Shown: positions 1-64,000 of the stretch, one piece after another
Numbering within the stretch: position 1 is the first letter of the stretch
Layout of the letters: the number at the start of each line of letters is the position of its first letter
From: Cloacibacterium caeni
Lineage (GTDB): Bacteria > Bacteroidota > Bacteroidia > Flavobacteriales > Weeksellaceae
NCBI RefSeq assembly: GCF_907163125.1
Contig: NZ_OU015319.1
Coordinates: forward strand, 1,178,001 to 1,242,000
Direction: 5' to 3'
DNA length: 64,000 bases
Made by a program: the position numbers and the translations under genes
Notes under the pieces: model-generated
Seen by the model: only the letters and a program-made list of their open reading frames with translations
What the model was told of the DNA's origin: nothing
The model's database searches: none

Positions 1-374
1 ATGGAACTTCTTTAACTGATTTAAAAACCAAGCTCACTACACTAAGCCAAACGTATAACAAAAAAATCATTTTGGCAGAAACCTCTTATCCTTTTACACT
101 AAGTTGGAATGATTGGACCAATAATGTGGTGGGACAAAGCAATCAATTGGTTGCAGGTTATGACGCTACTGCTTCTGGTCAAAAAAATTATATTCTCGCC
201 ATCAAATCATTGGTAAAATCAGTTCCGAATGGTTCTGGATTCTGTTATTGGGGAGGAGAATGGGTTGCCTTCAAAGGAAATCAAGCAACTAACGGCTCTA
301 CTTGGGAAAATCAAGCACTTTGGGATTTCAATAATAACGCTTTAGAAGCAATTCAAGCATTTAATAAAGATTAA
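1..374 (+). CDS. GH53 endo-beta-1,4-galactanase, C-terminal fragment
   Basis: Only the last ~124 codons are in the window; the frame is open from base 3 and its true start lies upstream. The product matches the end of glycoside hydrolase family 53 (arabinogalactan endo-1,4-beta-galactanase), which cuts beta-1,4-galactan side chains of pectin. Visible family marks are the strand carrying the catalytic nucleophile glutamate (ILAETSYPF), the aromatic GFCYWGGEWVAF segment and the closing WENQALWDFNNNALEA. In this clan-A TIM barrel such a segment forms strands 7-8. The signal peptide and acid/base glutamate would be upstream and cannot be checked. The TTG at 72 would be a false internal start because coding continues 5' of it. 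It converges on the next gene, the two ending within 4 bases of each other. Confidence 0.85.
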   Translation, partial: GTSLTDLKTKLTTLSQTYNKKIILAETSYPFTLSWNDWTNNVVGQSNQLVAGYDATASGQKNYILAIKSLVKSVPNGSGFCYWGGEWVAFKGNQATNGSTWENQALWDFNNNALEAIQAFNKD

Positions 375-1264
375 AACCTTTCAAAAATGCCATTGATCAA
401 CATGAAAATTACGCCAACAAAAACCCAAATTCTAAAGAAATTGATTACCCAAAATAATTTAGATTTTTGATAAGTAAGAATAGGAAAACTCATCATTACG
501 AAAAAAAGAATACTTAAAGAAAAGTAACCTAACATATAATTGGTTCTCGGGATGAAGAAAAGCAACAGAATAGATACCAAAACATTTGCAAAAATCACAA
601 ACCCGATGACAATATAACTTACTTTTTTTCCAAAAACATTGGCAATTGTATTATAGCCAAAAACTCTATCTACATTTCTTGTCAAAACATCTTTAATCAA
701 GTCTATCGTCAACATAATTAAAAATAAAAACGCTGCCATTAAAAATAATTTATACGAAAAATGCTTATAGTAAACTAATAATCCAAAAAAGGGATAGAGT
801 GTTAAACTCACAAAAGTGAGATTATTAATAATGAGCATTTTGCTCAATTTATGACTGTAAAACCAAATGATAAATTGATAAATCAAGAAAAAAATAAGAA
901 TTCTCCAAGAAAGAACCGCAGAAATCCCCAATGAAAAAACATTGAGAATAACATAACTGTACAGAAAATATTTTTCCTTTAAAAAACTTTGTAATCTGCT
1001 TCTAAATGGCTTTTCTACTTCATCTTTCTCCTTGTCATAAAAACGATTGATAATTCCGCCTGCTGCAATACTCAGCATCGCACAGAGAATAATTCCGTGA
1101 ACTTTATAATCGAAAACAAATTTTCTGAGACTTTCTTCTTGGTTAAAAAGAAAAAAGGTAGAAACATACAACGTAAATGTAAACAATGCCAATACGAAAA
1201 TCCTTGCTCCTAAAAGCAAACTCATCAATTGAGATAAACGATGAAGAATGGGATTGTTACTCAT
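371..1264 (-). CDS. UbiA-family prenyltransferase
   Basis: A 297-residue integral membrane protein with about eight to nine hydrophobic segments. Two aspartate-rich loops characteristic of UbiA prenyltransferases are present: NRFYDKEKD near residue 73 and DLIKDVLTRNVDR near residue 190. These bind Mg-diphosphate of a polyprenyl donor; the family prenylates aromatic rings, haem or glycerol phosphate in the membrane. The acceptor cannot be read from sequence. Position next to mevalonate kinase (same strand, 64-bp gap) agrees with an isoprenoid role; flavobacterial homologues are often named geranylgeranylglycerol-phosphate geranylgeranyltransferase by similarity only. The first aspartate motif is a variant of the usual NDxxD (N..D..D). 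The ATG at 1264 is preceded by a 7-bp-period repeat tract. Confidence 0.8.
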   Translation of the reverse strand: MSNNPILHRLSQLMSLLLGARIFVLALFTFTLYVSTFFLFNQEESLRKFVFDYKVHGIILCAMLSIAAGGIINRFYDKEKDEVEKPFRSRLQSFLKEKYFLYSYVILNVFSLGISAVLSWRILIFFLIYQFIIWFYSHKLSKMLIINNLTFVSLTLYPFFGLLVYYKHFSYKLFLMAAFLFLIMLTIDLIKDVLTRNVDRVFGYNTIANVFGKKVSYIVIGFVIFANVLVSILLLFFIPRTNYMLGYFSLSILFFVMMSFPILTYQKSKLFWVINFFRIWVFVGVIFMLINGIFERF

Positions 1265-1266
1265 TA

Positions 1267-1294
1267 GATTTGAGATTTTAGATTTCAGAGAAAA
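1267..1294. repeat. Heptamer-period degenerate repeat, tract 1
   Basis: Four 7-bp units in register: GATTTGA, GATTTTA, GATTTCA, GAGAAAA. It fills the gap directly upstream of the UbiA-family start codon. It is one of eight tracts in this window with the same 7-bp period (others near 17951, 19691, 37426, 41290, 43711, 56030, 62862). Confidence 0.7.
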
Positions 1295-1327
1295 AAATTG
1301 AAAATTTCAGACTTCTTTATAAAAATC

Positions 1328-2254
1328 TTAAAATCTATAAATCACTTCTTTGTTGAAGCCTTCTAGCATTTTGTCTGCTTTTTCGTAATCTTTGGCAAAA
1401 CCAAGAATATAACCACCGCCTCCACTTCCGCAGAGTTTTAAGTAATAAGCATTGGTATCAAGACCTTTTTTCCAAGCATTGTAAAGATTGGTAGGAATCA
1501 TCGGTTTGAAATGAACATAAGCCCATTTAGAAAGGTCTTTCAAATGTTTGAAAAACGGCTTCATTTCTTTGTTCAGGAAAGTATCAATACAAGCATTATT
1601 GTACTTAATGAATTCTTCTTTCAAAGTTTTTCTGAAACCTTCATTTTTTAATTTTTCAAAAAATATTTGAACCATCGGTCCAGTTTCACCTACAGAACCA
1701 GAATCTATCAAGAAAATCGCACCTTTTCCAGCTTCTTCTTTTGGAATAGAAACTTTGTCTACACTTTCTTTGTTTTCAATGAGAATCGGAAGGTTCATGT
1801 AACAAATCAAAGGGTCAATTCCAGAAGATTTACCATGAAAATAAGACTCTAATTCTCCGAAAACTCTTTTCAAATCTTTTAATTGATTTTTAGAAATTTC
1901 TTCCGGATTATATTTAATGAAAGAATATTTTTCGAAAATAGCTGCTACCAAAGCTCCAGAACTTCCTACTCCATAACCTTGCGGAATATTAGAATCAAAA
2001 AATAATCCTTTTTCTATATCTTTTTTGAAGGCTTCTACATTAATTTTAAAAGCTTCAGGAAGATTTAATTCAGATAAATATTGAGCGTATTTAGATAGAG
2101 ATTCGTTTGATTTTTTCTCGAAATCAGATTGATTTTCAGAAAATTTAAGAGTGCCTTTGTAGAAACTGTACGGCAAGGTTAATCCTTGAGAATCTTCTAT
2201 GATTCCGTACTCTCCGAAAAGCAATATTTTAGCGTAAAATAACGGGTTCGTCAT
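1328..2254 (-). CDS. Mevalonate kinase (GHMP kinase family)
   Basis: A 308-residue GHMP-superfamily kinase. N-terminal FYAKILLFGEYGII matches the substrate-binding strand of mevalonate kinases (KxxxxGEH-type, here GEYG), the phosphate-binding loop is PQGYGVGSSGA near residues 91-101, and motif 3 is the glycine-rich KLCGSGGGGYILG near residue 275. HGKSSGIDP carries the usual catalytic aspartate region. The enzyme phosphorylates mevalonate at the 5-hydroxyl in the cytosolic mevalonate route to isopentenyl diphosphate, used by Weeksellaceae instead of the MEP route. Phosphomevalonate kinase is an alternative within the superfamily, but motif arrangement and the UbiA neighbour favour mevalonate kinase. 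A Bacteroidota promoter (TATCTTTG) lies 25 bp upstream, and an IS element is inserted just upstream of it. Confidence 0.82.
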   Translation of the reverse strand: MTNPLFYAKILLFGEYGIIEDSQGLTLPYSFYKGTLKFSENQSDFEKKSNESLSKYAQYLSELNLPEAFKINVEAFKKDIEKGLFFDSNIPQGYGVGSSGALVAAIFEKYSFIKYNPEEISKNQLKDLKRVFGELESYFHGKSSGIDPLICYMNLPILIENKESVDKVSIPKEEAGKGAIFLIDSGSVGETGPMVQIFFEKLKNEGFRKTLKEEFIKYNNACIDTFLNKEMKPFFKHLKDLSKWAYVHFKPMIPTNLYNAWKKGLDTNAYYLKLCGSGGGGYILGFAKDYEKADKMLEGFNKEVIYRF

Positions 2255-2278
2255 TAATCTATTCTATGTTTGGTAATG

Positions 2279-2310
2279 CAAAGATAATAAAAAATCTTTT
2301 TCTATGTAAA
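2279..2310 (-). promoter_or_regulatory. Promoter of mevalonate kinase
   Basis: On the minus strand, TATCTTTG (complement of 2279-2286) fits the Bacteroidota -7 consensus TAnnTTTG exactly. A TTTA (2307-2310) lies 20 bp upstream at the -33 position. The predicted leader is about 20 nt. The ISL3-type element begins 49 bp beyond the -33 box, so the promoter is intact. Confidence 0.6.
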
Positions 2311-2408
2311 GATACTGATTATCAACAAATTTCAGGCCAAATTTTCCGAAAAAATTTAGGATCAGTAACAAAAGTTGGGTAGAATGATTAAATTTCTATC
2401 TTTACATC

Positions 2409-2762
2409 ATGTTCAACGATCACGAATTATTGAAGTTTTTACTTCCTGAATACTTAATCGAATACTTTAATATTGTAAAATTTGAAGAGATTGATGGCTT
2501 GCTTCATCTCTATTTTGAAGAGAAAAATACAATTCCAAAAGAATTTTCAACGATACAACTTCAATCCAAAGGCTTTCACGAAGTGATTATCGTAGATGAC
2601 TTTCCGCTTCGAGGAAAAGCCGTTAAACTTCACATCAAACGAAGAAGATGGACGGATACAAAATCAGGAAAAATCACACAAAGAGATTGGATGCTTATTG
2701 CCAAAGGAACTCGAATGACACAGGATTTTGCTGAGTTCTTAAAAAAAATCAGCAGATACTAA
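2409..2762 (+). CDS. ISAon1-type transposase, N-terminal frame
   Basis: A 117-residue protein similar to the N-terminal region of ISAon1-type (ISL3 family) transposases. It is probably the DNA-binding part, with a basic stretch (LHIKRRRWTD) typical of the region that precedes the DDE domain. The frame ends at 2762, but the second frame is open from 2743, so the two overlap across an eight-A run (2741-2748). A +1 slip or loss of one A there would fuse them into about 441 residues. The start has TATCTTTA-N4-ATG, a near match to the -7 box only four bases before the ATG, suggesting a very short or absent leader. Confidence 0.85.
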   Translation: MFNDHELLKFLLPEYLIEYFNIVKFEEIDGLLHLYFEEKNTIPKEFSTIQLQSKGFHEVIIVDDFPLRGKAVKLHIKRRRWTDTKSGKITQRDWMLIAKGTRMTQDFAEFLKKISRY

Positions 2763-2790
2763 AGCTCTTCCCCTAGAAACCATCGGAGAA

Positions 2791-3735
2791 ATGTATGGTA
2801 TTAATGGAAAAAAATTCCGTAGGCAGTATAAAAAATCACTGAGTGAGTTTAAAGACTGGAATCAAAGGTCTCACGCAGAAGATTGGATTATTTTTCCCGA
2901 AAACTGTTCTGAAAGCTTATCAATAGACGAAGTTGCTTTGTCTGAAGGAGAACTTTACACCGTACTCACTTCCAAAATAGCAAGAGGTAAAAAAGGGAGT
3001 ATTGTTGCCATCATTAAAGGAACAAAAAGTGAAGAAGTAATCGATAGGCTTTTAAAAATCAATAGAAAAATAAGATTAAATGTAAAAGAGCTGACTTTGG
3101 ATATGGCAGGTTCTATGAAACTCATTGCCAAACGATGTTTTCCTAGTGCAATACAAGTTGTCGACCGCTTCCATGTGCAAAAATTAGCCACAGAAGCCGT
3201 TCAGGAGATTAGGATAAAATACCGATGGGAAGCGATTGATACGGAAAATGAAATTCTAAAACAAGCCAAAGCCAAGAGAATAAAACCAGAAATCCAAGTT
3301 TTTAGCAATGGCGACTCTAGAAAGCAACTCTTGGCAAGAAGCCGATATTTACTCTATAAAAGCCATGATAAATGGACAAAAAACCAAGCTGAGAGAGCTG
3401 AAATTCTGTTTAGTGAATATCCCAATTTGGAAAAAGCCTACAACTTGTCTGGCAAATTGAGAAGGATTTATAATCAGAATACTCTAAAATCTGTAGCAAT
3501 GCTCAAACTTGCACATTGGTTTAACGAAGTGGAAGAATCGGGATTTAAATCATTTTCTATCCTAAAAAATACAATTACCAACCATTATAATGATACTCTC
3601 AACTATTTTGAAAAGAGAAGTACCAATGCTTCTGCGGAAAGTTTCAATGCAAAAATCAAAAACTTCAGAATACAACTTCGTGGAGTGAAAGACAAAGCTT
3701 TTTTTCTATTCAGATTATCCAAACTTTTTGCCTAG
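2791..3735 (+). CDS. ISAon1-type transposase, DDE catalytic frame
   Basis: The 314-residue product (from ATG 2791) carries the DDE catalytic domain of ISL3-family transposases. The first aspartate is in LSIDEVAL, the second in VVDRFHVQKLA, and the glutamate in SAESFNAKIKNFR. All three are present, so the element is probably active. The frame is open back to 2743 without a stop and joins the upstream frame at the A8 run, so the natural product is likely a fusion rather than an independent protein. Other genomes also carry the N-terminal part as a separate annotated protein, which fits programmed slippage rather than decay. Confidence 0.88.
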   Translation: MYGINGKKFRRQYKKSLSEFKDWNQRSHAEDWIIFPENCSESLSIDEVALSEGELYTVLTSKIARGKKGSIVAIIKGTKSEEVIDRLLKINRKIRLNVKELTLDMAGSMKLIAKRCFPSAIQVVDRFHVQKLATEAVQEIRIKYRWEAIDTENEILKQAKAKRIKPEIQVFSNGDSRKQLLARSRYLLYKSHDKWTKNQAERAEILFSEYPNLEKAYNLSGKLRRIYNQNTLKSVAMLKLAHWFNEVEESGFKSFSILKNTITNHYNDTLNYFEKRSTNASAESFNAKIKNFRIQLRGVKDKAFFLFRLSKLFA

Positions 3736-3792
3736 TCCCCAACTTTTGTTACTGATCCAAAATTTAATTGAAAACTCATTATAAAAAACATT

Positions 3793-3857
3793 GCGTTCCT
3801 ACTGAACGCTAAAAATTTGTAATAAACTTTTTACACACATTTCGTTCCTATGGAACG
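3793..3857. repeat. Pair of short hairpins, CCTAnGG type
   Basis: Two inverted repeats separated by AT-rich sequence: GCGTTC-ctact-GAACGC (3793-3809) and CGTTCC-tat-GGAACG (3843-3857). They lie just downstream of the rsgA stop codon and may act as its terminator. Similar hairpins with a CCTA(A/T/C)GG centre occur at 43620 and 43677. Confidence 0.55.
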
Positions 3858-3870
3858 GTAACATCAAATT

Positions 3871-4797
3871 TTACAATTGGTTTTGTTCCTCCGCTTCTTC
3901 CATTAATTTTAGATACGTTATATATCTGCTTTCTAGAATTTCACCAGTTTCTAAAGACTCTAAAACAGCACATTTTGGTTCATTAATGTGTTTGCAATTA
4001 TGAAATTTACACTCTCTTCCTTTCTCAAAAATTTCAGGAAAATAATGTTGAATTTCTTCTTTTTCTACGTCTATCATTGCAAACTCACGAACTCCAGGTG
4101 TGTCTATTACTGCACCTCCAAAATGCCAAAAATGCATTTGAGCAAATGTAGTGGTGTGCTTTCCTTTATTATGCGTTTCAGAAATTTCGTTGGTTTTCAA
4201 ATTCAAATCAGGTTGAAGTGCATTTGCCAAAGTAGATTTTCCAGCTCCAGAATGACCAAAGAAAACGCAAGTTTTATCTTTTAAAATTTCTTGAAGTTTA
4301 TCTAAATTCAGTTTTTCAGCAGAAGAAACTTGCAACGTTTGATAACCCAAATTTTCGTACATGGCTTGCAATTCTTCAACCAATTCTACTTCTTCGAAAT
4401 TCAATAAATCTATTTTGTTAAAAAGAATGAGAACGGGAATATTATACGCTTCGCAACACGCTAAAAATCGGTCTAAAAATCCTAAAGACGTTTCTGGAGA
4501 TTGCAAGGTAAAAATAATACACGCCAAATCTAAATTACTCGCAATAATGTGCGCTTCTTTAGATAAATTCACGGATTTTCTGATGAGATAATTTTTTCGA
4601 GGTTCTATTTTGGTAATCCACGCAATATCATCTTGCTCCAGTTGAAATTCTACAAAATCACCAACAGCCAAAGGATTGGTGAGTCTGGTTTTTAAGAGTT
4701 TAAATTTCCCACGAATTCTCGCCTCGAAAACTTGCCTAGTTTCCAAATCTAAAACTTGATACCAACTTCCTGTAGATTTTGTGATGAGTCCTTTCAA
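3871..4797 (-). CDS. rsgA: Ribosome small-subunit-dependent GTPase A
   Basis: A 308-residue circularly permuted GTPase that helps late 30S subunit maturation. An N-terminal OB-fold (about 1-70) precedes the permuted G domain. The motifs appear in the order G4 (NKIDLL, ~126), G1 (GHSGAGKSTL, ~180), G3 (DTPGVREF, ~232), as expected for the YjeQ/RsgA family. A C-terminal zinc-binding motif with Cys/His (CKFHNCKHINEPKC, ~263-276) is complete. Length is normal. The gene stands alone between two unrelated insertion sequences, ISL3-type downstream and IS3-type upstream. The IS3 insertion lies ~57 bp before the start codon, so its promoter may be altered or supplied by the element. Confidence 0.95.
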   Translation of the reverse strand: MKGLITKSTGSWYQVLDLETRQVFEARIRGKFKLLKTRLTNPLAVGDFVEFQLEQDDIAWITKIEPRKNYLIRKSVNLSKEAHIIASNLDLACIIFTLQSPETSLGFLDRFLACCEAYNIPVLILFNKIDLLNFEEVELVEELQAMYENLGYQTLQVSSAEKLNLDKLQEILKDKTCVFFGHSGAGKSTLANALQPDLNLKTNEISETHNKGKHTTTFAQMHFWHFGGAVIDTPGVREFAMIDVEKEEIQHYFPEIFEKGRECKFHNCKHINEPKCAVLESLETGEILESRYITYLKLMEEAEEQNQL

Positions 4798-4897
4798 AAC
4801 GAATTTCTTTTGTGCAATTTACGAAATCTTCTCACAATAAAAAAACACGCTTTTGGACTGCCCCCAAAAAGTTAGACACTTTTTAGGGGCATTTTTT

Positions 4898-5422
4898 ATG
4901 GGGAAAAGTAAATATTCAGTAGACTTTAAATTAAAAGCTATAAAGAGATATCACAAAGGGGATATTGGAACAGACGATTTAGGAAAACGCATTGGAGTTT
5001 GTGGTTCCTTGGTTCGTAAATGGATAAAATTTTATGAACTTTATGGAGTTTCAGGACTTGTTCGGCTTTCCAATACGCATTACACAAAAGATTTTAAATT
5101 AAAGATTTTATCAGTAATTGAGAAAGAGAATTTAAGTTTAAAAGAAGCGTCGAGAAGGTTTAATATTCCTGCGGAGTCCAGTATTCTTAGTTGGCAGCGT
5201 AATTACAAAAAAAATGGTATTTTAGGTTTAGAAAACAGACCCAGAGGAAGACCTAAAACCATGAGTAATTACAAGCGAAAAAAAAAGAAAACAGGCAAAC
5301 CCTTAACAAGGGAGGAAGAACTGTTGGAGAGGATTTATTATTTAGAAGCCGAGAACGCCATTTTAAAAAAGTTAGACGCCTTAATTCAGGAAAGGAAAAA
5401 TCCAAAGCCATCGAAGAGTTAA
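4898..5422 (+). CDS. IS3-family transposase OrfA
   Basis: A 174-residue protein starting at the ATG at 4898 (MGKSKYS). The frame is open further upstream to 4853, but that part lies in the left inverted repeat. It has two helix-turn-helix units (about residues 5-50 and 60-115), a basic linker (KRKKKK) and a C-terminal leucine-zipper-like helix (LLERIYYLEAENAILKK), the layout of IS150-type OrfA. The slippery heptamer A AAA AAG is at 5365-5371. A -1 shift there continues into OrfB and would make a 451-residue OrfAB transposase, while normal reading ends at 5422 and gives the regulatory OrfA. Confidence 0.9.
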   Translation: MGKSKYSVDFKLKAIKRYHKGDIGTDDLGKRIGVCGSLVRKWIKFYELYGVSGLVRLSNTHYTKDFKLKILSVIEKENLSLKEASRRFNIPAESSILSWQRNYKKNGILGLENRPRGRPKTMSNYKRKKKKTGKPLTREEELLERIYYLEAENAILKKLDALIQERKNPKPSKS

Positions 5423-5463
5423 GGCAGGACTTTGATTTAGCAGTACTGCTGCATTGTACATCG

Positions 5464-6252
5464 ATGGCAAGAAGCAGTTTTTATTACTATCAAAAACGCT
5501 TTCAAATGAAAGATAAATATGCGGAAATAAAAGAAATGATTAAGCAGATTTATCATCGTCATAAAGGAAGGTTGGGCTATAGAAGAATTACTTTGCTTTT
5601 GAAAGAAAAAGGAATTTTGATTAATCACAAAACTGTTTTACGACTTATGAAAATATTAGGTTTAAAGAGTATTATCCGAGTGAAGAAATATAAATCTTAC
5701 AAGGGAGAGCAAGGGAAAATTGCGCCCAATGTTCTACAGAGGAATTTCAAATCGGACACTCCTAATCAGAAATGGGCAACCGATGTTACAGAGTTTAATG
5801 TATCGGGTAATAAACTTTACCTATCTCCAATCATCGATTTATTTAATGGTGAAATTGTCAGTTTTGACTTATCTGAAAGACCTGTGTTTAGCCAAATCAT
5901 CAGAATGCTAAAGAAATCATTCAGAAAAGTAAAATCTACACAAAACATCATTCTACATTCTGATCAAGGTTGGCAATATCAAATGAAACATTACCAAAAC
6001 TTGTTAAAAGAAAAAGGTATTATTCAAAGTATGTCCCGAAAAGGAAACTGTTTGGACAATGCGGTGATAGAAAACTTTTTTGGAACGATAAAATCAGAAA
6101 TGTTTTATACCAGAAAGTTTGGTTCCATTCAGGAACTTAAGAAGGAAATAGTGAAGTACATTCACTATTACAACAATGATAGAATAAGACTCAATCTCAA
6201 AGGAAAGAGTCCGGTACAGTACCGAACTCTTTCCTTTGAAAATATTGTTTAA
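5464..6252 (+). CDS. IS3-family transposase OrfB (integrase core)
   Basis: A 262-residue rve-type DDE integrase domain. Catalytic residues are visible: the first D in WATDVTEF, the second D in LHSDQGWQYQ, and E in NAVIENFFGTIKSE, with the downstream K/R. The N-terminal YRRIT-type HTH_21 segment (RLGYRRITLLLKEKG) is present. The frame extends upstream to the slippery site at 5365-5371, so the natural N-terminus is in OrfA. The ATG at 5464 is only the first in-frame methionine. No stops or missing residues, so it is likely functional. Confidence 0.92.
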   Translation: MARSSFYYYQKRFQMKDKYAEIKEMIKQIYHRHKGRLGYRRITLLLKEKGILINHKTVLRLMKILGLKSIIRVKKYKSYKGEQGKIAPNVLQRNFKSDTPNQKWATDVTEFNVSGNKLYLSPIIDLFNGEIVSFDLSERPVFSQIIRMLKKSFRKVKSTQNIILHSDQGWQYQMKHYQNLLKEKGIIQSMSRKGNCLDNAVIENFFGTIKSEMFYTRKFGSIQELKKEIVKYIHYYNNDRIRLNLKGKSPVQYRTLSFENIV

Positions 6253-6299
6253 TTTTGTCTAAACTTTTGGGTGCAGTCTATTTTCAGCGTGTTTTCTTG

Positions 6300-7379
6300 T
6301 TATTTATCAATCATGATATTGTTTTGAACTTCAATGGATTCTTCGTGAATCGCCTTGAAAACTTTTTCTATAAAATCTTTGCCCATTCCAGATTCTTCGG
6401 CTCTTGCAGAGGCATATTCTGCAATCACTTTCCAACGGTCTGGCTGGAAGATTGCGATATTATTCTCTTTCTTCAACGCTCCAATTTTTTCAGAAATTTT
6501 CATTCTGTTTGATAATAATTCTATTAATTGGAAGTCAATATCAGAAATTAAAGCTCTGTGTTTGCCCATTTCTTCATCAAATCCAGAAATATCTGAGTTT
6601 CTAATTTGTAGATTTCCTAACATTTCAGCCAAAACTTCTGGCGTAATTTGTTGAGCTGCATCACTCCAAGCTGCATCTGGATTGCAGTGAGATTCTATCA
6701 TCGCTCCTTCGTAACCTACGTTAAATGCTTCCTGAGTAACATCCGAAAGCAAATCTCTTCTACCACAAATGTGAGAAGGGTCTACAAACATTGGAATATT
6801 CGGATATTGGTGTTTAAAATCTAATGCGATTTGCCAATTGGGTAAATTTCTATATTTTGTTTTTTGATAAGATGAAAATCCTCTGTGAATAACGCCTAAG
6901 TTTTTCACATCTTGACCTAAAAGTCTTTCTAAAGCACCAATCCAAAGTGCTAAATCTGGATTTACCGGATTTTTCACCAAAACAGGTTTATTGGTTCCCT
7001 TTAATGCCACAGCAATTTCTTGAACGGTAAATGGATTTACGGTAGAACGCGCTCCAATCCAAAGAATATCTACATCTGCTTCTAGAGCTGCATAAACGTG
7101 ATGTGCATTGGCAACTTCGGTTGCTGTTTTAAAACCAAACTCGTCTTTTACTTTTTTTAGCCAATTAAGACCGATAACTCCTACTCCTTCGAAACCATTT
7201 GGTTTGGTTCTTGGCTTCCAAATTCCTGCTCTAAAAACGGGAACTTCTGCACCACTTTCTTTCAATCTTTGTGCAGTTTCCATCATTTGTGCTTCTGATT
7301 CTGCGCTACAAGGTCCTGCTATAATTAATGGTTTCGAGAACTCATTAATCCAATCGTTTTGTAAATCTTTTAAATTCAT
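6300..7379 (-). CDS. Bifunctional DAHP synthase / chorismate mutase type II
   Basis: A 359-residue fusion. The N-terminal ~265 residues are a type I-beta (KDPG-like) 3-deoxy-7-phosphoheptulonate synthase (IIAGPCSAESE at residue 20, PVFRAGIWKPRT ~50, GVIHRGFSSY ~160, PMFVDPSHICGRR ~195). The C-terminal ~90 residues are an AroQ-type chorismate mutase helix bundle (HRALISDIDFQLIELLSNRM). It joins the first step of the shikimate route to the chorismate-to-prephenate step, and in related enzymes the mutase domain confers feedback control by prephenate. This fusion is characteristic of Bacteroidota. The gene has its own upstream hairpin boundary, and its downstream terminator has been disrupted by the IS3 element, so read-through antisense into the IS is expected. 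Confidence 0.93.
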   Translation of the reverse strand: MNLKDLQNDWINEFSKPLIIAGPCSAESEAQMMETAQRLKESGAEVPVFRAGIWKPRTKPNGFEGVGVIGLNWLKKVKDEFGFKTATEVANAHHVYAALEADVDILWIGARSTVNPFTVQEIAVALKGTNKPVLVKNPVNPDLALWIGALERLLGQDVKNLGVIHRGFSSYQKTKYRNLPNWQIALDFKHQYPNIPMFVDPSHICGRRDLLSDVTQEAFNVGYEGAMIESHCNPDAAWSDAAQQITPEVLAEMLGNLQIRNSDISGFDEEMGKHRALISDIDFQLIELLSNRMKISEKIGALKKENNIAIFQPDRWKVIAEYASARAEESGMGKDFIEKVFKAIHEESIEVQNNIMIDK

Positions 7380-7412
7380 ACTTCGTGATTCTTACAACTT
7401 TTATAAAATACA

Positions 7413-7433
7413 GAACACGCAAAAAGCGTGTTC
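7413..7433 (-). terminator. Hairpin downstream of the ClC gene
   Basis: Perfect 8-bp inverted repeat GAACACGC-aaaaa-GCGTGTTC in the gap between the ClC gene and the DAHP synthase start. The stem resembles the split terminator on the other side of the DAHP synthase gene (both contain ACACGC/GCGTGT). On the minus strand the following tract is only moderately T-rich, so termination strength is uncertain. Confidence 0.55.
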
Positions 7434-7489
7434 AATTATGTTCTTTTTTGAAATATTTTTCAAATATAGAAAATTACGACTATTTGTTT

Positions 7490-8899
7490 TTATTTTTTTT
7501 CAATATTTTCTTGATTCAGAGCCTTTTCGATATATTTTTCTTTCAGAACATCATAAAAAGCTTTCTTGGTTACAAAATTACAAACCAAAGAAGCGAGAAC
7601 TGCTCCCAATAATAGAAAAAAGATGATACTATGTCTGTCTGTCATTTCAAATATAATAATTGCGGAGGTAAATGGCGCTCTGGTAACTCCTGTAAGAAAA
7701 GCAGTCATCCCAATTAAAATCAATAAATTAGCATTATCTCCTGTTAATTGTAGCAATTGAGCAATCAACGCTCCAAAACTTGCTCCCGAGCTCAGTGAAG
7801 GGGCAAAAACACCTCCTGCTCCGCCAAAACTGAAAGTAGCAATTAAACCATTCATTCTCAAAAAAGGTAAATACCATTCTACCGATTTATCTGAGGTAAA
7901 AAGCAATCTTTCCATTAATTCTTTACCAGAGCCCATAACTTCGGTTCCGAAAAAATAGATGAAAGTTGCCACAAAAAATCCACAGAAAAAAACGATAAAA
8001 ACTTGTTGATAATTTTTCTTAAATTTCTCAAAAAAACTCATCACTGCAATGATAATGCTACACATTTTACTTCCAAAATATCCAGCGACAATAGCCGTAA
8101 TAAAAATTCCTACAAAAACCAGCCAACCAGAGTAATTGGTTTTAGGATAACCTAGATACAAGTAACTGCCACCAAAACCTTGCGCAGTGAGACCAGCGAT
8201 GATAACTGCTACAAAAAGTGGAGATTTAATATACTTAATATGAGTTTTGGCTAATTCTTCAATCGCAAAAATAATTCCGCCAAGTGGCGTGTTAAAAGCT
8301 GCGGCTAAACCAGAAGCGGCTCCTGCAATCATTACATTTTTTTCGGAAATTGGAACCCACCATTTTGGCAATCTTTTATGAATTTCCACAAAAATAGAAC
8401 CTGCAATTTGAATGGTTGGCCCTTCTCTTCCTGCAATTCCTCCACCAAAAACTTTTACGGCACTTGCTAAAATTTTGATGATGATTATTCTTAAACTCAA
8501 AAATCTTTTAACAAGATGATGTGTATTTGGTTTTGACAATTCTACTGAAGCCATGACTTGCGGAATTCCGCTTCCAGCAGAATATTTGGCAAAAGTTCTT
8601 ACCAAAAACCAAGAAATGAAAAAACTCAAAGGCGTGATGATGAAAATATATAATTTATTCTGATGAAAAATTTCGTGAGACCACTTTTCTGAAAAGGTGA
8701 ATATTTTACTGTACAAGAAAGCCACAAATCCAGTGATAAAAGATGCCAATAAAAAAGGTAAAAACTGTAGAAACTGCTTTTTGAGGGTAGAATTGGCATA
8801 AGTGGTTCTTTGGTATACATTTTTAAAATAAGAAAGTAGATTTCTTACAATAAAATTTTTCCGAATGGGAACCAGCAATCTTTTGTAATGAAAATTCAT
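7490..8899 (-). CDS. ClC-family chloride channel / H+-Cl- exchanger
   Basis: A 469-residue ClC protein with about ten or more hydrophobic helices. Anion-pathway motifs are GSGIPQV (~97), GREGPTIQ (~133) and GGVFAPSLSSGA (~345). The gating glutamate is present in GREGP and a second glutamate sits in FAIEE at the position of the internal proton glutamate of E. coli ClC, favouring a 2Cl-/H+ exchanger over a channel. There is no C-terminal CBS pair, so it is the short form. It works in the inner membrane, probably in acid or osmotic stress. The DUF389 membrane protein is 35 bp upstream on the same strand, so co-transcription is likely. Confidence 0.9.
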   Translation of the reverse strand: MNFHYKRLLVPIRKNFIVRNLLSYFKNVYQRTTYANSTLKKQFLQFLPFLLASFITGFVAFLYSKIFTFSEKWSHEIFHQNKLYIFIITPLSFFISWFLVRTFAKYSAGSGIPQVMASVELSKPNTHHLVKRFLSLRIIIIKILASAVKVFGGGIAGREGPTIQIAGSIFVEIHKRLPKWWVPISEKNVMIAGAASGLAAAFNTPLGGIIFAIEELAKTHIKYIKSPLFVAVIIAGLTAQGFGGSYLYLGYPKTNYSGWLVFVGIFITAIVAGYFGSKMCSIIIAVMSFFEKFKKNYQQVFIVFFCGFFVATFIYFFGTEVMGSGKELMERLLFTSDKSVEWYLPFLRMNGLIATFSFGGAGGVFAPSLSSGASFGALIAQLLQLTGDNANLLILIGMTAFLTGVTRAPFTSAIIIFEMTDRHSIIFFLLLGAVLASLVCNFVTKKAFYDVLKEKYIEKALNQENIEKK

Positions 8900-8934
8900 T
8901 GAATATTTTTTTACATGATTTGAAGCTTTAAAAT

Positions 8935-10209
8935 TTATTTATACACTTCTACATTTGATTTATTAAGTCTTTTCTCAATCCATTTTTTCAGTTTTATTTG
9001 GTCTTCATCTGTAAGATTTTCTGATGATTGATAAATTAGTACAGGTTTTTCAACCAATGAATCACCTTGTGCAAAACTGAGTTCAGAAACATTTATCGCA
9101 TTAATATTTGGAAACAAAACTTGAGCTTCTTTAAGCAACTGCATATTATCTTCTAAAGATGAAGTTTGACTTTTTAAAGCCAATAATTCTTTATCTCTTT
9201 CAGAATTTTTATTGATTTCATTAAGAATATCGTCTTTTAAAACTTCTAAATTTTGATAGTTATTAGCTTTAATAATAAGTTCGGTATTATTTAGACCAAT
9301 TTCTGAAAGACTTTGGTTCATTTTTTTTATTTCATCTTGAGTAAAATTTCTCTTTAAGAAAGCCAATTCTATTTTTCGAGGATTGCTTAAAAAATTTATT
9401 TTTTTATAAACCAAAGTATTTCCTTTTTCTATAAATTCTTTTTCAATAAACTGGTCTGCTTTAATCCTAAATTCCTGTTCTTTATATAATGAATAGGCAA
9501 AATAAATACTTGGCAAAAGAACCAGTAAAGAAAGTAGAGTTATCAAATTTTGCACTCTTTTTCTTTCTTTTAAATCTACAAATTTAACCGATGGATATTT
9601 AAGAAATTTAACAATTAAAAATGTAGAAATCCCTATAAAAACACAATTAATTGTATAAAGAAATAATGCTCCAAAAAAGAACTTAAAATTACCTGTTGCC
9701 AAACCAAAACCTGCTGTACATAATGGTGGCATAAGAGCTGTAGCAATGGCAACCCCAGGAATAGGATTTCCTTTTTCCACTCTAGTTATTGCAATAACAC
9801 CAGCTAAACCGCCAAAAAATGCAATAAGCACATCATAAATATTAGGAGATGTTCTGGCTAATAACTCAGATTGAGCTTCTTTGAAAGGACTAATATAAAA
9901 ATAGATGGTAGAAACTAATAAACTCGCAATGGTAGCAATAAGTAAGTTTTTTAAAGATTTTTTCAGTAATTCAAAATCAAAAACGCCAAGTGCAAAACCA
10001 GCGCCTACAATAGGTCCCATCAAAGGAGAAATAAGCATGGCTCCAATCACCACTGCTGTAGAATTTACATTAAGACCTACAGATGCTACAAGAATCGCAG
10101 CCATTAGAATCCATAAATTAGAACCAGAAAAAGAAATATTATCTTTTACGTTTTCTAAAACTTTTTGTTTGTTTTCTTCTCCTTTGTGTAAATCTAATAG
10201 TCTAAACAT
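8935..10209 (-). CDS. DUF389 membrane protein
   Basis: A 424-residue protein. The N-terminal ~220 residues are the hydrophobic DUF389 (TIGR00341) domain, recognisable from SSNLWILMAAILVASVGL-like and GAMLISPLMGPIVGAG segments with six to seven membrane helices. The C-terminal half is a soluble, mostly helical domain (residues ~235-424). The function of the family is not established. The start codon is only 12 bases after the stop of the long dnaX frame, so it is probably co-transcribed with dnaX, with the ClC gene next in the same direction. Confidence 0.85.
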   Translation of the reverse strand: MFRLLDLHKGEENKQKVLENVKDNISFSGSNLWILMAAILVASVGLNVNSTAVVIGAMLISPLMGPIVGAGFALGVFDFELLKKSLKNLLIATIASLLVSTIYFYISPFKEAQSELLARTSPNIYDVLIAFFGGLAGVIAITRVEKGNPIPGVAIATALMPPLCTAGFGLATGNFKFFFGALFLYTINCVFIGISTFLIVKFLKYPSVKFVDLKERKRVQNLITLLSLLVLLPSIYFAYSLYKEQEFRIKADQFIEKEFIEKGNTLVYKKINFLSNPRKIELAFLKRNFTQDEIKKMNQSLSEIGLNNTELIIKANNYQNLEVLKDDILNEINKNSERDKELLALKSQTSSLEDNMQLLKEAQVLFPNINAINVSELSFAQGDSLVEKPVLIYQSSENLTDEDQIKLKKWIEKRLNKSNVEVYK

Positions 10210-10221
10210 GATATGGAATTT

Positions 10222-11912
10222 TTAACTTAAATCTAGCTTCATCAATTCATCTAAATCTTTTAAAACAGGATTAATTTCTACATATTTCTGGAAAATATCT
10301 CTTTTAGTCTCTTGTTTTTTGATGAGTTTTTTGTCTTCTCGGTAAGAAACTTCTATTTTGTAGTTATTGACTTTTCTCTTGAAATGATTAAAAAATTGCG
10401 CTTGAATTTTCTCGAACTCAGTTTTCACCAAATCTGAAGGATATAAAATTTCTACTACATTTTCTTCTTTTTTATGAAGTTTTGCTGTATTTACGGCAAA
10501 ATAGGTGACTTGGTCTTTTATAAATAAATCATTTAGAAAAACTTGCCATTCTGTTTGTAAATCTTTTTCGGTGAAGTGATGGTCTGGTAAATCTTCTTCT
10601 TTTTTCTGAGGAGTGACAACTACTTCTTCTTCCTCTTTTTTATTGAGCGTAGCAAGAATGCTAAATTCTGAAACAATGGTTTTCTTAACAATTGGTTCAG
10701 TAATTTTTTGAACAGTTTTTGGAACAGATTCTTCTGTTTTTTTAGTTAACGGTAAAGTTTCTTGTGGTTTTTCTGAAGCTACCTTTGGTTTTTCGCTTTC
10801 CTTTTTACGAAATAGTGGCGCTAGAATTAAGAACTTTTTTTTTTATCATCACTTTTCGCAGCAGTAAGACTGGCCAACTGCATCAAAGCGATTTCTACCG
10901 TTAATCTTGGATTTTTAGAATTTTTGTAATTAATATCTGCGTGATTACAGATTTCTATAGCATCTATGAGTTGCTGAGCACTCCAATTTTTGCTCTGTTC
11001 AGAAAACTTCTGTTTCGTGTTCTCACCTACTTCTATTAGAGCAAGTGTAGAAGCATTCTGAGCCATCATTAAATCACGGAAATGACTTCCCAATCCACCA
11101 ATAAATAAATGTGGGTCAAAACCTTTTTTAACAATATCATTGAAAGCGGTAAGGATTCCCGGAATGCTATTTTCTTTTGCGAAATCTACAATTTTCAAAT
11201 ATTGATCGTAATCTAGAATATTGAGAACTTCTGCAGCTTTAGCAAGCGTAATATTTTTTTGAGTAAAAGTGGTAAGTCTATCGAAGATAGAAAGTGCATC
11301 TCTTAGTGCTCCATCTGCTTTTTGAGCAATTAAAAACAATGCATCATCTTCATAATTTACACCTTCTTTTTCAGCAATTTTTCTAAGATGTTCCTGTATA
11401 TCTTCAATAGTGATTCTTTTGAAATCATAAATCTGACATCTTGATAAAATGGTAGGAATTATCTTATGTTTTTCGGTAGTTGCTAAAATAAAAATAGCGT
11501 GAACTGGAGGTTCTTCTAATGTTTTAAGAAAAGCATTAAACGCCGCTGTAGACAGCATATGAACCTCGTCTATAATGTAAATTTTATATTTCCCAACTTG
11601 TGGAGCAAAACGAACTTGGTCTGTTAAATCTCTAATATCATCTACTGAGTTATTAGAAGCAGCATCTAATTCAAAGATATTATACGCAAATCCGTCTTCT
11701 GAGGTAGAACCATCTTTTTCGTTGATTTTTCTAGCCAAAATTCTAGCACAAGTCGTTTTTCCTACACCTCTTGGTCCGCAAAAAAGCAACGCTTGAGCCA
11801 ACTGACTATTTTCTATGGCATGTTCTAAGGTATCTGTAACGTGAGATTGCCCTACAACAGTGTCAAACTCTTGCGGACGATATTTTCTTGCGGATACGAT
11901 AAAATTTTCCAT
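10222..11912 (-). CDS. dnaX: DNA polymerase III subunit gamma/tau, frameshifted
   Basis: Clamp-loader ATPase of the replicase. The upstream frame (11912 down to 10827, 361 residues) holds the AAA+ module: P-loop GPRGVGKTT (~46), Walker B IIDEVHML (~117), sensor 1 ATTEKHKI, sensor 2 GALRDALS, then the oligomerisation collar. It ends two codons after a run of ten A (complement of 10835-10844). The -1 frame is open from that run down to 10222 with no stop. It encodes ~200 further residues: a Lys/Glu/Pro-rich linker, then a conserved-looking domain starting around LQTEWQVF. A -1 slip gives a 563-residue tau-like protein, and normal reading a gamma-like one. The Cys zinc module seen in many bacterial DnaX is absent (after RKIN comes EKDG). 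An alternative is a single-base homopolymer error in the sequence. Confidence 0.9.
10835..10844 (-). other. dnaX slippage site, run of ten A in the mRNA
   Basis: The mRNA reads GAT GAT then A10 then GTTCTTAA. In the gamma frame this gives Asp-Asp-Lys-Lys-Lys-Ser-Ser-stop. After a -1 shift it gives AAG TTC TTA and continues for ~200 codons. E. coli dnaX uses A AAA AAG for ribosomal -1 frameshifting, and Thermus dnaX uses an A9 run for transcriptional slippage. Position and outcome here are equivalent. Confidence 0.8.
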
Positions 11913-11916
11913 TGGT

Positions 11917-11924
11917 CAAAAATA
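11917..11924 (-). promoter_or_regulatory. dnaX -7 box, four bases before ATG
   Basis: The complement reads TATTTTTG-ACCA-ATG. The box fits TAnnTTTG exactly and leaves only 4 bases before the start codon, which puts the expected transcription start at or within the ATG. No clear -33 TTTG is seen. Confidence 0.5.
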
Positions 11925-11970
11925 GGGAAATAAATGAAATTTTAAAAATTAAAATGACAAAGTTTTTCAA

Positions 11971-11999
11971 AAAAAACCGCCGTAAAAAATACGACGGTT
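11971..11999 (-). terminator. Terminator after hppA
   Basis: On the minus strand AACCGTCGTA-tttttt-ish loop-TACGGCGGTT with one mismatch is followed by a run of T. It lies 7 bp after the hppA stop and before dnaX. Confidence 0.75.
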
Positions 12000-12005
12000 A
12001 GATTT

Positions 12006-14279
12006 TTATTTACAACATTGGAAATATTCGGTTTCACAATTTTTTCCTTGAGCGGAACATTCTTTCATACATTCTGTATTACAATTAGTCATAGAAACGG
12101 ATTTCTTTTGAGAGGCAGAAATCATGGTTTCAATTTTATTTTGTCTGTCTTTTTCAATTTTTTCGGCAAACATAGAAGCTAATGTAGGAGCAATAACCAA
12201 AGAAACAATTGACATTAACTTAATTAAAATATTCATTGAAGGTCCAGAAGTATCTTTAAATGGATCACCTACTGTATCTCCTGTTACTGAAGCTTTGTGC
12301 ATTTCAGAACCTTTGTAATAAGTTTCTCCATTTACATCTACTCCTTTTTCAAAAGATTTTTTCGCATTATCCCAAGCTCCACCAGCGTTATTTTGGAACA
12401 TTCCAAGTAAAACTCCACTTGCGGTAGCTCCCGCTAAAAATCCTCCTAAAACTTCAGGCCCCCAAATAAAACCAACTAATAATGGAGTAACAATAGCGAT
12501 AGAACCTGGTAATAACATTTTTTTGATAGAAGCATCCGTAGAAATCGCTACGCATTTATCATATTCTGGTTGCCCAGTTCCTTCTAAAATTCCTGGAATT
12601 TCTCTGAACTGTCTTCTTACTTCTTCTACCATTGCCATAGCCGCTTTTCCTACTGCATTAATAGCTAATGATGAGAAAATAAACGGAATCATTGCCCCAA
12701 TAAAAAGCCCCGATAAAACATCTGCTTTATAAATATCAATACCATCAATTCCTGCAATTCCAACAAATGCTGCAAATAGCGCTAAAGCTGTAAGTGCTGC
12801 AGAAGCAATAGCAAATCCTTTTCCAGTAGCTGCAGTAGTGTTTCCTACAGCATCTAAAATATCTGTTTTTTCTCTTACACTTTTTGGCAATTCACTCATT
12901 TCTGCAATTCCACCTGCATTATCTGCAATTGGTCCGAAAGCATCAATCGCTAATTGCATGGCTGTAGTTGCCATCATTCCAGCAGCAGCAATAGCTACTC
13001 CATATAAACCTGCACAAAGATAAGAACCCCAAATTCCCGCAGAAAGTACAATCATTGGCAATAATGTAGATTCCATTCCCACAGAGAGTCCACCAATAAT
13101 ATTAGTTGCGTGTCCTGTAGAAGACTGTTTCACAATACTTGTTACAGGTCTTTTTCCCATTGCTGTGTAATATTCAGTAATGATAGACATCAATGTTCCA
13201 ACTACTAAACCTACCATAATCGCTCCGAAAACACCCATTCTGGTAAACTCAAAACCTCTTAAAGACATATTTTCAGGAAGAATGAAATTCACCAAGAAAT
13301 AAGAAGCAACCGCTGTTAGAATAATACTTCCCCAGTTCCCCATGTTTAATGCTTTTTGAACTTTAGCAGTGGTATCTTCTGTTTTATCTGAAATTTTAAC
13401 AAAGAAAGTTCCTATAATAGAAAATACAATTCCAGTTCCTGCAATAAGCATTGGTAAAAGAATTGGAGCGAAACCACCATAATTATCTACCGATAAAGTT
13501 TCTCTACCCAAAACCATCGTTGCTAAAACAGTAGCCACATAAGAGCCAAATAAATCTGCTCCCATTCCTGCAACATCTCCCACATTATCTCCTACATTAT
13601 CCGCAATCGTAGCTGGATTTCTAGGATCGTCTTCAGGAATACCTGCTTCTACTTTCCCTACTAAATCTGCACCTACATCTGCTGCTTTGGTATAAATACC
13701 ACCACCAACTCTTGCAAATAAAGCAATAGATTCTGCTCCTAAAGAAAAACCAGTCAATATTTCGATGGCTCTTTCCATTTCGTGGGAATCTACACTGGCT
13801 TCTGGCGCAAAAATTTGTTTAATAATTAAGAATAAAGAACCTAAGCCTAAAACAGCAAGACCTGCAACTCCCATTCCCATTACAGAACCTCCAGTAAAAG
13901 AAACTTTAAGCGCTTGAGCTAATGAAGTTTTAGCCGCTTCTGCTGTTCTTACATTTGATTTCGTTGCGATTTTCATTCCTATATAACCTGCTGTTGCCGA
14001 AAAAACTGCTCCTACAGCAAATGCTACTCCTATACTCCAATGAGAATTAGCATTGCTAAATCCCATAATTCCCAATAATACACCTACCACAATTACAAAA
14101 TAAGTAAGGATACGATATTCAGCTTTTAGAAAAGCCATCGCTCCATCTGCAATATGACCACTAATGGTTTTCATTCTGTCATTACCTGCTGGTTGCTTAC
14201 TTACCCAAGAACTTTGAACGAAGGTATAAAGTAAGGCTATGACACCAAAAAGAGGTACCAAATAAAATAGTAAATTCAT
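12006..14279 (-). CDS. hppA: Membrane-bound ion-pumping pyrophosphatase
   Basis: A 757-residue protein with about 16 membrane helices that couples pyrophosphate hydrolysis to Na+ and/or H+ export. The catalytic loop has the family motifs [28 protein letters not shown] and [13 protein letters not shown] near residues 195-255, and a second acidic loop near 690 ([14 protein letters not shown]). The site [10 protein letters not shown] has Ala where K+-independent enzymes have Lys, so it is predicted to be the K+-stimulated subtype, usually Na+-pumping. Unusual: after the last helix there is a ~40-residue soluble tail ending in a Cys-rich segment (six Cys in the last ~26 residues, CNTECMKEC... and a terminal CCK). 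The soluble pyrophosphatase gene ppa lies immediately upstream on the same strand. Confidence 0.95.
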
Positions 14280-14405
14280 AGAATATTAATTTTTGTTAAC
14301 AATTGATGGGACTAATATAGTAAAAACAATAACACAAAAAACAAATTTAGATTTAAGATTTTTTAAGTTATGATTTATATCGTAAAGTACCGAAAATAAA
14401 ACAAA

Positions 14406-14433
14406 AAAATCTAGCGAATATTCGCTAGATTTT
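14406..14433 (-). terminator. Terminator after ppa
   Basis: A perfect 28-bp palindrome (13-bp stem, centre TA) starting AAAATCTAGCGAA, followed on the minus strand by a T-rich run. It lies 24 bp after the ppa stop and separates ppa from hppA. With A-runs on the other side it could act in both directions. Confidence 0.85.
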
Positions 14434-14457
14434 GTAAATTTACTCAAATTTCGGCTT

Positions 14458-15075
14458 TTACATAATGCCCCCAAATTTGTCAGAATAGTCTTTTTGTGAA
14501 GCTACAATTACTTCTTTAGCATGTTCAGCTCCGTATATTTCTTCTATTCTACAAGTTGCTTCTTCATAAGGAAGATTTTTATAAGTTAAGAAGTAATGTT
14601 TTAGTCTGAAAACTTCAGCTTGTGGCAATTCAGAAATATCTCTGATGTGACCATACACTTGATCTCCTACCATTACTGCTACGATTTTATCATCTGCTTC
14701 ACCTTTGTCAATCATTTTAAAACCGCCAACTGGAATCGCATCCATCAATAAACCACCAGAGTGAATATTGTGTGAGCTTAACACTAAAATATCCAATGGA
14801 TCGTGGTCACCTTCTGAAACATCTACTGCTCCTTCTCTAATCGCTAATTTTTTAACTTCTTCGTGGCAATACGTTCTAGGAATAAAACCGTACAATGCTG
14901 GAATAATATTCGAAAATTTCTGTGGTCTGTCTACTTTTAAATATCCACTTTTTTTGTCTACTTCATACTTAATTGTATCTGCTGGAACAATTTCTATGAA
15001 AGTAGTTACTACATTTGGAGCATCATCTCCTGCAGAAACTCCATGCCATGGATGTGCTTTAAAATTTGGAATCAT
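14458..15075 (-). CDS. ppa: Inorganic pyrophosphatase, soluble family I
   Basis: A 205-residue cytosolic enzyme that hydrolyses pyrophosphate to phosphate and pulls biosynthetic reactions forward. The family I signature with three metal-binding aspartates is visible as EGDHDPLDILVL (~93-104), with a further active-site segment MIDKGEADDKIVAV near 127. GYLKVDRPQKF and IPRTYCHEE are the other conserved surfaces. Length fits the family. A -7 box TAACTTTG lies 23 bp upstream of the ATG, overlapping the end of the preceding gene. It sits beside the membrane pyrophosphatase hppA, from which it is separated by a strong terminator. Confidence 0.93.
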   Translation of the reverse strand: MIPNFKAHPWHGVSAGDDAPNVVTTFIEIVPADTIKYEVDKKSGYLKVDRPQKFSNIIPALYGFIPRTYCHEEVKKLAIREGAVDVSEGDHDPLDILVLSSHNIHSGGLLMDAIPVGGFKMIDKGEADDKIVAVMVGDQVYGHIRDISELPQAEVFRLKHYFLTYKNLPYEEATCRIEEIYGAEHAKEVIVASQKDYSDKFGGIM

Positions 15076-15097
15076 AATATACTTGTTTCTAATTTTA

Positions 15098-15105
15098 CAA
15101 AGTTA
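15098..15105 (-). promoter_or_regulatory. -7 box upstream of ppa
   Basis: The complement reads TAACTTTG, an exact TAnnTTTG match, 23 bases before the ppa ATG. It overlaps the last three bases of the upstream gene. No clear -33 element. Confidence 0.45.
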
Positions 15106-15612
15106 AGATAATAAAATGGCATCTTTTCTTAAATCTTCTATAGTGTTTGCTATAAAATCTTCGCCATTAACATAATTCATTAAAAATATGGTTTTGAAAT
15201 CTTGTAAACTTGCAGTATTACTAAGACTTTCGTAAGTTTTTCTCATCAACTGAATCACATTATTCTTAGATGCAACAACATTCTCCCAAGAATTTCTAGA
15301 AATATACAATTGCTGAGAACTGTTATACTCAAATTCTTCTTTAATATTCTTTTCTAAAAGATAAATAAACTCATGAATCGCTAAGTCTTTATCAAACTTA
15401 TTCACCAAATTCGATGGTTTTATTCTTTCTAAAAAAAGCGTCATTCTTTCGTAGGCTTGCATTTTCAAATCTCCATTTGCTTTTACCGCCAAAAGTTTTA
15501 ACTCTTTGTTTTTCAGATTAATATAAGTAAAAACAAATTGTCTCAATAAAAAAATTATTGGGAACGCAATGATTAATGCAAAAGCATAAGGAAGCATGTT
15601 TTCAAAATTCAT
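15103..15612 (-). CDS. Conserved flavobacterial membrane-anchored protein
   Basis: A 169-residue protein with one N-terminal membrane helix (about residues 8-30, LPYAFALIIAFPIIFLLRQF) and a soluble, largely helical domain. It resembles small uncharacterised proteins conserved in Bacteroidota (possibly the group called DUF7935). No catalytic motif is visible. It lies between the acyltransferase-like gene (35-bp gap) and ppa (27-bp gap), all leftward. Linkage to ppa may only be positional. Confidence 0.6.
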   Translation of the reverse strand: MNFENMLPYAFALIIAFPIIFLLRQFVFTYINLKNKELKLLAVKANGDLKMQAYERMTLFLERIKPSNLVNKFDKDLAIHEFIYLLEKNIKEEFEYNSSQQLYISRNSWENVVASKNNVIQLMRKTYESLSNTASLQDFKTIFLMNYVNGEDFIANTIEDLRKDAILLS

Positions 15613-15647
15613 TTTACGAAAAATTGAGGGTGCAAAGATAGGAATAA

Positions 15648-16544
15648 TTATTGTCTAATAAAATACGATTTAAGTAACTGAATCTTAGAGTTTTCTACGA
15701 AAGCGTAATTTTCTTCTGTCGCTCCAAAACGCCTATAAAATTCTGCAATTTCAGAAATATTACTTCCATGAAAGTTAAAATCTTTTTTCTCAATGTTTTT
15801 TCTGAAAATTTGGTCAAGAATAATAGACGATAGATTATACTTAGAAAATTTTTTATCATTAATAAAATTAACCAAAAAATCTTCTTTTTCAGATTCTATT
15901 AGATAAGCTTGTGAAGCTAATTTCCCATCAAAATACAATTCATATACTTTTAAAAGATTTTGACTCAAAAAGTTTTTCATATTTTCAAAAGCTCGCTTTT
16001 TCAAAGAAAAATTTGGAAAACCAATTACATTTTCAGTAAAAAAAGATTCAGAATGATTCAGATTTTCTGCTTCCGTAAATTTTATTTTATCCTGCAAAAC
16101 ATCTGTAATCCTTACGTTTCTTCTTCTGTGAATAGAATATTTCTTTTTGATACTTTCGTAATCTTCAGAAAATAATTTATAGTTTTTTCTAGTTTTTAAA
16201 TGCGTTTTAAACTCATTTTTCGCATTAAAAGCATAGTAAAACACCTTATAATGTTGTTGAAAAAATGCTAAAAACGATTCATTCAATTCTGGAGTATCTT
16301 TTTCTGAAAAAATTCCTAACTGTTGAGTTTGCAAAGGCATTACCACAAAGTTAAAACTCCATTTTTTCGCTAAAGGAATGGGCATTACTGCTTCGTAATC
16401 ATTATCAACAAGAATTTCCCAATTTTGATGAAGCAAAAGGTCTAAATATTTTTTTTTGGCAAAGAGAATGTATTGTTCAGAACGCTTTAAACAATTTTGA
16501 TATTTCTGCCAATCTATTTCTTCATATTTCAGTCGCTTTATCAT
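15648..16544 (-). CDS. FemAB/GNAT-like acyltransferase, uncharacterised
   Basis: A 298-residue soluble protein. The C-terminal part (residues ~190-290) looks like a GNAT/FemAB fold: a strand with the sequence KLASQAYLIE, then ISEIAEFYRRFGATEENY near the end, the FYxxFGA pattern seen in peptidyl or amino-acyl transferases. The N-terminal half has the pattern of a second related lobe. The substrate is unknown. The stop codon is followed by a 35-bp gap to the next gene, and the start overlaps the radC stop by 4 bases, which indicates translational coupling with radC. Confidence 0.55.
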   Translation of the reverse strand: MIKRLKYEEIDWQKYQNCLKRSEQYILFAKKKYLDLLLHQNWEILVDNDYEAVMPIPLAKKWSFNFVVMPLQTQQLGIFSEKDTPELNESFLAFFQQHYKVFYYAFNAKNEFKTHLKTRKNYKLFSEDYESIKKKYSIHRRRNVRITDVLQDKIKFTEAENLNHSESFFTENVIGFPNFSLKKRAFENMKNFLSQNLLKVYELYFDGKLASQAYLIESEKEDFLVNFINDKKFSKYNLSSIILDQIFRKNIEKKDFNFHGSNISEIAEFYRRFGATEENYAFVENSKIQLLKSYFIRQ

Positions 16545-17218
16545 AATAAACCTGCTTCTGCAAAACTGTAAAATGAATTTTCGCCAATTATGATATGGTC
16601 TAGCAATTTAATGTCTAAAATTTCGCCAGCATTTTGAATATTTTTAGTCATTCTAATGTCTGCTTCGCTCGGTTTTAGAACACCAGTTGGATGATTATGC
16701 GCCACAATAATATTAGTGGAAAAATTCTCTAAAGCTTCTTTAAAGAGCACTCTAACATCTACATGAGTTGCAGAAATTCCGCCTTTTGAAATTTGAGTTT
16801 TTTTAATCAGTTGATTTTTCTGATTCAAGAAAATTACCCAAAACTCTTCTGTTCTGAGGTCGGAAAGATGTGGCAAAAGTATTTTATAAGCCTGTTCAGA
16901 ACTTTTGATAATCAATTTTTCTGGAATTTCTTGTGATGCTTTTCTTCTGCCAATTTCCAGCGCTGTAGCAATAGAAATTGCTTTTGCTTCACCAATTCCT
17001 TTGAATTTCATCAAATCTTTTATGGAAAGTAAACTCAGATTTTGCCAATTATTGTCTACACTTTTCAAAATTTTCTGAGCGAGTTCTACCGCAGATTCTT
17101 CTGTATTTCCACTTCCTAAAATGATCGCCAATAATTCTGAATCTGAAAGTGCAGATTTACCCTTCAAAAGAAACTTTTCTCTTGGTCTATCATCTTCAGA
17201 AAGGAATTTTATTGACAT
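16541..17218 (-). CDS. radC: RadC family protein (JAMM metalloprotein)
   Basis: A 225-residue member of the RadC/MPN family. The N-terminal helix-hairpin-helix part includes MKFKGIGEAKAISIATALE (~70-88). The C-terminal JAMM domain has the zinc motif HNHPTGVLKPSEAD (HxH...D, ~174-187) and an upstream glutamate (FKEALEN). Named for DNA repair in E. coli, though its actual biochemical role remains unclear. Normal length and intact motifs. The downstream acyltransferase-like gene overlaps its stop by 4 bases. Confidence 0.92.
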   Translation of the reverse strand: MSIKFLSEDDRPREKFLLKGKSALSDSELLAIILGSGNTEESAVELAQKILKSVDNNWQNLSLLSIKDLMKFKGIGEAKAISIATALEIGRRKASQEIPEKLIIKSSEQAYKILLPHLSDLRTEEFWVIFLNQKNQLIKKTQISKGGISATHVDVRVLFKEALENFSTNIIVAHNHPTGVLKPSEADIRMTKNIQNAGEILDIKLLDHIIIGENSFYSFAEAGLL

Positions 17219-17267
17219 TCTTTAGGTTAAGGTAAACTTTGTTCTTTTTACTTTTTACTTGGCTCTT

Positions 17268-17933
17268 TTATAAAATAAGTCCGTCTTTCATGACTAATTT
17301 TCTATCGGTACTTTCTGCCAATTCTTTATTGTGCGTTACAATCACAAAAGTCTGATTATATCTGTCTCTTAAATCAAAGAAAAGTTGATGCAGTGCATCT
17401 GCATTTTTGGAATCTAAATTTCCAGTGGGTTCGTCTGCAAAAATAATTTTCGGAGAATTGATTAAAGCTCTGGCTACGGCTACACGTTGCGCTTCACCAC
17501 CAGAAAGTTCTTTGGGTTTATGCTGAATTCTATGTGCAATGTGTAATTCTTCGAACAACAGAAATGCTTTGTCCATAGATTCTTTTTCGTTTTTCCCAGA
17601 AATTCTCGTTGGCATCAAAACATTTTCTAAAGCTGTAAATTCTGGCAATAACTGATGATGCTGAAATACGAATCCTATGTTTTCATTTCTAAATTTAGAA
17701 ATTTCTCTGTCGTTCATTTTTAGGAATGATTGATCACCAATCGTTAATTCAGTGCCGTATTTATCTATATGAGAAGGCAAATCTAAAGTTCCCAGAATGT
17801 GTAGCAAAGTAGATTTACCAGCTCCTGATTCTCCAACAATGGAAACAATTTCGCCTGTTTTTATTTCTAAGTCTACTCCTTTTAGAACTTCTAAATCACC
17901 GTAAGATTTGTGAATATTTTTCGCTTTAATCAT
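17268..17933 (-). CDS. lolD: ABC transporter ATPase, LolD/MacB type
   Basis: A 221-residue ATPase with Walker A GESGAGKSTLL (~34), Q-loop FVFQHHQLLP (~90), signature LSGGEAQRVAVARAL (~142) and Walker B IIFADEPTGNLDS (~162). The size and the EPTGNLDS motif are typical of the LolD/MacB/FtsE class, which drives lipoprotein release to the outer membrane or similar mechanotransmission. No permease gene is adjacent, so the partner (LolC/E-like) must be elsewhere. The symbol is by class similarity. The -7 box TATTTTTG ends 4 bases before the ATG, predicting a leaderless mRNA, and a heptamer-period tract lies directly upstream. Confidence 0.85.
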   Translation of the reverse strand: MIKAKNIHKSYGDLEVLKGVDLEIKTGEIVSIVGESGAGKSTLLHILGTLDLPSHIDKYGTELTIGDQSFLKMNDREISKFRNENIGFVFQHHQLLPEFTALENVLMPTRISGKNEKESMDKAFLLFEELHIAHRIQHKPKELSGGEAQRVAVARALINSPKIIFADEPTGNLDSKNADALHQLFFDLRDRYNQTFVIVTHNKELAESTDRKLVMKDGLIL

Positions 17934-17937
17934 AGTT

Positions 17938-17945
17938 CAAAAATA
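17938..17945 (-). promoter_or_regulatory. lolD -7 box, four bases before ATG
   Basis: The complement reads TATTTTTG-AACT-ATG. It fits TAnnTTTG exactly with the same N4 spacing to the start codon as dnaX, hemN and the NtrC-like gene. Confidence 0.5.
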
Positions 17946-17950
17946 GTAAA

Positions 17951-17985
17951 TTGATGTGAGATACGAGATATGAGACATGAGATTT
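17951..17985. repeat. Heptamer-period degenerate repeat, tract 2
   Basis: Units in register: TTGATGT, GAGATAC, GAGATAT, GAGACAT, GAGATTT. It lies directly upstream of the lolD-type gene promoter, at the position where a -33 box would be expected. Confidence 0.75.
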
Positions 17986-18013
17986 TTTAAATATTCTAAA
18001 AATCACAAATAAA

Positions 18014-18043
18014 AAAATCCTTTCAAAAAAATGAAAGGATTTT
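18014..18043 (-). terminator. Terminator after pyruvate dehydrogenase E2
   Basis: Stem AAAATCCTTTCA (18014-18025) with TGAAAGGATTTT (18032-18043). On the minus strand it is followed by TTTATTTG. It lies about 23 bp after the E2 stop. Confidence 0.8.
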
Positions 18044-18065
18044 GGATATATAAAATTTTAAAATT

Positions 18066-19679
18066 TTACAGTAACATAGTCAACGGACTTTCTAAATAAG
18101 TTTTAAGAGTCTGTAAGAATTGTGCACCTGTAGCGCCATCTACTACTCTATGGTCACAAGCTAGAGAAAGTTTCATGGTATTTCCTACCACGATTTGACC
18201 GTTTTTAACCACTGGTTTTTCAATAATTGCACCTACTGAAAGAATACAAGAATTCGGTTGGTTAATAATCGATGTAAAGGTTTCGATTCCAAACATACCA
18301 AGGTTAGAGATAGAGAAAGTAGAACCTTCCATTTCATTCGCTTTAAGACCTTTTGATTTCGCTCTAGAAGCCATATCTTTTACAGATGCAGAAATTTGAT
18401 TATAATTCATGTAATCTGCATTTTTAAGAACTGGAACTACTAAACCATCTGGAATTGCAACAGCTACACCTACGTTGATATTTCCGTGGTGAATAATTTT
18501 ATCACCTGCCCAAGAAGAATTTACTTGTGGGTGTTTTCTCAATGCTAAAGCAGTAGCTTTAATCACCATATCATTGAAAGAAACCTTAGTATCTGGTAAA
18601 CTATTCAACTCTTTTCTAGCTTCGATAGCTTTGTCCATGTTGATTTCTACCATTAAATAGTAGTGAGGCGCAGTAAATTTACTTTCAGAAAGTCTTTTTG
18701 CAATTACATTTCTTACTTGAGAGTTTACGGTTTCTGTAGTTTCACCTGCTACGAAATTCATAGCCACTTGAGCGGCAGGAGCAGAAGCTACACTTGTAGA
18801 AACTGCAGCAGTTTGCTGAACTGGAGCTGCACTTGGTTGATAATTTTCAATATCTTTTTTAACGATTCTTCCGTTGTCTCCACTTCCTTTAACGGTTGAA
18901 ATATCAATTCCTTTTTCTGAAGCCATTTTTTTAGCTAAAGGAGAGATATTAATTCTTCCGCCAGTAGAAGTTGTAGTAGAAACTGGTGCATTTACTGCTG
19001 GTGCAGATTCTGTTTTTGGAGCCTCTGCAGCAACTGGAGCAGCAACTTTTCCGCCACCTGCAACAATTGCAGAAACATCTGTTCCAGCAGGACCAATAAT
19101 AGCTAAAATTTCATCAACATTCGTTGCATTTCCTTCTGAAACGCCTTGGTAAAGAAGCGTCCCTTTAAATTCTGATTCAAAATCTTGAACCGCTTTATCT
19201 GTTTCAATTTCTGCAAGAATATCACCTTCTTTTACATCATCACCTACATTTTTGTGCCATTTAGCCACTTTTCCTTCAGTCATGGTATCAGAAAGTCTAG
19301 GCATAGTAATTACTTCTACACCTGCAGGAATCTCTGCTGAAACAGCCGAAACTTCTGGTGCAGAAACTGCAACTTCTTCTTTCTTTTCTTCTGTTTGAGG
19401 AGCAGAATTACCTCCTGAAACTAAACCAGAAATATCTTCTCCGGCATTTCCTATAATTGCTAAAACGCTATCTACAGGAGAATTACTTCCTTCTTCTGTA
19501 CCAATGTATAAAAGAGTACCGTTAAATTCTGATTCAAAATCTTGAACGGCTTTATCTGTTTCGATTTCGGCTAAAACATCGCCTTCTTTTACTGTATCAC
19601 CTACTTTTTTATGCCATTTTGATACTTTTCCCTCGGTCATTGTATCAGAAAGTCTGGGCATTGTAATTACTTCAGCCAT
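18066..19679 (-). CDS. Pyruvate dehydrogenase E2, dihydrolipoamide acetyltransferase
   Basis: A 537-residue E2 core subunit that transfers acetyl from lipoate to CoA. It has two lipoyl domains, each with EIETDKAVQDFES carrying the lipoylated lysine (near residues 42 and 160). These are joined by Ala/Pro/Val-rich flexible linkers. A peripheral-subunit-binding domain follows (ISPLAKKMASEKGID, ~245), then the acetyltransferase domain ending with the active-site DHRVVDGA (~510). The start is taken at the ATG at 19679 (MAEVITMPRLSD), because the 18 residues further upstream are translated heptamer repeat. It follows pdhA on the same strand with a 96-bp gap. The E1 beta and E3 genes are not in this window. 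Confidence 0.94.
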   Translation of the reverse strand: MAEVITMPRLSDTMTEGKVSKWHKKVGDTVKEGDVLAEIETDKAVQDFESEFNGTLLYIGTEEGSNSPVDSVLAIIGNAGEDISGLVSGGNSAPQTEEKKEEVAVSAPEVSAVSAEIPAGVEVITMPRLSDTMTEGKVAKWHKNVGDDVKEGDILAEIETDKAVQDFESEFKGTLLYQGVSEGNATNVDEILAIIGPAGTDVSAIVAGGGKVAAPVAAEAPKTESAPAVNAPVSTTTSTGGRINISPLAKKMASEKGIDISTVKGSGDNGRIVKKDIENYQPSAAPVQQTAAVSTSVASAPAAQVAMNFVAGETTETVNSQVRNVIAKRLSESKFTAPHYYLMVEINMDKAIEARKELNSLPDTKVSFNDMVIKATALALRKHPQVNSSWAGDKIIHHGNINVGVAVAIPDGLVVPVLKNADYMNYNQISASVKDMASRAKSKGLKANEMEGSTFSISNLGMFGIETFTSIINQPNSCILSVGAIIEKPVVKNGQIVVGNTMKLSLACDHRVVDGATGAQFLQTLKTYLESPLTMLL

Positions 19680-19690
19680 AATTTTTATAT

Positions 19691-19765
19691 TGATTTGAGA
19701 TTCGAGATTCGAGATTCGAGATTTAAAACTCAAAGAATTTCAAACTCAAATTTCAAATTTCAAAT
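19691..19765. repeat. Heptamer-period degenerate repeat, tract 3
   Basis: Units GAGATTC, GAGATTC, GAGATTC, GAGATTT (19697-19724), three of them identical. They are followed by a looser run of CAAATTT-like heptamers (ATTTCAA, ATTTCAA) to about 19765. It fills the gap between pdhA and the E2 start. Confidence 0.75.
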
Positions 19766-19775
19766 GAATTTAAAA

Positions 19776-20777
19776 TTAATTTTCTAATTTATCTAAGAAT
19801 GGATAGTTTGGTTCAGAATAAACATATTCATATACTTTTTCTGCACTTGGATACGGAGATTCTTCTGCAAAAGCTTCACATTCTTCTACAAACATTTTAG
19901 ATTTTTCTTCGATAGCTTCTAATTCTTCTTCAGTAGCCCATTTGTTTTCTAAAATTCTGTTTTTAACTAAAACGATTGGGTCTTCTTCTTTTTTAAGCGC
20001 TACTTCTTCTTTAGTTCTATAAGGTTCTGCATCTGACATAGAGTGACCTCTGAATCTGTAAGTTCTAGCTTCTATAAAAGTAGGACCGTCTCCTCTTCTT
20101 GCTCTTTCCACAGCTTCGTAAGCTACTTCTGCTACTTTTTCTGGATCCATAGCATCTACAGGCATACAAGGCATTTCGTAACCTAAACCTAATTTGTAAA
20201 TATCTTCGTGGTTTGCTGTTCTAGAAACTGATGTTCCCATTGCATATTGGTTATTTTCTACCACGAAAACTACTGGAAGTTTCCAGTTCATTGCCATGTT
20301 AAAAGTTTCGTGTAAAGCACCTTGTCTTACCGCTCCATCACCAAAATAACAAATGGTAACTCCTCCTCTTTCAAAATACTTATCTGCAAATGCAATACCT
20401 GCTCCTAATGGAATCTGACCACCTACAATTCCGTGACCTCCGTAGAATCTATGCTCTTTTGAGAAAATGTGCATAGAACCACCTAGTCCTTGAGAAGTTC
20501 CTGTTGCTTTACCGCACAATTCAGCCATAATTCTCTTAGGATCTACTCCCATTGCCATAGGATGGACGTGACATCTGTATGCTGTAATCATCGCATCTTT
20601 AGTAAGATCCATCGCATGTACAAATCCTGCAGGAATAGCTTCTTGGCCATTGTATAAGTGTAAAAAACCTCTAATTTTTTGTTTTAAATAAAGAGAACGG
20701 CATTTGTCTTCAAACCTTCTCCACATTGTCATATCTGCATACCATTGCAAATAAACTTCTTTAGAAAACTCTTTCAT
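19776..20777 (-). CDS. pdhA: Pyruvate dehydrogenase E1 component subunit alpha
   Basis: A 333-residue thiamine diphosphate-dependent alpha subunit. The ThDP motif runs GDGAVRQGALHETFN to VVFVVENNQYAMGT (GDG ... NN, residues ~146-178). The phosphorylation-loop-like region YRFRGHSMSDAEPYR (~242-256) is conserved. With E1 beta it decarboxylates pyruvate and acetylates the lipoyl groups of E2. Normal length for Bacteroidota. E2 follows immediately downstream. A possible -7 box TATTTTTG lies at 20848-20855. Confidence 0.95.
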   Translation of the reverse strand: MKEFSKEVYLQWYADMTMWRRFEDKCRSLYLKQKIRGFLHLYNGQEAIPAGFVHAMDLTKDAMITAYRCHVHPMAMGVDPKRIMAELCGKATGTSQGLGGSMHIFSKEHRFYGGHGIVGGQIPLGAGIAFADKYFERGGVTICYFGDGAVRQGALHETFNMAMNWKLPVVFVVENNQYAMGTSVSRTANHEDIYKLGLGYEMPCMPVDAMDPEKVAEVAYEAVERARRGDGPTFIEARTYRFRGHSMSDAEPYRTKEEVALKKEEDPIVLVKNRILENKWATEEELEAIEEKSKMFVEECEAFAEESPYPSAEKVYEYVYSEPNYPFLDKLEN

Positions 20778-20847
20778 TGATAAGTTTTAATTTGTTGATT
20801 TTTCAAAATTTAAAATGCCTTTAAAGAGCATTTTTCTGAATAATATG

Positions 20848-20855
20848 CAAAAATA
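20848..20855 (-). promoter_or_regulatory. Candidate -7 box for pdhA
   Basis: The complement reads TATTTTTG, an exact TAnnTTTG match 71 bases before the pdhA ATG. This would give a leader of about 65 nt containing a small AAATGC/GCATTT inverted repeat. No -33 match. Confidence 0.35.
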
Positions 20856-20924
20856 GTAAAATTCTTTTGTTTATAAGAAAACTTATGTCACAAATAATGA
20901 TGATATTTGTTTCTTTAAATATTA

Positions 20925-20932
20925 TATTTTTG
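20925..20932 (+). promoter_or_regulatory. Candidate -7 box for the PAP2-like gene
   Basis: TATTTTTG fits TAnnTTTG, 19 bases before the ATG at 20952. A TTTG exists upstream at 20906 but with short spacing (15 bp). Together with the pdhA box it forms a divergent promoter region. Confidence 0.4.
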
Positions 20933-20951
20933 AAAAAACATTTATAAATCC

Positions 20952-21560
20952 ATGTCTAAGAAAAATTTTTCTGCTGTTGTATTCCTTTCTAAAGTAATTT
21001 CTAACCTACTCAATCCACTTTTTTCGCTACTCATCTTTTTTATTTGTTTTGCTTATGTAAAAATGACTTGGGAAGAATCTTTAATCAATATTTTATTGAT
21101 GATTGCGTTAGTGGTTATTCCTATTTTCTCATGGATTGGCTGGAATGTAAAAAAGGGAAACTACACTAACATGGATGTTTCTGACCGAAAACAGAGAAAC
21201 AGTCTTTATCTCTTTAATTTCATCATCATTGCCATTTATACAGGAGTTTTATATTATACCAAACAAAGAACAGATTTGCTTTTTATCATTGTTTTTTTGT
21301 TTATCCTCATGCTGATTATGCATATCAGTAATTTTTTCATCAAAAGTTCTATGCACACCGCTTTTAATGTTTTTGTAACAGCGCTATTCTTTTCTTTGAA
21401 TCCTATTTTAGGAATTATTTGGTTCGTTCTCACATCATTTGTTGCCATTTCTAGAATTATTCTGAAAAGACACACGCCAAAAGAAGTGATAATGGGAGCA
21501 TTTATTGGAACGGTGGTTTCTTTAGCTTACTTATATTTTAATATACAGACATTTCTATAA
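20952..21560 (+). CDS. PAP2-superfamily membrane phosphatase, variant
   Basis: A 202-residue protein with about six membrane helices. It carries a partial PAP2 signature: a KSSMHTAF segment in place of SGH (histidine kept) and SRIILKRHTPKEVIMGAFIG matching SRxxxxxHxxxD with Glu replacing Asp. PAP2 proteins dephosphorylate lipid phosphates or undecaprenyl pyrophosphate at the membrane. The first PAP2 motif (KxxxxxxRP) is represented only by DRKQRNS. Activity is therefore plausible but not assured. It is the first gene of a rightward cluster with the BlaI-type regulator (41-bp gap) and the DUF4153 protein. Confidence 0.65.
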   Translation: MSKKNFSAVVFLSKVISNLLNPLFSLLIFFICFAYVKMTWEESLINILLMIALVVIPIFSWIGWNVKKGNYTNMDVSDRKQRNSLYLFNFIIIAIYTGVLYYTKQRTDLLFIIVFLFILMLIMHISNFFIKSSMHTAFNVFVTALFFSLNPILGIIWFVLTSFVAISRIILKRHTPKEVIMGAFIGTVVSLAYLYFNIQTFL

Positions 21561-21601
21561 TCTTAAATTTTTCACTACATTTATAACTCAATTTCAAGAA
21601 T

Positions 21602-21985
21602 ATGGAAAATCTTAAATCCTTGACTTCTGGCGAAGAACAAGTCATGAAAATCATTTGGAAACTTGGCCCTACTTATCTTAAAGACATTATGCTTGCTTTT
21701 CCAGAGCCAAAACCACACCAAAATACCGTTTCTACTTTTTTGAAAAACTTGGTTACCAAAAACTACCTAAAACCTGTTTCTGAAGGTAGAATTCATAAAT
21801 ATGAAATCTCTGTAACTCAGGAAAATTATAAAAAAACACTTTTGAAAAACTTCATTCTGAATTTTTACGATAATAATCCTAATGCTTTATTAGTGGACTT
21901 AATGAATGAAGGAATGGTTCAGCTTTCCGTACCTGAAAAAGAAAAGGACAAAGACAAAAAGAAGAAAAAGAAGAAGAAAAAATAA
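21602..21985 (+). CDS. BlaI/MecI/CopY-type transcriptional repressor
   Basis: A 127-residue winged-helix protein. Residues 1-75 match the BlaI/MecI fold (LTSGEEQVMKIIWKLGPTYLKDIM, then PHQNTVSTFLKNLVTKNYLKPV as recognition helix and wing). The C-terminal part (~80-110) would be the dimerisation helix. Odd: it ends in a highly basic tail, KEKDKDKK followed by nine lysines, encoded by AAG/AAA repeats that could slip. Typical partners (a BlaR1/M56 sensor peptidase or a beta-lactamase) are absent; the neighbour is a DUF4153 membrane protein 77 bp downstream. Its target is not evident. Confidence 0.85.
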   Translation: MENLKSLTSGEEQVMKIIWKLGPTYLKDIMLAFPEPKPHQNTVSTFLKNLVTKNYLKPVSEGRIHKYEISVTQENYKKTLLKNFILNFYDNNPNALLVDLMNEGMVQLSVPEKEKDKDKKKKKKKKK

Positions 21986-22062
21986 TTCTGTTGGATAATG
22001 GATGTTACAGGTGAGAAGTTTATGAAATAGAACACCCTTTTTCCAACTTCAAAGCATACATC

Positions 22063-23862
22063 ATGATTACAAAATTTAAAGAAATCTGGGGAAAAACCGA
22101 TGATATTATTTTAAGATATCCTATGGTTCTTACCACAGCGCTTATTGCAGCTATTTCTGCGGTTGTTGCAATAGAAATTGACCATCAAGACAATCAATTT
22201 TTAGTAACCAAATTAGCTTTTGCTGGATGTTTGGGAATTTCGCTGATGTTTGGTATTAAAATGCTCTCTCAAAGAATTGGCAAAGGTTTACTTTTAGAAA
22301 TTTTAGGAGCTGCATTTCTTGTTTGGTTTTATTTTTATTTGCCAGACTCCGAAAAGCAATTTACAGAAGTAAATGGTTTTGTGATTTTTGCGCTGGTCAT
22401 TTTATCACACTTATTCGTTTCATTTTCAGGATTTTTAAATAAAAAACCAGAACTTAATTTTTGGCAATTCAATAAAAATTTATTCATCAATATTTTCCTA
22501 ACTGCCGTTTTCACAGGAGTTTTAGTTTTGGGAGTTGTTTTGGCGATTTTAGCGGTAGATAAATTATTTGACTTCAATTTCAACAATAATCTTTATCCTA
22601 AAACCATCCTATTTTTAGCCATTTTAGGAAGCACTTTCATTTTTCTAATTTTTAATGACAAAGGAATTTTTCAACTCGAAAAAGACGGAAACTACCCTCA
22701 AATTCTGAAATTTTTCACACAATTTGTTCTTATTCCGCTATTATTAATTTATGTAACGATTTTATATTTCTACGCTGGTAAAATATTGATTAACTGGGAA
22801 TTACCACGAGGTTGGGTTTCTTATCTTATTTTAATTTATTCAGTGGTCGGAATTTTAGCATTGCTTTTGGTTCATCCTCTGAAAGAAGAATCTGCAAAAT
22901 CTTGGGTAAAAGTTTTCTCCAAAATTTTCTATTACACGCTTATTCCATTATTGGTTTTACTTTTTGTAGCGATTTTTACCAGAATTTTAGAATATGGTTA
23001 TACAGAACCGAGATATTTCGTTTTGCTATTGGCAATTTGGCTTACCACAGTAGTTTTTTATTTTATTTTTTACAAAAAAGCGACCATTAAATTTGTTCCG
23101 ATTTCACTGTTTATCTTTGGTGTATTTGCATTGATATTCCCTTATGTCAATGCTTTTTCTACCGCTAAAAGGAGTCAGAAAACAGAATTACAACAGATTC
23201 TAACCAAAAACCAACTTTTAGAAAAAGGAAAAATTAATTTTGAAAAAGCGATTCAAGATTCAGTAGCAACTGAAGTTGCAAATAAATTTCAATTTCTGAA
23301 CGAAAGAAAACAACAAGCATTTCTACTGAATTTTATCCCAAAAACTCATCTTTCTAAATTCAAAAAAATATTAGAAAAAGAAAGATATATGGTGAACTCA
23401 GAAATGAGAATTTCTTTCCAAAACATCATTAAATCGAAAGAAGTTAATGCTTACAAAAGCGATTATCAAGGTGTATTTTCTAACAAAAGAAATTATGATA
23501 TTCAGAACTACGAAAAACTTATTGTTTTCAGCAATACAGACATTCAAAACGAAGAACAATTAGACGATTACATATTAAAGACAAAACCAATTAAAGATGC
23601 TTATATTTTCTCAGGATATATCATTGATTTAGAATCACCTACCAAAGTTACCCAATCTTATGATTTAACTCCTTTTCTCAAAAAACAATTAGAAAAAGAT
23701 AATGCAGACCAGCTCATTACTCCAATAGAAGAAATTTCTACAGAATTTGATTTGCACCAGTATCATTTCAAAGTATATTTTTCAGAAATTATCAATGACA
23801 AAGACAACAAAAAAGATAATATTTCTTTGAGAGACATGATCATTTTAGTCAAGAAAAAATAA
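22063..23862 (+). CDS. DUF4153 membrane protein
   Basis: A 599-residue protein with about 10-12 membrane helices in residues 15-370. A hydrophilic C-terminal region (370-599) probably lies outside the membrane. It matches the uncharacterised DUF4153 family common in Bacteroidota; no catalytic motif is visible. It follows the BlaI-type regulator on the same strand and the unit ends at a strong bidirectional terminator, so the regulator could control it. Confidence 0.8.
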   Translation: MITKFKEIWGKTDDIILRYPMVLTTALIAAISAVVAIEIDHQDNQFLVTKLAFAGCLGISLMFGIKMLSQRIGKGLLLEILGAAFLVWFYFYLPDSEKQFTEVNGFVIFALVILSHLFVSFSGFLNKKPELNFWQFNKNLFINIFLTAVFTGVLVLGVVLAILAVDKLFDFNFNNNLYPKTILFLAILGSTFIFLIFNDKGIFQLEKDGNYPQILKFFTQFVLIPLLLIYVTILYFYAGKILINWELPRGWVSYLILIYSVVGILALLLVHPLKEESAKSWVKVFSKIFYYTLIPLLVLLFVAIFTRILEYGYTEPRYFVLLLAIWLTTVVFYFIFYKKATIKFVPISLFIFGVFALIFPYVNAFSTAKRSQKTELQQILTKNQLLEKGKINFEKAIQDSVATEVANKFQFLNERKQQAFLLNFIPKTHLSKFKKILEKERYMVNSEMRISFQNIIKSKEVNAYKSDYQGVFSNKRNYDIQNYEKLIVFSNTDIQNEEQLDDYILKTKPIKDAYIFSGYIIDLESPTKVTQSYDLTPFLKKQLEKDNADQLITPIEEISTEFDLHQYHFKVYFSEIINDKDNKKDNISLRDMIILVKKK

Positions 23863-23883
23863 TTCCTATTTACCCCAATAAAA

Positions 23884-23907
23884 AAGCGACTCAATACTGA
23901 GTCGCTT
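23884..23907. terminator. Bidirectional terminator
   Basis: Perfect 10-bp stem AAGCGACTCA-atac-TGAGTCGCTT, with A-runs on the left and T-runs on the right. It sits between the convergent DUF4153 and RRM genes and serves both. Confidence 0.88.
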
Positions 23908-23933
23908 CATTTTTTTCTTTGAAAAAAGATTGT

Positions 23934-24281
23934 TTACCAACGGCTTCCACCTCTATCGTTTCCACCTCTGTTATTTCCGTAACCACCTCTGTTTCCGTAA
24001 CCACCACCTCTGTTGTTATCGAAACTTCTTCTTGGTTTTTCTTCTCTTGGTTTCGCTTCAGAAACATTAAGTTCTTTTCCGTTAAATTCTTTACCGTTTA
24101 GAGCTTCAACTGCTTGTTGTCCTTCTTCATCACTCATTTCTACGAATCCGAAACCTCTACTTCTACCTGTTTCTTTGTCTGTAATAATTTTGCACGAAGT
24201 AACTTCGCCAAATTCTGAAAATAAATCTTGTAACTGATAATCTTTAGTTACGTAATTGATGTTTGAAACAAAAATGTTCAT
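23934..24281 (-). CDS. RRM-domain RNA-binding protein, glycine-rich tail
   Basis: A 115-residue protein. An RNA recognition motif fills residues 1-78 with RNP2 (NIFVSNIN, 2-9) and RNP1 (RSRGFGFVEM, ~40-49). The tail is rich in Gly/Arg/Asn (RGGGYGNRGGYGNNRGG), typical of small bacterial RRM proteins that bind single-stranded RNA and are often cold-induced. Single gene, ending at the bidirectional terminator. The upstream side is an AT-rich stretch and the structured element at 24423, with no convincing -7 box. Confidence 0.92.
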   Translation of the reverse strand: MNIFVSNINYVTKDYQLQDLFSEFGEVTSCKIITDKETGRSRGFGFVEMSDEEGQQAVEALNGKEFNGKELNVSEAKPREEKPRRSFDNNRGGGYGNRGGYGNNRGGNDRGGSRW

Positions 24282-24422
24282 TGTTAAAAAAAATTAAATT
24301 AAAATTGTCCTAAATGATTGAATTATAAAAGAAGACAAAAAACGAATGAACATTATTTTGAAAAACATTTATAAGAAATCTTTCGCAAGATACAACAATA
24401 AATGACATAAACAATTTTTATT

Positions 24423-24540
24423 TTGGCGTGCCCTATTTCCCAAAGCCTAAATCCCTGTAAAATAGGTCGTTCTACGCTCACTCGCTTCCCGAAAATTTAT
24501 TTTCGGGAGAGCTCAGACAAATCGCTTCGCACTCACGCAA
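24423..24540. repeat. Structured intergenic element, copy A
   Basis: A multi-helix element. The outer arms TTGGCGTG (24423-24430) and CACGCAA (24534-24540) pair. Hairpin 1 is CCTATTT/AAATAGG (24432-24438/24460-24466). Hairpin 2 is GCT-TCCCGAAAA with TTTTCGGGA, a bulged G, then AGC (24484-24512). A segment TCAGACAAATCGCT follows. Copy B at 37477 shares ACTCGCT, the bulged G, AGCTCA and ACAAACCGCT but has a different helix sequence. The rest of the 300-bp gap between the RRM and aldo/keto reductase genes holds AT-rich DNA and a C-rich stretch without a recognisable gene. Confidence 0.65.
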
Positions 24541-24584
24541 ACTCCCGTTATAAAACACCACTCAACCTTTACCTTTACCTAATT

Positions 24585-25451
24585 CTAAGGCACTTTATGC
24601 CCCAAACTGGCTTCTAAAAGGGTAAACCAATCTTCTATTGTTAAATTTATTTCGAGAGATTTTCTAAGAGATTTTATGCTTTCCGCTTTAGACGTTCCTA
24701 TTATCGGTAAAATTTTAGCAGGATGTTTTAGGAGAAACGCAAGTAAAAGTTGTGCTTCGTCTGCATTATATTTTTTTGACAAATCACCCAAAACCGACTT
24801 TATTCTCGCGGTTCTTTCAGAATCTTCTGCGAAATAACTTCCCATCACACTCCAAGCCATAGGTTGCAACTTTTTCATCATCATTTGGTCAATCGTTCCA
24901 TCATAAAAAGCTTTGGTTTCCGTCAAAGAAACTTCTACTTGATTAGTCACCAATTGCGGAAAAAATTTAGAAATTAAATCAAACTGAGTCACCGAAAAAT
25001 TGCTCACCCCGAAATCTCTCACTTTTCCAGAACTTCTCAAAATTCCGAATGCAGCAGCTATTTCTTCAGGATTCATGAGTGGAGAAGGTCTGTGTAACAA
25101 TAACAAATCTATATAGTCTGTTTTTAGATTTTTCAAACTCTCATCTACCTGATTCAGAATATATTCTTTAGAATAATTATAGTATTTCAACGGAAAATTT
25201 TTCTTTTCAGAAGGCATACAAATTCCACATTTGGTAATCAACTGAATTTTTTCACGTTCAATTTTCATTTCAGAAAAAGCATTTCCGAACAATTCTTCTG
25301 TAGTATAACCACCATAAATATCTGCATGATCAAAAGTAGATAAACCCTCTTCTAAAGACGTTTCTATTAATTTTTGCACACCACTTTCAGAATGATTGGC
25401 TCCCCAAATTCCCCATCGCATTACTCCAATAATAATTTTTGAAAAATCCAT
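24585..25451 (-). CDS. Aldo/keto reductase (YdhF-like)
   Basis: A 288-residue NADPH-dependent oxidoreductase of the aldo/keto reductase superfamily with a TIM-barrel pattern. Residues fitting the catalytic tetrad are Asp in FDHADIYGGYT (~41), Tyr in the same segment, Lys in LITKCGI (~75) and His in LLLHRPSPL (~120). The NADPH-binding region IGTSKAESIKSLRKS is near the C-terminus. GVSNFSVTQFDL is also conserved. Substrate unknown; closest in pattern to E. coli YdhF. The start at 25451 (MDFSKIIIG) is preferred over the ATG 18 bases upstream (MMKIKI). Confidence 0.88.
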   Translation of the reverse strand: MDFSKIIIGVMRWGIWGANHSESGVQKLIETSLEEGLSTFDHADIYGGYTTEELFGNAFSEMKIEREKIQLITKCGICMPSEKKNFPLKYYNYSKEYILNQVDESLKNLKTDYIDLLLLHRPSPLMNPEEIAAAFGILRSSGKVRDFGVSNFSVTQFDLISKFFPQLVTNQVEVSLTETKAFYDGTIDQMMMKKLQPMAWSVMGSYFAEDSERTARIKSVLGDLSKKYNADEAQLLLAFLLKHPAKILPIIGTSKAESIKSLRKSLEINLTIEDWFTLLEASLGHKVP

Positions 25452-25606
25452 AATTTTAATTTTCATCAAAGTTAAAATTATCTCTTCAATTGTGAAGCAA
25501 TTATTCGTAAAAACAGAAGATTCACATCAAAACAATTATAGTTTCCTTCAATAAAATCAATGAAAAGAAAGTATTTTAAACTAACGCTCAGTTCATATTT
25601 ATAGCA

Positions 25607-25614
25607 TAATTTTG
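25607..25614 (+). promoter_or_regulatory. -7 box of the thioesterase-AraC unit
   Basis: TAATTTTG fits TAnnTTTG, 21 bases before the ATG at 25636. No clear -33 TTTG at the usual spacing. Confidence 0.45.
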
Positions 25615-25635
25615 TGGCTTGAAAAAATAATGTAG

Positions 25636-26028
25636 ATGAATTATCACACAAGAAAATGGATTAAACCAGAAGATTTAAACGCCAACCATACTCTTTTTGG
25701 AGGCAAATTATTACAATGGATAGACGAAGAAGCCGCTTTGTACGCCATTATCCAATTAGAAAATCCTAGAACAGTTACCAAATATATTTCCGAAATTAAT
25801 TTCGTAAATTCTGCAAAACAAGGAGATATTATAGAAATCGGGATTGAAGTAGTAAATTTTGGGAGAACTTCTATCACACTTAGCTGCGAAGTGAGAAACA
25901 AAATGACGCACCAAACCATTATTACTATTGACAAAATTGTTTTTGTATCTTTGGATGAAAATGGAAATCCGCAACCCCACGGAAAAACCGAAGTGGAATA
26001 TGTGGAAGACCGATTAGGCAAAGGATAA
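25636..26028 (+). CDS. Acyl-CoA thioesterase, hotdog fold
   Basis: A 130-residue single hotdog domain of the YciA/BFIT type. NHTLFGGKLLQWIDEEAALYA (residues ~17-38) is the N-G-G...D/E region that binds CoA and supplies the catalytic acid. Strand segments FVNSAKQGDIIEIGIEV and RTSITLSCEV complete the fold. It hydrolyses acyl-CoA thioesters in the cytosol; chain-length preference cannot be told. Its stop codon abuts the start of the HMA-AraC regulator (TAA then ATG), so the two are co-translated. Confidence 0.85.
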   Translation: MNYHTRKWIKPEDLNANHTLFGGKLLQWIDEEAALYAIIQLENPRTVTKYISEINFVNSAKQGDIIEIGIEVVNFGRTSITLSCEVRNKMTHQTIITIDKIVFVSLDENGNPQPHGKTEVEYVEDRLGKG

Positions 26029-26589
26029 ATGCAAATTTTTATTAAAAATATGGTTTGTAACCGCTGTATTTCTGCAGTGGAAGATGTTTTCCGAAATTCT
26101 GAAATTGATTTCGTTTCGGTCAATTTGGGTTGGGTGGATATTTCTACAGAAATTTCAAAAAATCAGTTTGAAAAACTCAACGAAAATCTAAAAAAAATAG
26201 GTTTTGAAATTCTAGAGGATGCATCAAAAAAACAAATCGAAAACATCAAAAAACTGATTTTAGAAAAAGTTCAAAATCTTGATATTAATGAAGAATTCTT
26301 GCTTTCTAAATATCTTTCCGAGCAACTCCACAAAGAATACAGCAGTATTTCTAAGGTTTTTTCACAAACAGAAAACATTACTTTAGAACAATATTTCATT
26401 CTTCAAAAAATTGAAAAAGTAAAGGAGCTTTTGATTTATCGCGAACTTACCCTTTCTCAGATTGCCGATAAATTAGGTTATAAAACGGTTCAACATCTTT
26501 CTCAACAGTTCAAAAAAATCACAGGATTTTCGCCGTCACAGTTTCAAGAACTCAAAGAAAAAAAGAGATTACCTATTGATTTGATTTAA
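26029..26589 (+). CDS. AraC-family regulator with N-terminal HMA metal-binding domain
   Basis: A 186-residue protein made of two parts. Residues 1-65 look like a heavy-metal-associated (HMA) domain: MVCNRCISAVEDVF is the MxCxxC motif with its helix, followed by the usual beta-alpha-beta pattern. Residues ~85-180 are an AraC-type double helix-turn-helix (LLIYRELTLSQIADKLGY and VQHLSQQFKKITGFSPSQF). There is no AraC sugar-binding domain. Inference: a cytosolic sensor in which Cu+ binding to the Cys pair controls DNA binding. The copper ATPase gene starts 110 bp downstream with its own promoter, the likely target. The start follows directly on the thioesterase stop. Confidence 0.82.
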   Translation: MQIFIKNMVCNRCISAVEDVFRNSEIDFVSVNLGWVDISTEISKNQFEKLNENLKKIGFEILEDASKKQIENIKKLILEKVQNLDINEEFLLSKYLSEQLHKEYSSISKVFSQTENITLEQYFILQKIEKVKELLIYRELTLSQIADKLGYKTVQHLSQQFKKITGFSPSQFQELKEKKRLPIDLI

Positions 26590-26643
26590 AATTTTCATTT
26601 GCCAAAATCTTAAAAATCTAAATTTCATAACATTCTACCAAGA

Positions 26644-26674
26644 TTTGATAATGGTTTTTATTTGATTAATTTTG
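26644..26674 (+). promoter_or_regulatory. Promoter of the copper ATPase
   Basis: TTTG (26644-26647), 19-bp spacer, TAATTTTG (26667-26674): an exact Bacteroidota -33/-7 pair. The ATG at 26699 follows 24 bases later. The promoter sits in the 110-bp gap after the HMA-AraC gene, where that regulator would be expected to bind. Confidence 0.7.
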
Positions 26675-26698
26675 AAATTTGTATCAAAATTAAGAAAG

Positions 26699-29311
26699 AT
26701 GAATACCAAAAAATATAACGTTCTCGGAATGTCTTGCGAAGGCTGTCAGAAAAAAATTTTTTCTGCTTTAAATAATGTTGAAGGAATAAAAGCCGATGTA
26801 AATCTCGCAGGAAATTTCGTTGAAATCACTTCTGAACAAGAAATCGACTTAGAACAACTCAATACAGAGCTTAAAAATGCTGGAAACTACGTTTTAGAAG
26901 ATCCAGAAAAACCAAAATCTACAGAATTTATTCCACCTCAAGACAGAGTTTCTATAAGTTCGGTCTATTATTGCCCGATGGAATGCGAAGGCGATAAAGT
27001 CTATTTCGTGCAAGGTAAACGTTGTCCAGTTTGTAATATGTACTGCGTTCCAATTGAAGAAAAAGAAGAAAATCGCAAGAAAGGAATACATCAGCATCAC
27101 CACGAAACCAAACATGAGCATCATGTGGAAACTTTTTCAGAAAAATTGGGTGAATATTATTGTCCGATGTTTTGTGAAGGAGATAAATCCTACCCTGAAA
27201 ATGTTGGATGCCCAGTTTGCGGAATGGATTTGGTGAAAATCACAGGAAATGACGATGAATCCGAAGATGATACTTACAAAAATCTGCAAAATAAATTTTG
27301 GATTTCGGTTGCTTTTACACTTCCCGTTTTTATTTTATCGATGGGAGGAATGTTTTTTGAGTTTCCTTTTAGTTCAAGAGTTTCAGGAATTTTACAATTG
27401 ATTTTCACGTTTCCTGTAGTATTTTTTACAGGTTGGTTTTTGTTCAAAAGAGCTTGGATTTCTTTTAAGTCTTGGAACCTCAATATGTTTTCACTGATTG
27501 GTTTAGGAGCAAGTGCAGCTTTCGTTTACAGCATTTTCTCATTATTTTTTCCGAGTTTAATTCCTCACGAATTCATGCAAAACCATCACGAAGTTCCACT
27601 CTATTTCGAAGCGGTAGCTGTGATTTTAACTTTGGTAATTTTCGGACAAATGTTGGAAGCAAAAGCCCATCAGAAAACAGGAAACGCCATCAAAGAATTG
27701 ATGAATCTATCGCCAAAAGAAGCACATCTTATTCAGAATAATGTAGAAAAAAATATTCCAATTTCAGAAGTTAAGATTGGAGATATTCTAAAAGTAAAAC
27801 CAGGAGAAAAAATTCCTGTTGACGGCGAAATCATTGAAGGAAACACAACCATTGACGAAAGCATGATTACAGGTGAACCTATTCCTGCAGAGAAAAAATT
27901 AGGCGACAAAGTCACTTCTGGAACCATCAACGGAAACCAAGTTTTTCTCATGAAAACAGAGAAAATTTGCAAAGACACACTCCTTTCTCAAATTATAGAA
28001 ATGGTAAATGCTGCAAGCCGAAGTAAAGCACCAATCCAAAAACTAACGGATAAAGTTTCTAAAATTTTTGTTCCAGTGGTGATTGCTATTTCAGTGTTAA
28101 CTTTCATTTTCTGGTACTTTTTCGGTGGAGAAAATCGTGCTATTTTTGCTTTGGTCAATGCTTTAGCGGTTCTCATTGTAGCTTGTCCGTGCGCTCTTGG
28201 TTTGGCAACGCCAATGTCTGTAATGGTGGGAATTGGTAAAGGTGCGAGAAACGGAATTTTGATTAAAAATGCCGAAGCTTTGGAAGAAATGGAGAAAGTA
28301 AACGTGATAATCACCGATAAAACCGGAACTTTAACCGAAGGAAAGCCTTCTTTAACTCAAATTTTCTCAGAAAATATCCTAGAAAATGAAGCATTACAAT
28401 TGGCTGCTTCTCTAAATGAAAACTCTGAACATCCACTTTCACAAGCGGTTTTAAATGCTGTCATTCTGAATACAGACGATAAGTCTGCGAACGTAGTTCA
28501 AAAACGAAATGAAGAGTCTGTTTTGCCTCAAAATGAAACAGTTAAAAACTTTGAAAATATTTCAGGTAGAGGAATTTTAGGAGAAATTGATGGCAAAACA
28601 TTGTTCCTAGGAAATATTCATTTTCTTAAAGAAAATCACTTTGAAATTTCTGAAAATCTACTTCAAAAAGCTCAAATTTTAGAAAACGAGGCGAATACTG
28701 TTTCTTACTTAACGATTGACGGAAAAGCTGTTGCTGTTTTTGGCTTTAAAGATAAAATCAAAGAAAATGCAAAATCTGCCATCAAATCTTTACAAAATAA
28801 AGGCATTGAAGTTATCATGATGACGGGCGATAATGAAGCCACTGCAAAACACGTTGCAGAAAATTTGGGCATCAAAAAATATTTTGCGAATTGTCTTCCT
28901 CAAGACAAAATAAACGAGGTTAAAAACCTCCAAACTCAAGGAAAAATCGTGGCAATGACTGGCGATGGAATCAATGACGCTCCTGCTCTTGCACAAGCCA
29001 ATGTAGGAATTGCAATGGGAACAGGAACTGATATTGCTATGAATTCCGCAGAAATTACTTTACTGAAAGGCGACATTTCTGGCGTTGCAAAATCTAAAAT
29101 TTTGAGCGAAAAAATGATGAAAAATGTAAAAGAAAACTTGTTTTTTGCTTTTGCCTACAACACGCTCGGAATTCCGATTGCTGCAGGTTTACTCTACCCT
29201 ATTTTCGGCGTTTTATTGTCTCCAATGTTTGCTGCAGCTGCTATGAGTTTTTCTTCCGTTTCCGTGATTGCTAATTCTCTGAGATTGAATAAAGTAAAAT
29301 TGAAAATTTAA
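26699..29311 (+). CDS. copA: Cu+-translocating P1B-type ATPase
   Basis: An 870-residue copper exporter starting at the ATG at 26699, after the predicted transcription start. Domains in order: HMA with MSCEGC (~12-17); two heavy-metal-binding modules with paired Cys (YYCPMECEGD...CPVCNMYC at ~85-118, YYCPMFCEGD...CPVCGMD at ~152-183); a His-rich linker between them (HQHHHETKHEHH); membrane helices; actuator loop with TGEP; CPC ion site in VACPCALGLATP (~496); phosphorylation DKTGTLT (~540); SEHPL; GDGINDAPA (~755). C-terminal YNxxG and MxxSS motifs match the Cu+ (P1B-1) class. Two HMBD modules plus a His linker is a long metal-sensing front end. Regulated most likely by the adjacent HMA-AraC protein. 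Confidence 0.94.
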   Translation: MNTKKYNVLGMSCEGCQKKIFSALNNVEGIKADVNLAGNFVEITSEQEIDLEQLNTELKNAGNYVLEDPEKPKSTEFIPPQDRVSISSVYYCPMECEGDKVYFVQGKRCPVCNMYCVPIEEKEENRKKGIHQHHHETKHEHHVETFSEKLGEYYCPMFCEGDKSYPENVGCPVCGMDLVKITGNDDESEDDTYKNLQNKFWISVAFTLPVFILSMGGMFFEFPFSSRVSGILQLIFTFPVVFFTGWFLFKRAWISFKSWNLNMFSLIGLGASAAFVYSIFSLFFPSLIPHEFMQNHHEVPLYFEAVAVILTLVIFGQMLEAKAHQKTGNAIKELMNLSPKEAHLIQNNVEKNIPISEVKIGDILKVKPGEKIPVDGEIIEGNTTIDESMITGEPIPAEKKLGDKVTSGTINGNQVFLMKTEKICKDTLLSQIIEMVNAASRSKAPIQKLTDKVSKIFVPVVIAISVLTFIFWYFFGGENRAIFALVNALAVLIVACPCALGLATPMSVMVGIGKGARNGILIKNAEALEEMEKVNVIITDKTGTLTEGKPSLTQIFSENILENEALQLAASLNENSEHPLSQAVLNAVILNTDDKSANVVQKRNEESVLPQNETVKNFENISGRGILGEIDGKTLFLGNIHFLKENHFEISENLLQKAQILENEANTVSYLTIDGKAVAVFGFKDKIKENAKSAIKSLQNKGIEVIMMTGDNEATAKHVAENLGIKKYFANCLPQDKINEVKNLQTQGKIVAMTGDGINDAPALAQANVGIAMGTGTDIAMNSAEITLLKGDISGVAKSKILSEKMMKNVKENLFFAFAYNTLGIPIAAGLLYPIFGVLLSPMFAAAAMSFSSVSVIANSLRLNKVKLKI

Positions 29312-29312
29312 G

Positions 29313-29342
29313 TTGATTTTTTAGACGAAAAATGTATCTTTG
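29313..29342 (+). promoter_or_regulatory. Promoter of the amidase operon
   Basis: TTG (29313-29315), 19-bp spacer, TATCTTTG (29335-29342), 18 bases before the ATG at 29361. It starts immediately after the copA stop codon. Confidence 0.65.
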
Positions 29343-29360
29343 AGATAAATAATATCTCTA

Positions 29361-30920
29361 ATGAAAAGAAAACTTTTATCACTGCTTTCAGTAGCTTCAT
29401 TTTTCTTAATGAAAGCTCAAAATACAGATTATAACAAAGATTTTAAATTCTTAGAATACGATATCGAAAAGCTTCAAAAAGGCTATCAAAATAAAGAATA
29501 TAAAATTTCAGAAGTTGTAAAATCTTACTTGGAAAGAATAGAAAAAGTGGATAAAAACGGAGCAAAACTCAATGCTGTAATTACGGTAAATCCTGATGCA
29601 ATGAAGATTGCAGACAGTTTAGACCAAGTTCCTTTTCAATTAAGAAAAGGTGCACTTTTTGGCGTTCCTGTTTTGCTGAAAGATAATATTGATACCAAAG
29701 ACAAAATGCCTAATACAGCAGGTTCTTTGGCAATGAAGGATTCTTTTCCGCTGCATGATGCATTTTTGGTTGAAAAATTAAGAAAATCTGGTGCCATTAT
29801 CATCGGGAAAACCAATCTTTCAGAATGGGCCAATTTCCGTGGAATGATGTCTGTTTCTGGCTGGAGTGGAAATGGTGGTTTAACTAAAAATCCGTATGAT
29901 TTAACGAGAAATACTTGTGGTTCTAGTGCAGGTTCTGGCGCTGCAATTTCTGCAAATTTGGGAATTTTTGCGATTGGAACCGAAACCAACGGTTCAATTA
30001 TTTGTCCGAGTAGTGTGAATGGAATTGTAGGCTTAAAACCTACGGTTGGATTAGTGAGCAGAAGCGGAATTATCCCGATTTCTGTTTCGCAAGATACAGC
30101 AGGACCGATGACGAGAACCGTAAAAGACGCTGCGATTGCACTTGGCGTTTTGACAGGTGTTGACGAAAAAGATGCGCATACTTTAGCTTCCAAAAATATC
30201 GCAAAAACAGATTATACTTCTTTCTTAAAACTAGACGGTTTAAAAGGAAAACGAATTGGTTATTCTAAAAAATCTAGCGGAAATGTAAAAGTAGATGCAC
30301 TTTTTCAAGAAAATTTAAAATTTTTGGAGAAAGAAGGCGCTATTTTAGTTGAAATTTCTGAAGAGCCTGTTTCAAATGAAATTCAAGGAAAATCTTTTGA
30401 ATTGATGGTTTTGGAATACAAAGATGGATTGAATAATTATTTCAAATCTTTAGGACCAAATGCAAAAATAAAATCGGTAGAAGAATTGATAGTTTTCAAC
30501 AAAAATAATCCTGAAGAAATGAAATATTTCAAGCAAGAATTTCTAGAAATGACGCAGGCTACCAAAGGAATGCAAGATGAAAATTATGCTAAATTGTTAA
30601 AAGAAATTCAGGAAGGAAGTCGTAAAAACGGAATTGATGCCACATTGAAAAAGTACAAATTAGACGCTCTTATCGCTGCTTCTACTAGTCCAGCTTGGAA
30701 AACGGATATGGTGAATGGCGACAATTATATTTTTGAAGGTTCTGGCGCTGCTGCGATTGCTGGTTATCCTAGCATTACCGTTCCTATGGGAAATATTGAT
30801 GGATTACCGGTTGGAATTTTATTTTACGCAGAAGCTTGGAGCGAAGGAAAACTCATCAATATGGCCTATACTTTTGAGCAAAAAAATCCACAGAGATTAG
30901 TTCCACAGTTTAAAAATTAG
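29361..30920 (+). CDS. Secreted amidase (amidase-signature family)
   Basis: A 519-residue amidase-signature enzyme. It begins with a signal peptide (MKRKLLSLLSVASFFLMKAQ), so it acts in the periplasm or outside. The Ser-cisSer-Lys triad is visible: Lys in PVLLKDNIDTK (~111), the serines in CGSSAGSGAA and GTETNGSIICPSS (~193-217). It hydrolyses amide bonds; substrate unknown, perhaps peptide or amino-acid amides. The C-terminal ITVPMGNIDGLPVGILF is also conserved. First gene of a three-gene unit (next gene 4 bp downstream). Confidence 0.9.
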   Translation: MKRKLLSLLSVASFFLMKAQNTDYNKDFKFLEYDIEKLQKGYQNKEYKISEVVKSYLERIEKVDKNGAKLNAVITVNPDAMKIADSLDQVPFQLRKGALFGVPVLLKDNIDTKDKMPNTAGSLAMKDSFPLHDAFLVEKLRKSGAIIIGKTNLSEWANFRGMMSVSGWSGNGGLTKNPYDLTRNTCGSSAGSGAAISANLGIFAIGTETNGSIICPSSVNGIVGLKPTVGLVSRSGIIPISVSQDTAGPMTRTVKDAAIALGVLTGVDEKDAHTLASKNIAKTDYTSFLKLDGLKGKRIGYSKKSSGNVKVDALFQENLKFLEKEGAILVEISEEPVSNEIQGKSFELMVLEYKDGLNNYFKSLGPNAKIKSVEELIVFNKNNPEEMKYFKQEFLEMTQATKGMQDENYAKLLKEIQEGSRKNGIDATLKKYKLDALIAASTSPAWKTDMVNGDNYIFEGSGAAAIAGYPSITVPMGNIDGLPVGILFYAEAWSEGKLINMAYTFEQKNPQRLVPQFKN

Positions 30921-30924
30921 AAAA

Positions 30925-31251
30925 ATGTCTGATCTTCAGAAATATAATACCGAGCAATTAATGAACAAACTCATCTCTCATGAGTTTCCTGAAGTTTTGG
31001 AAAAATATTCCGAAAATGATTTAGAAAATCATCTCGCCGTTTATATTAATGAATTGATAGACAAAGATTTCAATAAATTAGTCAACTTATTATACCGAAT
31101 TGATATCAGCGAACAAAAACTGAAAATTGCCCTTCAAAATGAAGACAAAACCATCAGTTCTGGCAAAACCATTGCCAAATTAATTATCGAAAGACAACTT
31201 CAAAAACTAGAATTTAGAAAGAAATTCAGTAAGAAAAAAATTGAGGAATGA
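30925..31251 (+). CDS. Small helical protein, conserved hypothetical
   Basis: A 108-residue, highly charged, probably all-helical cytosolic protein (no signal or membrane segment). I do not recognise a named family; the pattern KLISHEFPEVLEKYSENDLENHL...LIDKDFNKLVNLLYRIDISEQK suggests a small conserved Flavobacteriia protein. It is sandwiched in an operon: 4 bp after the amidase stop, and overlapping the sirtuin start by 4 bases, so translational coupling is likely. Confidence 0.75.
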   Translation: MSDLQKYNTEQLMNKLISHEFPEVLEKYSENDLENHLAVYINELIDKDFNKLVNLLYRIDISEQKLKIALQNEDKTISSGKTIAKLIIERQLQKLEFRKKFSKKKIEE

Positions 31252-31937
31252 AAAAGAAACTCGTCGTTTTATCAGGTGCAGGAATTTCTGCGGAAAGTGG
31301 AATTTCTACGTTTAGAGATTCTAACGGACTTTGGGAAAACCACAGAATAGAAGATGTGGCTTCGCCAGAAGGTTTTGCTAGAAATCCGCAGTTGGTTTTA
31401 GATTTTTACAATTTGAGACGAAGACAATTGAAAGAAGTAAAACCCAATCTCGCTCACGAAATTCTTGCAGAATTAGAACAATATTTTGATGTACATATCA
31501 TCACCCAAAATGTAGATGATTTACACGAAAGAGCGGGTTCTAAAAAAGTCATTCATTTACATGGAGAATTGAAAAAAGTACGTTCTGTGAAAGATGAAAC
31601 CCAAATTTTCGACTGGGAAGAAGATTGCAATTTAGGAGATTGTGATGAATTGGGAAACCAACTTCGTCCACATATTGTTTGGTTTGGGGAAATGGTTCCA
31701 GAAATGGATAATGCTACCGAAATTGCTTCTAAAGCGGATATTTTCATCGTGATAGGAACTTCTATGCAAGTGTATCCAGCTGCTGGATTGATACATTACG
31801 TCCCTAAGAATTGTGAAATTTTTGTGATTGATCCACATTTAGAAAACCAGTTCACCAAACACGAAAATTTCTTGAAAACATCTGCCACCGAAGGAATGAA
31901 GATTTTGAAAAAAAGATTGTTAAAAGAAACTATTTAG
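31248..31937 (+). CDS. cobB: Sirtuin-type NAD-dependent deacylase
   Basis: A 229-residue SIR2 protein. NAD-binding GAGISAESGISTFRDSNGLW (~9-28), catalytic TQNVDDLHERAG and HLHGELKKV (His ~105), and IGTSMQVYPAAGL (~170). The FYNLRRRQ segment supplies the Tyr and Arg (YxxR) that define class III sirtuins with desuccinylase/demalonylase activity. The zinc-binding cysteines of the small domain appear reduced (one CNLGDCDE pair). It removes acyl groups from lysines using NAD+. Last gene of the amidase operon. Confidence 0.9.
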   Translation: MKKKLVVLSGAGISAESGISTFRDSNGLWENHRIEDVASPEGFARNPQLVLDFYNLRRRQLKEVKPNLAHEILAELEQYFDVHIITQNVDDLHERAGSKKVIHLHGELKKVRSVKDETQIFDWEEDCNLGDCDELGNQLRPHIVWFGEMVPEMDNATEIASKADIFIVIGTSMQVYPAAGLIHYVPKNCEIFVIDPHLENQFTKHENFLKTSATEGMKILKKRLLKETI

Positions 31938-31940
31938 ATT

Positions 31941-31992
31941 TTGGCTAAAGCCAATTGATTTTTTTTAATTTGAAAACGGGCTAAAGCCCGTT
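31941..31992. repeat. Two GGCTAAAGCC-type palindromes
   Basis: TTGGCT-aa-AGCCAA (31941-31954) and AACGGGCT-aa-AGCCCGTT (31975-31992) share the core GGCTAAAGCC. They lie between the convergent sirtuin and acr3 genes and may terminate both. The second has a T-rich flank on the right. Confidence 0.6.
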
Positions 31993-32369
31993 CCATTTGA
32001 TTTTAAAATTTTATTCGAATTTCCATTATTAATTTGACTAAAATTTATTGTTATTTATACCACTTTTTCTTTAACCAAAGACTTGCTTTCACCAATAAAA
32101 TAAGCACTGGAACTTCAATGAGTGGACCAATTACTCCAGCAAAAGCTTCTTTAGAATGAATCCCAAAAACAGCAATGGCAACAGCAATCGCGAGTTCAAA
32201 ATTATTTCCAGTGGCGGTGAAAGAAACTGAAGCGTTTTTATCATAATCTATTCCTAATTTACGATTGATAAAGAAACTAGTGAAAAACATCAAAACAAAA
32301 TAAATCACCAATGGAATCGCTATTTTAATCACGTCAAAAGGTAATTCTACAATTTTATCGCCTTTTAAA

Positions 32370-33767
32370 CCCAAATTCCGCAATAGAAAAAAAAGAGTAT
32401 TTTAGTATTCTAATATCCAACTGCGTAGCAGTAGAAAAAAATAAGCGATGAAATTCGAGCTATCCTTTACCAATAAAGAGATTACGCCTTGGGGAGGCAT
32501 GGTGTTTTTAAAGCAAATGTTGGACAAAATCGGCTTTAGAGAGCAAATTGAAAAATGCGAATCTTTACCTGTGTCACTTTCCAATAATTCTTATAAAAAA
32601 GAAGTTTTGCTTGAATCTTTTATTACGAGTATTTGGTGTGGTGCCAATCGTTTTTTGCACACAGAAATTACCCGTGCAGATAAGGCTCTTGGGGAAATAT
32701 TTGACTGGCGAAAGACCCCTGCTCAGGACGCATATAAACGCTATTTTGGCAAGTTTACACAACACATCAACCAGCAAGTTGGGCATTATTTTTTCAGTTG
32801 GTTTTTTCAGAATTTGAACCTCAATTATTTTACGTTAGACATTGATTCATCTGTAATTACTCGATACGGAGAGCAAGAGGGAGCAAAAAAAGGCTACAAT
32901 CCTAAGAAAAAAGGAAGAAACAGCCATCATCCTATCATTGCATTTGTGAACGATGTAAAGATGGTCGCTAATTTTTGGCTCAGGAGCGGCAATACTTCTT
33001 CGGCAAATAATTTTGTAGGATTTTTAGAAGAAACACTCTTAAATTTTGGGGATAAGAAAGTAGGATTAGTTCGTTTGGATAGTGGTTTTTTCCAGAAAGA
33101 CATTATGGATTATCTTGAATTAAAAACACTCCAATACATCATCGCTGCAAAATTTACTCACCCCATTCAACACTTGATAGACCAGCAAGATTTTTGGATA
33201 AAAGTTGATGAGGGCATCGAAATTTGCGACAAATATTATCAAGCAAAAAACTGGGAAAAGCCAAGAAGGATAGTCATTGTAAGGCAAAAAATAGCACAAC
33301 GGCCGAATGCGGCAGGCCGAATATTAAGCCTGTTTCCGGAAGATGAAATCCATAGAAATTATCGCTATTCAGCCTATATTACCAACCAAGAACAATCGGC
33401 AACAGATGTTTGGAGAACGTACCGAAACAGAGGCGATGCAGAGAATCGAATCAAGGAATTAAAGGCAGATTTTGGAGCCGAAAGTTTTAACCTTAAAGGC
33501 TTTTTCCCTACAGAAGCTGCACTTATATTTTCGATGATTGCTTATAATCTGATGTCAATTTTCAGACTGTTTGTTCTTCAGGAAAAAACGCAGAAAACAT
33601 TATCTACACTACGATATAGAACCTTTGCTATTGGAGCTTATTTTGAAAAAGTAGGTGACACACTCAAACTGAAGATTGCACTCACCAAAAAACGCAGAAA
33701 ATGGTTCGTCGGAATTTGGGATTACCCCATAGACTTATCTCAAAAAATTTCAACTGCGTGATTTGGG
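32370..33767 (+). mobile_element. IS1380-family insertion sequence, complete
   Basis: A 1398-bp element. Imperfect inverted repeats begin CCC: left CCCAAATTCCGCAATAGAAA, complement of right CCCAAATCACGCAGTTGAAA. A 5-bp direct repeat TTAAA flanks it (32365-32369 and 33768-33772). It carries one intact transposase gene and lies within acr3, antisense to it. The exact restoration of the host frame on excision indicates a recent insertion. Confidence 0.92.
32448..33761 (+). CDS. IS1380-family transposase
   Basis: A 437-residue DDE transposase. Catalytic segments are [20 protein letters not shown] (first D, ~128), [12 protein letters not shown] (second D, ~208) and [18 protein letters not shown] (E, ~330, with the YRxRGxxE pattern of the IS4/IS1380 clan). 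The frame is uninterrupted and all three acidic residues are present, so the element is probably mobile. It ends 6 bases before the right terminus. Confidence 0.92.
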
Positions 33768-34504
33768 TTAAACTGAACATCACTACTATTGTAAACAACA
33801 ATGCATACAAAGTAATGGGTGAAATTTTCGGAACGAAAACTCTATTGTACCACTCTTTTCCTTTTTGCTGAATCAAGAAATATCTTGTCAAAAAACCTGC
33901 AACAAAAGGAATTCCCAAATAAATGGCAACACTTATTGCTACATCTTTCATGGGAACTGAGATTTCAAAATTTCCAAAACCTAAATATTGCGGTAAAAAA
34001 TTTATAAATAACCAAGCGTAAAAACTGTACGTAAACACTTGAAAAATACTATTTAGAGCCACCAACATTGCGGCATATTCACGATTTCCAGAAGCCAAAT
34101 CATTCCACACAATCACCATTGCAATACATCTTGCCAAACCAATCAAAATCAGTCCAACCATATAATTGGGTTCGTCTTTTAGGAAAATAATCGCCAAAAC
34201 GAACATCAAAATCGGACCAATAATCCAATTGAGAATTAATGAAACTCCCATTGTTTTACGGTCTTTAAAAGCCATAGGCAAAAGACTATAATCTACTTTA
34301 GCTAACGGCGGAAACATCATGAGAATCAAACCAATCGCTAATGGAATATTAGTCGTTCCACTAGAAAATTGATTGATGGTTTCTGGAATTGCTGGAATAA
34401 ATTTTCCGAGCAAAACTCCAAAAATCATTGCCAAGAAAATCCATAATGTTAAATATCTGTCGAGAAATTTTAGTTTGGGTTTCATGTTAATTTTTGAATT
34501 TGAT

Positions 34505-35119
34505 TTATGATTTTCTTAAATTTTCAAAAACAAATTTCATTTCTGTAGCAATTTCTAAACTTCTGTTGAAATACGTTTCGTTCATTTCAGCTGTTCCATC
34601 AGATTTTTTAGGATCTTCGTATTTTATTGGAATTCTAGCTTCTGCACCGTAAACAATCGGGCAATTTTCGTCTGCAGAATCACACGTGAGAATGGCGGCA
34701 AATGCTGATTTCGGGTTAAAATCATCATTATATTTTTTAGAAAAACAAACCACCGCATGTTCATTTTCTGCAAATTTTACCGCATAAACAGGATTTTCAG
34801 TTTCTGATAATTTTAAAATTTCAAAACCTTGATTTGTAAGCGTTTCAGAAATTTTTGGAAACATGGCTGTTGCTTCTGTTCCACCAGAATAGCAAAAAAC
34901 ATTTTCAATTTGATAATAATTCGCCATTGTTTGTGCCCAAATCTGTGAAAGATGGCTCCTTCTGGAATTATGAGTACAAATAAAATTTAATCTAACTTCT
35001 TCATTTTTAGATAATTTAGAAGATATAAACTGAATTAAAGGTTGAAGTATTCTTTTTCGTTCCTCAGAAATTCTTTCTGTGGAAAGTTGAGCAATTATTT
35101 CTCTAATTTTTATGTTCAT
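34505..35119 (-). CDS. arsC: Arsenate reductase, low-MW phosphatase type
   Basis: A 204-residue protein of the low-molecular-weight tyrosine phosphatase fold. The P-loop Cys-X5-Arg is CTHNSRRS (~49). Two further cysteines occur in [11 protein letters not shown] (~130-139), matching the redox triad of thioredoxin-coupled ArsC (nucleophile plus a CX6C pair). It would reduce arsenate to arsenite for export or methylation. It has ~45 extra N-terminal residues compared with the B. subtilis enzyme. A plain protein-tyrosine phosphatase is less likely given the Cys pair and ars context. It lies 20 bp upstream of the broken acr3. Confidence 0.87.
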
Positions 35120-35123
35120 GTGA

Positions 35124-35915
35124 TTATTTTGATAGTTTTAAAATCGAAAAAGCGCCTCTTGTCACCAAGATAAAAATAAGAGTTCCAATGGCTAAATCTG
35201 GCATTTTGCTATGTGTAAAATAGACTAAAACCCCAGCAATTATCACTCCTAGATTGATCATCACATCATTATTGGTAAAGATTACACTCGCCTGAATATG
35301 AGCTTCTTTGCTTTTACTTTTTTGCAAAAGATAAAGACAAGCTGCGTTTCCTAATAATGCAAAAAACGAAATAAGCATCATCATTTGAAATTCTGGAACT
35401 TCTGTTTTTACAAAAAATCTTCGCAAAACTTCTGTTAAACCTAAAATTGCCAAAATCAACTGAAAATATCCGCTGATTTTGGCAACATTTTTCTTTCTTT
35501 CAATGGCTTTTCCAACTGCAAATAAAGCCAATAAATACACAAAACTATCTGCCAACATATCTAGACTATCGGCAACTAATCCCATAGAATTAGACCAAAA
35601 ACCATAGAAAATTTCTAGCAAAAAAAAGAAAAAATTGATTCCTAAAACACTCCAAAGCAATTGTGTTTGATTTTTGTGTTCTTGGAGTTTTTCTTGCGTA
35701 AATTCTGTAGAAATATGCTGTGTATCAAAATTTAGTGTTTCTAATTGTTTGAAAATTTCCTCTTCATTTTCATGATGAAAAACCAATAATTCCCGATTGG
35801 GAATATCAAAATCCAAAGCTTCAATCGATGTGAAATTCTGAAGCTTCATTCTGATGATTTGCTCTTCTGAAGGGCAATCCATTTTATGGATTTTGAATTT
35901 GGATTTTTTCATCAT
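35124..35915 (-). CDS. CDF-type cation transporter with N-terminal HMA-like domain
   Basis: A 263-residue protein. Residues 1-70 resemble a heavy-metal-associated domain (FKIHKMDCPSEEQIIRMKL, with MDCPSE replacing MxCxxC, so only one Cys). The rest has five to six membrane helices with the CDF site LVADSLDMLADSFVY (~118-132), containing the Asp pair of zinc transporters. The second metal-site helix reads VIFTNNDVMINLGV, lacking the usual HxxxD. It is placed inside the ars operon, 4 bp before arsC. Substrate uncertain. Confidence 0.75.
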   Translation of the reverse strand: MMKKSKFKIHKMDCPSEEQIIRMKLQNFTSIEALDFDIPNRELLVFHHENEEEIFKQLETLNFDTQHISTEFTQEKLQEHKNQTQLLWSVLGINFFFFLLEIFYGFWSNSMGLVADSLDMLADSFVYLLALFAVGKAIERKKNVAKISGYFQLILAILGLTEVLRRFFVKTEVPEFQMMMLISFFALLGNAACLYLLQKSKSKEAHIQASVIFTNNDVMINLGVIIAGVLVYFTHSKMPDLAIGTLIFILVTRGAFSILKLSK

Positions 35916-35921
35916 ATAAAA

Positions 35922-36542
35922 TTACATTTTCTTTTGGAATTCGCAGAAAATAAAGTTTTGAGTAGTTTCAAAAGGTGTTTTATGTACTTCTTCAAAACTA
36001 TGGAGCAGCGAAAAATGAGTTCCGAAAATTTTCAAGAACTTCTCTTTGCTGTATTGCGTAATTTCTAAACCGCTACATTTTAGAGGTCCTGATTCTGAAA
36101 AGGTTCCCACAAAAAACAGTCCGTTTTCTCCTAAAATATCGCTCAACAAAGTAGCATATTTTTGAATATCTTCTTCTTTGGTCAAAAAATGAAAACTCGC
36201 TCTATCATGTATCACGTCAAACTTTTCTATTGAAGAAAAATCTAAAATATCAGACACTATAAAACGTACTTTTTCTGATTTTTCGCCTAGTCTTTTCTTG
36301 ATTCTTTCTATTGCATTTTCTGAAATATCTAGAAAAGTAAGACTTTCAAAGCCTTGCTCTAAAAGATTGTCCATCAAATAACTATCTCCTCCACCAATTT
36401 CTAAAATTTTGGAAGTTTTTGGTATTTTATTTCTTTCAAAAAATTGTAGAGAAGTTTCAGGTTTCTCTTGATACCAACTTACTTCTGTTTCTTTTTTTGT
36501 GCCGAAAACATTTTCCCAATGTTGCTTTTTATTTATTTCCAT
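35922..36542 (-). CDS. Class I SAM-dependent methyltransferase
   Basis: A 206-residue Rossmann-fold methyltransferase. Motif I ILEIGGGDSYLMDNLL (~40-55), an acidic end of strand 2 (LTFLDISENAIERI), and motif IV-like FDVIHDRASFHFL (~108). The N-terminal HWENVFGTKKETEVSWYQEKPE is common in small-molecule methyltransferases of this group. It lacks the conserved cysteines of ArsM, so it may act on another substrate. Located between arsM and the CDF gene in the ars operon (6 bp from the CDF start). A short AATCCTT-g-AAGGATT hairpin (36557-36571) precedes it. Confidence 0.75.
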   Translation of the reverse strand: MEINKKQHWENVFGTKKETEVSWYQEKPETSLQFFERNKIPKTSKILEIGGGDSYLMDNLLEQGFESLTFLDISENAIERIKKRLGEKSEKVRFIVSDILDFSSIEKFDVIHDRASFHFLTKEEDIQKYATLLSDILGENGLFFVGTFSESGPLKCSGLEITQYSKEKFLKIFGTHFSLLHSFEEVHKTPFETTQNFIFCEFQKKM

Positions 36543-36556
36543 AGTTTAAAGTAAAC

Positions 36557-36571
36557 AATCCTTGAAGGATT
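36557..36571. repeat. Short hairpin in the ars operon
   Basis: AATCCTT-g-AAGGATT, a near-perfect 15-bp palindrome between arsM and the next methyltransferase gene. Possibly an mRNA processing or attenuation site; not followed by a strong T-run. Confidence 0.4.
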
Positions 36572-36579
36572 AAAATAAT

Positions 36580-37419
36580 TTAACAACAACCCGAATTTGG
36601 AGTACAATAACCCACTACTTTTTCTGCGTAAACAGTGATGCTGTAAATCCTAGTGGTAGAATCTTTATATTGCTGAATTTCTTCTTCGTTCAGATAATTT
36701 TTCAGAATATCATCAGGAACGATAATCGGTTTTTTCTTCTGTAAACTAATGTTTTTGAAACCAGAATTTTCGATAATTTTCAAATAATCTTCCATTTGAA
36801 TCGCCGAAGCTACACAACCAGCATACATTTCGGCCGCATTTTTAATTTTTTCTGGTAAATCTCCCTCCAAAACAATATCAGAAATCGAAAAATGACCAGT
36901 TGGTTTCAAAATTCTTTGAACTTCTGCAAAAGCTTTTGGTTTGTTAGGAACCAAATTCATCACGCAATTGCTTACCACAACATCGGCAACATTGCTCATC
37001 AAAGGAATATTCTCAATGTCTCCCAATCTGAATTCCACATTATTGAAACCTAATTTATCTGCATTATTTCTCGCTTTTTCTATCATTTCAGGAGTGAAAT
37101 CTATTCCCACCACTTTTCCAGATTCGCCAGTTTCTGCTCGCGCTACGAAACAATCGTTTCCTGCTCCACTTCCTAAATCTACTACGTAATCTCCTTTTTT
37201 AATTTTGGCAAATTCTGTTGGCAAACCGCAACCTAATTTAAGGTCTGCATCAGGATTATAACCTTCTAAATGGTCATAATCATCCGTCATAATATTGTAC
37301 ACTTCTGTACTACAACCGCCACTTCCACAGCAAGATGAAGCGTTAGTATCTTGGTTTTGCAAAGCAATTTCTGCATATTTTTGCTTCACCATTTCTTTGA
37401 TTTCTTCGTTAGAATTCAT
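36580..37419 (-). CDS. arsM: Arsenite methyltransferase
   Basis: A 279-residue SAM-dependent arsenite S-methyltransferase that makes methylated, partly volatile arsenicals. SAM motif VVDLGSGAGNDCFVA (~72-86), VVGIDFTPEMIEKA, and the As(III)-binding cysteines: one in the N-terminal part (LGCGLPTEF), one in VVSNCVMNLVP (~149) and one in AEMYAGCVASA (~201). Extra Cys clusters occur at both ends (SSCCGSGGCS near residue 28 and a terminal CTPNSGCC), which may assist As(III) capture. It follows arsR in the operon, with a structured repeat and a heptamer tract in the intervening 180 bp. Confidence 0.93.
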   Translation of the reverse strand: MNSNEEIKEMVKQKYAEIALQNQDTNASSCCGSGGCSTEVYNIMTDDYDHLEGYNPDADLKLGCGLPTEFAKIKKGDYVVDLGSGAGNDCFVARAETGESGKVVGIDFTPEMIEKARNNADKLGFNNVEFRLGDIENIPLMSNVADVVVSNCVMNLVPNKPKAFAEVQRILKPTGHFSISDIVLEGDLPEKIKNAAEMYAGCVASAIQMEDYLKIIENSGFKNISLQKKKPIIVPDDILKNYLNEEEIQQYKDSTTRIYSITVYAEKVVGYCTPNSGCC

Positions 37420-37425
37420 TTTTTT

Positions 37426-37460
37426 AAATTTTAAATTTTAAATGATAAATTTTAGATATT
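37426..37460. repeat. Heptamer-period degenerate repeat, tract 4
   Basis: Units AAATTTT, AAATTTT, AAATGAT, AAATTTT, AGATATT in register, directly upstream of the arsM ATG. Confidence 0.6.
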
Positions 37461-37476
37461 TTTTTTGAAGCTATTT

Positions 37477-37576
37477 CCTGCTTTCGCTACTCGCTTTTTT
37501 ATTTTTAGATTCTTCGACTCCGCTCACAATGAAAAAATAAAAAGAGCTCAAACAAACCGCTCAATCAGGGCTAGTT
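37477..37576. repeat. Structured intergenic element, copy B
   Basis: A folded element like copy A at 24423. Central helix: GCT-TTTTTATTTTT (37493-37506) with AAAAATAAAAA, a bulged G (37544), then AGC (37545-37547). It is preceded by CGCTACTCGCT and followed by TCAAACAAACCGCT. The outer arms CCTG (37477) and CAGG (37566) can pair. The loop is larger (about 26 nt) than in copy A. It lies between arsR and arsM inside the ars operon. Confidence 0.65.
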
Positions 37577-37599
37577 ACGTTTTCGTTTTTGAAAGAACT

Positions 37600-37929
37600 T
37601 TAGCAGCAAGATTTCTGCTTTTCTATTTTTCTAAAAATTTCAGAAATAAAATGCTCCATTTTTTTCAATGTATCTGGATTAATGCAATAGCAAATCGCTT
37701 TTCCATCAATTTCTCCTTGTATAATTCCTGCGCTTTTCAGTTCTTTAAGGTGCTGAGAAACAGTTGGTTGTGCTAGTTTCACTTCCTCAACAATATCATT
37801 ACAAATACATGAATCTACAGAAAGTAAATATTCTACAATCGCAATTCTAGCAGGATGAGAAAGCGCCTTCATTAATTTTGCCACTTCATTTTGTTCTTCT
37901 GTAAAATATTCAGTTTTAGAAATTCCCAT
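37600..37929 (-). CDS. arsR: ArsR-family metalloregulator
   Basis: A 109-residue winged-helix repressor. MKALSHPARIAIVEYLL (~19-35) and the recognition helix LAQPTVSQHLKELKSAG (~57-73) are typical. A Cys-X-Cys in the third helix (SCICNDIVEE, ~41-43) corresponds to the As(III) site ELCVCD of classic ArsR; the C-terminal KQKSCC adds another Cys pair. It represses its own operon until As(III) binds. First gene of the leftward ars operon. The promoter and a palindromic operator lie directly upstream (37944-37981). Confidence 0.92.
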   Translation of the reverse strand: MGISKTEYFTEEQNEVAKLMKALSHPARIAIVEYLLSVDSCICNDIVEEVKLAQPTVSQHLKELKSAGIIQGEIDGKAICYCINPDTLKKMEHFISEIFRKIEKQKSCC

Positions 37930-37943
37930 AATTTTATATTTTC

Positions 37944-37981
37944 ATATTGCAATATTACGATATATAATTTTCTAAACCAAA
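37944..37981 (-). promoter_or_regulatory. ars operon promoter with ArsR operator candidate
   Basis: On the minus strand TTTG (37978-37981), 20-bp spacer, TAATATTG (complement of 37950-37957) forms a -33/-7 pair. A perfect 12-bp palindrome ATATTGCAATAT (37944-37955) overlaps the -7 box, the expected place for a repressor such as ArsR. Confidence 0.6.
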
Positions 37982-37999
37982 ATTTTCTTCATAAATTTG
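37968..37999 (+). promoter_or_regulatory. Promoter of the YggS-family gene
   Basis: TTTT (37968-37971), 20-bp spacer, TAAATTTG (37992-37999), 18 bases before the ATG at 38018. It is divergent from the ars promoter and interleaved with it. Confidence 0.55.
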
Positions 38000-38017
38000 A
38001 AAAAGAAATTCAAAATC

Positions 38018-38671
38018 ATGTCTATTCAAGAAAATTACCATAAAATAAAAGCCCAAATTTCAGAAAACGTAGAATTAGTAGCCGTTTCTAAATTTCATCA
38101 TATTGAAAAAATTAAAGAAGTTTATGATTGCGGACAAAAAGTTTTCGGAGAAAATAAAGTACAAGAGCTTTTAACCAAAGTAAACGAACTTCCAGCTGAT
38201 ATTCAATGGCATTTAATTGGTCATTTACAAACCAATAAAGTAAAATATATTTCTCCTTTTATAGATACCATTCAAAGTGTAGATTCTGAAAAATTATTAT
38301 TAGAAATCAACAAAGAAGCAGCAAAAAAAAATAGAATAATTAAAGTTTTACTTCAAGTAAAAATTGCCGAAGAAGAAACCAAATATGGTCTTGAAATCGC
38401 TGAAGCGAAAGAAATTTTCAGCAATTATTTAGAACACAAATACCCAAATATTGAGATTTTAGGTTTGATGGGAATGGCAACTTTTACAGACAACAAAAAT
38501 CAAGTAAAATCAGAGTTTTTAGTTCTAAAATCTCTATTCGATGAACTTTCTACCTTCAGAAAACTAGAAACACTTTCTATGGGAATGAGTGACGATTTTG
38601 CACTTGCAATAGAATGTGGCTCTACTTCTGTAAGAATAGGTTCTGCTATATTTGGAGTGAGAAATTATTAA
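38018..38671 (+). CDS. YggS/PROSC-family pyridoxal phosphate homeostasis protein
   Basis: A 217-residue PLP-binding TIM-barrel protein. The lysine that binds PLP is in VAVSKFHHIEKI (~26). IQWHLIGHLQTNKVKYI (~63-79), QVKIAEEETKYG, and LSMGMSDDFALAIECGSTSVRIGSAIFG (~185-212) are family signatures. It has no catalytic turnover and helps keep free PLP and amino-acid pools balanced. The start is the ATG at 38018, since the 7 codons upstream overlap the -7 box. A large membrane protein follows 9 bp downstream. Confidence 0.93.
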   Translation: MSIQENYHKIKAQISENVELVAVSKFHHIEKIKEVYDCGQKVFGENKVQELLTKVNELPADIQWHLIGHLQTNKVKYISPFIDTIQSVDSEKLLLEINKEAAKKNRIIKVLLQVKIAEEETKYGLEIAEAKEIFSNYLEHKYPNIEILGLMGMATFTDNKNQVKSEFLVLKSLFDELSTFRKLETLSMGMSDDFALAIECGSTSVRIGSAIFGVRNY

Positions 38672-38680
38672 AATTTAAGG

Positions 38681-40057
38681 ATGACTGAGAAAAAATATAC
38701 TTACCTCTACTTTGCCATTTTATTTTTCGCAATTTTTATTCCTTTTTTTATTTCTTATGGAGGAATAGTTGCAGATACGCTGAGTTATATAAAAATTGCA
38801 GATAGTATTCCTGATGTAAAATCTAATCTTTTTCCACTAGGCTATCCTTTAATTATTAGATTATTTCATTCATTTACAGATGATTATTACTTTTCTGCAA
38901 GAATAATAAGCATTTTAACGGTCTTACTTATTGGAGTATTTTCTTTTTATAAGAAATTTTATTTCAAAGAAACCGTTATTTTACTATGTACCAAAATTTT
39001 TGTTTTTTGCATATACAATCTCATATCTGAAGGTTTATTTTTAGGGATTTTTTATTTTCTAATCTTTTATTTTCATGAATTTTTTTCCAAGAATAAAAAA
39101 GGATGGTCTTTTATATTGCCAACTAGTTTGTTATTTCTTGCATTATTTTTAACCAGATATTCTGGGATTTTTATTTACGCAGCAATACTTATATTTTTCT
39201 TAATAAATTATAGAAAACCAACGTTTAAGAATTATAAAAAAGATTTTTTCTTTGTTATAATTTTAAGTGGTTTCTTCATTGCGTCTTACATGCTCTACAA
39301 TTTTCTGAATTTCGGAGGAATTATGGGCGAAAATGAAAGATTTTCGGTGGATAAATCCAGTATTGGTCTTGATATCATTAGAAATTTTCTTGGAGTGATG
39401 AACTTAGCAAACCCAATTCTTGGAATAAAACCTGCTCATTTTACTCCCATCACTATTATTATAGAGTTTTTTCTTTTCTTTATTAATCTTATTTTTATTT
39501 ATCTAATTTACCATCTCTTCAAAAAAAATAAAGCTTGGAAGTCAGATTTTACAATTACATTTTTATTGATTTCTTCGGCAACTTATTTGGTTTTAGTAAT
39601 CATATCAAAATTTTTTCAAGGCATAGAAGAACTCAATACCAGAATGCTTTCCGAAAGCAGTTTCCCTTTATTTCTTAGTGCTATAATTCTATATTTTCAA
39701 TCTGATTATAATAAAAAAATCATATTTTATTTAGCTGTATTTTCACTTCTATTTAATGCTGCTTACTTGATAAAAACTCCACAAAATTTTCTTAAAAGAA
39801 AAGCAGAAGTTGAAAATCAAATCGTAAATTTAAAAGACAAAAAGTACTATTTTGACAATATTAAAAAAGTAGAAAAATCGCGTAAAGAATATAAAATCCC
39901 TATTATCAATAAAACTTTTTATTACGAACATGGTAATCAACAAAAACCATTTATTGATGGAAATATAATTATTTCAAAAAATCCAGAAATTAATTTATTG
40001 TTAAAAGACACTGTTAAAAATAAAAAAAGCATTATTTTTAGCAGTGATATTAAATAA
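38681..40057 (+). CDS. Polytopic membrane protein, GT-C glycosyltransferase-like
   Basis: A 458-residue protein with about 10-11 membrane helices and a short hydrophilic C-terminus. After the first helix there is an acidic segment ADTLSYIKIADSIPDVKSN followed by LGYPLIIRLF, the arrangement (Asp in the first periplasmic loop, then PxGYP) found in GT-C fold glycosyltransferases that use polyprenyl-phosphate sugars. Overall similarity is too weak to name a family. It starts 9 bp after the YggS gene and is probably co-transcribed. Codon use and AT-richness are higher than neighbours, consistent with a fast-evolving membrane protein. Confidence 0.6.
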   Translation: MTEKKYTYLYFAILFFAIFIPFFISYGGIVADTLSYIKIADSIPDVKSNLFPLGYPLIIRLFHSFTDDYYFSARIISILTVLLIGVFSFYKKFYFKETVILLCTKIFVFCIYNLISEGLFLGIFYFLIFYFHEFFSKNKKGWSFILPTSLLFLALFLTRYSGIFIYAAILIFFLINYRKPTFKNYKKDFFFVIILSGFFIASYMLYNFLNFGGIMGENERFSVDKSSIGLDIIRNFLGVMNLANPILGIKPAHFTPITIIIEFFLFFINLIFIYLIYHLFKKNKAWKSDFTITFLLISSATYLVLVIISKFFQGIEELNTRMLSESSFPLFLSAIILYFQSDYNKKIIFYLAVFSLLFNAAYLIKTPQNFLKRKAEVENQIVNLKDKKYYFDNIKKVEKSRKEYKIPIINKTFYYEHGNQQKPFIDGNIIISKNPEINLLLKDTVKNKKSIIFSSDIK

Positions 40058-40085
40058 TTTCACACAGGTTCTCCATAAAAATAAA

Positions 40086-40093
40086 TAAATTTG
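40086..40093 (+). promoter_or_regulatory. NtrC-like gene -7 box, four bases before ATG
   Basis: TAAATTTG-CCTT-ATG: an exact TAnnTTTG with N4 to the start codon at 40098, the same spacing as dnaX, lolD and hemN. Confidence 0.5.
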
Positions 40094-40097
40094 CCTT

Positions 40098-41282
40098 ATG
40101 CAAAAAGTATTAATCGTAGAAGACGAAAAAGCAATTTCTGGTGTACTGCACAGTATTTTATCAGATGAATTAACCAATTACGAAGTTTTGGTTGCAGAAG
40201 ATGGTTTAGAAGCCTACAAACTCATCGAAAAAGATGATTTTGCATTGGTTATTTCAGATATAAAAATGCCAAAACTTTCTGGTACAGAACTTTTGAAACA
40301 AGCACTTCAATTAAAACCAGACACTACTTTTGTCATGATTTCTGGTCATGCTGACATTGATACTGCTGTAAATTCTCTTAAAGATGGCGCTTATGATTTT
40401 ATTTCAAAACCTATTGATATTAATAGATTGATTACCAGCGTAAGAAATGCTCTTGACCGTAAAAATTTGGTTCAAACGACTAAAGTTCTTCAAAAAGAAA
40501 ATACTCAACTCAAGAAAAAAGTCAACAAAAAATACCAAATGATTGGTACTTCTGAAGCGCTTTCTAAAATTCAAAATATGATTGAAAAAGTAGCTGCTAC
40601 AGATGCTAGAGTTTTGATTACGGGGCCAAATGGTGCTGGTAAAGAATTGGTAGCCCATTCTATTCATGCACAAAGCGAAAGAAGTAGAGGACCAATGATT
40701 GAGGTAAACTGTGCGGCAATTCCATCAGAATTAATAGAATCTGAACTTTTCGGTCACGTAAAAGGTTCATTTACAGGCGCTATAAAAGACAAACAAGGTA
40801 AATTTGAATTAGCAAACGGAGGAACAATTTTCTTAGACGAAATTGGCGACATGAGTTTGGTAGCACAAGCTAAAGTTCTTCGTGCGCTTCAAGAAAGCAG
40901 AGTTTCACCTGTAGGAAGTGACAAAGAAATAAAAGTAGATGTAAGAGTGGTTGCTGCAACCAATAAAAATCTACAAAAAGAAATAGAAGACGGAAAATTT
41001 AGAGAAGATTTGTATCACAGACTTTCTGTGATTGAAATTTATGTACCACCATTAGATGCTAGAAAGGAGGACATTCCGCTTTTGGTAGAACATTTTGCTC
41101 AAATCATTGCAGATGAACAAGGAAATGCAGTTAGAAAATTTGACGACAAAGCGATAAAAGCACTTCAAAATTTCTCTTGGACAGGAAACATTCGTGAGCT
41201 GAGAAACGTAGTAGAGCGTTTAATCATTTTGGGCGGGAATCCTGTAACAGCAGAAGATGTAGCAGCTTTCGTAAGAAAATAG
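40098..41282 (+). CDS. Sigma-54-activator-type response regulator lacking a DNA-binding domain
   Basis: A 394-residue protein. Receiver domain 1-120 with acidic pocket (VEDE), phospho-acceptor Asp in LVISDIKMPKL (~55), Thr/Ser in MISGHAD and Lys in SKPID. Coiled linker ~125-145 (LQKENTQLKKKVNKKY). AAA+ domain ~148-394 with Walker A TGPNGAGKE, the sigma-54 contact loop GSFTGAIKDK, Walker B GGTIFLDEIG, and the arginine-finger region. It ends at EDVAAFVRK with no Fis-type helix-turn-helix. NtrC-family proteins without it act from solution (as FlgR, CtcC), so it may work without binding an enhancer. The stop is well supported: a terminator follows. No kinase gene is adjacent. Confidence 0.9.
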   Translation: MQKVLIVEDEKAISGVLHSILSDELTNYEVLVAEDGLEAYKLIEKDDFALVISDIKMPKLSGTELLKQALQLKPDTTFVMISGHADIDTAVNSLKDGAYDFISKPIDINRLITSVRNALDRKNLVQTTKVLQKENTQLKKKVNKKYQMIGTSEALSKIQNMIEKVAATDARVLITGPNGAGKELVAHSIHAQSERSRGPMIEVNCAAIPSELIESELFGHVKGSFTGAIKDKQGKFELANGGTIFLDEIGDMSLVAQAKVLRALQESRVSPVGSDKEIKVDVRVVAATNKNLQKEIEDGKFREDLYHRLSVIEIYVPPLDARKEDIPLLVEHFAQIIADEQGNAVRKFDDKAIKALQNFSWTGNIRELRNVVERLIILGGNPVTAEDVAAFVRK

Positions 41283-41289
41283 TATGTTA

Positions 41290-41324
41290 GATGCAATATT
41301 TTAGATTTTAGATACTAGAAAAAT
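41290..41324. repeat. Heptamer-period degenerate repeat, tract 5
   Basis: Units GATGCAA, TATTTTA, GATTTTA, GATACTA, GAAAAAT in register, just after the stop codon of the NtrC-like gene. Confidence 0.55.
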
Positions 41325-41343
41325 TTAATAAATTTATACACTA

Positions 41344-41370
41344 AACCACGTGATTTTGCGTGGTTTTTGT
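41344..41370 (+). terminator. Terminator after the NtrC-like gene
   Basis: Stem AACCACG (41344-41350) with CGTGGTT (41359-41365), followed by TTTGT and further T-rich sequence. Confidence 0.7.
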
Positions 41371-41399
41371 TATTTTTAAACACTGAAAATATTTTATTC

Positions 41400-43007
41400 A
41401 TGAAAAAAATCGGTTTATTTCTTTTAGTTTTTAGTCAAATCACCTTTGCACAAACTTTTACCAAAAAAGATACTTTAAAAGGTTCTGATACGGCGTTTAG
41501 AAATTTTTGGGACGTCAAAAAATACGAGCTCACTGTAGAACCTAATATTCAGGATCAATCAGTCAGCGGAAAAAACACCATTTTCTTTGAAATCACCAAA
41601 GATGTAGAAAATCCTACATTTCAATTAGACCTTCAAAAGCCTATGAATTCTAAAAATTTCATGGGAAATTTTAATTATACCCAAGTAAAAACCGAAGACG
41701 ATTTCATTTTTATAGAAACTCAACAAAGTTTCAAAAAAGGAGAACGTTTTTACATGATTTTAGAATATTTCGGGAATCCTAGAATTGCCAAAAAAGCACC
41801 TTGGGATGGAGGTTGGGTTTTCACCAAAGATGAAAAAGGAAATCCGTGGATTTCCGTGGCTCAAGAAGGAGACGGAACCAGCCTTTGGTTACCCTCAAAA
41901 GATATTTGGAATGATGAGCCAGATGAAGGCATAGAAATGAAAATCATTACGCCAAAAAATTTAACAGGAGTTGGAAACGGTAAATTAATCTCTCAAACAG
42001 TAGAAAAAGGCAAAAATGTTTTTACTTGGGAAGTTAAAAACCCTATCAATCTATACAGCATTGTTCCTACCATTGGGAAATTTGAACATTTTTCTGAAAT
42101 TTATGATGGAGAAAAAGGTAAATTAGATTGCGATTATTATGTACTTTCTTACAATCTAGATAAAGCCAAAAAACAATTTACGCAAGTAAAACCAATGCTT
42201 CAAGCGTTTGAATATTGGTTTGGAGCTTATCCTTTCTACGAAGACGGTTATAAATTGGTAGAAACGCCTTATTTAGGAATGGAACATCAGTCTAATGTAG
42301 CCTACGGAAATCATTATTTGAATGGTTATCTTGGTAGAGATTTATCTGGAACTGGAGTTGGATTAAATTGGGATTTCATCATTATTCATGAATCTGGTCA
42401 CGAATGGTTTGCGAACAACATTACTGCAAAAGATCAAGCTGACATGTGGATTCATGAAGGTTTTACTTGTTACTCAGAAACGCTTTTTACTCAAAATTAT
42501 TTGAACAAAGAAAAAGCAGAATTGTACATTAAAGGAATCCGTCAAAACATAGAAAACGACAAACCTATTATCGGGAAATACGGTGTAAGAAACGAAGGAA
42601 GTGGTGACATGTATTACAAAGGTGCAAACATGCTTCACACGATAAGAACCGCCATAAACCACGATGAAAAATTCAGACAAATTTTAAGAGGAATCGGTAC
42701 AGATTTTTATCATCAAACAGTAACTACTCAGCAAATCGAAAATTATATTTCTGAAAAATCTGGAATAAATTTCTCCACTGTTTTTGACCAATATTTAAGA
42801 ACTACTCAAATTCCAACTTTAGAATTTTCTCAAAACGGAAAAACGTTAAAATACAGATGGACGAATACGGTGGAAGGTTTCAACTTGCCTATTAGAATAG
42901 AGAATACAACTCTAACTCCAACCAAAGATTGGCAAACTATTAAACTGAAAGACAAAAAAGACGTAAAGTTTAATGATAATTACTATGTGAATTTTGTGAA
43001 GATTTAA
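41400..43007 (+). CDS. M1-family metallopeptidase (aminopeptidase)
   Basis: A 535-residue zinc peptidase starting at the ATG at 41400, which gives a clean signal peptide (MKKIGLFLLVFSQITFAQ); an earlier in-frame ATG at 41367 would bury it. The zinc site is HESGHEWFANN ... WIHEGFTCYSE (HExxH-18-E, ~330-353), and GMEHQS stands for the substrate-anchoring GxMEN with His for Asn. It is shorter than ERAP-like M1 enzymes and lacks the C-terminal helical domain, similar to secreted Bacteroidota M1 peptidases. It would trim peptides from the N-terminus in the periplasm. Confidence 0.9.
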   Translation: MKKIGLFLLVFSQITFAQTFTKKDTLKGSDTAFRNFWDVKKYELTVEPNIQDQSVSGKNTIFFEITKDVENPTFQLDLQKPMNSKNFMGNFNYTQVKTEDDFIFIETQQSFKKGERFYMILEYFGNPRIAKKAPWDGGWVFTKDEKGNPWISVAQEGDGTSLWLPSKDIWNDEPDEGIEMKIITPKNLTGVGNGKLISQTVEKGKNVFTWEVKNPINLYSIVPTIGKFEHFSEIYDGEKGKLDCDYYVLSYNLDKAKKQFTQVKPMLQAFEYWFGAYPFYEDGYKLVETPYLGMEHQSNVAYGNHYLNGYLGRDLSGTGVGLNWDFIIIHESGHEWFANNITAKDQADMWIHEGFTCYSETLFTQNYLNKEKAELYIKGIRQNIENDKPIIGKYGVRNEGSGDMYYKGANMLHTIRTAINHDEKFRQILRGIGTDFYHQTVTTQQIENYISEKSGINFSTVFDQYLRTTQIPTLEFSQNGKTLKYRWTNTVEGFNLPIRIENTTLTPTKDWQTIKLKDKKDVKFNDNYYVNFVKI

Positions 43008-43062
43008 AATAACATTCAGAAATTTAAGTTATACTATTTAAAATATATTTAAAACTATAAAC

Positions 43063-43614
43063 ATGAAATATTCAATTCTTATTGCTTTGTCAATGATTTC
43101 TGTTTCTACATTTGCTCAAGAGTCACCATTAACATTCAATAGAAATACAGAATTTAATTCTGGGTATTATAAATTTAACAACAGAAAAGAAACACTTTTA
43201 GAGAAACAAATTTTTGATATCGGAAAAATCAAGAATTTGAATTTTCAAAAAATTATTTTAAAAGACTCCAAAGACAATTCAAGTTTTTCTGTTTTAGGTA
43301 TTATGACTTTTTTTGAAACTTTTGATTCTATTTCTAAAAGAACCATCACTTTTGATAAAGAAGAAGTAAATTTATTTATTAATAACCTTCAAATATTGGA
43401 ACAAAAAACATCAAGTAAGCCTAGTACTGAAAGTAAATACAAATATTTGACTAAAAATTATTTAGAAGTTGGGAGCTCATTTAACGAAATTTCTAATTCT
43501 TGGACTTATTATATTAAATTACCAAATTCTTCCTCTCAAAATCCAATATTACTGGATAAAACAGAATTTAAAGAACTTTTAAATATTTTGAAAAAAATAG
43601 AAAAAGATTTATAA
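43063..43614 (+). CDS. Secreted protein of unknown function
   Basis: A 183-residue protein with a clear signal peptide (MKYSILIALSMISVSTFAQ) and no lipobox Cys, so probably periplasmic. The mature part is Lys/Ser/Asn-rich with no recognisable domain; the pattern of alternating strands and a C-terminal helix (EFKELLNILKKIEKDL) suggests a small alpha/beta fold. It stands alone after the M1 peptidase (55-bp gap) and ends at a hairpin terminator. Confidence 0.7.
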   Translation: MKYSILIALSMISVSTFAQESPLTFNRNTEFNSGYYKFNNRKETLLEKQIFDIGKIKNLNFQKIILKDSKDNSSFSVLGIMTFFETFDSISKRTITFDKEEVNLFINNLQILEQKTSSKPSTESKYKYLTKNYLEVGSSFNEISNSWTYYIKLPNSSSQNPILLDKTEFKELLNILKKIEKDL

Positions 43615-43619
43615 AAACT

Positions 43620-43641
43620 TTCGGCTCCTAACGGAGCCGAA
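43620..43641. terminator. Hairpin terminator, CCTAACGG type
   Basis: Perfect 9-bp stem TTCGGCTCC-taac-GGAGCCGAA, followed by CTTATTTCCTTTTTG. It lies 6 bp after the secreted-protein stop. Related in its loop to the hairpins at 3793-3857 and 43677. Confidence 0.7.
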
Positions 43642-43676
43642 CTTATTTCCTTTTTGCAAATTTTCTACAAACCTTC

Positions 43677-43691
43677 AATTCCTACGGAATT
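43677..43691. repeat. Short hairpin, CCTACGG type
   Basis: AATTCC-tac-GGAATT, a second hairpin of the same style 36 bp after the terminator, on the side of the convergent histidine kinase gene. Confidence 0.5.
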
Positions 43692-43710
43692 ATAAATTAG
43701 TACAATAAAC

Positions 43711-43738
43711 TCGGAACGCGAAACCCGAAACGCGAAAC
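43711..43738. repeat. Heptamer-period degenerate repeat, tract 6
   Basis: Units TCGGAAC, GCGAAAC, CCGAAAC, GCGAAAC in register. Unlike the other tracts it is GC-containing (GCGAAAC). It lies 8 bp after the stop of the histidine kinase (minus strand). Confidence 0.75.
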
Positions 43739-43745
43739 AAAAATT

Positions 43746-44897
43746 CTACGCTTTCAGCACAATTCTAAAAGTAGTTCCCTTTCCTACCTCAGATTCAGCG
43801 ATTTTGATGTCGCCATTGTGATATTCGTTGATGACTCGTTTTGCTAAAGACAAACCAAGCCCCCAACCTCTTTTTTTGGTAGAATAACCCGGTTTGAAAG
43901 CACTTCGCATTTGAGTATTGGTCATTCCAGAGCCAGAATCTTTTACGTCTATCAACACGTAATTATTTTTAGAATAAAGAGAAATTTCCAATTTTCCCTC
44001 TCCTTTCATGGCATCTACCGCATTTTTCACAAGGTTTTCGATCACCCAACTCATCAAAATTCTATTGTGAGGAATCAATATTTCTCTTGCGGGAACTTTG
44101 AGTTCAAAATTTACTTTTCTGGAAATTCTAGATTTCAGATAATCAAAGTTTTGTTGAAATGTTTCCTTTAAATTCAAATCATTAAGTTCTGGAACCGAAC
44201 CAATTTTCGAAAAACGTTCAGAAATGGTTTTTAAACGATTGATATCTTTATTGATTTCAAGTAAACCATCATCATTTCTATTGGCATCGAGTTTCATTAC
44301 TTCTACCCAACCAATCATAGAAGAAAGCGGAGTTCCGATTTGGTGTGCAGTTTCTTTAGCCAAACCAGCCCACAACATGGATTCATCTGATTTTTTGATG
44401 GTGCGCAAAAACCAAAAAGAAAACAGAAGATACAAACCGATGAACAAACCTAATGCATAAGGATAATAACGCAAATAATTGAGTAAATCTGAGTTATCAT
44501 AAAACACAAATTGGTTATTAAAATTGGGCAACTGAATTTCAAATGGAGGATATTTATCATCCATTTCAGCTATTTTTTGTTTCAGTTTTTCGGGATTGTT
44601 TAAGATTTCTTCATCGATATTTTTACTTTCAATCAGATTCCTGTTTTTATCAGTGATAATAATGGGAATGTCCTTATTTTCGTCGATAACATTGAGTGAT
44701 AAGTCATTCAATCGAGAATCTACGTTATTGTCTTGAAGATATTTTACAGCCGTTGCAAGCGATTTTATTCTGTCGGTTTCTTTTTTTCTAAGATGATTGA
44801 TTAAAAAATTAGAAGAAACAGCCAATCCTGCAACTATTATGGTTAATAGCACAAACACAAACCAGTTGTTTATCTTAGAAATAAAGTTGTTTCTCAA
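43746..44897 (-). CDS. Sensor histidine kinase
   Basis: A 383-residue membrane kinase. Helix 1 at ~12-32, a ~115-residue periplasmic sensor region, helix 2 at ~148-168, then the HisKA-type dimerisation helix with the phospho-acceptor His in AKETAHQIGTPLSSMIGW (~187). The ATPase domain has N box VIENLVKNAVDAM (~288), G1 DSGSGM and G2 RGWGLGLSLAKRVI. AHQIGTPLSS is the variant H-box seen in many Bacteroidota kinases. No response-regulator gene is adjacent, so it is an orphan; the NtrC-like regulator 2.5 kb away is one candidate partner. Confidence 0.9.
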   Translation of the reverse strand: MRNNFISKINNWFVFVLLTIIVAGLAVSSNFLINHLRKKETDRIKSLATAVKYLQDNNVDSRLNDLSLNVIDENKDIPIIITDKNRNLIESKNIDEEILNNPEKLKQKIAEMDDKYPPFEIQLPNFNNQFVFYDNSDLLNYLRYYPYALGLFIGLYLLFSFWFLRTIKKSDESMLWAGLAKETAHQIGTPLSSMIGWVEVMKLDANRNDDGLLEINKDINRLKTISERFSKIGSVPELNDLNLKETFQQNFDYLKSRISRKVNFELKVPAREILIPHNRILMSWVIENLVKNAVDAMKGEGKLEISLYSKNNYVLIDVKDSGSGMTNTQMRSAFKPGYSTKKRGWGLGLSLAKRVINEYHNGDIKIAESEVGKGTTFRIVLKA

Positions 44898-44922
44898 GAA
44901 TTTATAATTTAATTTTTTAGAA

Positions 44923-46272
44923 TTATTTCAAATGATTCAAAACTTTGTACAGCGCATCACTCATATCATTAGCCTGATAATTATTCATAATAATCGCAAA
45001 AACATATTTTTGACCAGATTGAGAAGTATGATAACCTGCAAAAGCTCTGCAATCTTTTATGCTACCGCTTTTCATTTTCATGCCATTTCCTTGCACTGGA
45101 AATCCTTCAAAATATTCAGCAAACCAAGGTTGTTTTTTCGCCCAAATCAAAGCTAAAACTTCAGCTCTTGTAGAAGCATAATTTTGCGGAGACAATCCAC
45201 TTCCATCTACAAAATTAATCATTCTTTCATCTATTCCACGCTGTTTCCAGAAATTTTTAAGGTATTTCATTCCAATTTCAAAAGATGAATTTCCTGTTTT
45301 TTCTTTAGCCATTGTTTTCACGAAAGTTTCACCGTAGAAATTGATGCTTTTTTTCAGAAACCAAAAGACCATTTTATCTAAAGTAGGCGACAAATATTCT
45401 AAAATCACTTTATTTTTAGGAAATGCTAAAGGATTTTGCCCTTCAATTAATCTTTCAGAATTGATGATCATTTTTCCGTTAAAAGCGATGTTTTGTTTCT
45501 TTAATTCTGCCACAATTTCTAGCGCCAATTGTTTTGGCGGATTAGGTGACGCTCCAGAAATCGTTATATTTTTTGCAGGAAGCGTTCCTGTAATATGCGC
45601 CACATTATTATATGGAGTAGTAAAAATAATACTTCTGTCCGAAGTTCCTTCCGTTCTTGCATCATTCACAAAATGTACACCTTCTAAATTGATATTGATA
45701 TTTTTAAAATCTTTACCAAAAGTATTGATGTCAAATTGGTTTTCTCGCCAATTTAAACCCCAAACTCCAGCTCCGTAATAATTCCCAATGTCATTATAAG
45801 GCCAACCTCCAGGAATTTTTTGAAAATCAAAGTACGTGTCATCTATCACTAAATCGCCAGGAATTTCTTTGATATTTCTGGACTTGAGTGTTTCTATGAT
45901 TTTTGAAATAAAATGTTCTGGTTTATAACCATCATAACGCCAACTTCCCAAAGTAGGATCTCCATTTGAAAAAATATACAGATTTTTATCTAAAGCGATT
46001 TGAGTTTTATATTGATAATTCTTTCCTAAAGTTTCCAAAGCCGCTGCTGCAGTAAAAATTTTCATGGTAGAAGCGGTAGACAATCCTTTGTTTCCTTGAT
46101 ATTCATAAACAAAGTTTCCGCTTTCATCTGCTACATAAAAAGAAAGATTCCCAGAATACATAGGAGAAGACGCCAAAAGTGACTGAACCGCTTTATCTAA
46201 ATTCTGTGTAACCGACTGTGAATAAAATATTTGCAAGCAAAAAACCGTTATAAAAGCAAAAAATTTCTTCAT
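44923..46272 (-). CDS. dacB: D-Ala-D-Ala carboxypeptidase/endopeptidase, PBP4 type
   Basis: A 449-residue class C penicillin-binding protein (S13 peptidase) that trims peptidoglycan side chains and cross-links. The start at 46272 gives a signal peptide (MKKFFAFITVFCLQIFYSQS); seven further codons upstream are also open. Active-site SxxK is in STASTMKIF (~69), SxN in DGSGLSPQN (~340) and the KTG box appears as KMKSGSIKD (KSG, ~397). The insertion domains typical of PBP4 (~90-260) are present. It ends 25 bp before the histidine kinase start on the same strand, so co-transcription is possible. Confidence 0.9.
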   Translation of the reverse strand: MKKFFAFITVFCLQIFYSQSVTQNLDKAVQSLLASSPMYSGNLSFYVADESGNFVYEYQGNKGLSTASTMKIFTAAAALETLGKNYQYKTQIALDKNLYIFSNGDPTLGSWRYDGYKPEHFISKIIETLKSRNIKEIPGDLVIDDTYFDFQKIPGGWPYNDIGNYYGAGVWGLNWRENQFDINTFGKDFKNININLEGVHFVNDARTEGTSDRSIIFTTPYNNVAHITGTLPAKNITISGASPNPPKQLALEIVAELKKQNIAFNGKMIINSERLIEGQNPLAFPKNKVILEYLSPTLDKMVFWFLKKSINFYGETFVKTMAKEKTGNSSFEIGMKYLKNFWKQRGIDERMINFVDGSGLSPQNYASTRAEVLALIWAKKQPWFAEYFEGFPVQGNGMKMKSGSIKDCRAFAGYHTSQSGQKYVFAIIMNNYQANDMSDALYKVLNHLK

Positions 46273-46293
46273 AAAGAATAATTGTTTTTTCAA

Positions 46294-46513
46294 ATATAAA
46301 GAAAATAAAATGGATTACTTCTTCCTAAATAATTAAAAAAACAAAGAAATAAATGATTTATTAGCAATGTCAATTTATTAAACAATTATTTAATTAACAA
46401 AATAAACGATGATTTTTATCAATTTTATATTAAAATTTTATTTTTTAACATTTTATTATCATTTATTTAGTATATATTTGCATCATAATTAACCGACTAA
46501 AATTTTTAAAATT
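46294..46513 (+). promoter_or_regulatory. AT-rich divergent promoter region
   Basis: About 220 bp of nearly pure A/T sequence between the divergent dacB and hypothetical genes. It holds one strong -7 box, TATATTTG at 46473-46480, with TTTT 18 bp upstream (46451-46454), 33 bases before the ATG at 46514. No other feature is visible. Confidence 0.55.
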
Positions 46514-46954
46514 ATGTCATACACATTTGTAGGGCTCTTCGGAAGCCAAGACCAATCAAAAGCAGTTTCTGAAAGTTTAGAAAAAAAAGGTTTCAAAGAC
46601 TCTGATTACATTGTTTACCTTACCCAAAGTAAGCCAGTAGAAAAATCTTTTTGGAGCAAACTTTTTACTAATGACATAGACCAAGAAGCTACTGCTGTAG
46701 ATTCTTTGATTACTAGTGTGGCGATTAATAATGATACTGAATTACAATTAGCAAAAGACGCTTTCAGAGAAAACAAAGTAGTCAATACTTATGAATTACC
46801 CGAAGTAGATTTTGCAGAAGCAGTAGATTTAGATTACATTAAAAAAGTAGTTGCCCTAAAAGCAAAAGCGCTTATTTACGCAATGCCAGAAATTAAAACT
46901 TCTAGCTCAGAGATGAGCACAGGAATAAATTCTGAAGTAAGTTCAAACACATAA
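46514..46954 (+). CDS. Hypothetical soluble protein, ferredoxin-like N-terminus
   Basis: A 146-residue cytosolic protein. The opening YTFVGLFGSQDQSKAVSESLEKKGFKDSDYIVYL has the beta-alpha-beta pattern of general-stress GSP17M-like N-terminal domains (a helix pairing to an ACT/ferredoxin-like strand). The middle (~50-110) is acidic, the end Ser/Thr-rich and probably disordered. The function is unknown. It has its own strong promoter and terminator, so it is a single-gene unit and may be highly expressed. Confidence 0.7.
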   Translation: MSYTFVGLFGSQDQSKAVSESLEKKGFKDSDYIVYLTQSKPVEKSFWSKLFTNDIDQEATAVDSLITSVAINNDTELQLAKDAFRENKVVNTYELPEVDFAEAVDLDYIKKVVALKAKALIYAMPEIKTSSSEMSTGINSEVSSNT

Positions 46955-46987
46955 TTCTTCATATCAAATTAATTTTTTCATACGAAG

Positions 46988-47016
46988 CCCGAAATTTATT
47001 TTCGGGTTTTCTTTTT
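46988..47016 (+). terminator. Terminator after the GSP17M-like gene
   Basis: Stem CCCGAAA (46988-46994) with TTTCGGG (47000-47006), followed by TTTTCTTTTT. Confidence 0.82.
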
Positions 47017-47028
47017 AGGAATTACAGT

Positions 47029-47056
47029 AAAGCTTTTTTTTTAAAGCTTTTTTTTT
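47029..47056. repeat. 14-bp tandem repeat in the relA promoter region
   Basis: AAAGCTTTTTTTTT occurs twice back to back (47029-47042 and 47043-47056). A -7-like TATTTTCG follows at 47058, so one T-run would lie between the -33 and -7 positions. The ATG of relA is at 47088. Confidence 0.6.
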
Positions 47057-47087
47057 GTATTTTCGTGATAATTAAAGAGGTTCAAAG

Positions 47088-49292
47088 ATGGTTTATGATT
47101 TAGAAAAAGAAAATAAAGAAATTCAGTATCGCTATAAAGATTTAATCTCTAATACATACAGAACTCTTGATGAAGAACAGAATAAACTCATCAGGAAAGC
47201 ATTTGATATTGCTTTAGACGCTCACAAAGACCAAAGAAGAAAAACGGGCGAACCTTACATCTATCACCCTATCGAAGTGGCAAAAATTGTTGCCAATGAA
47301 ATAGGTTTAGGAGCCACTTCTATCGCTTGTGCATTACTTCATGACGTGATTGAAGATTCTGAATATACTTATGAAGACATCAAGAAAATTTTTGGTCAAA
47401 AAATAGCAGATATTGTTAACGGATTGACTAAAATTTCGGTGATGAACCATCAAAACATCTCGGTTCAGTCTGAAAATTACAGAAAATTACTTTTAACTCT
47501 TTCCGAAGATTTCCGCGTGATTCTCATCAAAATTGCAGACAGATTGCACAATATGAGAACTCTTGAAAGCATGAGAGATGACAAACAAAAGAAAATCGCC
47601 TCAGAAACGGTTTACATTTACGCTCCTCTAGCTCATAGATTAGGACTTTATAACATAAAATCAGAACTTGAAGATTTATCTTTAAAATATAACAATCCAG
47701 ATGTTTATTATGACATTGCTAATAAATTAGAACTTGCCAAAGATAATCGCGAGAAATATGTAGAAGAGTTCAAAAAAGAAGTTTCGGAACAACTCAAAGA
47801 AGAGCATCTCAATTTTACCATCAAAGGACGAGCAAAAGCCATCAATTCTATTTATAGAAAAATGCTGAAGCAAAACGTACCTTTTGAAGAGGTTTTTGAC
47901 AATTACGCGATTAGAATTATTTATAAATCAGACGCTAAAAACGAAAAATTCATCGCTTGGAAAATCTATTCCATCGTTACCGATTTATACCACAGCAATC
48001 CGCAAAGAATGCGCGACTGGATTACCAATCCTCGTTCTACAGGTTACGAAAGTTTACATTTGACCGTTTTAGGTCCTGATAAAAAATGGATTGAAGTTCA
48101 AATTCGCTCCGAAAGAATGGACGAAATCGCTGAAAAAGGTGTTGCAGCGCATTATAAATACAAAGAAGGCTTCAAACAAAACAGCGACGATAGAAACTTC
48201 GAAAAGTGGGTTTCTCAGATTAGAGAAGTCATAGAACAACAACAAAACCTTTCCACCACAGAACTTTTGGATAATATTAAACTTAATCTTTATTCCAAAG
48301 AAGTTTTTGTTTTCACACCAAAAGGAGAAATTAAAATTTTACCAGTGGGTTCTACTGCTCTGGATTTTGCTTTTTCAGTTCACACCGATTTGGGAATGAA
48401 ATGTTTAGGTGCAAAAATCAATGGAAAACTCGTTCCTATTTCTTACGTTTTACAAAACGGCGACCAAATAGACATTCTTTCTTCTCAAAATCAAAAACCA
48501 AAGCAAGATTGGCTAGATATTGTTATCACGTCTAAAGCAAAATCCAGAATCAAAGCCGCGCTTAATTCCGAAAAAAATGGCCAAGTTGCAGAAGGAAAAG
48601 AAATTTTCCAAAGAAAATTAAGACACGCAAAACTTAACTTTTCCGAGGAAGAAGTGAATAATATTCAGAAATTTTTTAATCATAAAACTTCTCAAGATTT
48701 ATTTTTAAAATTCTACGATGGCACTTATGATACCACAGATTTAAAAAAATATGCCGATTCTAAAAGTGCGCTAAAAAACTTCTTCCAGAGATTTAGAAAA
48801 TCATCCAACATCAATACTGCTCACGAAGAAAGTCCAACCTCAGATTTAGACTTAATCGTTTTCGGTAAAGATGAAGAAAAACTGAATTACAGCTTCGCCA
48901 AATGTTGTACCGTAATTCCAGGTGATAAAATTTTTGGATTTATCACGATTTCAGACGGAATTAAAGTTCATAATGACAATTGTCCTAATGCGATTAACCT
49001 TAGAGCCAATTACGATTATAGAGTTATGCCTGCAAAATGGGTTAATGAACAACGTTACAGCAGCAGAGTGAGAATACAAATCGAAGGAATCGACAGAAAA
49101 GGATTGGTTAATGACATTACTGAAGTGATAAGTAATGCCATGAATATTGATATGAAAAGTATTTCTATCGAAAGTAATGACGGTATTTTCTTAGGAACCA
49201 TCACATTAGAAGTTAAAAACAAAAGCCAACTAGAAGAAACACTAAAACAACTCAGAAATGTACTGAGTGTAACCCAAGTAAAAAGAATATAA
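47088..49292 (+). CDS. RelA/SpoT-family (p)ppGpp synthetase/hydrolase
   Basis: A 734-residue bifunctional stringent-response enzyme. The HD hydrolase domain has HRRKTGEPYIYHPIEV-like and LLHDVIEDSEYT with the catalytic HD pair (~86), so hydrolysis is intact. The synthetase domain (~230-350) contains YESLHLTVLGPDKKWIEVQIRS. TGS (~400-460, VFTPKGEIKILPVGSTALDFAF), the zinc-finger-like region (CCTVIPGDKI) and a C-terminal ACT domain (~660-734) are all present. It sets ppGpp levels in response to starvation. NhaA starts 2 bases after its stop, so the two are one operon. Confidence 0.95.
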   Translation: MVYDLEKENKEIQYRYKDLISNTYRTLDEEQNKLIRKAFDIALDAHKDQRRKTGEPYIYHPIEVAKIVANEIGLGATSIACALLHDVIEDSEYTYEDIKKIFGQKIADIVNGLTKISVMNHQNISVQSENYRKLLLTLSEDFRVILIKIADRLHNMRTLESMRDDKQKKIASETVYIYAPLAHRLGLYNIKSELEDLSLKYNNPDVYYDIANKLELAKDNREKYVEEFKKEVSEQLKEEHLNFTIKGRAKAINSIYRKMLKQNVPFEEVFDNYAIRIIYKSDAKNEKFIAWKIYSIVTDLYHSNPQRMRDWITNPRSTGYESLHLTVLGPDKKWIEVQIRSERMDEIAEKGVAAHYKYKEGFKQNSDDRNFEKWVSQIREVIEQQQNLSTTELLDNIKLNLYSKEVFVFTPKGEIKILPVGSTALDFAFSVHTDLGMKCLGAKINGKLVPISYVLQNGDQIDILSSQNQKPKQDWLDIVITSKAKSRIKAALNSEKNGQVAEGKEIFQRKLRHAKLNFSEEEVNNIQKFFNHKTSQDLFLKFYDGTYDTTDLKKYADSKSALKNFFQRFRKSSNINTAHEESPTSDLDLIVFGKDEEKLNYSFAKCCTVIPGDKIFGFITISDGIKVHNDNCPNAINLRANYDYRVMPAKWVNEQRYSSRVRIQIEGIDRKGLVNDITEVISNAMNIDMKSISIESNDGIFLGTITLEVKNKSQLEETLKQLRNVLSVTQVKRI

Positions 49293-49294
49293 AT

Positions 49295-50467
49295 ATGCTG
49301 ATTACCAATTATTTTAGAAAATTTTTCCAAATTGCACAATCTTCAGGAAATTTATTGATTATCTGTGTCATCGTTTCATTAATGATTGCCAACTCTAGTT
49401 TAGGAGATGATTTTGAAAATCTGTTAAATTATCCAATTGGACCTTATTCTACAAGTCTTTGGATTAATGATGGTTTAATGGCCATTTTCTTCTTATTGGT
49501 AGGTTTAGAAATTAAACGTGAACTCATAGAAGGAGAACTTTCTAGCCTTAAAAACGCTTCTCTTCCTATTTTTGCAGCAATTGGCGGAATGCTGGTTCCT
49601 GCATTAATCTTCGTATTTTTTAACTACGGAACAGAATACCAAAATGGTTGGGGAATTCCTATGGCAACAGATATTGCCTTTTCTCTCGCTATTATTTCTA
49701 TGCTGGGGAAAAGAGTTCCAGCTTCTGTTAAAATTTTCCTTACTGCATTAGCTATTGTAGACGATTTGGGAGCAATTGTTGTGATTGCGATTTTTTATAC
49801 AGAGAAATTAGAATTCACTTATTTAGCTTTGAGTGGTGCCATTTTACTCCTTTTAATTCTTTTAAATTTTTTCAAAGTTAAAAAACATATTTTCTACATC
49901 ATTCCAGGATTATTTTTATGGCATTTTATGCATCACAGTGGCATTCATGCTACTATCGCAGGAGTTTTATTGGCATTTACCATTCCTACAAATGAAAGCA
50001 CTACAGAAATCTCGCCTTTAGAAAAATTAGAAGAAAAATTACACTTACCCGTTAATTATTTCATCATGCCGATTTTTGCATTAGCGAATACTAATATTCA
50101 GTTTAAAAGCGGAATGATAGAGGGATTATTTAGCAATTTCGGCTACGGAATTATTCTAGGTTTAGTTCTAGGAAAAGTAATAGGAATCAATCTTTTTTCC
50201 TTTATTGCCATCAAATTAAAGCTAAGCGATTTACCTAAAAAAAGCAATTGGTCTCAAATGATTGGTGCAGGTTTATTGGCAGGAATTGGTTTTACCATGT
50301 CTATTTTCATCGCGTTGCTATCTTACAAAGGACACACCGAAATACAAGACGAAGCTAAATTTGCGATTCTGGTAGCTTCTGCAATTTCTGGATTTTCTGG
50401 TTACTTTTTACTGAAACTTTCAGCTAAAAAGAAAATTTCGGTTTCCGATTATAAAGAAAATATTTAA
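49295..50467 (+). CDS. nhaA: Na+/H+ antiporter NhaA
   Basis: A 390-residue antiporter with about 12 membrane helices. Family marks: NDGLMAIFFLLVGLEIKRE (~50-68), GWGIPMATDIAFSLA (~118), TALAIVDDLGAIVVIA (~150, with the Asp pair of the ion-binding site) and GAGLLAGIGFTMSIFIA (~322). It expels Na+ in exchange for H+. It directly follows relA/spoT and ends at a bidirectional terminator. Coupling of a Na+ antiporter to the stringent-response gene is unusual, but the Na+-type pyrophosphatase HppA in this window suggests an active Na+ cycle. Confidence 0.95.
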   Translation: MLITNYFRKFFQIAQSSGNLLIICVIVSLMIANSSLGDDFENLLNYPIGPYSTSLWINDGLMAIFFLLVGLEIKRELIEGELSSLKNASLPIFAAIGGMLVPALIFVFFNYGTEYQNGWGIPMATDIAFSLAIISMLGKRVPASVKIFLTALAIVDDLGAIVVIAIFYTEKLEFTYLALSGAILLLLILLNFFKVKKHIFYIIPGLFLWHFMHHSGIHATIAGVLLAFTIPTNESTTEISPLEKLEEKLHLPVNYFIMPIFALANTNIQFKSGMIEGLFSNFGYGIILGLVLGKVIGINLFSFIAIKLKLSDLPKKSNWSQMIGAGLLAGIGFTMSIFIALLSYKGHTEIQDEAKFAILVASAISGFSGYFLLKLSAKKKISVSDYKENI

Positions 50468-50475
50468 GCATAAAA

Positions 50476-50505
50476 AAAGGGTTTCTAAAATTTAGAACCC
50501 CTTTT
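50476..50505. terminator. Bidirectional terminator
   Basis: Stem AAAGGGTTTCTAAA with TTTAGAACCCCTTT (one G-T wobble), flanked by A- and T-runs. It lies between the convergent nhaA and NADH:flavin oxidoreductase genes. Confidence 0.82.
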
Positions 50506-50509
50506 TATT

Positions 50510-51562
50510 TTAAGGCTTACCCCTTTCGTATTGTGGAGGGAAGAAACTTACTTGATTATTTTCCCAAGAGCTTTTTGCTACAAAATATGGATTTCTAAGA
50601 AGTTCTCTTGCTAACAAAATTACATCTGCTTCATCTTTTTGCAAAATTTCTTCCGCTTGAATTGCATTGGTAATCAAGCCTACTGCACCAGTTTTCACTT
50701 CTGCTTCTTGCTTTATTTGATGAGAAAAAGGAACTTGATAACCCGAAAAAACATTGATTTTAGCACCAGAAATATTTCCACCGCTAGAAACATCAATTAA
50801 ATCTACACCCTTTTCTTTCAAAATTTTAGAAAGCGCTACGGAATCTTCTACATTCCAACCGTTTTCAGCGTATTCTGTTGCAGAAATCCTCACAAACAAA
50901 GGAACATTGTTATTTAAAACTTCATTCACAGCTTCTACGATTTCTAGTAAAATTCTCGCTCTATTTTCTAAACTTCCGCCGTATTCATCTGTTCTTACAT
51001 TGCTTAAAGGAGATAAAAACTGAGAAATTAAATAACCATGTGCAGCATGAATCTCAATCACATCAAAACCTGCTTTCACACTTCTTACTGCAGCTTCTTT
51101 GAAAGCGTTTACCAATTCTGAAATTTCAGATTTTGTTAAAGCATGAGGTGTTCTTTCACCTTCTAGATAAGGAATTTCTGAAGGCGCAACCGTAATCCAT
51201 CCGTTTTCTTCTAAAGAAGTTTGTTTGCCATTCCAAGTAGAAGCTTTTCTACCAGCATGACCTAATTGAATCCCGATTTTGGTTTCTGTATTTTGATGGA
51301 TGAATTCTACGATTTTTTTCCATGCTTCAGCTTGTTCATCATTCCAAATTCCAGCACATTTATCCGTAATTCTACCTTCTGGAACTACACCAGTAGCTTC
51401 TGCAATGATTAATCCTACTCCACCAAAAGCGCGAGTGGCATAATGCACCAAGTGAAAATCATTCACTACGCCATTTTCTGCAGAATACATACACATAGGC
51501 GCCATGACTACTCTGTTTTTTATTTCTAAATTTCTAAACTTAATTGGGGTAAAAAGTTTCAT
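50510..51562 (-). CDS. NADH:flavin oxidoreductase, old yellow enzyme (YqjM-like)
   Basis: A 350-residue FMN-dependent ene-reductase of the OYE family. KNRVVMAPMCMYSAENG (~16-32) with the YqjM-type MCMY Cys, QLGHAGRKAS (~100), DVIEIHAAHGYLISQFLSPLSN (~164-185, H-x-x-H active-site pair) and a GGSLENRARIL segment. It reduces alkenes activated by a carbonyl, using NAD(P)H. No TAA/dimer oddities. TTG or ATG choice is not an issue (ATG at 51562); TAATATTG lies 5 bases upstream, a possible short leader. The gene converges on nhaA. Confidence 0.93.
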   Translation of the reverse strand: MKLFTPIKFRNLEIKNRVVMAPMCMYSAENGVVNDFHLVHYATRAFGGVGLIIAEATGVVPEGRITDKCAGIWNDEQAEAWKKIVEFIHQNTETKIGIQLGHAGRKASTWNGKQTSLEENGWITVAPSEIPYLEGERTPHALTKSEISELVNAFKEAAVRSVKAGFDVIEIHAAHGYLISQFLSPLSNVRTDEYGGSLENRARILLEIVEAVNEVLNNNVPLFVRISATEYAENGWNVEDSVALSKILKEKGVDLIDVSSGGNISGAKINVFSGYQVPFSHQIKQEAEVKTGAVGLITNAIQAEEILQKDEADVILLARELLRNPYFVAKSSWENNQVSFFPPQYERGKP

Positions 51563-51670
51563 ATTTACAATATTAATTTGAGCTCAAATTTATCATTTTT
51601 ACGCAGAAAATCACGATTAATTCTTTGGTTTCACAAAATTTTTGTAATTTTACTCTCCTATTTTTTTAAA

Positions 51671-52150
51671 ATGGAAAAAGAATTAAGAATTAAATTTTCT
51701 CAAATAGAAAGAAACGAACTTTCAGACATAGAGAAAACCCTTCATGAAGCAGCTATCAATGCTAGAAAAAACGCTTATGCTCCCTATTCTCATTTCAATG
51801 TAGGTTGCGCTGTTCTTCTGGAAAACGGAGAAATTGTTACAGGTAACAACCAAGAAAACGCAGCTTATCCTTCTGGTTTATGTGCAGAAAGAGTCACAGT
51901 TTTTAATATAGGTGCCAATTATCCGAACGTAAAAATTAAAAAATTATACGTTATTGGTGGACCTTCTAGAGAAGAGACTTTTACTACTCCTACTCCACCT
52001 TGTGGTGCATGTAGACAGAGTTTATTAGAATATGAGACAAAGCAAAATGAGCCGATAGAAATTTATTTTTCTGGAATTGATGGAGCGGTTTATAAATGTG
52101 ATTCGATTAAAGATTTACTTCCGTTCTCATTTGATGCTTCTTTTTTATAA
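51671..52150 (+). CDS. cdd: Cytidine deaminase
   Basis: A 159-residue zinc enzyme that converts cytidine and deoxycytidine to uridine and deoxyuridine. The zinc site is CAERVT (~77, Cys plus catalytic Glu) and PPCGACRQSL (~112, the Cys pair), the complete C-A-E/PCxxC motif of the homotetrameric type. The start is the ATG at 51671 (MEKELRIKF); the frame is open further upstream but the extension is AT-rich promoter DNA. Ends at a strong terminator. Single gene. Confidence 0.94.
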   Translation: MEKELRIKFSQIERNELSDIEKTLHEAAINARKNAYAPYSHFNVGCAVLLENGEIVTGNNQENAAYPSGLCAERVTVFNIGANYPNVKIKKLYVIGGPSREETFTTPTPPCGACRQSLLEYETKQNEPIEIYFSGIDGAVYKCDSIKDLLPFSFDASFL

Positions 52151-52155
52151 AATCT

Positions 52156-52190
52156 AAATAGAAAACCTTAGGGTTTTCTATTTTTTTTGA
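52156..52190 (+). terminator. Terminator after cdd
   Basis: Stem TAGAAAACC-ttag-GGTTTTCTA (52159-52180), extended by flanking A/T pairs, followed by an eight-T run. Confidence 0.85.
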
Positions 52191-52207
52191 AATATATAGA
52201 CCAAAAA

Positions 52208-52239
52208 TTTTCACAATTTCTGGTTTAAATGTACATTTG
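52208..52239 (+). promoter_or_regulatory. Promoter of the cobalamin riboswitch transcript
   Basis: TTTT (52208-52211), 20-bp spacer, TACATTTG (52232-52239), an exact TAnnTTTG. It places the transcript start near 52245, just ahead of the riboswitch. Confidence 0.65.
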
Positions 52240-52247
52240 CAATGCTT

Positions 52248-52432
52248 TTGGTTTCCGATGTTTGTCGGAATTAAAATGGGAATTCGGTGAAAATCCGAAA
52301 CTGTCCCCGCAACTGTAGATCGTGCTTCGGTGAAAATCGAAGGAATTTTTTGCAAAAAAAGCCATTATCTTATTTGAAAAGATGAGAAGGTGCAAAAAAT
52401 GCGAAAGTCAGGAGACCTGCCAAAAACATTCA
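52248..52432 (+). ncRNA. Cobalamin riboswitch
   Basis: Conserved segments are present in order: ATGGGAATTCGGTG (52276), AATCCGAAACTGTCCCCGC (52292), AACTGTAGAT (52311) and GTCAGGAGACCTGCC (52407-52421), the B12-box core. P1-P3 arms, a P6 region (CGAAGG) and a long AT-rich insertion between the core parts are consistent with the adenosyl/methylcobalamin class. Binding of B12 should reduce expression of the downstream outer-membrane receptor. Confidence 0.95.
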
Positions 52433-52433
52433 T

Positions 52434-52530
52434 TATCAATACTTTCGGAGGAAAAGTAGAGAAATCCTGTAAAAAACGCAGTTCTTCTGTGGTTTTTCTT
52501 TATTTCTTTTCCAGAAAGTTATTGATAGCA
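52434..52530 (+). promoter_or_regulatory. Expression platform hairpin of the cobalamin riboswitch
   Basis: Distal arms TATCAATACTTTC (52434) and GAAAGTTATTGATA (52514) pair, with GGAAAAG/CTTTTCC and GAAA/TTTC inside, and an inner AAAAACGCAG/CTGTGGTTTTT hairpin followed by a T-rich run. This ~95-nt stem lies between the aptamer and the ATG at 52554. The inner hairpin with its T-run could be a terminator. Confidence 0.5.
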
Positions 52531-52553
52531 GTCATTAACTTTAAAATTTAACA

Positions 52554-54455
52554 ATGAAGAAAAACTTAATCTTCGCAGGAATGCTCTTTGTGACGGGAAT
52601 TTCACAATTGTCAGCTCAAGAAAAAGAAGAAAAACTAATTCCAGAAGTTACCATCGCAGCAAAAGCTAAACAACAACTTCACAAAACAGGTAAAAATGTA
52701 CAACTCCTTACTTCTAAAGATTTAGAAAAATTCAAAGGACAAAACGCTGCAGAAATCCTTAACCAAGTCTCTGGTTATCAAATTACTGGAAACTTCAACA
52801 ATGGTCCAGAACCGAAATCTCTAAAAATTAGAGGTGGAAAACTAGCCAACGTTTTGATTTTAGTAGATGGAATTCCGTTAAAAGACGTTACCGGAAATGA
52901 TTATACCGCTACAGACCTTAGACTTTTTGCTTCAGAAAATATAGAATCTATAGAAATTCTGAATGGAGCATCTTCGGTTTTATATGGTTCTAATGCTACC
53001 GTTTCTGTGATTAATATTAAAACTAAAAAATCTTCTCAACAAGCTTTAGAAGGAAGAATTGGAGCAAGAATTGGAAGTTTCGGAACTTTTGGACAAAATT
53101 TGAGCGCTCAAGGGAAAATCAATCAATGGAATTATCAATTCTCTGGTTCTAATGAAAAATCAGACGGAATTTCGGCAGCTCTTGGAGAAAATTTCGATAA
53201 AGATGGTTTTGAAAAGCAAAATGCAAATGCTACTGTAGGTTACAGTACTCAAAATTTCAATGTAAATGTAAACGCTGGTTATCAACATCATTATTATGAT
53301 TTTGACAATGGCGCTTTTGATGATGGAAAATACAAAGGCAATGACACGCAAAAATTCAGCGGACTCAATGCTCAATATTCATACGAAAAAGGAAATATCA
53401 CGTTCAATTCTAGAATTTCTGCGAATGAAAGAATCGTGAGAAATCTCAACAATAATACCTATCAAGACCAATACAGCTATCAAGGTCAAAATATTTTTGC
53501 AGAATTGTACAATCAGACTCAATTTTCGGAGCATATTAATTTCGTAGCGGGAATTCAGTATGAAACTCAGAATTTAGGTTATAAATCTTTACCTTGGGGC
53601 GGAACTTCCATGCAAAATGTATTGACTCTAGGCGAAACCGAAATCAGTAATTTTGATGTTTTTGCCAATGCAAATTTAGCCTATCAAATTTTTCATTTGG
53701 ATTTAGGAGCTCGATTGAACAATCATTCTAAATATGACAATCACTTTGTTTACAGCGTAAATCCATTTATTTTAACAGATTTAGACGATAAATTCTTAAA
53801 AATAGGCTATTCTTATGCCACTGCATTTATCGCACCTACTCTATATCAATCTTACGGTTCACTGCCCTATGTTTTGCCAAATTTTGATTTAAAACCAGAA
53901 ACCAATGCTTCGCATGAATTGGATTTCAGTTTTGGAAAGAAAGACAGAACATTTGTAGTGAATGCAAGTGTTTTCAGTAGAAAAGAAAAAGATGTTTTCG
54001 TGTATAATTGGGATAATAGGAAATTTTTAAACGTAGAAAGCAATAAAGTAAAGGGTGTAGAATTAGGAATTCAATATCATTTTAATGAAAAAGTAAATGT
54101 AGGTGGTAATTTCTCTTTCGCTGAAAAAGACAATCCTGCAACAAGATTACGTTCACCGAAACAAAGAGCTAATGCTTTTTTAGAAATTTTACCGATTAAA
54201 AACAACAGAATCAATATTTCTTATCAATATACCTCAAAAAGAAATGATGCGTTCTATGATACCAGTAGTTTTAGTACAAAAAACGTAGAATTAGAAGCGT
54301 TCCATTTGTTTAACCTCAATATCAATCAGAAAATCACCAAATCTCTAGATACTTATTTAAACGTAGGAAACGTATTGAATACCAGTTATACAGATGTCAT
54401 CGGTTTTACTACAAAACCTAGAAATATAACTTTAGGAGTTGAATATAAATTTTAA
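52554..54455 (+). CDS. TonB-dependent outer-membrane receptor, vitamin B12 type (BtuB-like)
   Basis: A 633-residue receptor with signal peptide (MKKNLIFAGMLFVTGISQLSAQ), a plug domain (~45-155, with LNQVSGYQITGN, LKIRGGKLANVLILVDGIPLKD, SSVLYGSNATVSVINIKT) and a 22-strand barrel ending in the aromatic terminus GVEYKF. B12 specificity is inferred from the cobalamin riboswitch directly upstream. It needs TonB-ExbBD for energy. No carboxypeptidase-like N-terminal domain, so it is the short type. A terminator follows. No B12 ABC transporter genes are adjacent. Confidence 0.93.
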   Translation: MKKNLIFAGMLFVTGISQLSAQEKEEKLIPEVTIAAKAKQQLHKTGKNVQLLTSKDLEKFKGQNAAEILNQVSGYQITGNFNNGPEPKSLKIRGGKLANVLILVDGIPLKDVTGNDYTATDLRLFASENIESIEILNGASSVLYGSNATVSVINIKTKKSSQQALEGRIGARIGSFGTFGQNLSAQGKINQWNYQFSGSNEKSDGISAALGENFDKDGFEKQNANATVGYSTQNFNVNVNAGYQHHYYDFDNGAFDDGKYKGNDTQKFSGLNAQYSYEKGNITFNSRISANERIVRNLNNNTYQDQYSYQGQNIFAELYNQTQFSEHINFVAGIQYETQNLGYKSLPWGGTSMQNVLTLGETEISNFDVFANANLAYQIFHLDLGARLNNHSKYDNHFVYSVNPFILTDLDDKFLKIGYSYATAFIAPTLYQSYGSLPYVLPNFDLKPETNASHELDFSFGKKDRTFVVNASVFSRKEKDVFVYNWDNRKFLNVESNKVKGVELGIQYHFNEKVNVGGNFSFAEKDNPATRLRSPKQRANAFLEILPIKNNRINISYQYTSKRNDAFYDTSSFSTKNVELEAFHLFNLNINQKITKSLDTYLNVGNVLNTSYTDVIGFTTKPRNITLGVEYKF

Positions 54456-54487
54456 GGATTAAATTTTTATTCCACTTGTGTTTCGAG

Positions 54488-54518
54488 CTTCAGCAATTTA
54501 TTTGCTGAAGTTTTTTTT
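54488..54518. terminator. Terminator after the B12 receptor
   Basis: Stem CTTCAGCAA-tttat-TTGCTGAAG followed by eight T. It overlaps the last 2 bases of the convergent BrkB-type gene, so its A-side could also serve that gene. Confidence 0.88.
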
Positions 54519-55521
54519 ATGATTTTTTATCAGAATTTAATTTAACAGTATGTTCAGAACTTGCATCTGGTAAATTTTCGATTTCGTGGTGATATTCTTC
54601 TACTTCATGTTTCATTTCATCTGCCAAAATTTTCTCAATTCTGAGTTTTCTGATAGCAATATTCAATTCATTTCCTAAAAGAAGTAAAATCACATTTAAA
54701 TTCACCCAAACCATTAATAAAATAATCGAACCAATAGAACCGTATAAAACATTATATCTGGCAAATTTACTTACATAAACCGCAAAGAAATACGTAGTAA
54801 TCACAAATACTACAGTGGTGAAAAACGCTCCAGGAAGTGATTGTCTGAATCTGGTAATTTTGGCTGTTCCTACCCAATAAAACAATGCCAACAACAAGAA
54901 ATAAAACAATGGAAAGGAAACAAAACCAATGATTTTCGATAAATTATCTACAAACCAAGAAATATCGTATTGTGGCGTAAAAAGTTTGAGAACGACCTCA
55001 GAATAATACACGCCGAAAAGCGCTAAAAAGATAATCGCAATAAAACCAATCGTGATGAAAAAAGACAAAATATATTCATAAACATCGGTTCGTTTTTCTT
55101 CGGTGTGGTCATTAAATCCATCAATGAGAGAAAAAGTTCCGTTGGTTGCAAAAATCAAAGCAAAAATAATCGTGAAATTACTGATGCTCTTCATATTAGG
55201 AACGATACTTTTGGTAATGTAATTCGTAACATCTGCATGCATGTGCGCAGGAAAAACATTATGCATCAATACTTCAAAAATATAAAACTGAAGCTTGTCA
55301 TAATGCGGTAAATAAGGCAAAATGGAAAGCAAAAACAATAAAAATGGGAATAAACTTAAAAAGAAACTCCACGAAATGGCAGAAGCTTTCGCAATTAATC
55401 GGTTTTTAAAAACTCCTCTTACATAGATATTAAACATTTCCCAAAGAGAAATGCCTAACATGGGCAAATGTATGCCATCTAAAAAACGATGAATTTTTCT
55501 AAGGAAAGTAGGAAGTTTCAA
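54517..55521 (-). CDS. YihY/BrkB-family membrane protein
   Basis: About 334 residues with six to seven membrane helices (~45-275) and a charged cytosolic tail rich in His/Glu/Lys (EYHHEIENLPDAS). The family pattern includes AKASAISWSFFLSLFPFLLF (~47-66) and LYGSIGSIILLMVWVNLN (~255). Once thought to be ribonuclease BN or a virulence factor, its function is not settled. A TTG at 55521 is chosen as start, since the frame is open to 55545 but a -7 box on this strand (55543-55550) makes any earlier start untranscribed. If that box is wrong the start could be 55545. Confidence 0.85.
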   Translation of the reverse strand: MKLPTFLRKIHRFLDGIHLPMLGISLWEMFNIYVRGVFKNRLIAKASAISWSFFLSLFPFLLFLLSILPYLPHYDKLQFYIFEVLMHNVFPAHMHADVTNYITKSIVPNMKSISNFTIIFALIFATNGTFSLIDGFNDHTEEKRTDVYEYILSFFITIGFIAIIFLALFGVYYSEVVLKLFTPQYDISWFVDNLSKIIGFVSFPLFYFLLLALFYWVGTAKITRFRQSLPGAFFTTVVFVITTYFFAVYVSKFARYNVLYGSIGSIILLMVWVNLNVILLLLGNELNIAIRKLRIEKILADEMKHEVEEYHHEIENLPDASSEHTVKLNSDKKS

Positions 55522-55532
55522 AATCGTTATTT

Positions 55533-55550
55533 TATATTTGTACAAAGATA
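55533..55550. promoter_or_regulatory. Overlapping divergent -7 boxes, brkB-type gene and rlmH
   Basis: TATATTTGTACAAAGATA: TATATTTG (55533-55540) faces rlmH and the complement of CAAAGATA (TATCTTTG, 55543-55550) faces the BrkB-type gene, with TTTGTACAAA as a perfect 10-bp palindrome centred between them. Both fit TAnnTTTG. The rlmH ATG is at 55555. Confidence 0.6.
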
Positions 55551-55554
55551 AGGA

Positions 55555-56028
55555 ATGAAAATTAATTTACTCTGCATAGGCAAAACTGACGATAAAGAAA
55601 TTAAAAATCTCATCAATTACTATCTTACAAGACTTCCCAGACATTGGAATTTCGAAATTACAGAAATTCCAGATGTTAAAAATGCTAGAAATCTCACGTC
55701 TGATTTGCTTAAAAAAGAAGAAGCTAAATTATTTATCAACCAAATAGAAAACACAGATTTGGTAGTGCTTTTAGATGAAAAAGGAAAACAATTTACCAGC
55801 AGAGAATTTGCTCAAAAATTAGATTCTTATCAAAATAATTCTATCAAAAAAATCTGTTTTTTAGTGGGTGGAGCTTATGGTTTTTCAGAAGAAATGTATC
55901 AAAGAGCAAACGAAAAAATCTCCATTTCTAAAATGACTTTCACGCATCAAATGATTCGATTATTTTTTGTAGAACAGATTTACCGAGCAGACCAAATCCT
56001 ACAAGGAAAACCGTATCATAATGACTGA
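55555..56028 (+). CDS. rlmH: 23S rRNA pseudouridine(1915)-N3 methyltransferase
   Basis: A 157-residue SPOUT-class methyltransferase that modifies pseudouridine 1915 in helix 69 of 23S rRNA on assembled 70S ribosomes. FLVGGAYGFSEEMYQRA (~102-118, SAM-binding knot) and the C-terminal LFFVEQIYRADQILQGKPYHND (~135-157) are characteristic. LVVLLDEKGKQFTSREFA is conserved. Length is exactly that of the family. Single gene. The start ATG lies within the divergent promoter zone. Confidence 0.95.
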   Translation: MKINLLCIGKTDDKEIKNLINYYLTRLPRHWNFEITEIPDVKNARNLTSDLLKKEEAKLFINQIENTDLVVLLDEKGKQFTSREFAQKLDSYQNNSIKKICFLVGGAYGFSEEMYQRANEKISISKMTFTHQMIRLFFVEQIYRADQILQGKPYHND

Positions 56029-56029
56029 T

Positions 56030-56085
56030 GAGTTACGATTTGGGATTTTAGATTTAAGATTTAGAAATTATGAGTCTTGAGTTGT
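56030..56085. repeat. Heptamer-period degenerate repeat, tract 7
   Basis: Units GAGTTAC, GATTTGG, GATTTTA, GATTTAA, GATTTAG, AAATTAT, GAGTCTT, GAGTTGT in register (8 units). It starts 2 bp after the rlmH stop and runs into the last codons of the PAP2 gene, whose C-terminus (VTTQDS) is therefore encoded by the repeat. Confidence 0.8.
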
Positions 56086-56643
56086 AACTTCTGACTTTTT
56101 GATGACTTTTTTTGCTAAAGTTCCAAAGAATAAAGCCAAAAGAATTCCCATGATGGCACCTACTATGATATCTCCAGGAAAATGCATTCCGAGATAGACT
56201 CTACTGTATGCAACGATAGCTGCCCAAACAAATAGAAAATAGGGCAATTGTTTTATTTTTTTGCCTAAAAGTATGGTAAGATAAGTCGCTACAAAAAAAG
56301 AATTAGACGAGTGCGCAGAATAAAACCCGAATTTTCCACCGCATTTTACTTCTCTCAACAAACCTTCTAACGATGGGTCATGACAAGGTCTTAATCGCTC
56401 AAATCCAAATTTAAAAATATTAGCGATTTGGTCAGAAGCTGTAATTCCTAATGCTACAAAAAGCAATATGTAGAACAATGATTTTTTATTGAAATTTTTA
56501 TACAAAAAATATAAAAAAACAACATAAAGCGGAATCCAGAACCATTTTTCTGAAACCAAAATCCAGAACGGATCAAAAGTAGAACTTCCTAAATTGTTTA
56601 GGAAAATCATGGCTTGTTTGTCTTCTAAAATAATTTCTTCCAT
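56068..56643 (-). CDS. PAP2-family membrane phosphatase
   Basis: A 191-residue protein with about five to six membrane helices and a complete PAP2 signature: KFGFERLRPCHD (KxxxxxxRP, ~74-82), YSAHSSNSF (the SxH motif with the catalytic His, ~105-113) and SRVYLGMHFPGDIIVGA (SRxxxxxHxxxD, ~148-160). It would dephosphorylate undecaprenyl pyrophosphate or other lipid phosphates. Its start overlaps the tatA stop by one base (TAATG), so it is translationally coupled. The last 6 codons come from the heptamer repeat. Confidence 0.92.
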   Translation of the reverse strand: MEEIILEDKQAMIFLNNLGSSTFDPFWILVSEKWFWIPLYVVFLYFLYKNFNKKSLFYILLFVALGITASDQIANIFKFGFERLRPCHDPSLEGLLREVKCGGKFGFYSAHSSNSFFVATYLTILLGKKIKQLPYFLFVWAAIVAYSRVYLGMHFPGDIIVGAIMGILLALFFGTLAKKVIKKSEVTTQDS

Positions 56644-57002
56644 TATCTTGAAACGGGGCCTTGATATTCGTCGCTCAATTTATTGATTTCTTCTTTAGAT
56701 TCTTGAATCAATTCATCAGAAGATTTCCCTTCGATTTGTTTTCTTAAATCTAATTCTTGTTTAATTTTTTCGGTAGGATCGTATTCTTGAGCTGCTTTTT
56801 TTACTTTTTCTATTTCGCGCTTTATTTCCGAGACTGGATTATCTGTTTCCTTCATGATTTCCGATTTCACATCTTCCATCGCATCTTTCATTTTACGCAC
56901 TCCTTGTCCTAATCCTCTTGCAATTTCAGGGATTTTATTAGGTCCAAATAAAACGACGATTACCAAAGCAATCATCAGCATTTCTCCAAAACTTAGTTCC
57001 AT
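56643..57002 (-). CDS. tatA: Sec-independent translocase protein TatA/TatB type
   Basis: A 119-residue protein with one N-terminal membrane helix (ELSFGEMLMIALVIVVLFGP, ~3-20), the FGPNKIPEIARGLGQGVRKMK hinge and amphipathic helix, then a long acidic/Lys-rich tail. The FGP hinge is that of TatA/E rather than TatB, though the tail is longer (119 rather than ~60-90 residues). It forms the protein-conducting multimer of the Tat pathway with TatC, which is not in this window. First gene of a pair with PAP2. Confidence 0.85.
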   Translation of the reverse strand: MELSFGEMLMIALVIVVLFGPNKIPEIARGLGQGVRKMKDAMEDVKSEIMKETDNPVSEIKREIEKVKKAAQEYDPTEKIKQELDLRKQIEGKSSDELIQESKEEINKLSDEYQGPVSR

Positions 57003-57034
57003 TCTGCAAATTTAAATTATTAATTAATAATTAT

Positions 57035-58282
57035 TTACTTTTTTCTGTGAAAAACGTAATAAACAAAATAAGCACTCACTGCCATTAACACAAATCCTAA
57101 GAAAAATGGCGCTCCAGAAAACTGAAATGGAGGCTTCAATTCTAAAGTTAAAAGTTTAATTTTAGCATCTGGATGAGTGAAAAAATAAAAAATCTGAGTC
57201 ATCAGAAGCGGTCCAATAATAGACGTAATACTGATGACACTTGTTAAAGCACCTTGTAAATCCCCTTGTTCTTTCGGGGAAACTTTAGATGAAATAACGG
57301 ATTGTAAAGCTGGCCCTGCAATTCCACCTAAACAATAAATGGCTAAAATAGCGTACATCATCCATTCTTTTTGAGCGAATGCAAAAAGCAACATTCCTGT
57401 ACAGTAAAACGTAATTCCGTATAAAATACTTCTTTCGCTACCCAATTTAGGGTGAACTTTTCTAATTAAAAATCCTTGAACAAAAGCGGTAAAAGCTCCC
57501 ATCACACCGAGAGAAATCCCTACTGTTTTTTCGTCCCAGGCAAATTTATACATCGTAAAATATGCCCAATTGGTTTGTACCGCATGACTCGCCAAATACA
57601 CCAAAAACCAAGCAATGAAAAGTTTTAAAATTTCAGGATGTGTTCTTACTTTTAATAATGAACCTACTGGATTGGCTCTTTTCCATTCAAAAGGTCTTCT
57701 GTGTTCTTTTCCTAAACTTTCTGGCAATATAAAATATCCGTAAGCGAAATTCACCAAACATAAAACAGCGGCGGCATAAAATGGCACTCTAGACCCGAAT
57801 TGTCCTAATAAACCACCAATTACAGGACCAATGATAAATCCTAAACCAAAAGCCGCACCTATCATTCCAAAGTTTTTAGAACGATTGCTATCATCTGAAA
57901 TATCTGCTATATAAGCAGAAGCGGTGGTGATACTTGCTCCCGTAATTCCAGAAAAAATACGACCTACAAACAGCCAAAAAATGGTTGGCGCCCAAGCTTG
58001 AATGAAAAAGTTGATAGAAAATCCTAAAAGTGAAAATAAAATAACCGGTCTTCTACCATAATTGTCACTTAAATTACCTAAAACTGGCGCAAAAAGGAAT
58101 TGCATGAAAGCATATAAAAAACTAAGCCAACCTCCATATTTAGAAGCTTCGCTTACGTCTCCATTAATCAATTCTTCTATTAATTTAGGCACAACTGGGA
58201 TTACAATTCCCCACCCTGTAATATCAATGATTAAGGTGATAAATATAAACCAAATTGCAGCTGTTTTATTCGAATTTTTCAT
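57035..58282 (-). CDS. TetA-like MFS multidrug/tetracycline exporter
   Basis: A 415-residue major facilitator with 12 predicted helices. The motif A region LGNLSDNYGRRPVILFSLLG (~67) matches GxLaDrxGrkxxl, and the motif C region FGLGFIIGPVIGGLLG (~145) is that of drug/H+ antiporters. Overall it fits the TCR/Tet family. It probably expels a toxic compound using the proton gradient; resistance cannot be predicted. No repressor gene is adjacent. 33 bp downstream on the same strand is tatA. Confidence 0.85.
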   Translation of the reverse strand: MKNSNKTAAIWFIFITLIIDITGWGIVIPVVPKLIEELINGDVSEASKYGGWLSFLYAFMQFLFAPVLGNLSDNYGRRPVILFSLLGFSINFFIQAWAPTIFWLFVGRIFSGITGASITTASAYIADISDDSNRSKNFGMIGAAFGLGFIIGPVIGGLLGQFGSRVPFYAAAVLCLVNFAYGYFILPESLGKEHRRPFEWKRANPVGSLLKVRTHPEILKLFIAWFLVYLASHAVQTNWAYFTMYKFAWDEKTVGISLGVMGAFTAFVQGFLIRKVHPKLGSERSILYGITFYCTGMLLFAFAQKEWMMYAILAIYCLGGIAGPALQSVISSKVSPKEQGDLQGALTSVISITSIIGPLLMTQIFYFFTHPDAKIKLLTLELKPPFQFSGAPFFLGFVLMAVSAYFVYYVFHRKK

Positions 58283-58358
58283 ACAGAAAGCGAAGATACA
58301 TCTTTTTCGATTTTCAAAAAATTTTTTAACTTTTATATATCGACTTATCTCATAAAAA

Positions 58359-58378
58359 AAGCGCTCTTTCGAGCGCTT
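58359..58378 (-). terminator. Terminator after secDF
   Basis: Perfect stem AAGCGCTC-tttc-GAGCGCTT, with a T-run on the minus strand. It lies 4 bp after the secDF stop. Confidence 0.85.
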
Positions 58379-58382
58379 CTAT

Positions 58383-61274
58383 TTATTTTTCTGTGGTTGT
58401 TCTTTCGTGTGGAGCTTCTTCTTTTCCTGTTTTTAGGAAATCGTATGCAAGTGCAGATGCAATGAATACGGAAGAATAAGTTCCGAAGAAAATCCCTAAG
58501 AATAATGCGAACATAAATCCTTTTAAGTTATCTCCTCCGAAGAAGAAAATAGCCATAATTACTAATAATACAGTAATAGATGTATTGAAAGTTCTACCTA
58601 GTGTACTAGAAATAGAGTCATCAAACAATCCTGCTAGAGTAAGAGATTTCTTCTCTTTCAAGTATTCTCTAATTCTGTCGAATACAATTACGGTATCATT
58701 TATCGAGTAACCGAGTACTGTAAGAATCGCAGCGATAAAGTCTTGGTTAATCTCCATGTTGAATGGCATGATATTTTTAAAGAATGAGAATACCCCAAGA
58801 ATGATAATGGCATCATGAGCTAATGCTGCTACTGCACCTAAAGAGAACTGCCATTTGTTAAATCTGAATAAGATATAAATGAAGATTCCTAATAAAGATG
58901 CTAATACTGCATAAGTACCGCCTGTCTTAATATCATCTGCTACAGTAGGTCCTACTTTAGAAGAAGAAACAATTCCTAATTCTGAACCTTGAGCGTCTTT
59001 GAAATCTGCTAATGTAGTTTTAGAAGAAAGGAAAGGTTTTAATCCTTCAAATAATTTTTTCTCAATATCTTGGTCAGCTTCGATGGATTCATCATCAATT
59101 TTATAGTCAGTTGTAATTTTCAACTGGTTTGCATTACCAAAAGTTTTAACATCTACCGCTTGAGATTCGCCATTTAAAACGAATACTTTAGCAAGAGATT
59201 CATGAGCTTTAGTAGCCTCTACATCTTTATCAAATCTTACTACATAACTTCTACCCCCTTTGAAGTCTACACCAGTTTTGAAACCATAGTTGAAAATGGA
59301 GAATAAACTCGCAACAGTAAGAATAGCAGAAACGACGTAAGAATATTTTCTTTTACCAATGAAATCAATCCAAACATTTCTGAACCAATTTTTAGTAATT
59401 GGAGTCCAAACAGAAAGTCCTTTTCCTTTATTTAATCTATGGAAAATCATTACTCTAGATAACAATACAGAAGTAAAGAAAGTCATGATAAGACCAATAC
59501 CTGTAGTTACTGCGAAACCTTTAATAGGTCCTGTACCAAAGATAAATAATACTAATGCTGTCAATAACGAAGTAAGGTGACCATCTACAATTGCATTTAA
59601 TGCATGTTTGAAACCGTCTGTATATGCTTGTTTAATAGATTTACCTGCAAATAATTCTTCTTTCGTTCTTTCGTAGATGATTACGTTTGTGTCTACCGCA
59701 ATTGCCATGGTTAATACAATACCAGCAATACCAGGAAGAGTAAGTGTAGCATTGATAGAATCCATAATTCCGAAAAGGTAGAATAGGTTAAATATCATTG
59801 CTATAATCGCATAAACACCAGCGCCACCGTAGTAGAAAATGATATACGCTACAATAATTAAGAATGCAATAAAGAAAGACCAAAGTCCTGCGGAAATAGA
59901 TTCCTGACCAAGAGAAGGTCCTACCACATCTGCCTGAACAACTTTAGCAGAAGCTGGTAATTTACCTGCGCTTAATACGTCTGTAAGGTCTTTAGCTTCT
60001 TCTTGAGTGAAACTTCCAGAAATCTGAGATCTACCAGAAGGAATTGGTTCATTTACATTTGGAGCTGTGTAAACAATGTTATCTAAAGTTACCGCAACTG
60101 GTTTTCCTACGTTTTTCTCAGTAAGTGTTTTCCAGTCTCTAGTACCTTCAGTATCCATTTGCATGTCTACTACAATTCTACCAAGATTATCATAGTTAAT
60201 TCTAGCAGTTTCTACAGCACCGTCTACTGGAGCTTTTTGATTGATATTACCTCTGATAGCATAAAGAACTAAATTATCTGGATCAGCAGCATCTGGCTTA
60301 TAAGCCCACATAAATTTAGTAAATTTAAGGTTTGCAGGTCTTAGTTTTATTGCAATTTCGCTATTCAGAATTTTGTTTATTGCTGAAGTATCAGAAAGCT
60401 TGATATTACCTACACCAGCTTGTCTCAATGTATTCAACTGAAGCATGTTGATAAGATTAGTGTTTTTAGCAACACCAAGAGAATCTGCTTTTGCTGGAAC
60501 AATTTTAGAAAGTGTTTCTAGATAAGGAGCAACTTCGTTGATTTGTTGTACTTCCCAGAACTGCAATTTAGCAGAAGTAGAAAGCATTTTTTTCACTTTG
60601 TCTTTATCTTTAATACCTGGCATTTCTACCGCAATTCTACCAGTACCAGGAACACGTTGTACGTTTGGTTGTACCGCTCCCATTTTATCAATTCTGGTTC
60701 TAATTACTTCGAAAGCAGTTCCTACAGAAGCATCAATTTTACTTCTAATAATGGATTTTACTTGATCATCTGTAGTATTGAATTTAATTTGACCACTTAA
60801 CTTTTGAGTTCCAAAAACTTCTGGGCTAGCCAATTTAAGACCAGCTTTTTTCTCTTGATTAACTAAGTCAAACTGAGTGAAAAAATCTTCAATATAAGGT
60901 TTTGTAGACTGTTTCTGAACTTTGTCAGCTCTGTCTAGCGCTTCTATAACGATAGGATTAGTAGAATAATTGGTTAAATCATTTACTAAATCTCTTTGGT
61001 TAATTTCTAATAGAACGTTAATACCACCTTTTAAGTCCAAACCAAGCTTCATTTCTTTCTGCTTAGCTTCAGGATAGTTCAGCTGAGTGAATCCTAAATG
61101 GATGGTATCTTTAGATAGACGCGCAATTTCTTTATTATATTTTGCTTCGTCTTCACCAGCAATAGCTTTGGCTTCGTTTTCTATTTTATTTGCATACCAA
61201 GTTGGCAACAACTCGTTGATACAAATAAGCCCAAGAACAATCGCTACAATCGTAATAAGTCCTTTTCCTTGCAT
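58383..61274 (-). CDS. secDF: Protein translocase SecD-SecF fusion
   Basis: A 963-residue fused SecDF, the usual form in Bacteroidota. The SecD half (1-~620) has helix 1, the GLDLKGGINVLLEIN segment (~82), a long periplasmic P1 domain and the membrane part with GIAGIVLTMAIAVDTNVIIYERTKEE (~520). The SecF half (~640-963) has FGFKTGVDFKGGRSYVVRF-like DFKGG and VLGYSINDTVIVFDRIRE (~865). The Asp of VDTNV and the D of INDTVIVFD are the proton-relay residues. It uses the proton or sodium gradient to pull proteins out after SecA. A -7 box TATATTTG lies 36 bp upstream. Confidence 0.95.
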   Translation of the reverse strand: MQGKGLITIVAIVLGLICINELLPTWYANKIENEAKAIAGEDEAKYNKEIARLSKDTIHLGFTQLNYPEAKQKEMKLGLDLKGGINVLLEINQRDLVNDLTNYSTNPIVIEALDRADKVQKQSTKPYIEDFFTQFDLVNQEKKAGLKLASPEVFGTQKLSGQIKFNTTDDQVKSIIRSKIDASVGTAFEVIRTRIDKMGAVQPNVQRVPGTGRIAVEMPGIKDKDKVKKMLSTSAKLQFWEVQQINEVAPYLETLSKIVPAKADSLGVAKNTNLINMLQLNTLRQAGVGNIKLSDTSAINKILNSEIAIKLRPANLKFTKFMWAYKPDAADPDNLVLYAIRGNINQKAPVDGAVETARINYDNLGRIVVDMQMDTEGTRDWKTLTEKNVGKPVAVTLDNIVYTAPNVNEPIPSGRSQISGSFTQEEAKDLTDVLSAGKLPASAKVVQADVVGPSLGQESISAGLWSFFIAFLIIVAYIIFYYGGAGVYAIIAMIFNLFYLFGIMDSINATLTLPGIAGIVLTMAIAVDTNVIIYERTKEELFAGKSIKQAYTDGFKHALNAIVDGHLTSLLTALVLFIFGTGPIKGFAVTTGIGLIMTFFTSVLLSRVMIFHRLNKGKGLSVWTPITKNWFRNVWIDFIGKRKYSYVVSAILTVASLFSIFNYGFKTGVDFKGGRSYVVRFDKDVEATKAHESLAKVFVLNGESQAVDVKTFGNANQLKITTDYKIDDESIEADQDIEKKLFEGLKPFLSSKTTLADFKDAQGSELGIVSSSKVGPTVADDIKTGGTYAVLASLLGIFIYILFRFNKWQFSLGAVAALAHDAIIILGVFSFFKNIMPFNMEINQDFIAAILTVLGYSINDTVIVFDRIREYLKEKKSLTLAGLFDDSISSTLGRTFNTSITVLLVIMAIFFFGGDNLKGFMFALFLGIFFGTYSSVFIASALAYDFLKTGKEEAPHERTTTEK

Positions 61275-61309
61275 TGTTTATAGTTTACAACATTTAAAAT
61301 TATAGTCGG

Positions 61310-61317
61310 CAAATATA
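61310..61317 (-). promoter_or_regulatory. -7 box of secDF
   Basis: The complement reads TATATTTG, an exact TAnnTTTG, 36 bases before the secDF ATG, with TTTT 19 bp upstream. Confidence 0.5.
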
Positions 61318-61438
61318 ATGATTATCAGTTGAAATAAAAATTTTGTTTACATGATTTTTGAAGATATTTCACAGAATTCAGGTAATAAAGCGACAAAGGA
61401 ATCCCAAATTCAAAAAAATCTTATGAATTTCAAAACAA

Positions 61439-61464
61439 AAAAGACGCAAATCATTGCGTCTTTT
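61439..61464 (-). terminator. Terminator after hemN
   Basis: Perfect 11-bp stem AAAAGACGCAA-atca-TTGCGTCTTTT. On the minus strand T-rich sequence follows. It lies 27 bp after the hemN stop. Confidence 0.88.
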
Positions 61465-61490
61465 CAATATATTTTAATGGATTTTGCAGA

Positions 61491-62849
61491 TTAAACCGTC
61501 ATCGAAAACAATCTGGTTTCCGGCATTTTTCTCATCATTCTTAAGTCAAAAGCCATGGCAACATTTCTAGTGAAAACTCTTCCTTTTTCAGTAATTTTCA
61601 CGGTATTTCCTGAAATTTCTACCAGACCATCTTCTTGCATTTCTTGTAGCTTTTTCAATGCTTCTGGTAATTCTTCAAAAGAATTTTCTGGTGTAAAAGT
61701 GGTTTCTAACTGACACATTAAATTGAGAATATGTCTTCTTAATTTTAAATCTTCTTCATTTAAAATATGACCTTTCACCACAGGAATAATTCCTTCTTCT
61801 ACTCTTTTTTGATATTCTTCTACCGATTTTTCGTTTTGAGCAAAAGCATACCAAGAATCCGAAATCGCAGACATACCTAAACCAACCATCAATTGAGTAT
61901 TACTCGATGTATAGCCCATGAAATTTCGGTGTAATTTTTTATGAATTAAAGATTGGTACAAATCATCTTTTTCGAGTGAAAAATGGTCCATTCCTACTTC
62001 TATATAACCTAATTCTTCTAACAGTTTTTTGCCGTTTTCGTAGAGTTTTCGTTTTTCTTCGCCACTTGGCAAATCATTTTCGTCAAATCCACGTTGACCA
62101 ACTCCTTTTATCCACGGAACGTGAGCGTAAGAATAAAATGCAAGCCTGTCTGGTTTTAATTCCAAAGTTTTTCTGATGGTAAATTCCATCGCGTCCCAAG
62201 TTTGGTGCGGTAAACCAAAAACCAAATCGTGAGAAACACTCTTATAACCAATTTCTCTAGCCCATTCTGTAACGTTTTTCACATTTTCGAAAGGCTGAAT
62301 TCTATTGATGGCTTTTTGAACTTTTGCATCATAATCTTGCACTCCGAAACTACATCTTCTGAAACCTAAATCATACAAAGTTTGCAAATGTACTTTTGTA
62401 GTATTGTTTGGGTGACCTTCAAAAGAAAATTCAGGATTTTCGGCAATTTCTACGGTGCTAAAAATTCCTTCTAGTAAAATTCTCAAATTTTCTGGAGAGA
62501 AAAAGGTAGGAGTTCCTCCACCGAGATGCAATTCTTTAAGCTTTGGTTTTTCTTCAAAAAGATTCAGATAGAGATTCCACTCTTTTAAAACACTTTCTAA
62601 ATAAGGTGTTTCCACAGAATGTTGTTTAGTTATGCGTTTATGACAAGCACAAAAAGTACACAATTGCTCACAAAAAGGAAGGTGAATATAAATAGAAATT
62701 CCTTCTTGAGCATTGCTCTCGTTGAAAGATTGAATAACAGTTTTTTGCCATTGTTCAGAAGTAAAACCATCATTATCCCAGTAAGGAACAGTAGGATAAG
62801 AAGTATATCTAGGTCCCGGAATATTATATTTATCGATAAGTGAATTCAT
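61491..62849 (-). CDS. hemN: Oxygen-independent coproporphyrinogen III oxidase
   Basis: A 452-residue radical SAM enzyme that decarboxylates coproporphyrinogen III to protoporphyrinogen IX without oxygen. The cluster motif is FCEQLCTFCACHK (CxxxCxxC plus the extra Cys, ~58-66). Also conserved: LHLGGGTPTFFSPENL (~105), SFEGHPNNTT, RCSFGVQDYD and the N-terminal YNIPGPRYTSYPT that binds the second SAM in HemN. These distinguish it from HemW. Start: TAATTTTG-CAAA-ATG, again a -7 box only four bases from the start. A heptamer tract lies right behind it. Confidence 0.94.
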   Translation of the reverse strand: MNSLIDKYNIPGPRYTSYPTVPYWDNDGFTSEQWQKTVIQSFNESNAQEGISIYIHLPFCEQLCTFCACHKRITKQHSVETPYLESVLKEWNLYLNLFEEKPKLKELHLGGGTPTFFSPENLRILLEGIFSTVEIAENPEFSFEGHPNNTTKVHLQTLYDLGFRRCSFGVQDYDAKVQKAINRIQPFENVKNVTEWAREIGYKSVSHDLVFGLPHQTWDAMEFTIRKTLELKPDRLAFYSYAHVPWIKGVGQRGFDENDLPSGEEKRKLYENGKKLLEELGYIEVGMDHFSLEKDDLYQSLIHKKLHRNFMGYTSSNTQLMVGLGMSAISDSWYAFAQNEKSVEEYQKRVEEGIIPVVKGHILNEEDLKLRRHILNLMCQLETTFTPENSFEELPEALKKLQEMQEDGLVEISGNTVKITEKGRVFTRNVAMAFDLRMMRKMPETRLFSMTV

Positions 62850-62853
62850 TTTG

Positions 62854-62861
62854 CAAAATTA
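62854..62861 (-). promoter_or_regulatory. hemN -7 box, four bases before ATG
   Basis: The complement reads TAATTTTG-CAAA-ATG, exact TAnnTTTG with N4 spacing. The heptamer tract occupies the spacer and -33 region upstream. Confidence 0.5.
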
Positions 62862-62896
62862 GGGATTAGGTTTTAGTTTTTAGGGATTAGTTTTAA
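62862..62896. repeat. Heptamer-period degenerate repeat, tract 8
   Basis: Units GGGATTA, GGTTTTA, GTTTTTA, GGGATTA, GTTTTAA in register, immediately upstream of the hemN -7 box. Confidence 0.7.
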
Positions 62897-62933
62897 AAAA
62901 AATGATAAAACGAATCTATTGCAGCAATTAAAA

Positions 62934-63953
62934 CTACTCAGTGAATACCGCTTTTAAAATCCTATTTTTTCCGGCAAATACGAGACTGTTTTCATCTATC
63001 CATTCGCAAACGTAAAGATTTTTTTCTTGTGAAATCGTTTTCCAAGTTTTTCCATAATCGCTAGAAAATTCTATATTTTGGTCTCCCACTGCAATGATGT
63101 CTTTACCTTTAAATTTCGGACGAATTTTAACACACGTTTTATATCCTCCATTTTTTCCAGAAGCTTGAATTTGCCAGGTTTCGCCACCGTCTGAAGTTGT
63201 AGCGATATTGTTAACATTATCTGATTGTTGGGTATAATCACCACCTACTGCAATCCCGAATTTCTCATCATAGAAATCTATAGAATAAATTCCTGTAGAC
63301 GATTTCCCGTTGACAAAAGGCGTATTGTAAACATTCCAAAAATAAGGTTTATCCCAATTGAATTTAAAAATTCTAGAAACGGTTCCTCCTGTTGCAATCC
63401 AAACGGTATTTCCTTTCATTGCAATATTGGTATTACTCGCTGCAAAATGAGCTTCACCATCTTGATATTTCGGCATAATTCCGCCTTCGTTTTTATAATT
63501 TTTGCTCGAAATAATTCTAAAATGAGGTTTTCCTTCTTTTCTTGGGTCACTTATTGCCAATCCTCTCCCCTTTTTATCAAACATAAAAGCGTCATAAAAT
63601 GCAGTTTTTATGGTATCGGTAAAAACTTCTTCTGCTGTGAAACTGCTTTTGGTGATTTTGTAAAAAGTGGCCGGACTTTCGATGTTTACGGTATAAAATA
63701 AATCTTTAGTCTGTGCCAAAGTTCTGAATTGAAGATTAGCATCTGATAATTTCATTTGCTTTCTAATCGTTGGTTCTTTCAAATGAATATACCCAAATTT
63801 AGAATCTGTAGCGGCGTAATAAACTTTATTTTGCCAAATCTGAATTGCTCTTACACTCATGTTATAATTTTCTGCTAAAGCCGAGAATTCTAGACTTTGA
63901 GCCATTATAAAAGCATGAGCCAATAAACAAAAGGCTAATATTATTCTTTTCAT
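62934..63953 (-). CDS. Secreted beta-propeller protein (BNR/Ycf48-like)
   Basis: A 339-residue protein with a signal peptide (MKRIILAFCLLAHAFIMAQ). Repeated propeller blades carry Asp-box-like motifs: TTSDGGETWQIQ (~255) and SSDYGKTWKTIS (~300), with weaker ones before. This fits the BNR/sialidase-like or Ycf48-like propeller class. Some relatives are called oxidoreductases by annotation only; no catalytic residue is apparent. Periplasmic or secreted. A -7 box TATTTTTG lies 14 bp upstream. Confidence 0.75.
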   Translation of the reverse strand: MKRIILAFCLLAHAFIMAQSLEFSALAENYNMSVRAIQIWQNKVYYAATDSKFGYIHLKEPTIRKQMKLSDANLQFRTLAQTKDLFYTVNIESPATFYKITKSSFTAEEVFTDTIKTAFYDAFMFDKKGRGLAISDPRKEGKPHFRIISSKNYKNEGGIMPKYQDGEAHFAASNTNIAMKGNTVWIATGGTVSRIFKFNWDKPYFWNVYNTPFVNGKSSTGIYSIDFYDEKFGIAVGGDYTQQSDNVNNIATTSDGGETWQIQASGKNGGYKTCVKIRPKFKGKDIIAVGDQNIEFSSDYGKTWKTISQEKNLYVCEWIDENSLVFAGKNRILKAVFTE

Positions 63954-63966
63954 TTTTACTTTTTTA

Positions 63967-63974
63967 CAAAAATA
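63967..63974 (-). promoter_or_regulatory. -7 box of the propeller gene
   Basis: The complement reads TATTTTTG, exact TAnnTTTG, 13 bases from the ATG. No -33 match. Confidence 0.45.
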
Positions 63975-63976
63975 AA

Positions 63977-64000
63977 AAATCCCACCAAAAAGTGGGATTT
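63977..64000. terminator. Hairpin at the window edge
   Basis: Perfect 9-bp stem AAATCCCAC-caaaaa-GTGGGATTT, A-run on the left. It probably ends a gene lying beyond the window; flanking sequence is needed to tell its direction. Confidence 0.65.

Follow-up and report, generated by a model that had tools for sequence, protein, structure and literature searches.

Degenerate heptanucleotide repeats between genes of Cloacibacterium caeni, probably formed by slippage in steps of about seven bases

The window is a 64,000-nt stretch of the Cloacibacterium caeni chromosome (Weeksellaceae; contig NZ_OU015319.1 of GCF_907163125.1, positions 1,178,001-1,242,000). The original prediction placed in it eight tracts with a 7-bp period, which we name by their first positions: 1267, 17951, 19691, 37426, 41290, 43711, 56030 and 62862. 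We scored self-match by lag, took the chance level for the window from 300 shuffles, and took the gene borders around the tracts from open reading frame models without annotation. All eight tracts were found where predicted, and the period is real: of the lags from 4 to 12, lag 7 gave the best self-match in every tract. Their division into 4-8 whole heptamers failed for 19691-19765, whose 75 bp correspond to 10.7 units and hold two arrays, GATTCGA at 19692-19723 and TCAAATT at 19746-19765. The tracts were also correctly described as intergenic, except for 56030-56085, which enters the 3' end of ORF 56068-56643. Five tracts (1267, 17951, 19691, 37426 and 62862) indeed precede a start codon, by 2-17 nt, and three (41290, 43711 and 56030) follow a stop codon, by 1-7 nt. 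Table 1 lists the arrays.

Table 1. Period-7 arrays and segments in the window (scores are lag-7 scores)
Feature	Position	Strand	Context and score
Degenerate heptamer array, GATTTGA GATTTTA GATTTCA	1266..1294	.	2 nt upstream of start, ORF 371-1264 (-); 12.0
Short heptamer array, ACTTTTT unit	17237..17260	.	12.0; Tandem Repeats Finder 17236-17260, period 7
Heptamer array, GAGATAC GAGATAT GAGACAT	17951..17985	.	Upstream of start, ORF 17268-17933 (-); 13.0
Heptamer array, GATTTGA GATTCGA x3	19692..19723	.	Between ORFs 18066-19679 (-) and 19776-20777 (-); 22.5, window maximum
Second heptamer array, TCAAATT unit	19746..19765	.	Shares spacer with the 19692..19723 array; 13
Heptamer array, TTTTAAA	37422..37460	.	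Upstream of start, ORF 36580-37419 (-); 17.0
Weak heptamer array, TATTTTA GATTTTA GATACTA	41290..41324	.	After stop, ORF 40098-41282 (+); 10.0, lowest of set
Heptamer array, AACGCGA / AACCCGA	43708..43738	.	Between converging ORFs; 14.0
Heptamer array, GATTTGG GATTTTA GATTTAA GATTTAG	56021..56085	.	Spans end of 55555-56028 (+), spacer and end of 56068-56643 (-); best segment 56021-56063, 13.5; spacer alone, 12.5
Minor lag-7 segment, AATTAAT	57015..57033	.	9.5, near chance
Heptamer array, GGGATTA GGTTTTA GTTTTTA GGGATTA	62858..62896	.	Upstream of start, 61491-62849 (-); 11.5

Three of the lag-7 segments lay beyond the predicted list: 17237-17260, 57015-57033 and the second array within the 19691 tract. 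We found no phage similarity in the stretch 19640-19800, and an Rfam search at the gathering threshold returned a cobalamin riboswitch only.

The intergenic DNA of the window held 11 segments at lag 7; no other lag between 4 and 13 had more than 3. The number of equally good lag-7 segments expected by chance per window was 0.0 for 19691, 0.007 for 37426, 0.023 for 43711, 0.033 for 56030, 0.037 for 17951, 0.093 for 1267, 0.123 for 62862 and 0.287 for 41290. The tracts could be chance periodicity in AT-rich DNA, as three of them were singly at chance level when any lag from 4 to 15 was allowed (41290, 3.6 expected; 62862, 1.2; 1267, 0.8). As a set, however, the tracts are significant, both jointly and with a census of 864 kb (29%) of the 2.98-Mb genome, with 103 kb of intergenic DNA. 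Against dinucleotide-preserving shuffles, the census found 61 period-7 arrays versus 5.7 at a threshold score of 10, and 28 versus 0.5 at a threshold of 14. Chance, an extremely improbable reading, was refuted by the census with and without the window.

A genome-wide comparison of lag 7 with lags 6 and 8 had been proposed. Over the 864 kb, averaged intergenic autocorrelation reached z = 8.4 for lag 7, with 6.2 for lag 8, 7.6 for lag 9 and 0.0 for lag 6, so this bulk measure is not sharp. Because this signal was likewise up at lags 2, 3, 8, 9 and 11, we counted arrays instead. At scores of at least 14, the 28 arrays of period 7 in the 103 kb were accompanied by 12 of period 8, 3 of period 6 and 1 of period 9, with shuffled expectations of 0.07-0.8 across periods. 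There were smaller excesses at periods 6 (0.3 expected), 11 (3 arrays, 0.07 expected) and 15 (4 arrays, 0.07 expected); over all non-harmonic periods apart from 7 and 8 the range was 0-4 arrays, and between periods 4 and 13 it was 0-3. With the window removed, homologous copies discarded and one array kept per region, the counts were 18 at period 7, 9 at 8, 3 at 6, 1 at 9, 3 at 11 and 3 at 15. The arrays are largely confined to intergenic DNA: only 4 period-7 segments were found in 688 kb of coding sequence, versus 28 in the intergenic 103 kb.

We extended the count to relatives, omitting regions with runs of N (as in L256). Period 8 was about as common as period 7 in a Chryseobacterium-rich set (11 and 13 arrays), and the two periods lead in Bergeyella as well. 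Chryseobacterium indologenes had 3 arrays at 7, 2 at 8 and 2 at 6 at score 14. Single 20-kb stretches of six further family genomes (1.6-3.5 kb intergenic each; three shorter contigs, L216, L225 and L226, left out), a sample too small for a judgement, contained a single period-7 segment at a score of 10 and none at 14. In 22 kb of E. coli K-12 there were no arrays. Period 8 is a second step beside 7 in Weeksellaceae.

Do related species differ by whole units? Counting one event per spacer and length, all seven clean 7-bp indels between congeners were tandem, and four of them fell within the predicted tracts. Differences of one 7-bp unit were seen in tracts 1267, 37426 and 43711. Tract 1267 has an additional unit in congeners G001, G005 and G006 and is replaced by non-homologous 8-mer-like DNA in G002; tract 43711 has one additional unit in G005; and tract 37426 is 7 bp longer in G005 and 8 bp shorter in G002. 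At 41290, three congeners (G001, G002 and G006) have a spacer that lacks 8 bp, and the tract shows a 7-bp tandem indel relative to G005, whose spacer also carries about 600 bp extra. The array part of tract 17951 is equal in length in G002 and G005 with GATTTTA as its unit; past the array, the spacers of these two exceed that of C. caeni by about 255 bp. The array at 19692..19723 is identical in G000, G001, G002 and G006, slightly altered in G005 and absent in G003 (C. rupense). The spacer of 56030 is 30 bp longer in C. caeni than in G001 and G005, and that of 62862 aligned poorly among congeners. Outside the predicted tracts, 7-bp indels (3) were no commoner than 6-bp indels (3), and the spacer 17219-17267, which holds a 7-bp array, showed one 6-bp tandem indel. 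Chryseobacterium species pairs gave no clear 7-bp tandem peak (length 7, 2 tandem and 3 other; length 8, 3 and 12).

For tests on the units we kept one array per spacer and removed arrays with shared flanks, which left 38 of the 47 C. caeni arrays. Neighbouring units are most alike: identity fell with distance along the array, from 0.87 through 0.825, 0.787 and 0.762 to 0.756. Exact repeats also occur, as in L052 (ATTTTAG x5.7), while most arrays are degenerate. Comparison with up to four congeners found no extra conservation within arrays, with summed substitutions at 43 of 781 sites (0.055) inside and 1910 of 44132 (0.043) outside. Variation was significantly concentrated in certain unit columns relative to random placement (arrays of at least 28 bp: 23, 17 and 17). 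A neutral slippage model, applied to arrays of up to 112 bp (which dropped 2 of the 23 own arrays), accommodated this pattern in Cloacibacterium, with z of 0.2-0.5, and in Bergeyella, with z of 0.8-1.4; in Chryseobacterium the pattern was more concentrated than the model (z 2.1-3.3). Slippage with wobble predicts that units differ mostly by transitions; the C. caeni arrays (55 transitions, 90 transversions) did not support it.

The original prediction held that the unit is specific to each locus and the period constant. Units do vary among loci, yet they are related and share a loose core, ARWTWTK (189.5 versus 152.8 +/- 8.5 for random words). The word test gave 112.1 versus 81.3 +/- 5.5 in 19 arrays of relatives and no signal in four further Cloacibacterium arrays, from C. 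rupense and one other member of the genus (22.9 versus 22.5 +/- 2.6). Of 120 family genomes, 91 have four consecutive copies of TTAGANN; with the spacing changed to 6 or 8, the number drops to 2 or 11. These spacings served as the null; the reversed pattern, with 40 matches in the C. caeni genome versus 19 for the pattern itself, did not, because it too has a heptad structure, of the AGATTNN type. Arrays also lie closer to gene borders than expected (median distance 8 versus 16.3 +/- 2.9 for random placement, 39 arrays). In Bergeyella zoohelcum, unlike heptamer modules follow one another in a single 7-bp register at many dispersed places.

These observations could be accounted for if the arrays were sites of a DNA- or RNA-binding protein, with one heptamer per subunit, so that selection holds the period and the unit drifts. 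The omega repressor binds plasmid heptads in this way; protein-bound heptad arrays of that type have a conserved unit and a cognate protein. Cold-shock proteins are described as binding T-rich heptamers (PMC4679880). Against such sites stand the substitution data, the neutral slippage fit in Cloacibacterium and Bergeyella, which explains the appearance of a fixed core, the occurrence of arrays at stop codons as well as ahead of start codons, and some orthologous spacers of close species that carry other units, an 8-mer-like array or none. Orientation relative to genes was of little help to this reading: antisense outnumbered sense 28:10 before deduplication and 22:10 after (p 0.05), but the word trained on C. 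caeni gave 8:9 in relatives and 1:3 in the four C. rupense and other Cloacibacterium arrays. The G-rich strand was antisense in 16:9, 13:3 and 6:5 in three array sets. We did not accept an orientation bias, which is weak and unstable across sets, and we consider binding sites unlikely. One-sidedness of G/C in the units initially appeared as 0.74 versus 0.32, with a control that ignored their repeat nature; against single heptamers it was weak (14 versus 9.1 +/- 2.3, 9 versus 5.8 and 6 versus 5.2), and it was dropped.

It is also rather unlikely that Weeksellaceae possess a particular machine, for copying or for binding, that fixes the step at 7 (and otherwise mainly at 8). Such a machine would build or keep arrays around a shared degenerate word, TTAGANN or AGATTTG, and the B. 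zoohelcum modules are strung together as though the register were what is recognised. Alternatively, the arrays might be dispersed mobile or recombining repeats, copied from locus to locus rather than local in origin. A single compound element is matched 39 times in B. zoohelcum, and long spacers of Cloacibacterium L051 share part of their array order; the survival of 38 of 47 C. caeni arrays after removal of those with shared flanks counts against this origin, which we consider unlikely.

The five tracts upstream of start codons could be parts of promoters or leaders of the downstream genes. The -7 promoter element of Bacteroidota is TAnnTTTG. Among 38 arrays between co-directional genes, this element was present in one in the sense and one in the antisense direction. 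Three tracts follow stop codons and some arrays are replaced between species, which makes such a role highly improbable.

Taken together, these results are best explained by intergenic heptanucleotide repeats that are made and eroded by slippage in steps of about 7 bp, a reading to which we give a probability of about 0.7. They would belong to a known repeat class, here degenerate and AT-rich. In weakly constrained intergenic DNA, slipped-strand events in DNA synthesis would cause about 7 bases at a time (8 too in Weeksellaceae) to be duplicated or lost; point mutations would make the units diverge, and later slippage would copy neighbouring variants. Mutation and repeated slippage of neighbours would thus leave arrays degenerate with their register kept. 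The expanding sequence would be set by the local word, with a bias to words rich in A/T, among them AGATTTG, TTAGANN and TGAGTTA. Both the mechanism, slippage in DNA synthesis, and the origin of the step size in the hold of the replication machinery on DNA are our inference. Local expansion in steps of about 7 bp had been predicted, and it agrees with the period-7 excess, the one-unit species differences, the decay of similarity along arrays and the neutral fit. A regulatory role is unnecessary for explaining the arrays. The shared word and the family-wide TTAGANN arrays exceed the prediction of a purely local process, unless slippage favours certain words. Also counting against slippage are the excesses at 6, 11 and 15, the proximity to gene borders, the 6-bp tandem indel, the near-even counts in C. 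indologenes, and the column pattern and indel lengths in Chryseobacterium.

Cyanobacterial STRR are near-identical copies of a few heptamer units. The proposed comparison with them is therefore limited to the 7-base period and the intergenic place; Cloacibacterium units vary within and between loci and are not copies of a fixed heptamer. Calothrix is mentioned for heptamer STRR in PMC4692102. Among long simple-sequence repeats of prokaryotes, unit length 7 exceeds its neighbours (Mrazek, Guo and Shah 2007, PNAS, as cited in PMC4679880 and PMC4692102), and slippage with a polymerase contact of roughly 7 nt was proposed for them (same sources). C. caeni agrees with this class in its excess of unit 7, its mostly intergenic arrays, which fit a unit length that is no multiple of three, and its whole-unit copy-number changes (1267, 37426 and 43711), with 8-bp changes as well (37426 and 41290). 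Repeats of the class are essentially exact and longer than chance predicts; the C. caeni arrays are AT-rich and strongly degenerate for the most part, with some exact ones. They also have a word common within the family, and 8 as a second step. MacGregor (2015, PMC4679880) reports direct repeats of TAACTGA in Beggiatoaceae, in some Cyanobacteria and in five Bacteroidetes. They too are heptamer arrays between genes, often near start codons, but as presented there have a single fixed unit; the exact TAACTGA doublet occurs 0 times in the C. caeni genome and once in 7 Cloacibacterium genomes. The same source names larger heptamer-repeat assemblages in Elizabethkingia anophelis NUHP1, a relative of Cloacibacterium. 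Among the matches listed, it was the only literature on heptamer repeats in Weeksellaceae, and a search for Cloacibacterium with tandem repeat found none. The GGGAATC and GGGGA(T/C)T repeats known from Xanthomonas and Nostoc (Rehm 2015, PMC4692102) share the heptamer period, the non-coding bias and the variation in length and sequence among related strains; they are described as G-rich and quadruplex-capable, whereas Cloacibacterium units are mostly A/T-rich. Heptamer repeats and their derivatives are plentiful in some bacteria, as in satellites such as (GATAGRA)n of Chloroflexus aurantiacus, which are longer and belong to an unrelated phylum (PMC6749651).

Why bacterial simple repeats prefer seven bases has been a question since the preference was first noticed. 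In Cloacibacterium, whose units are of many kinds, 7 is clearly preferred to 6 and 9, and 8 comes next; in its Chryseobacterium relatives 7 and 8 are about equal, and close species differ by single units. With these preferences and single-unit differences, Weeksellaceae could serve to test the geometry of the replication machinery as the origin of the step. The tracts are also candidate variable-number markers.

The original prediction held that eight intergenic tracts of the window (starting at 1267, 17951, 19691, 37426, 41290, 43711, 56030, and 62862) repeat with a 7-bp period. One protein of the window (bases 1178001-1242000 of its contig) has a 100% identical counterpart in Cloacibacterium normanense IMET F and a 93% identical one in C. 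rupense, which makes Cloacibacterium the most likely genus. Lag 7 was indeed the best self-match lag for all eight. Their scores (the strength of the self-match segment at a given lag) ranged from 10.0 to 22.5, with 0.0 to 0.29 lag-7 segments as good expected from dinucleotide-shuffled intergenic DNA of the window; tracts 41290, 62862, and 1267 were not significant singly once lags 4 to 15 were all permitted. The tract at 19691 proved to be two separate arrays (19692-19723 and 19746-19765) instead of one. Over the window's intergenic DNA (49 regions, 6.5 kb), 11 segments scored at least 9 at lag 7 and lags 4 to 13 otherwise gave 0 to 3 each. Lag 14 gave six, five of them the same arrays as at lag 7.

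We counted arrays in 40 stretches of 20 kb plus the window (864 kb of the single 2.98-Mb contig; 612 intergenic regions, 103 kb). At a score of at least 14, period 7 stood well above shuffled DNA (28 observed versus 0.5), as did period 8 (12 versus 0.4). Observed and shuffled counts at the same threshold were 0/0.8, 0/0.4, and 3/0.3 for periods 4, 5, and 6; 1/0.4, 0/0.2, and 3/0.07 for periods 9, 10, and 11; 1/0.2, 0/0.1, and 4/0.07 for periods 12, 13, and 15; and 20/0.07 and 10/0.03 for the harmonics 14 and 21. Excluding the window, keeping one array per region, and dropping homologous copies left 18 arrays at 7, 9 at 8, 3 each at 6, 11, and 15, and 1 at 9. Coding DNA held 4 period-7 segments of this score in 688 kb.

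The units are related and not freely specific to each locus: the arrays have a common word, the best being ARWTWTK (AGATTTG), whose fit over 38 non-duplicate arrays was 189.5 versus 152.8 +/- 8.5 for random intergenic heptamers. Three copies of GAGATTN (up to 2 mismatches) matched 34 times at 17 places in the genome, and the reversed pattern 4 times. One core, TTAGA x4, was searched at three spacings (up to 1 mismatch); of the 120 family genomes, 91 had it at spacing 7, 2 at spacing 6, and 11 at spacing 8. At order level, spacing 7 occurred in 31 of 119 genomes (13/14 Weeksellaceae and 18/105 others).

Among relatives, unselected stretches of Bergeyella zoohelcum (36 kb) gave 6 arrays at period 7 and 3 at 8, and C. 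indologenes (43 kb) gave 3 at 7, 2 at 8, and 2 at 6. A Chryseobacterium-rich set, which also included Elizabethkingia, Epilithonimonas, Riemerella, and others, was drawn from one syntenic region and covered 165 kb of intergenic DNA at 76 loci once duplicates had been taken out. Score 14 was reached there by 13 arrays at period 7, 11 at period 8, 6 at period 14, and 0 to 2 at each remaining period; at score 11, period 8 (22) exceeded period 7 (17). Elizabethkingia alone had 1 period-7 array at score 14 in 9.1 kb and Riemerella alone none in 4.7 kb. Two controls, both small, lacked arrays: 22 kb of intergenic DNA from E. coli K-12 at every period from 4 to 15, and 17 kb from six relatives of the same order at score 14. 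Period 7 is thus foremost in Cloacibacterium and Bergeyella and about equal to 8 in the Chryseobacterium-rich set, which weakens any claim that 7 leads family-wide.

Spacers were compared with congeners ~93-95% identical across the window and with C. rupense (~80%). Length varied by 7 bp at tracts 1267 (one extra unit in three congeners), 37426 (array from 37422; +7 bp in one, -8 bp in another), and 43711 (array from 43708; +7 bp in one), and the 41290 spacer was 8 bp shorter in three. Array 17951 kept its length with unit GATTTTA in two species; array 19692 was identical across four genomes and missing from C. rupense. In 155 of 634 spacers with orthologues, counting clean indels once per spacer and length, all seven 7-bp indels were tandem; tandem indels numbered 3 at length 6, 1 at 8, 2 at 9, 1 at 11, and none at 4, 5, 10, and 12. 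Four of the seven fall in the originally predicted tracts, so DNA outside those tracts, with 3 tandem indels at each of lengths 6 and 7, has no excess. This shows that whole-unit variation holds for the arrays, not for intergenic DNA in general. Between pairs of Chryseobacterium species, the same comparison gave no clear tandem peak at 7 bp (2 tandem and 3 other indels at length 7, 3 and 12 at length 8). In one congener, G002, the spacer 1265-1327 is wholly swapped for non-homologous, 8-mer-like DNA between flanking genes ~95% identical, a case of fast intergenic turnover.

The simplest account is that the arrays are heptanucleotide simple-sequence repeats in a degenerate phase. We infer slippage as the cause: steps of ~7 (also 8) bases would be followed by mutation and then by slippage anew, a reading that does not require 7 to lead family-wide. 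In each of three groups, adjacent units were most similar and likeness dropped as units lay further apart, as stepwise duplication predicts. The arrays show no special conservation, since their substitution rate (43/781 compared sites, 0.055) is not below that outside (1910/44132, 0.043). Variation clusters in certain unit columns; a neutral duplication-plus-mutation simulation yields equal clustering for Cloacibacterium and Bergeyella, and Chryseobacterium exceeds it. Orientation relative to genes had no stable bias across data sets. Arrays lay close to gene borders (median distance 8 versus 16.3 under random placement, 39 arrays), which may merely be where tolerant DNA lies. According to MacGregor 2015 (PMC4679880), Mrazek and colleagues found heptanucleotides the commonest class in most genomes and put forward a 7-nt polymerase contact, a proposal also given by Rehm 2015 (PMC4692102); MacGregor noted heptamer-repeat assemblages in Elizabethkingia anophelis. 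The kind is therefore already known; added here are its degenerate, widespread form in Weeksellaceae, the common word, and the counted 7-and-8 step.

B. zoohelcum ATCC 43767 carries a dispersed compound heptad element in a single 7-bp register: three to six TTAGARR, then TTGTACA ATGTACA AAGTATA ATGTACA, then TTAGARR again; in adjoining copies the higher-order unit is ~69 bp long. Its middle part matched 39 times in its genome (up to 3 mismatches; reversed control 0) and 0-1 times in four others. In C. caeni, long spacers of stretch L051 hold 7-mer arrays of up to 116 bp beside 8-mer arrays (GTAAAGTT, GTTAAGTC), in an order partly common to two or more. In L048, an 8-bp array (GTTGTAAA) is continued without a break by a 7-bp array of 138 bp (TGAAGGA / TGATGGA), which looks like a switch of step inside one tract. 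Two L037 spacers carry a 15-bp tandem array (CTTCAGCAAAGAGAA), possibly unannotated coding sequence.

Coordinates of further repeats and of a riboswitch
Feature	Location	Remark
B. zoohelcum compound element	L273:11528-11698, 14260-14375, 16967-17089	
B. zoohelcum compound element	L266:10175-10312; L258:9986-10100; L219:10159-10260	
Long spacers, own genome	L051:4265-4836, 6019-7304, 10730-11282, 15927-17070	0.6-1.3 kb
8-bp then 7-bp array, own genome	L048:10732-10937	
15-bp tandem arrays, own genome	L037:613-668, 2261-2318	
Cobalamin riboswitch	window 52232-52438	upstream of ORF at 52554
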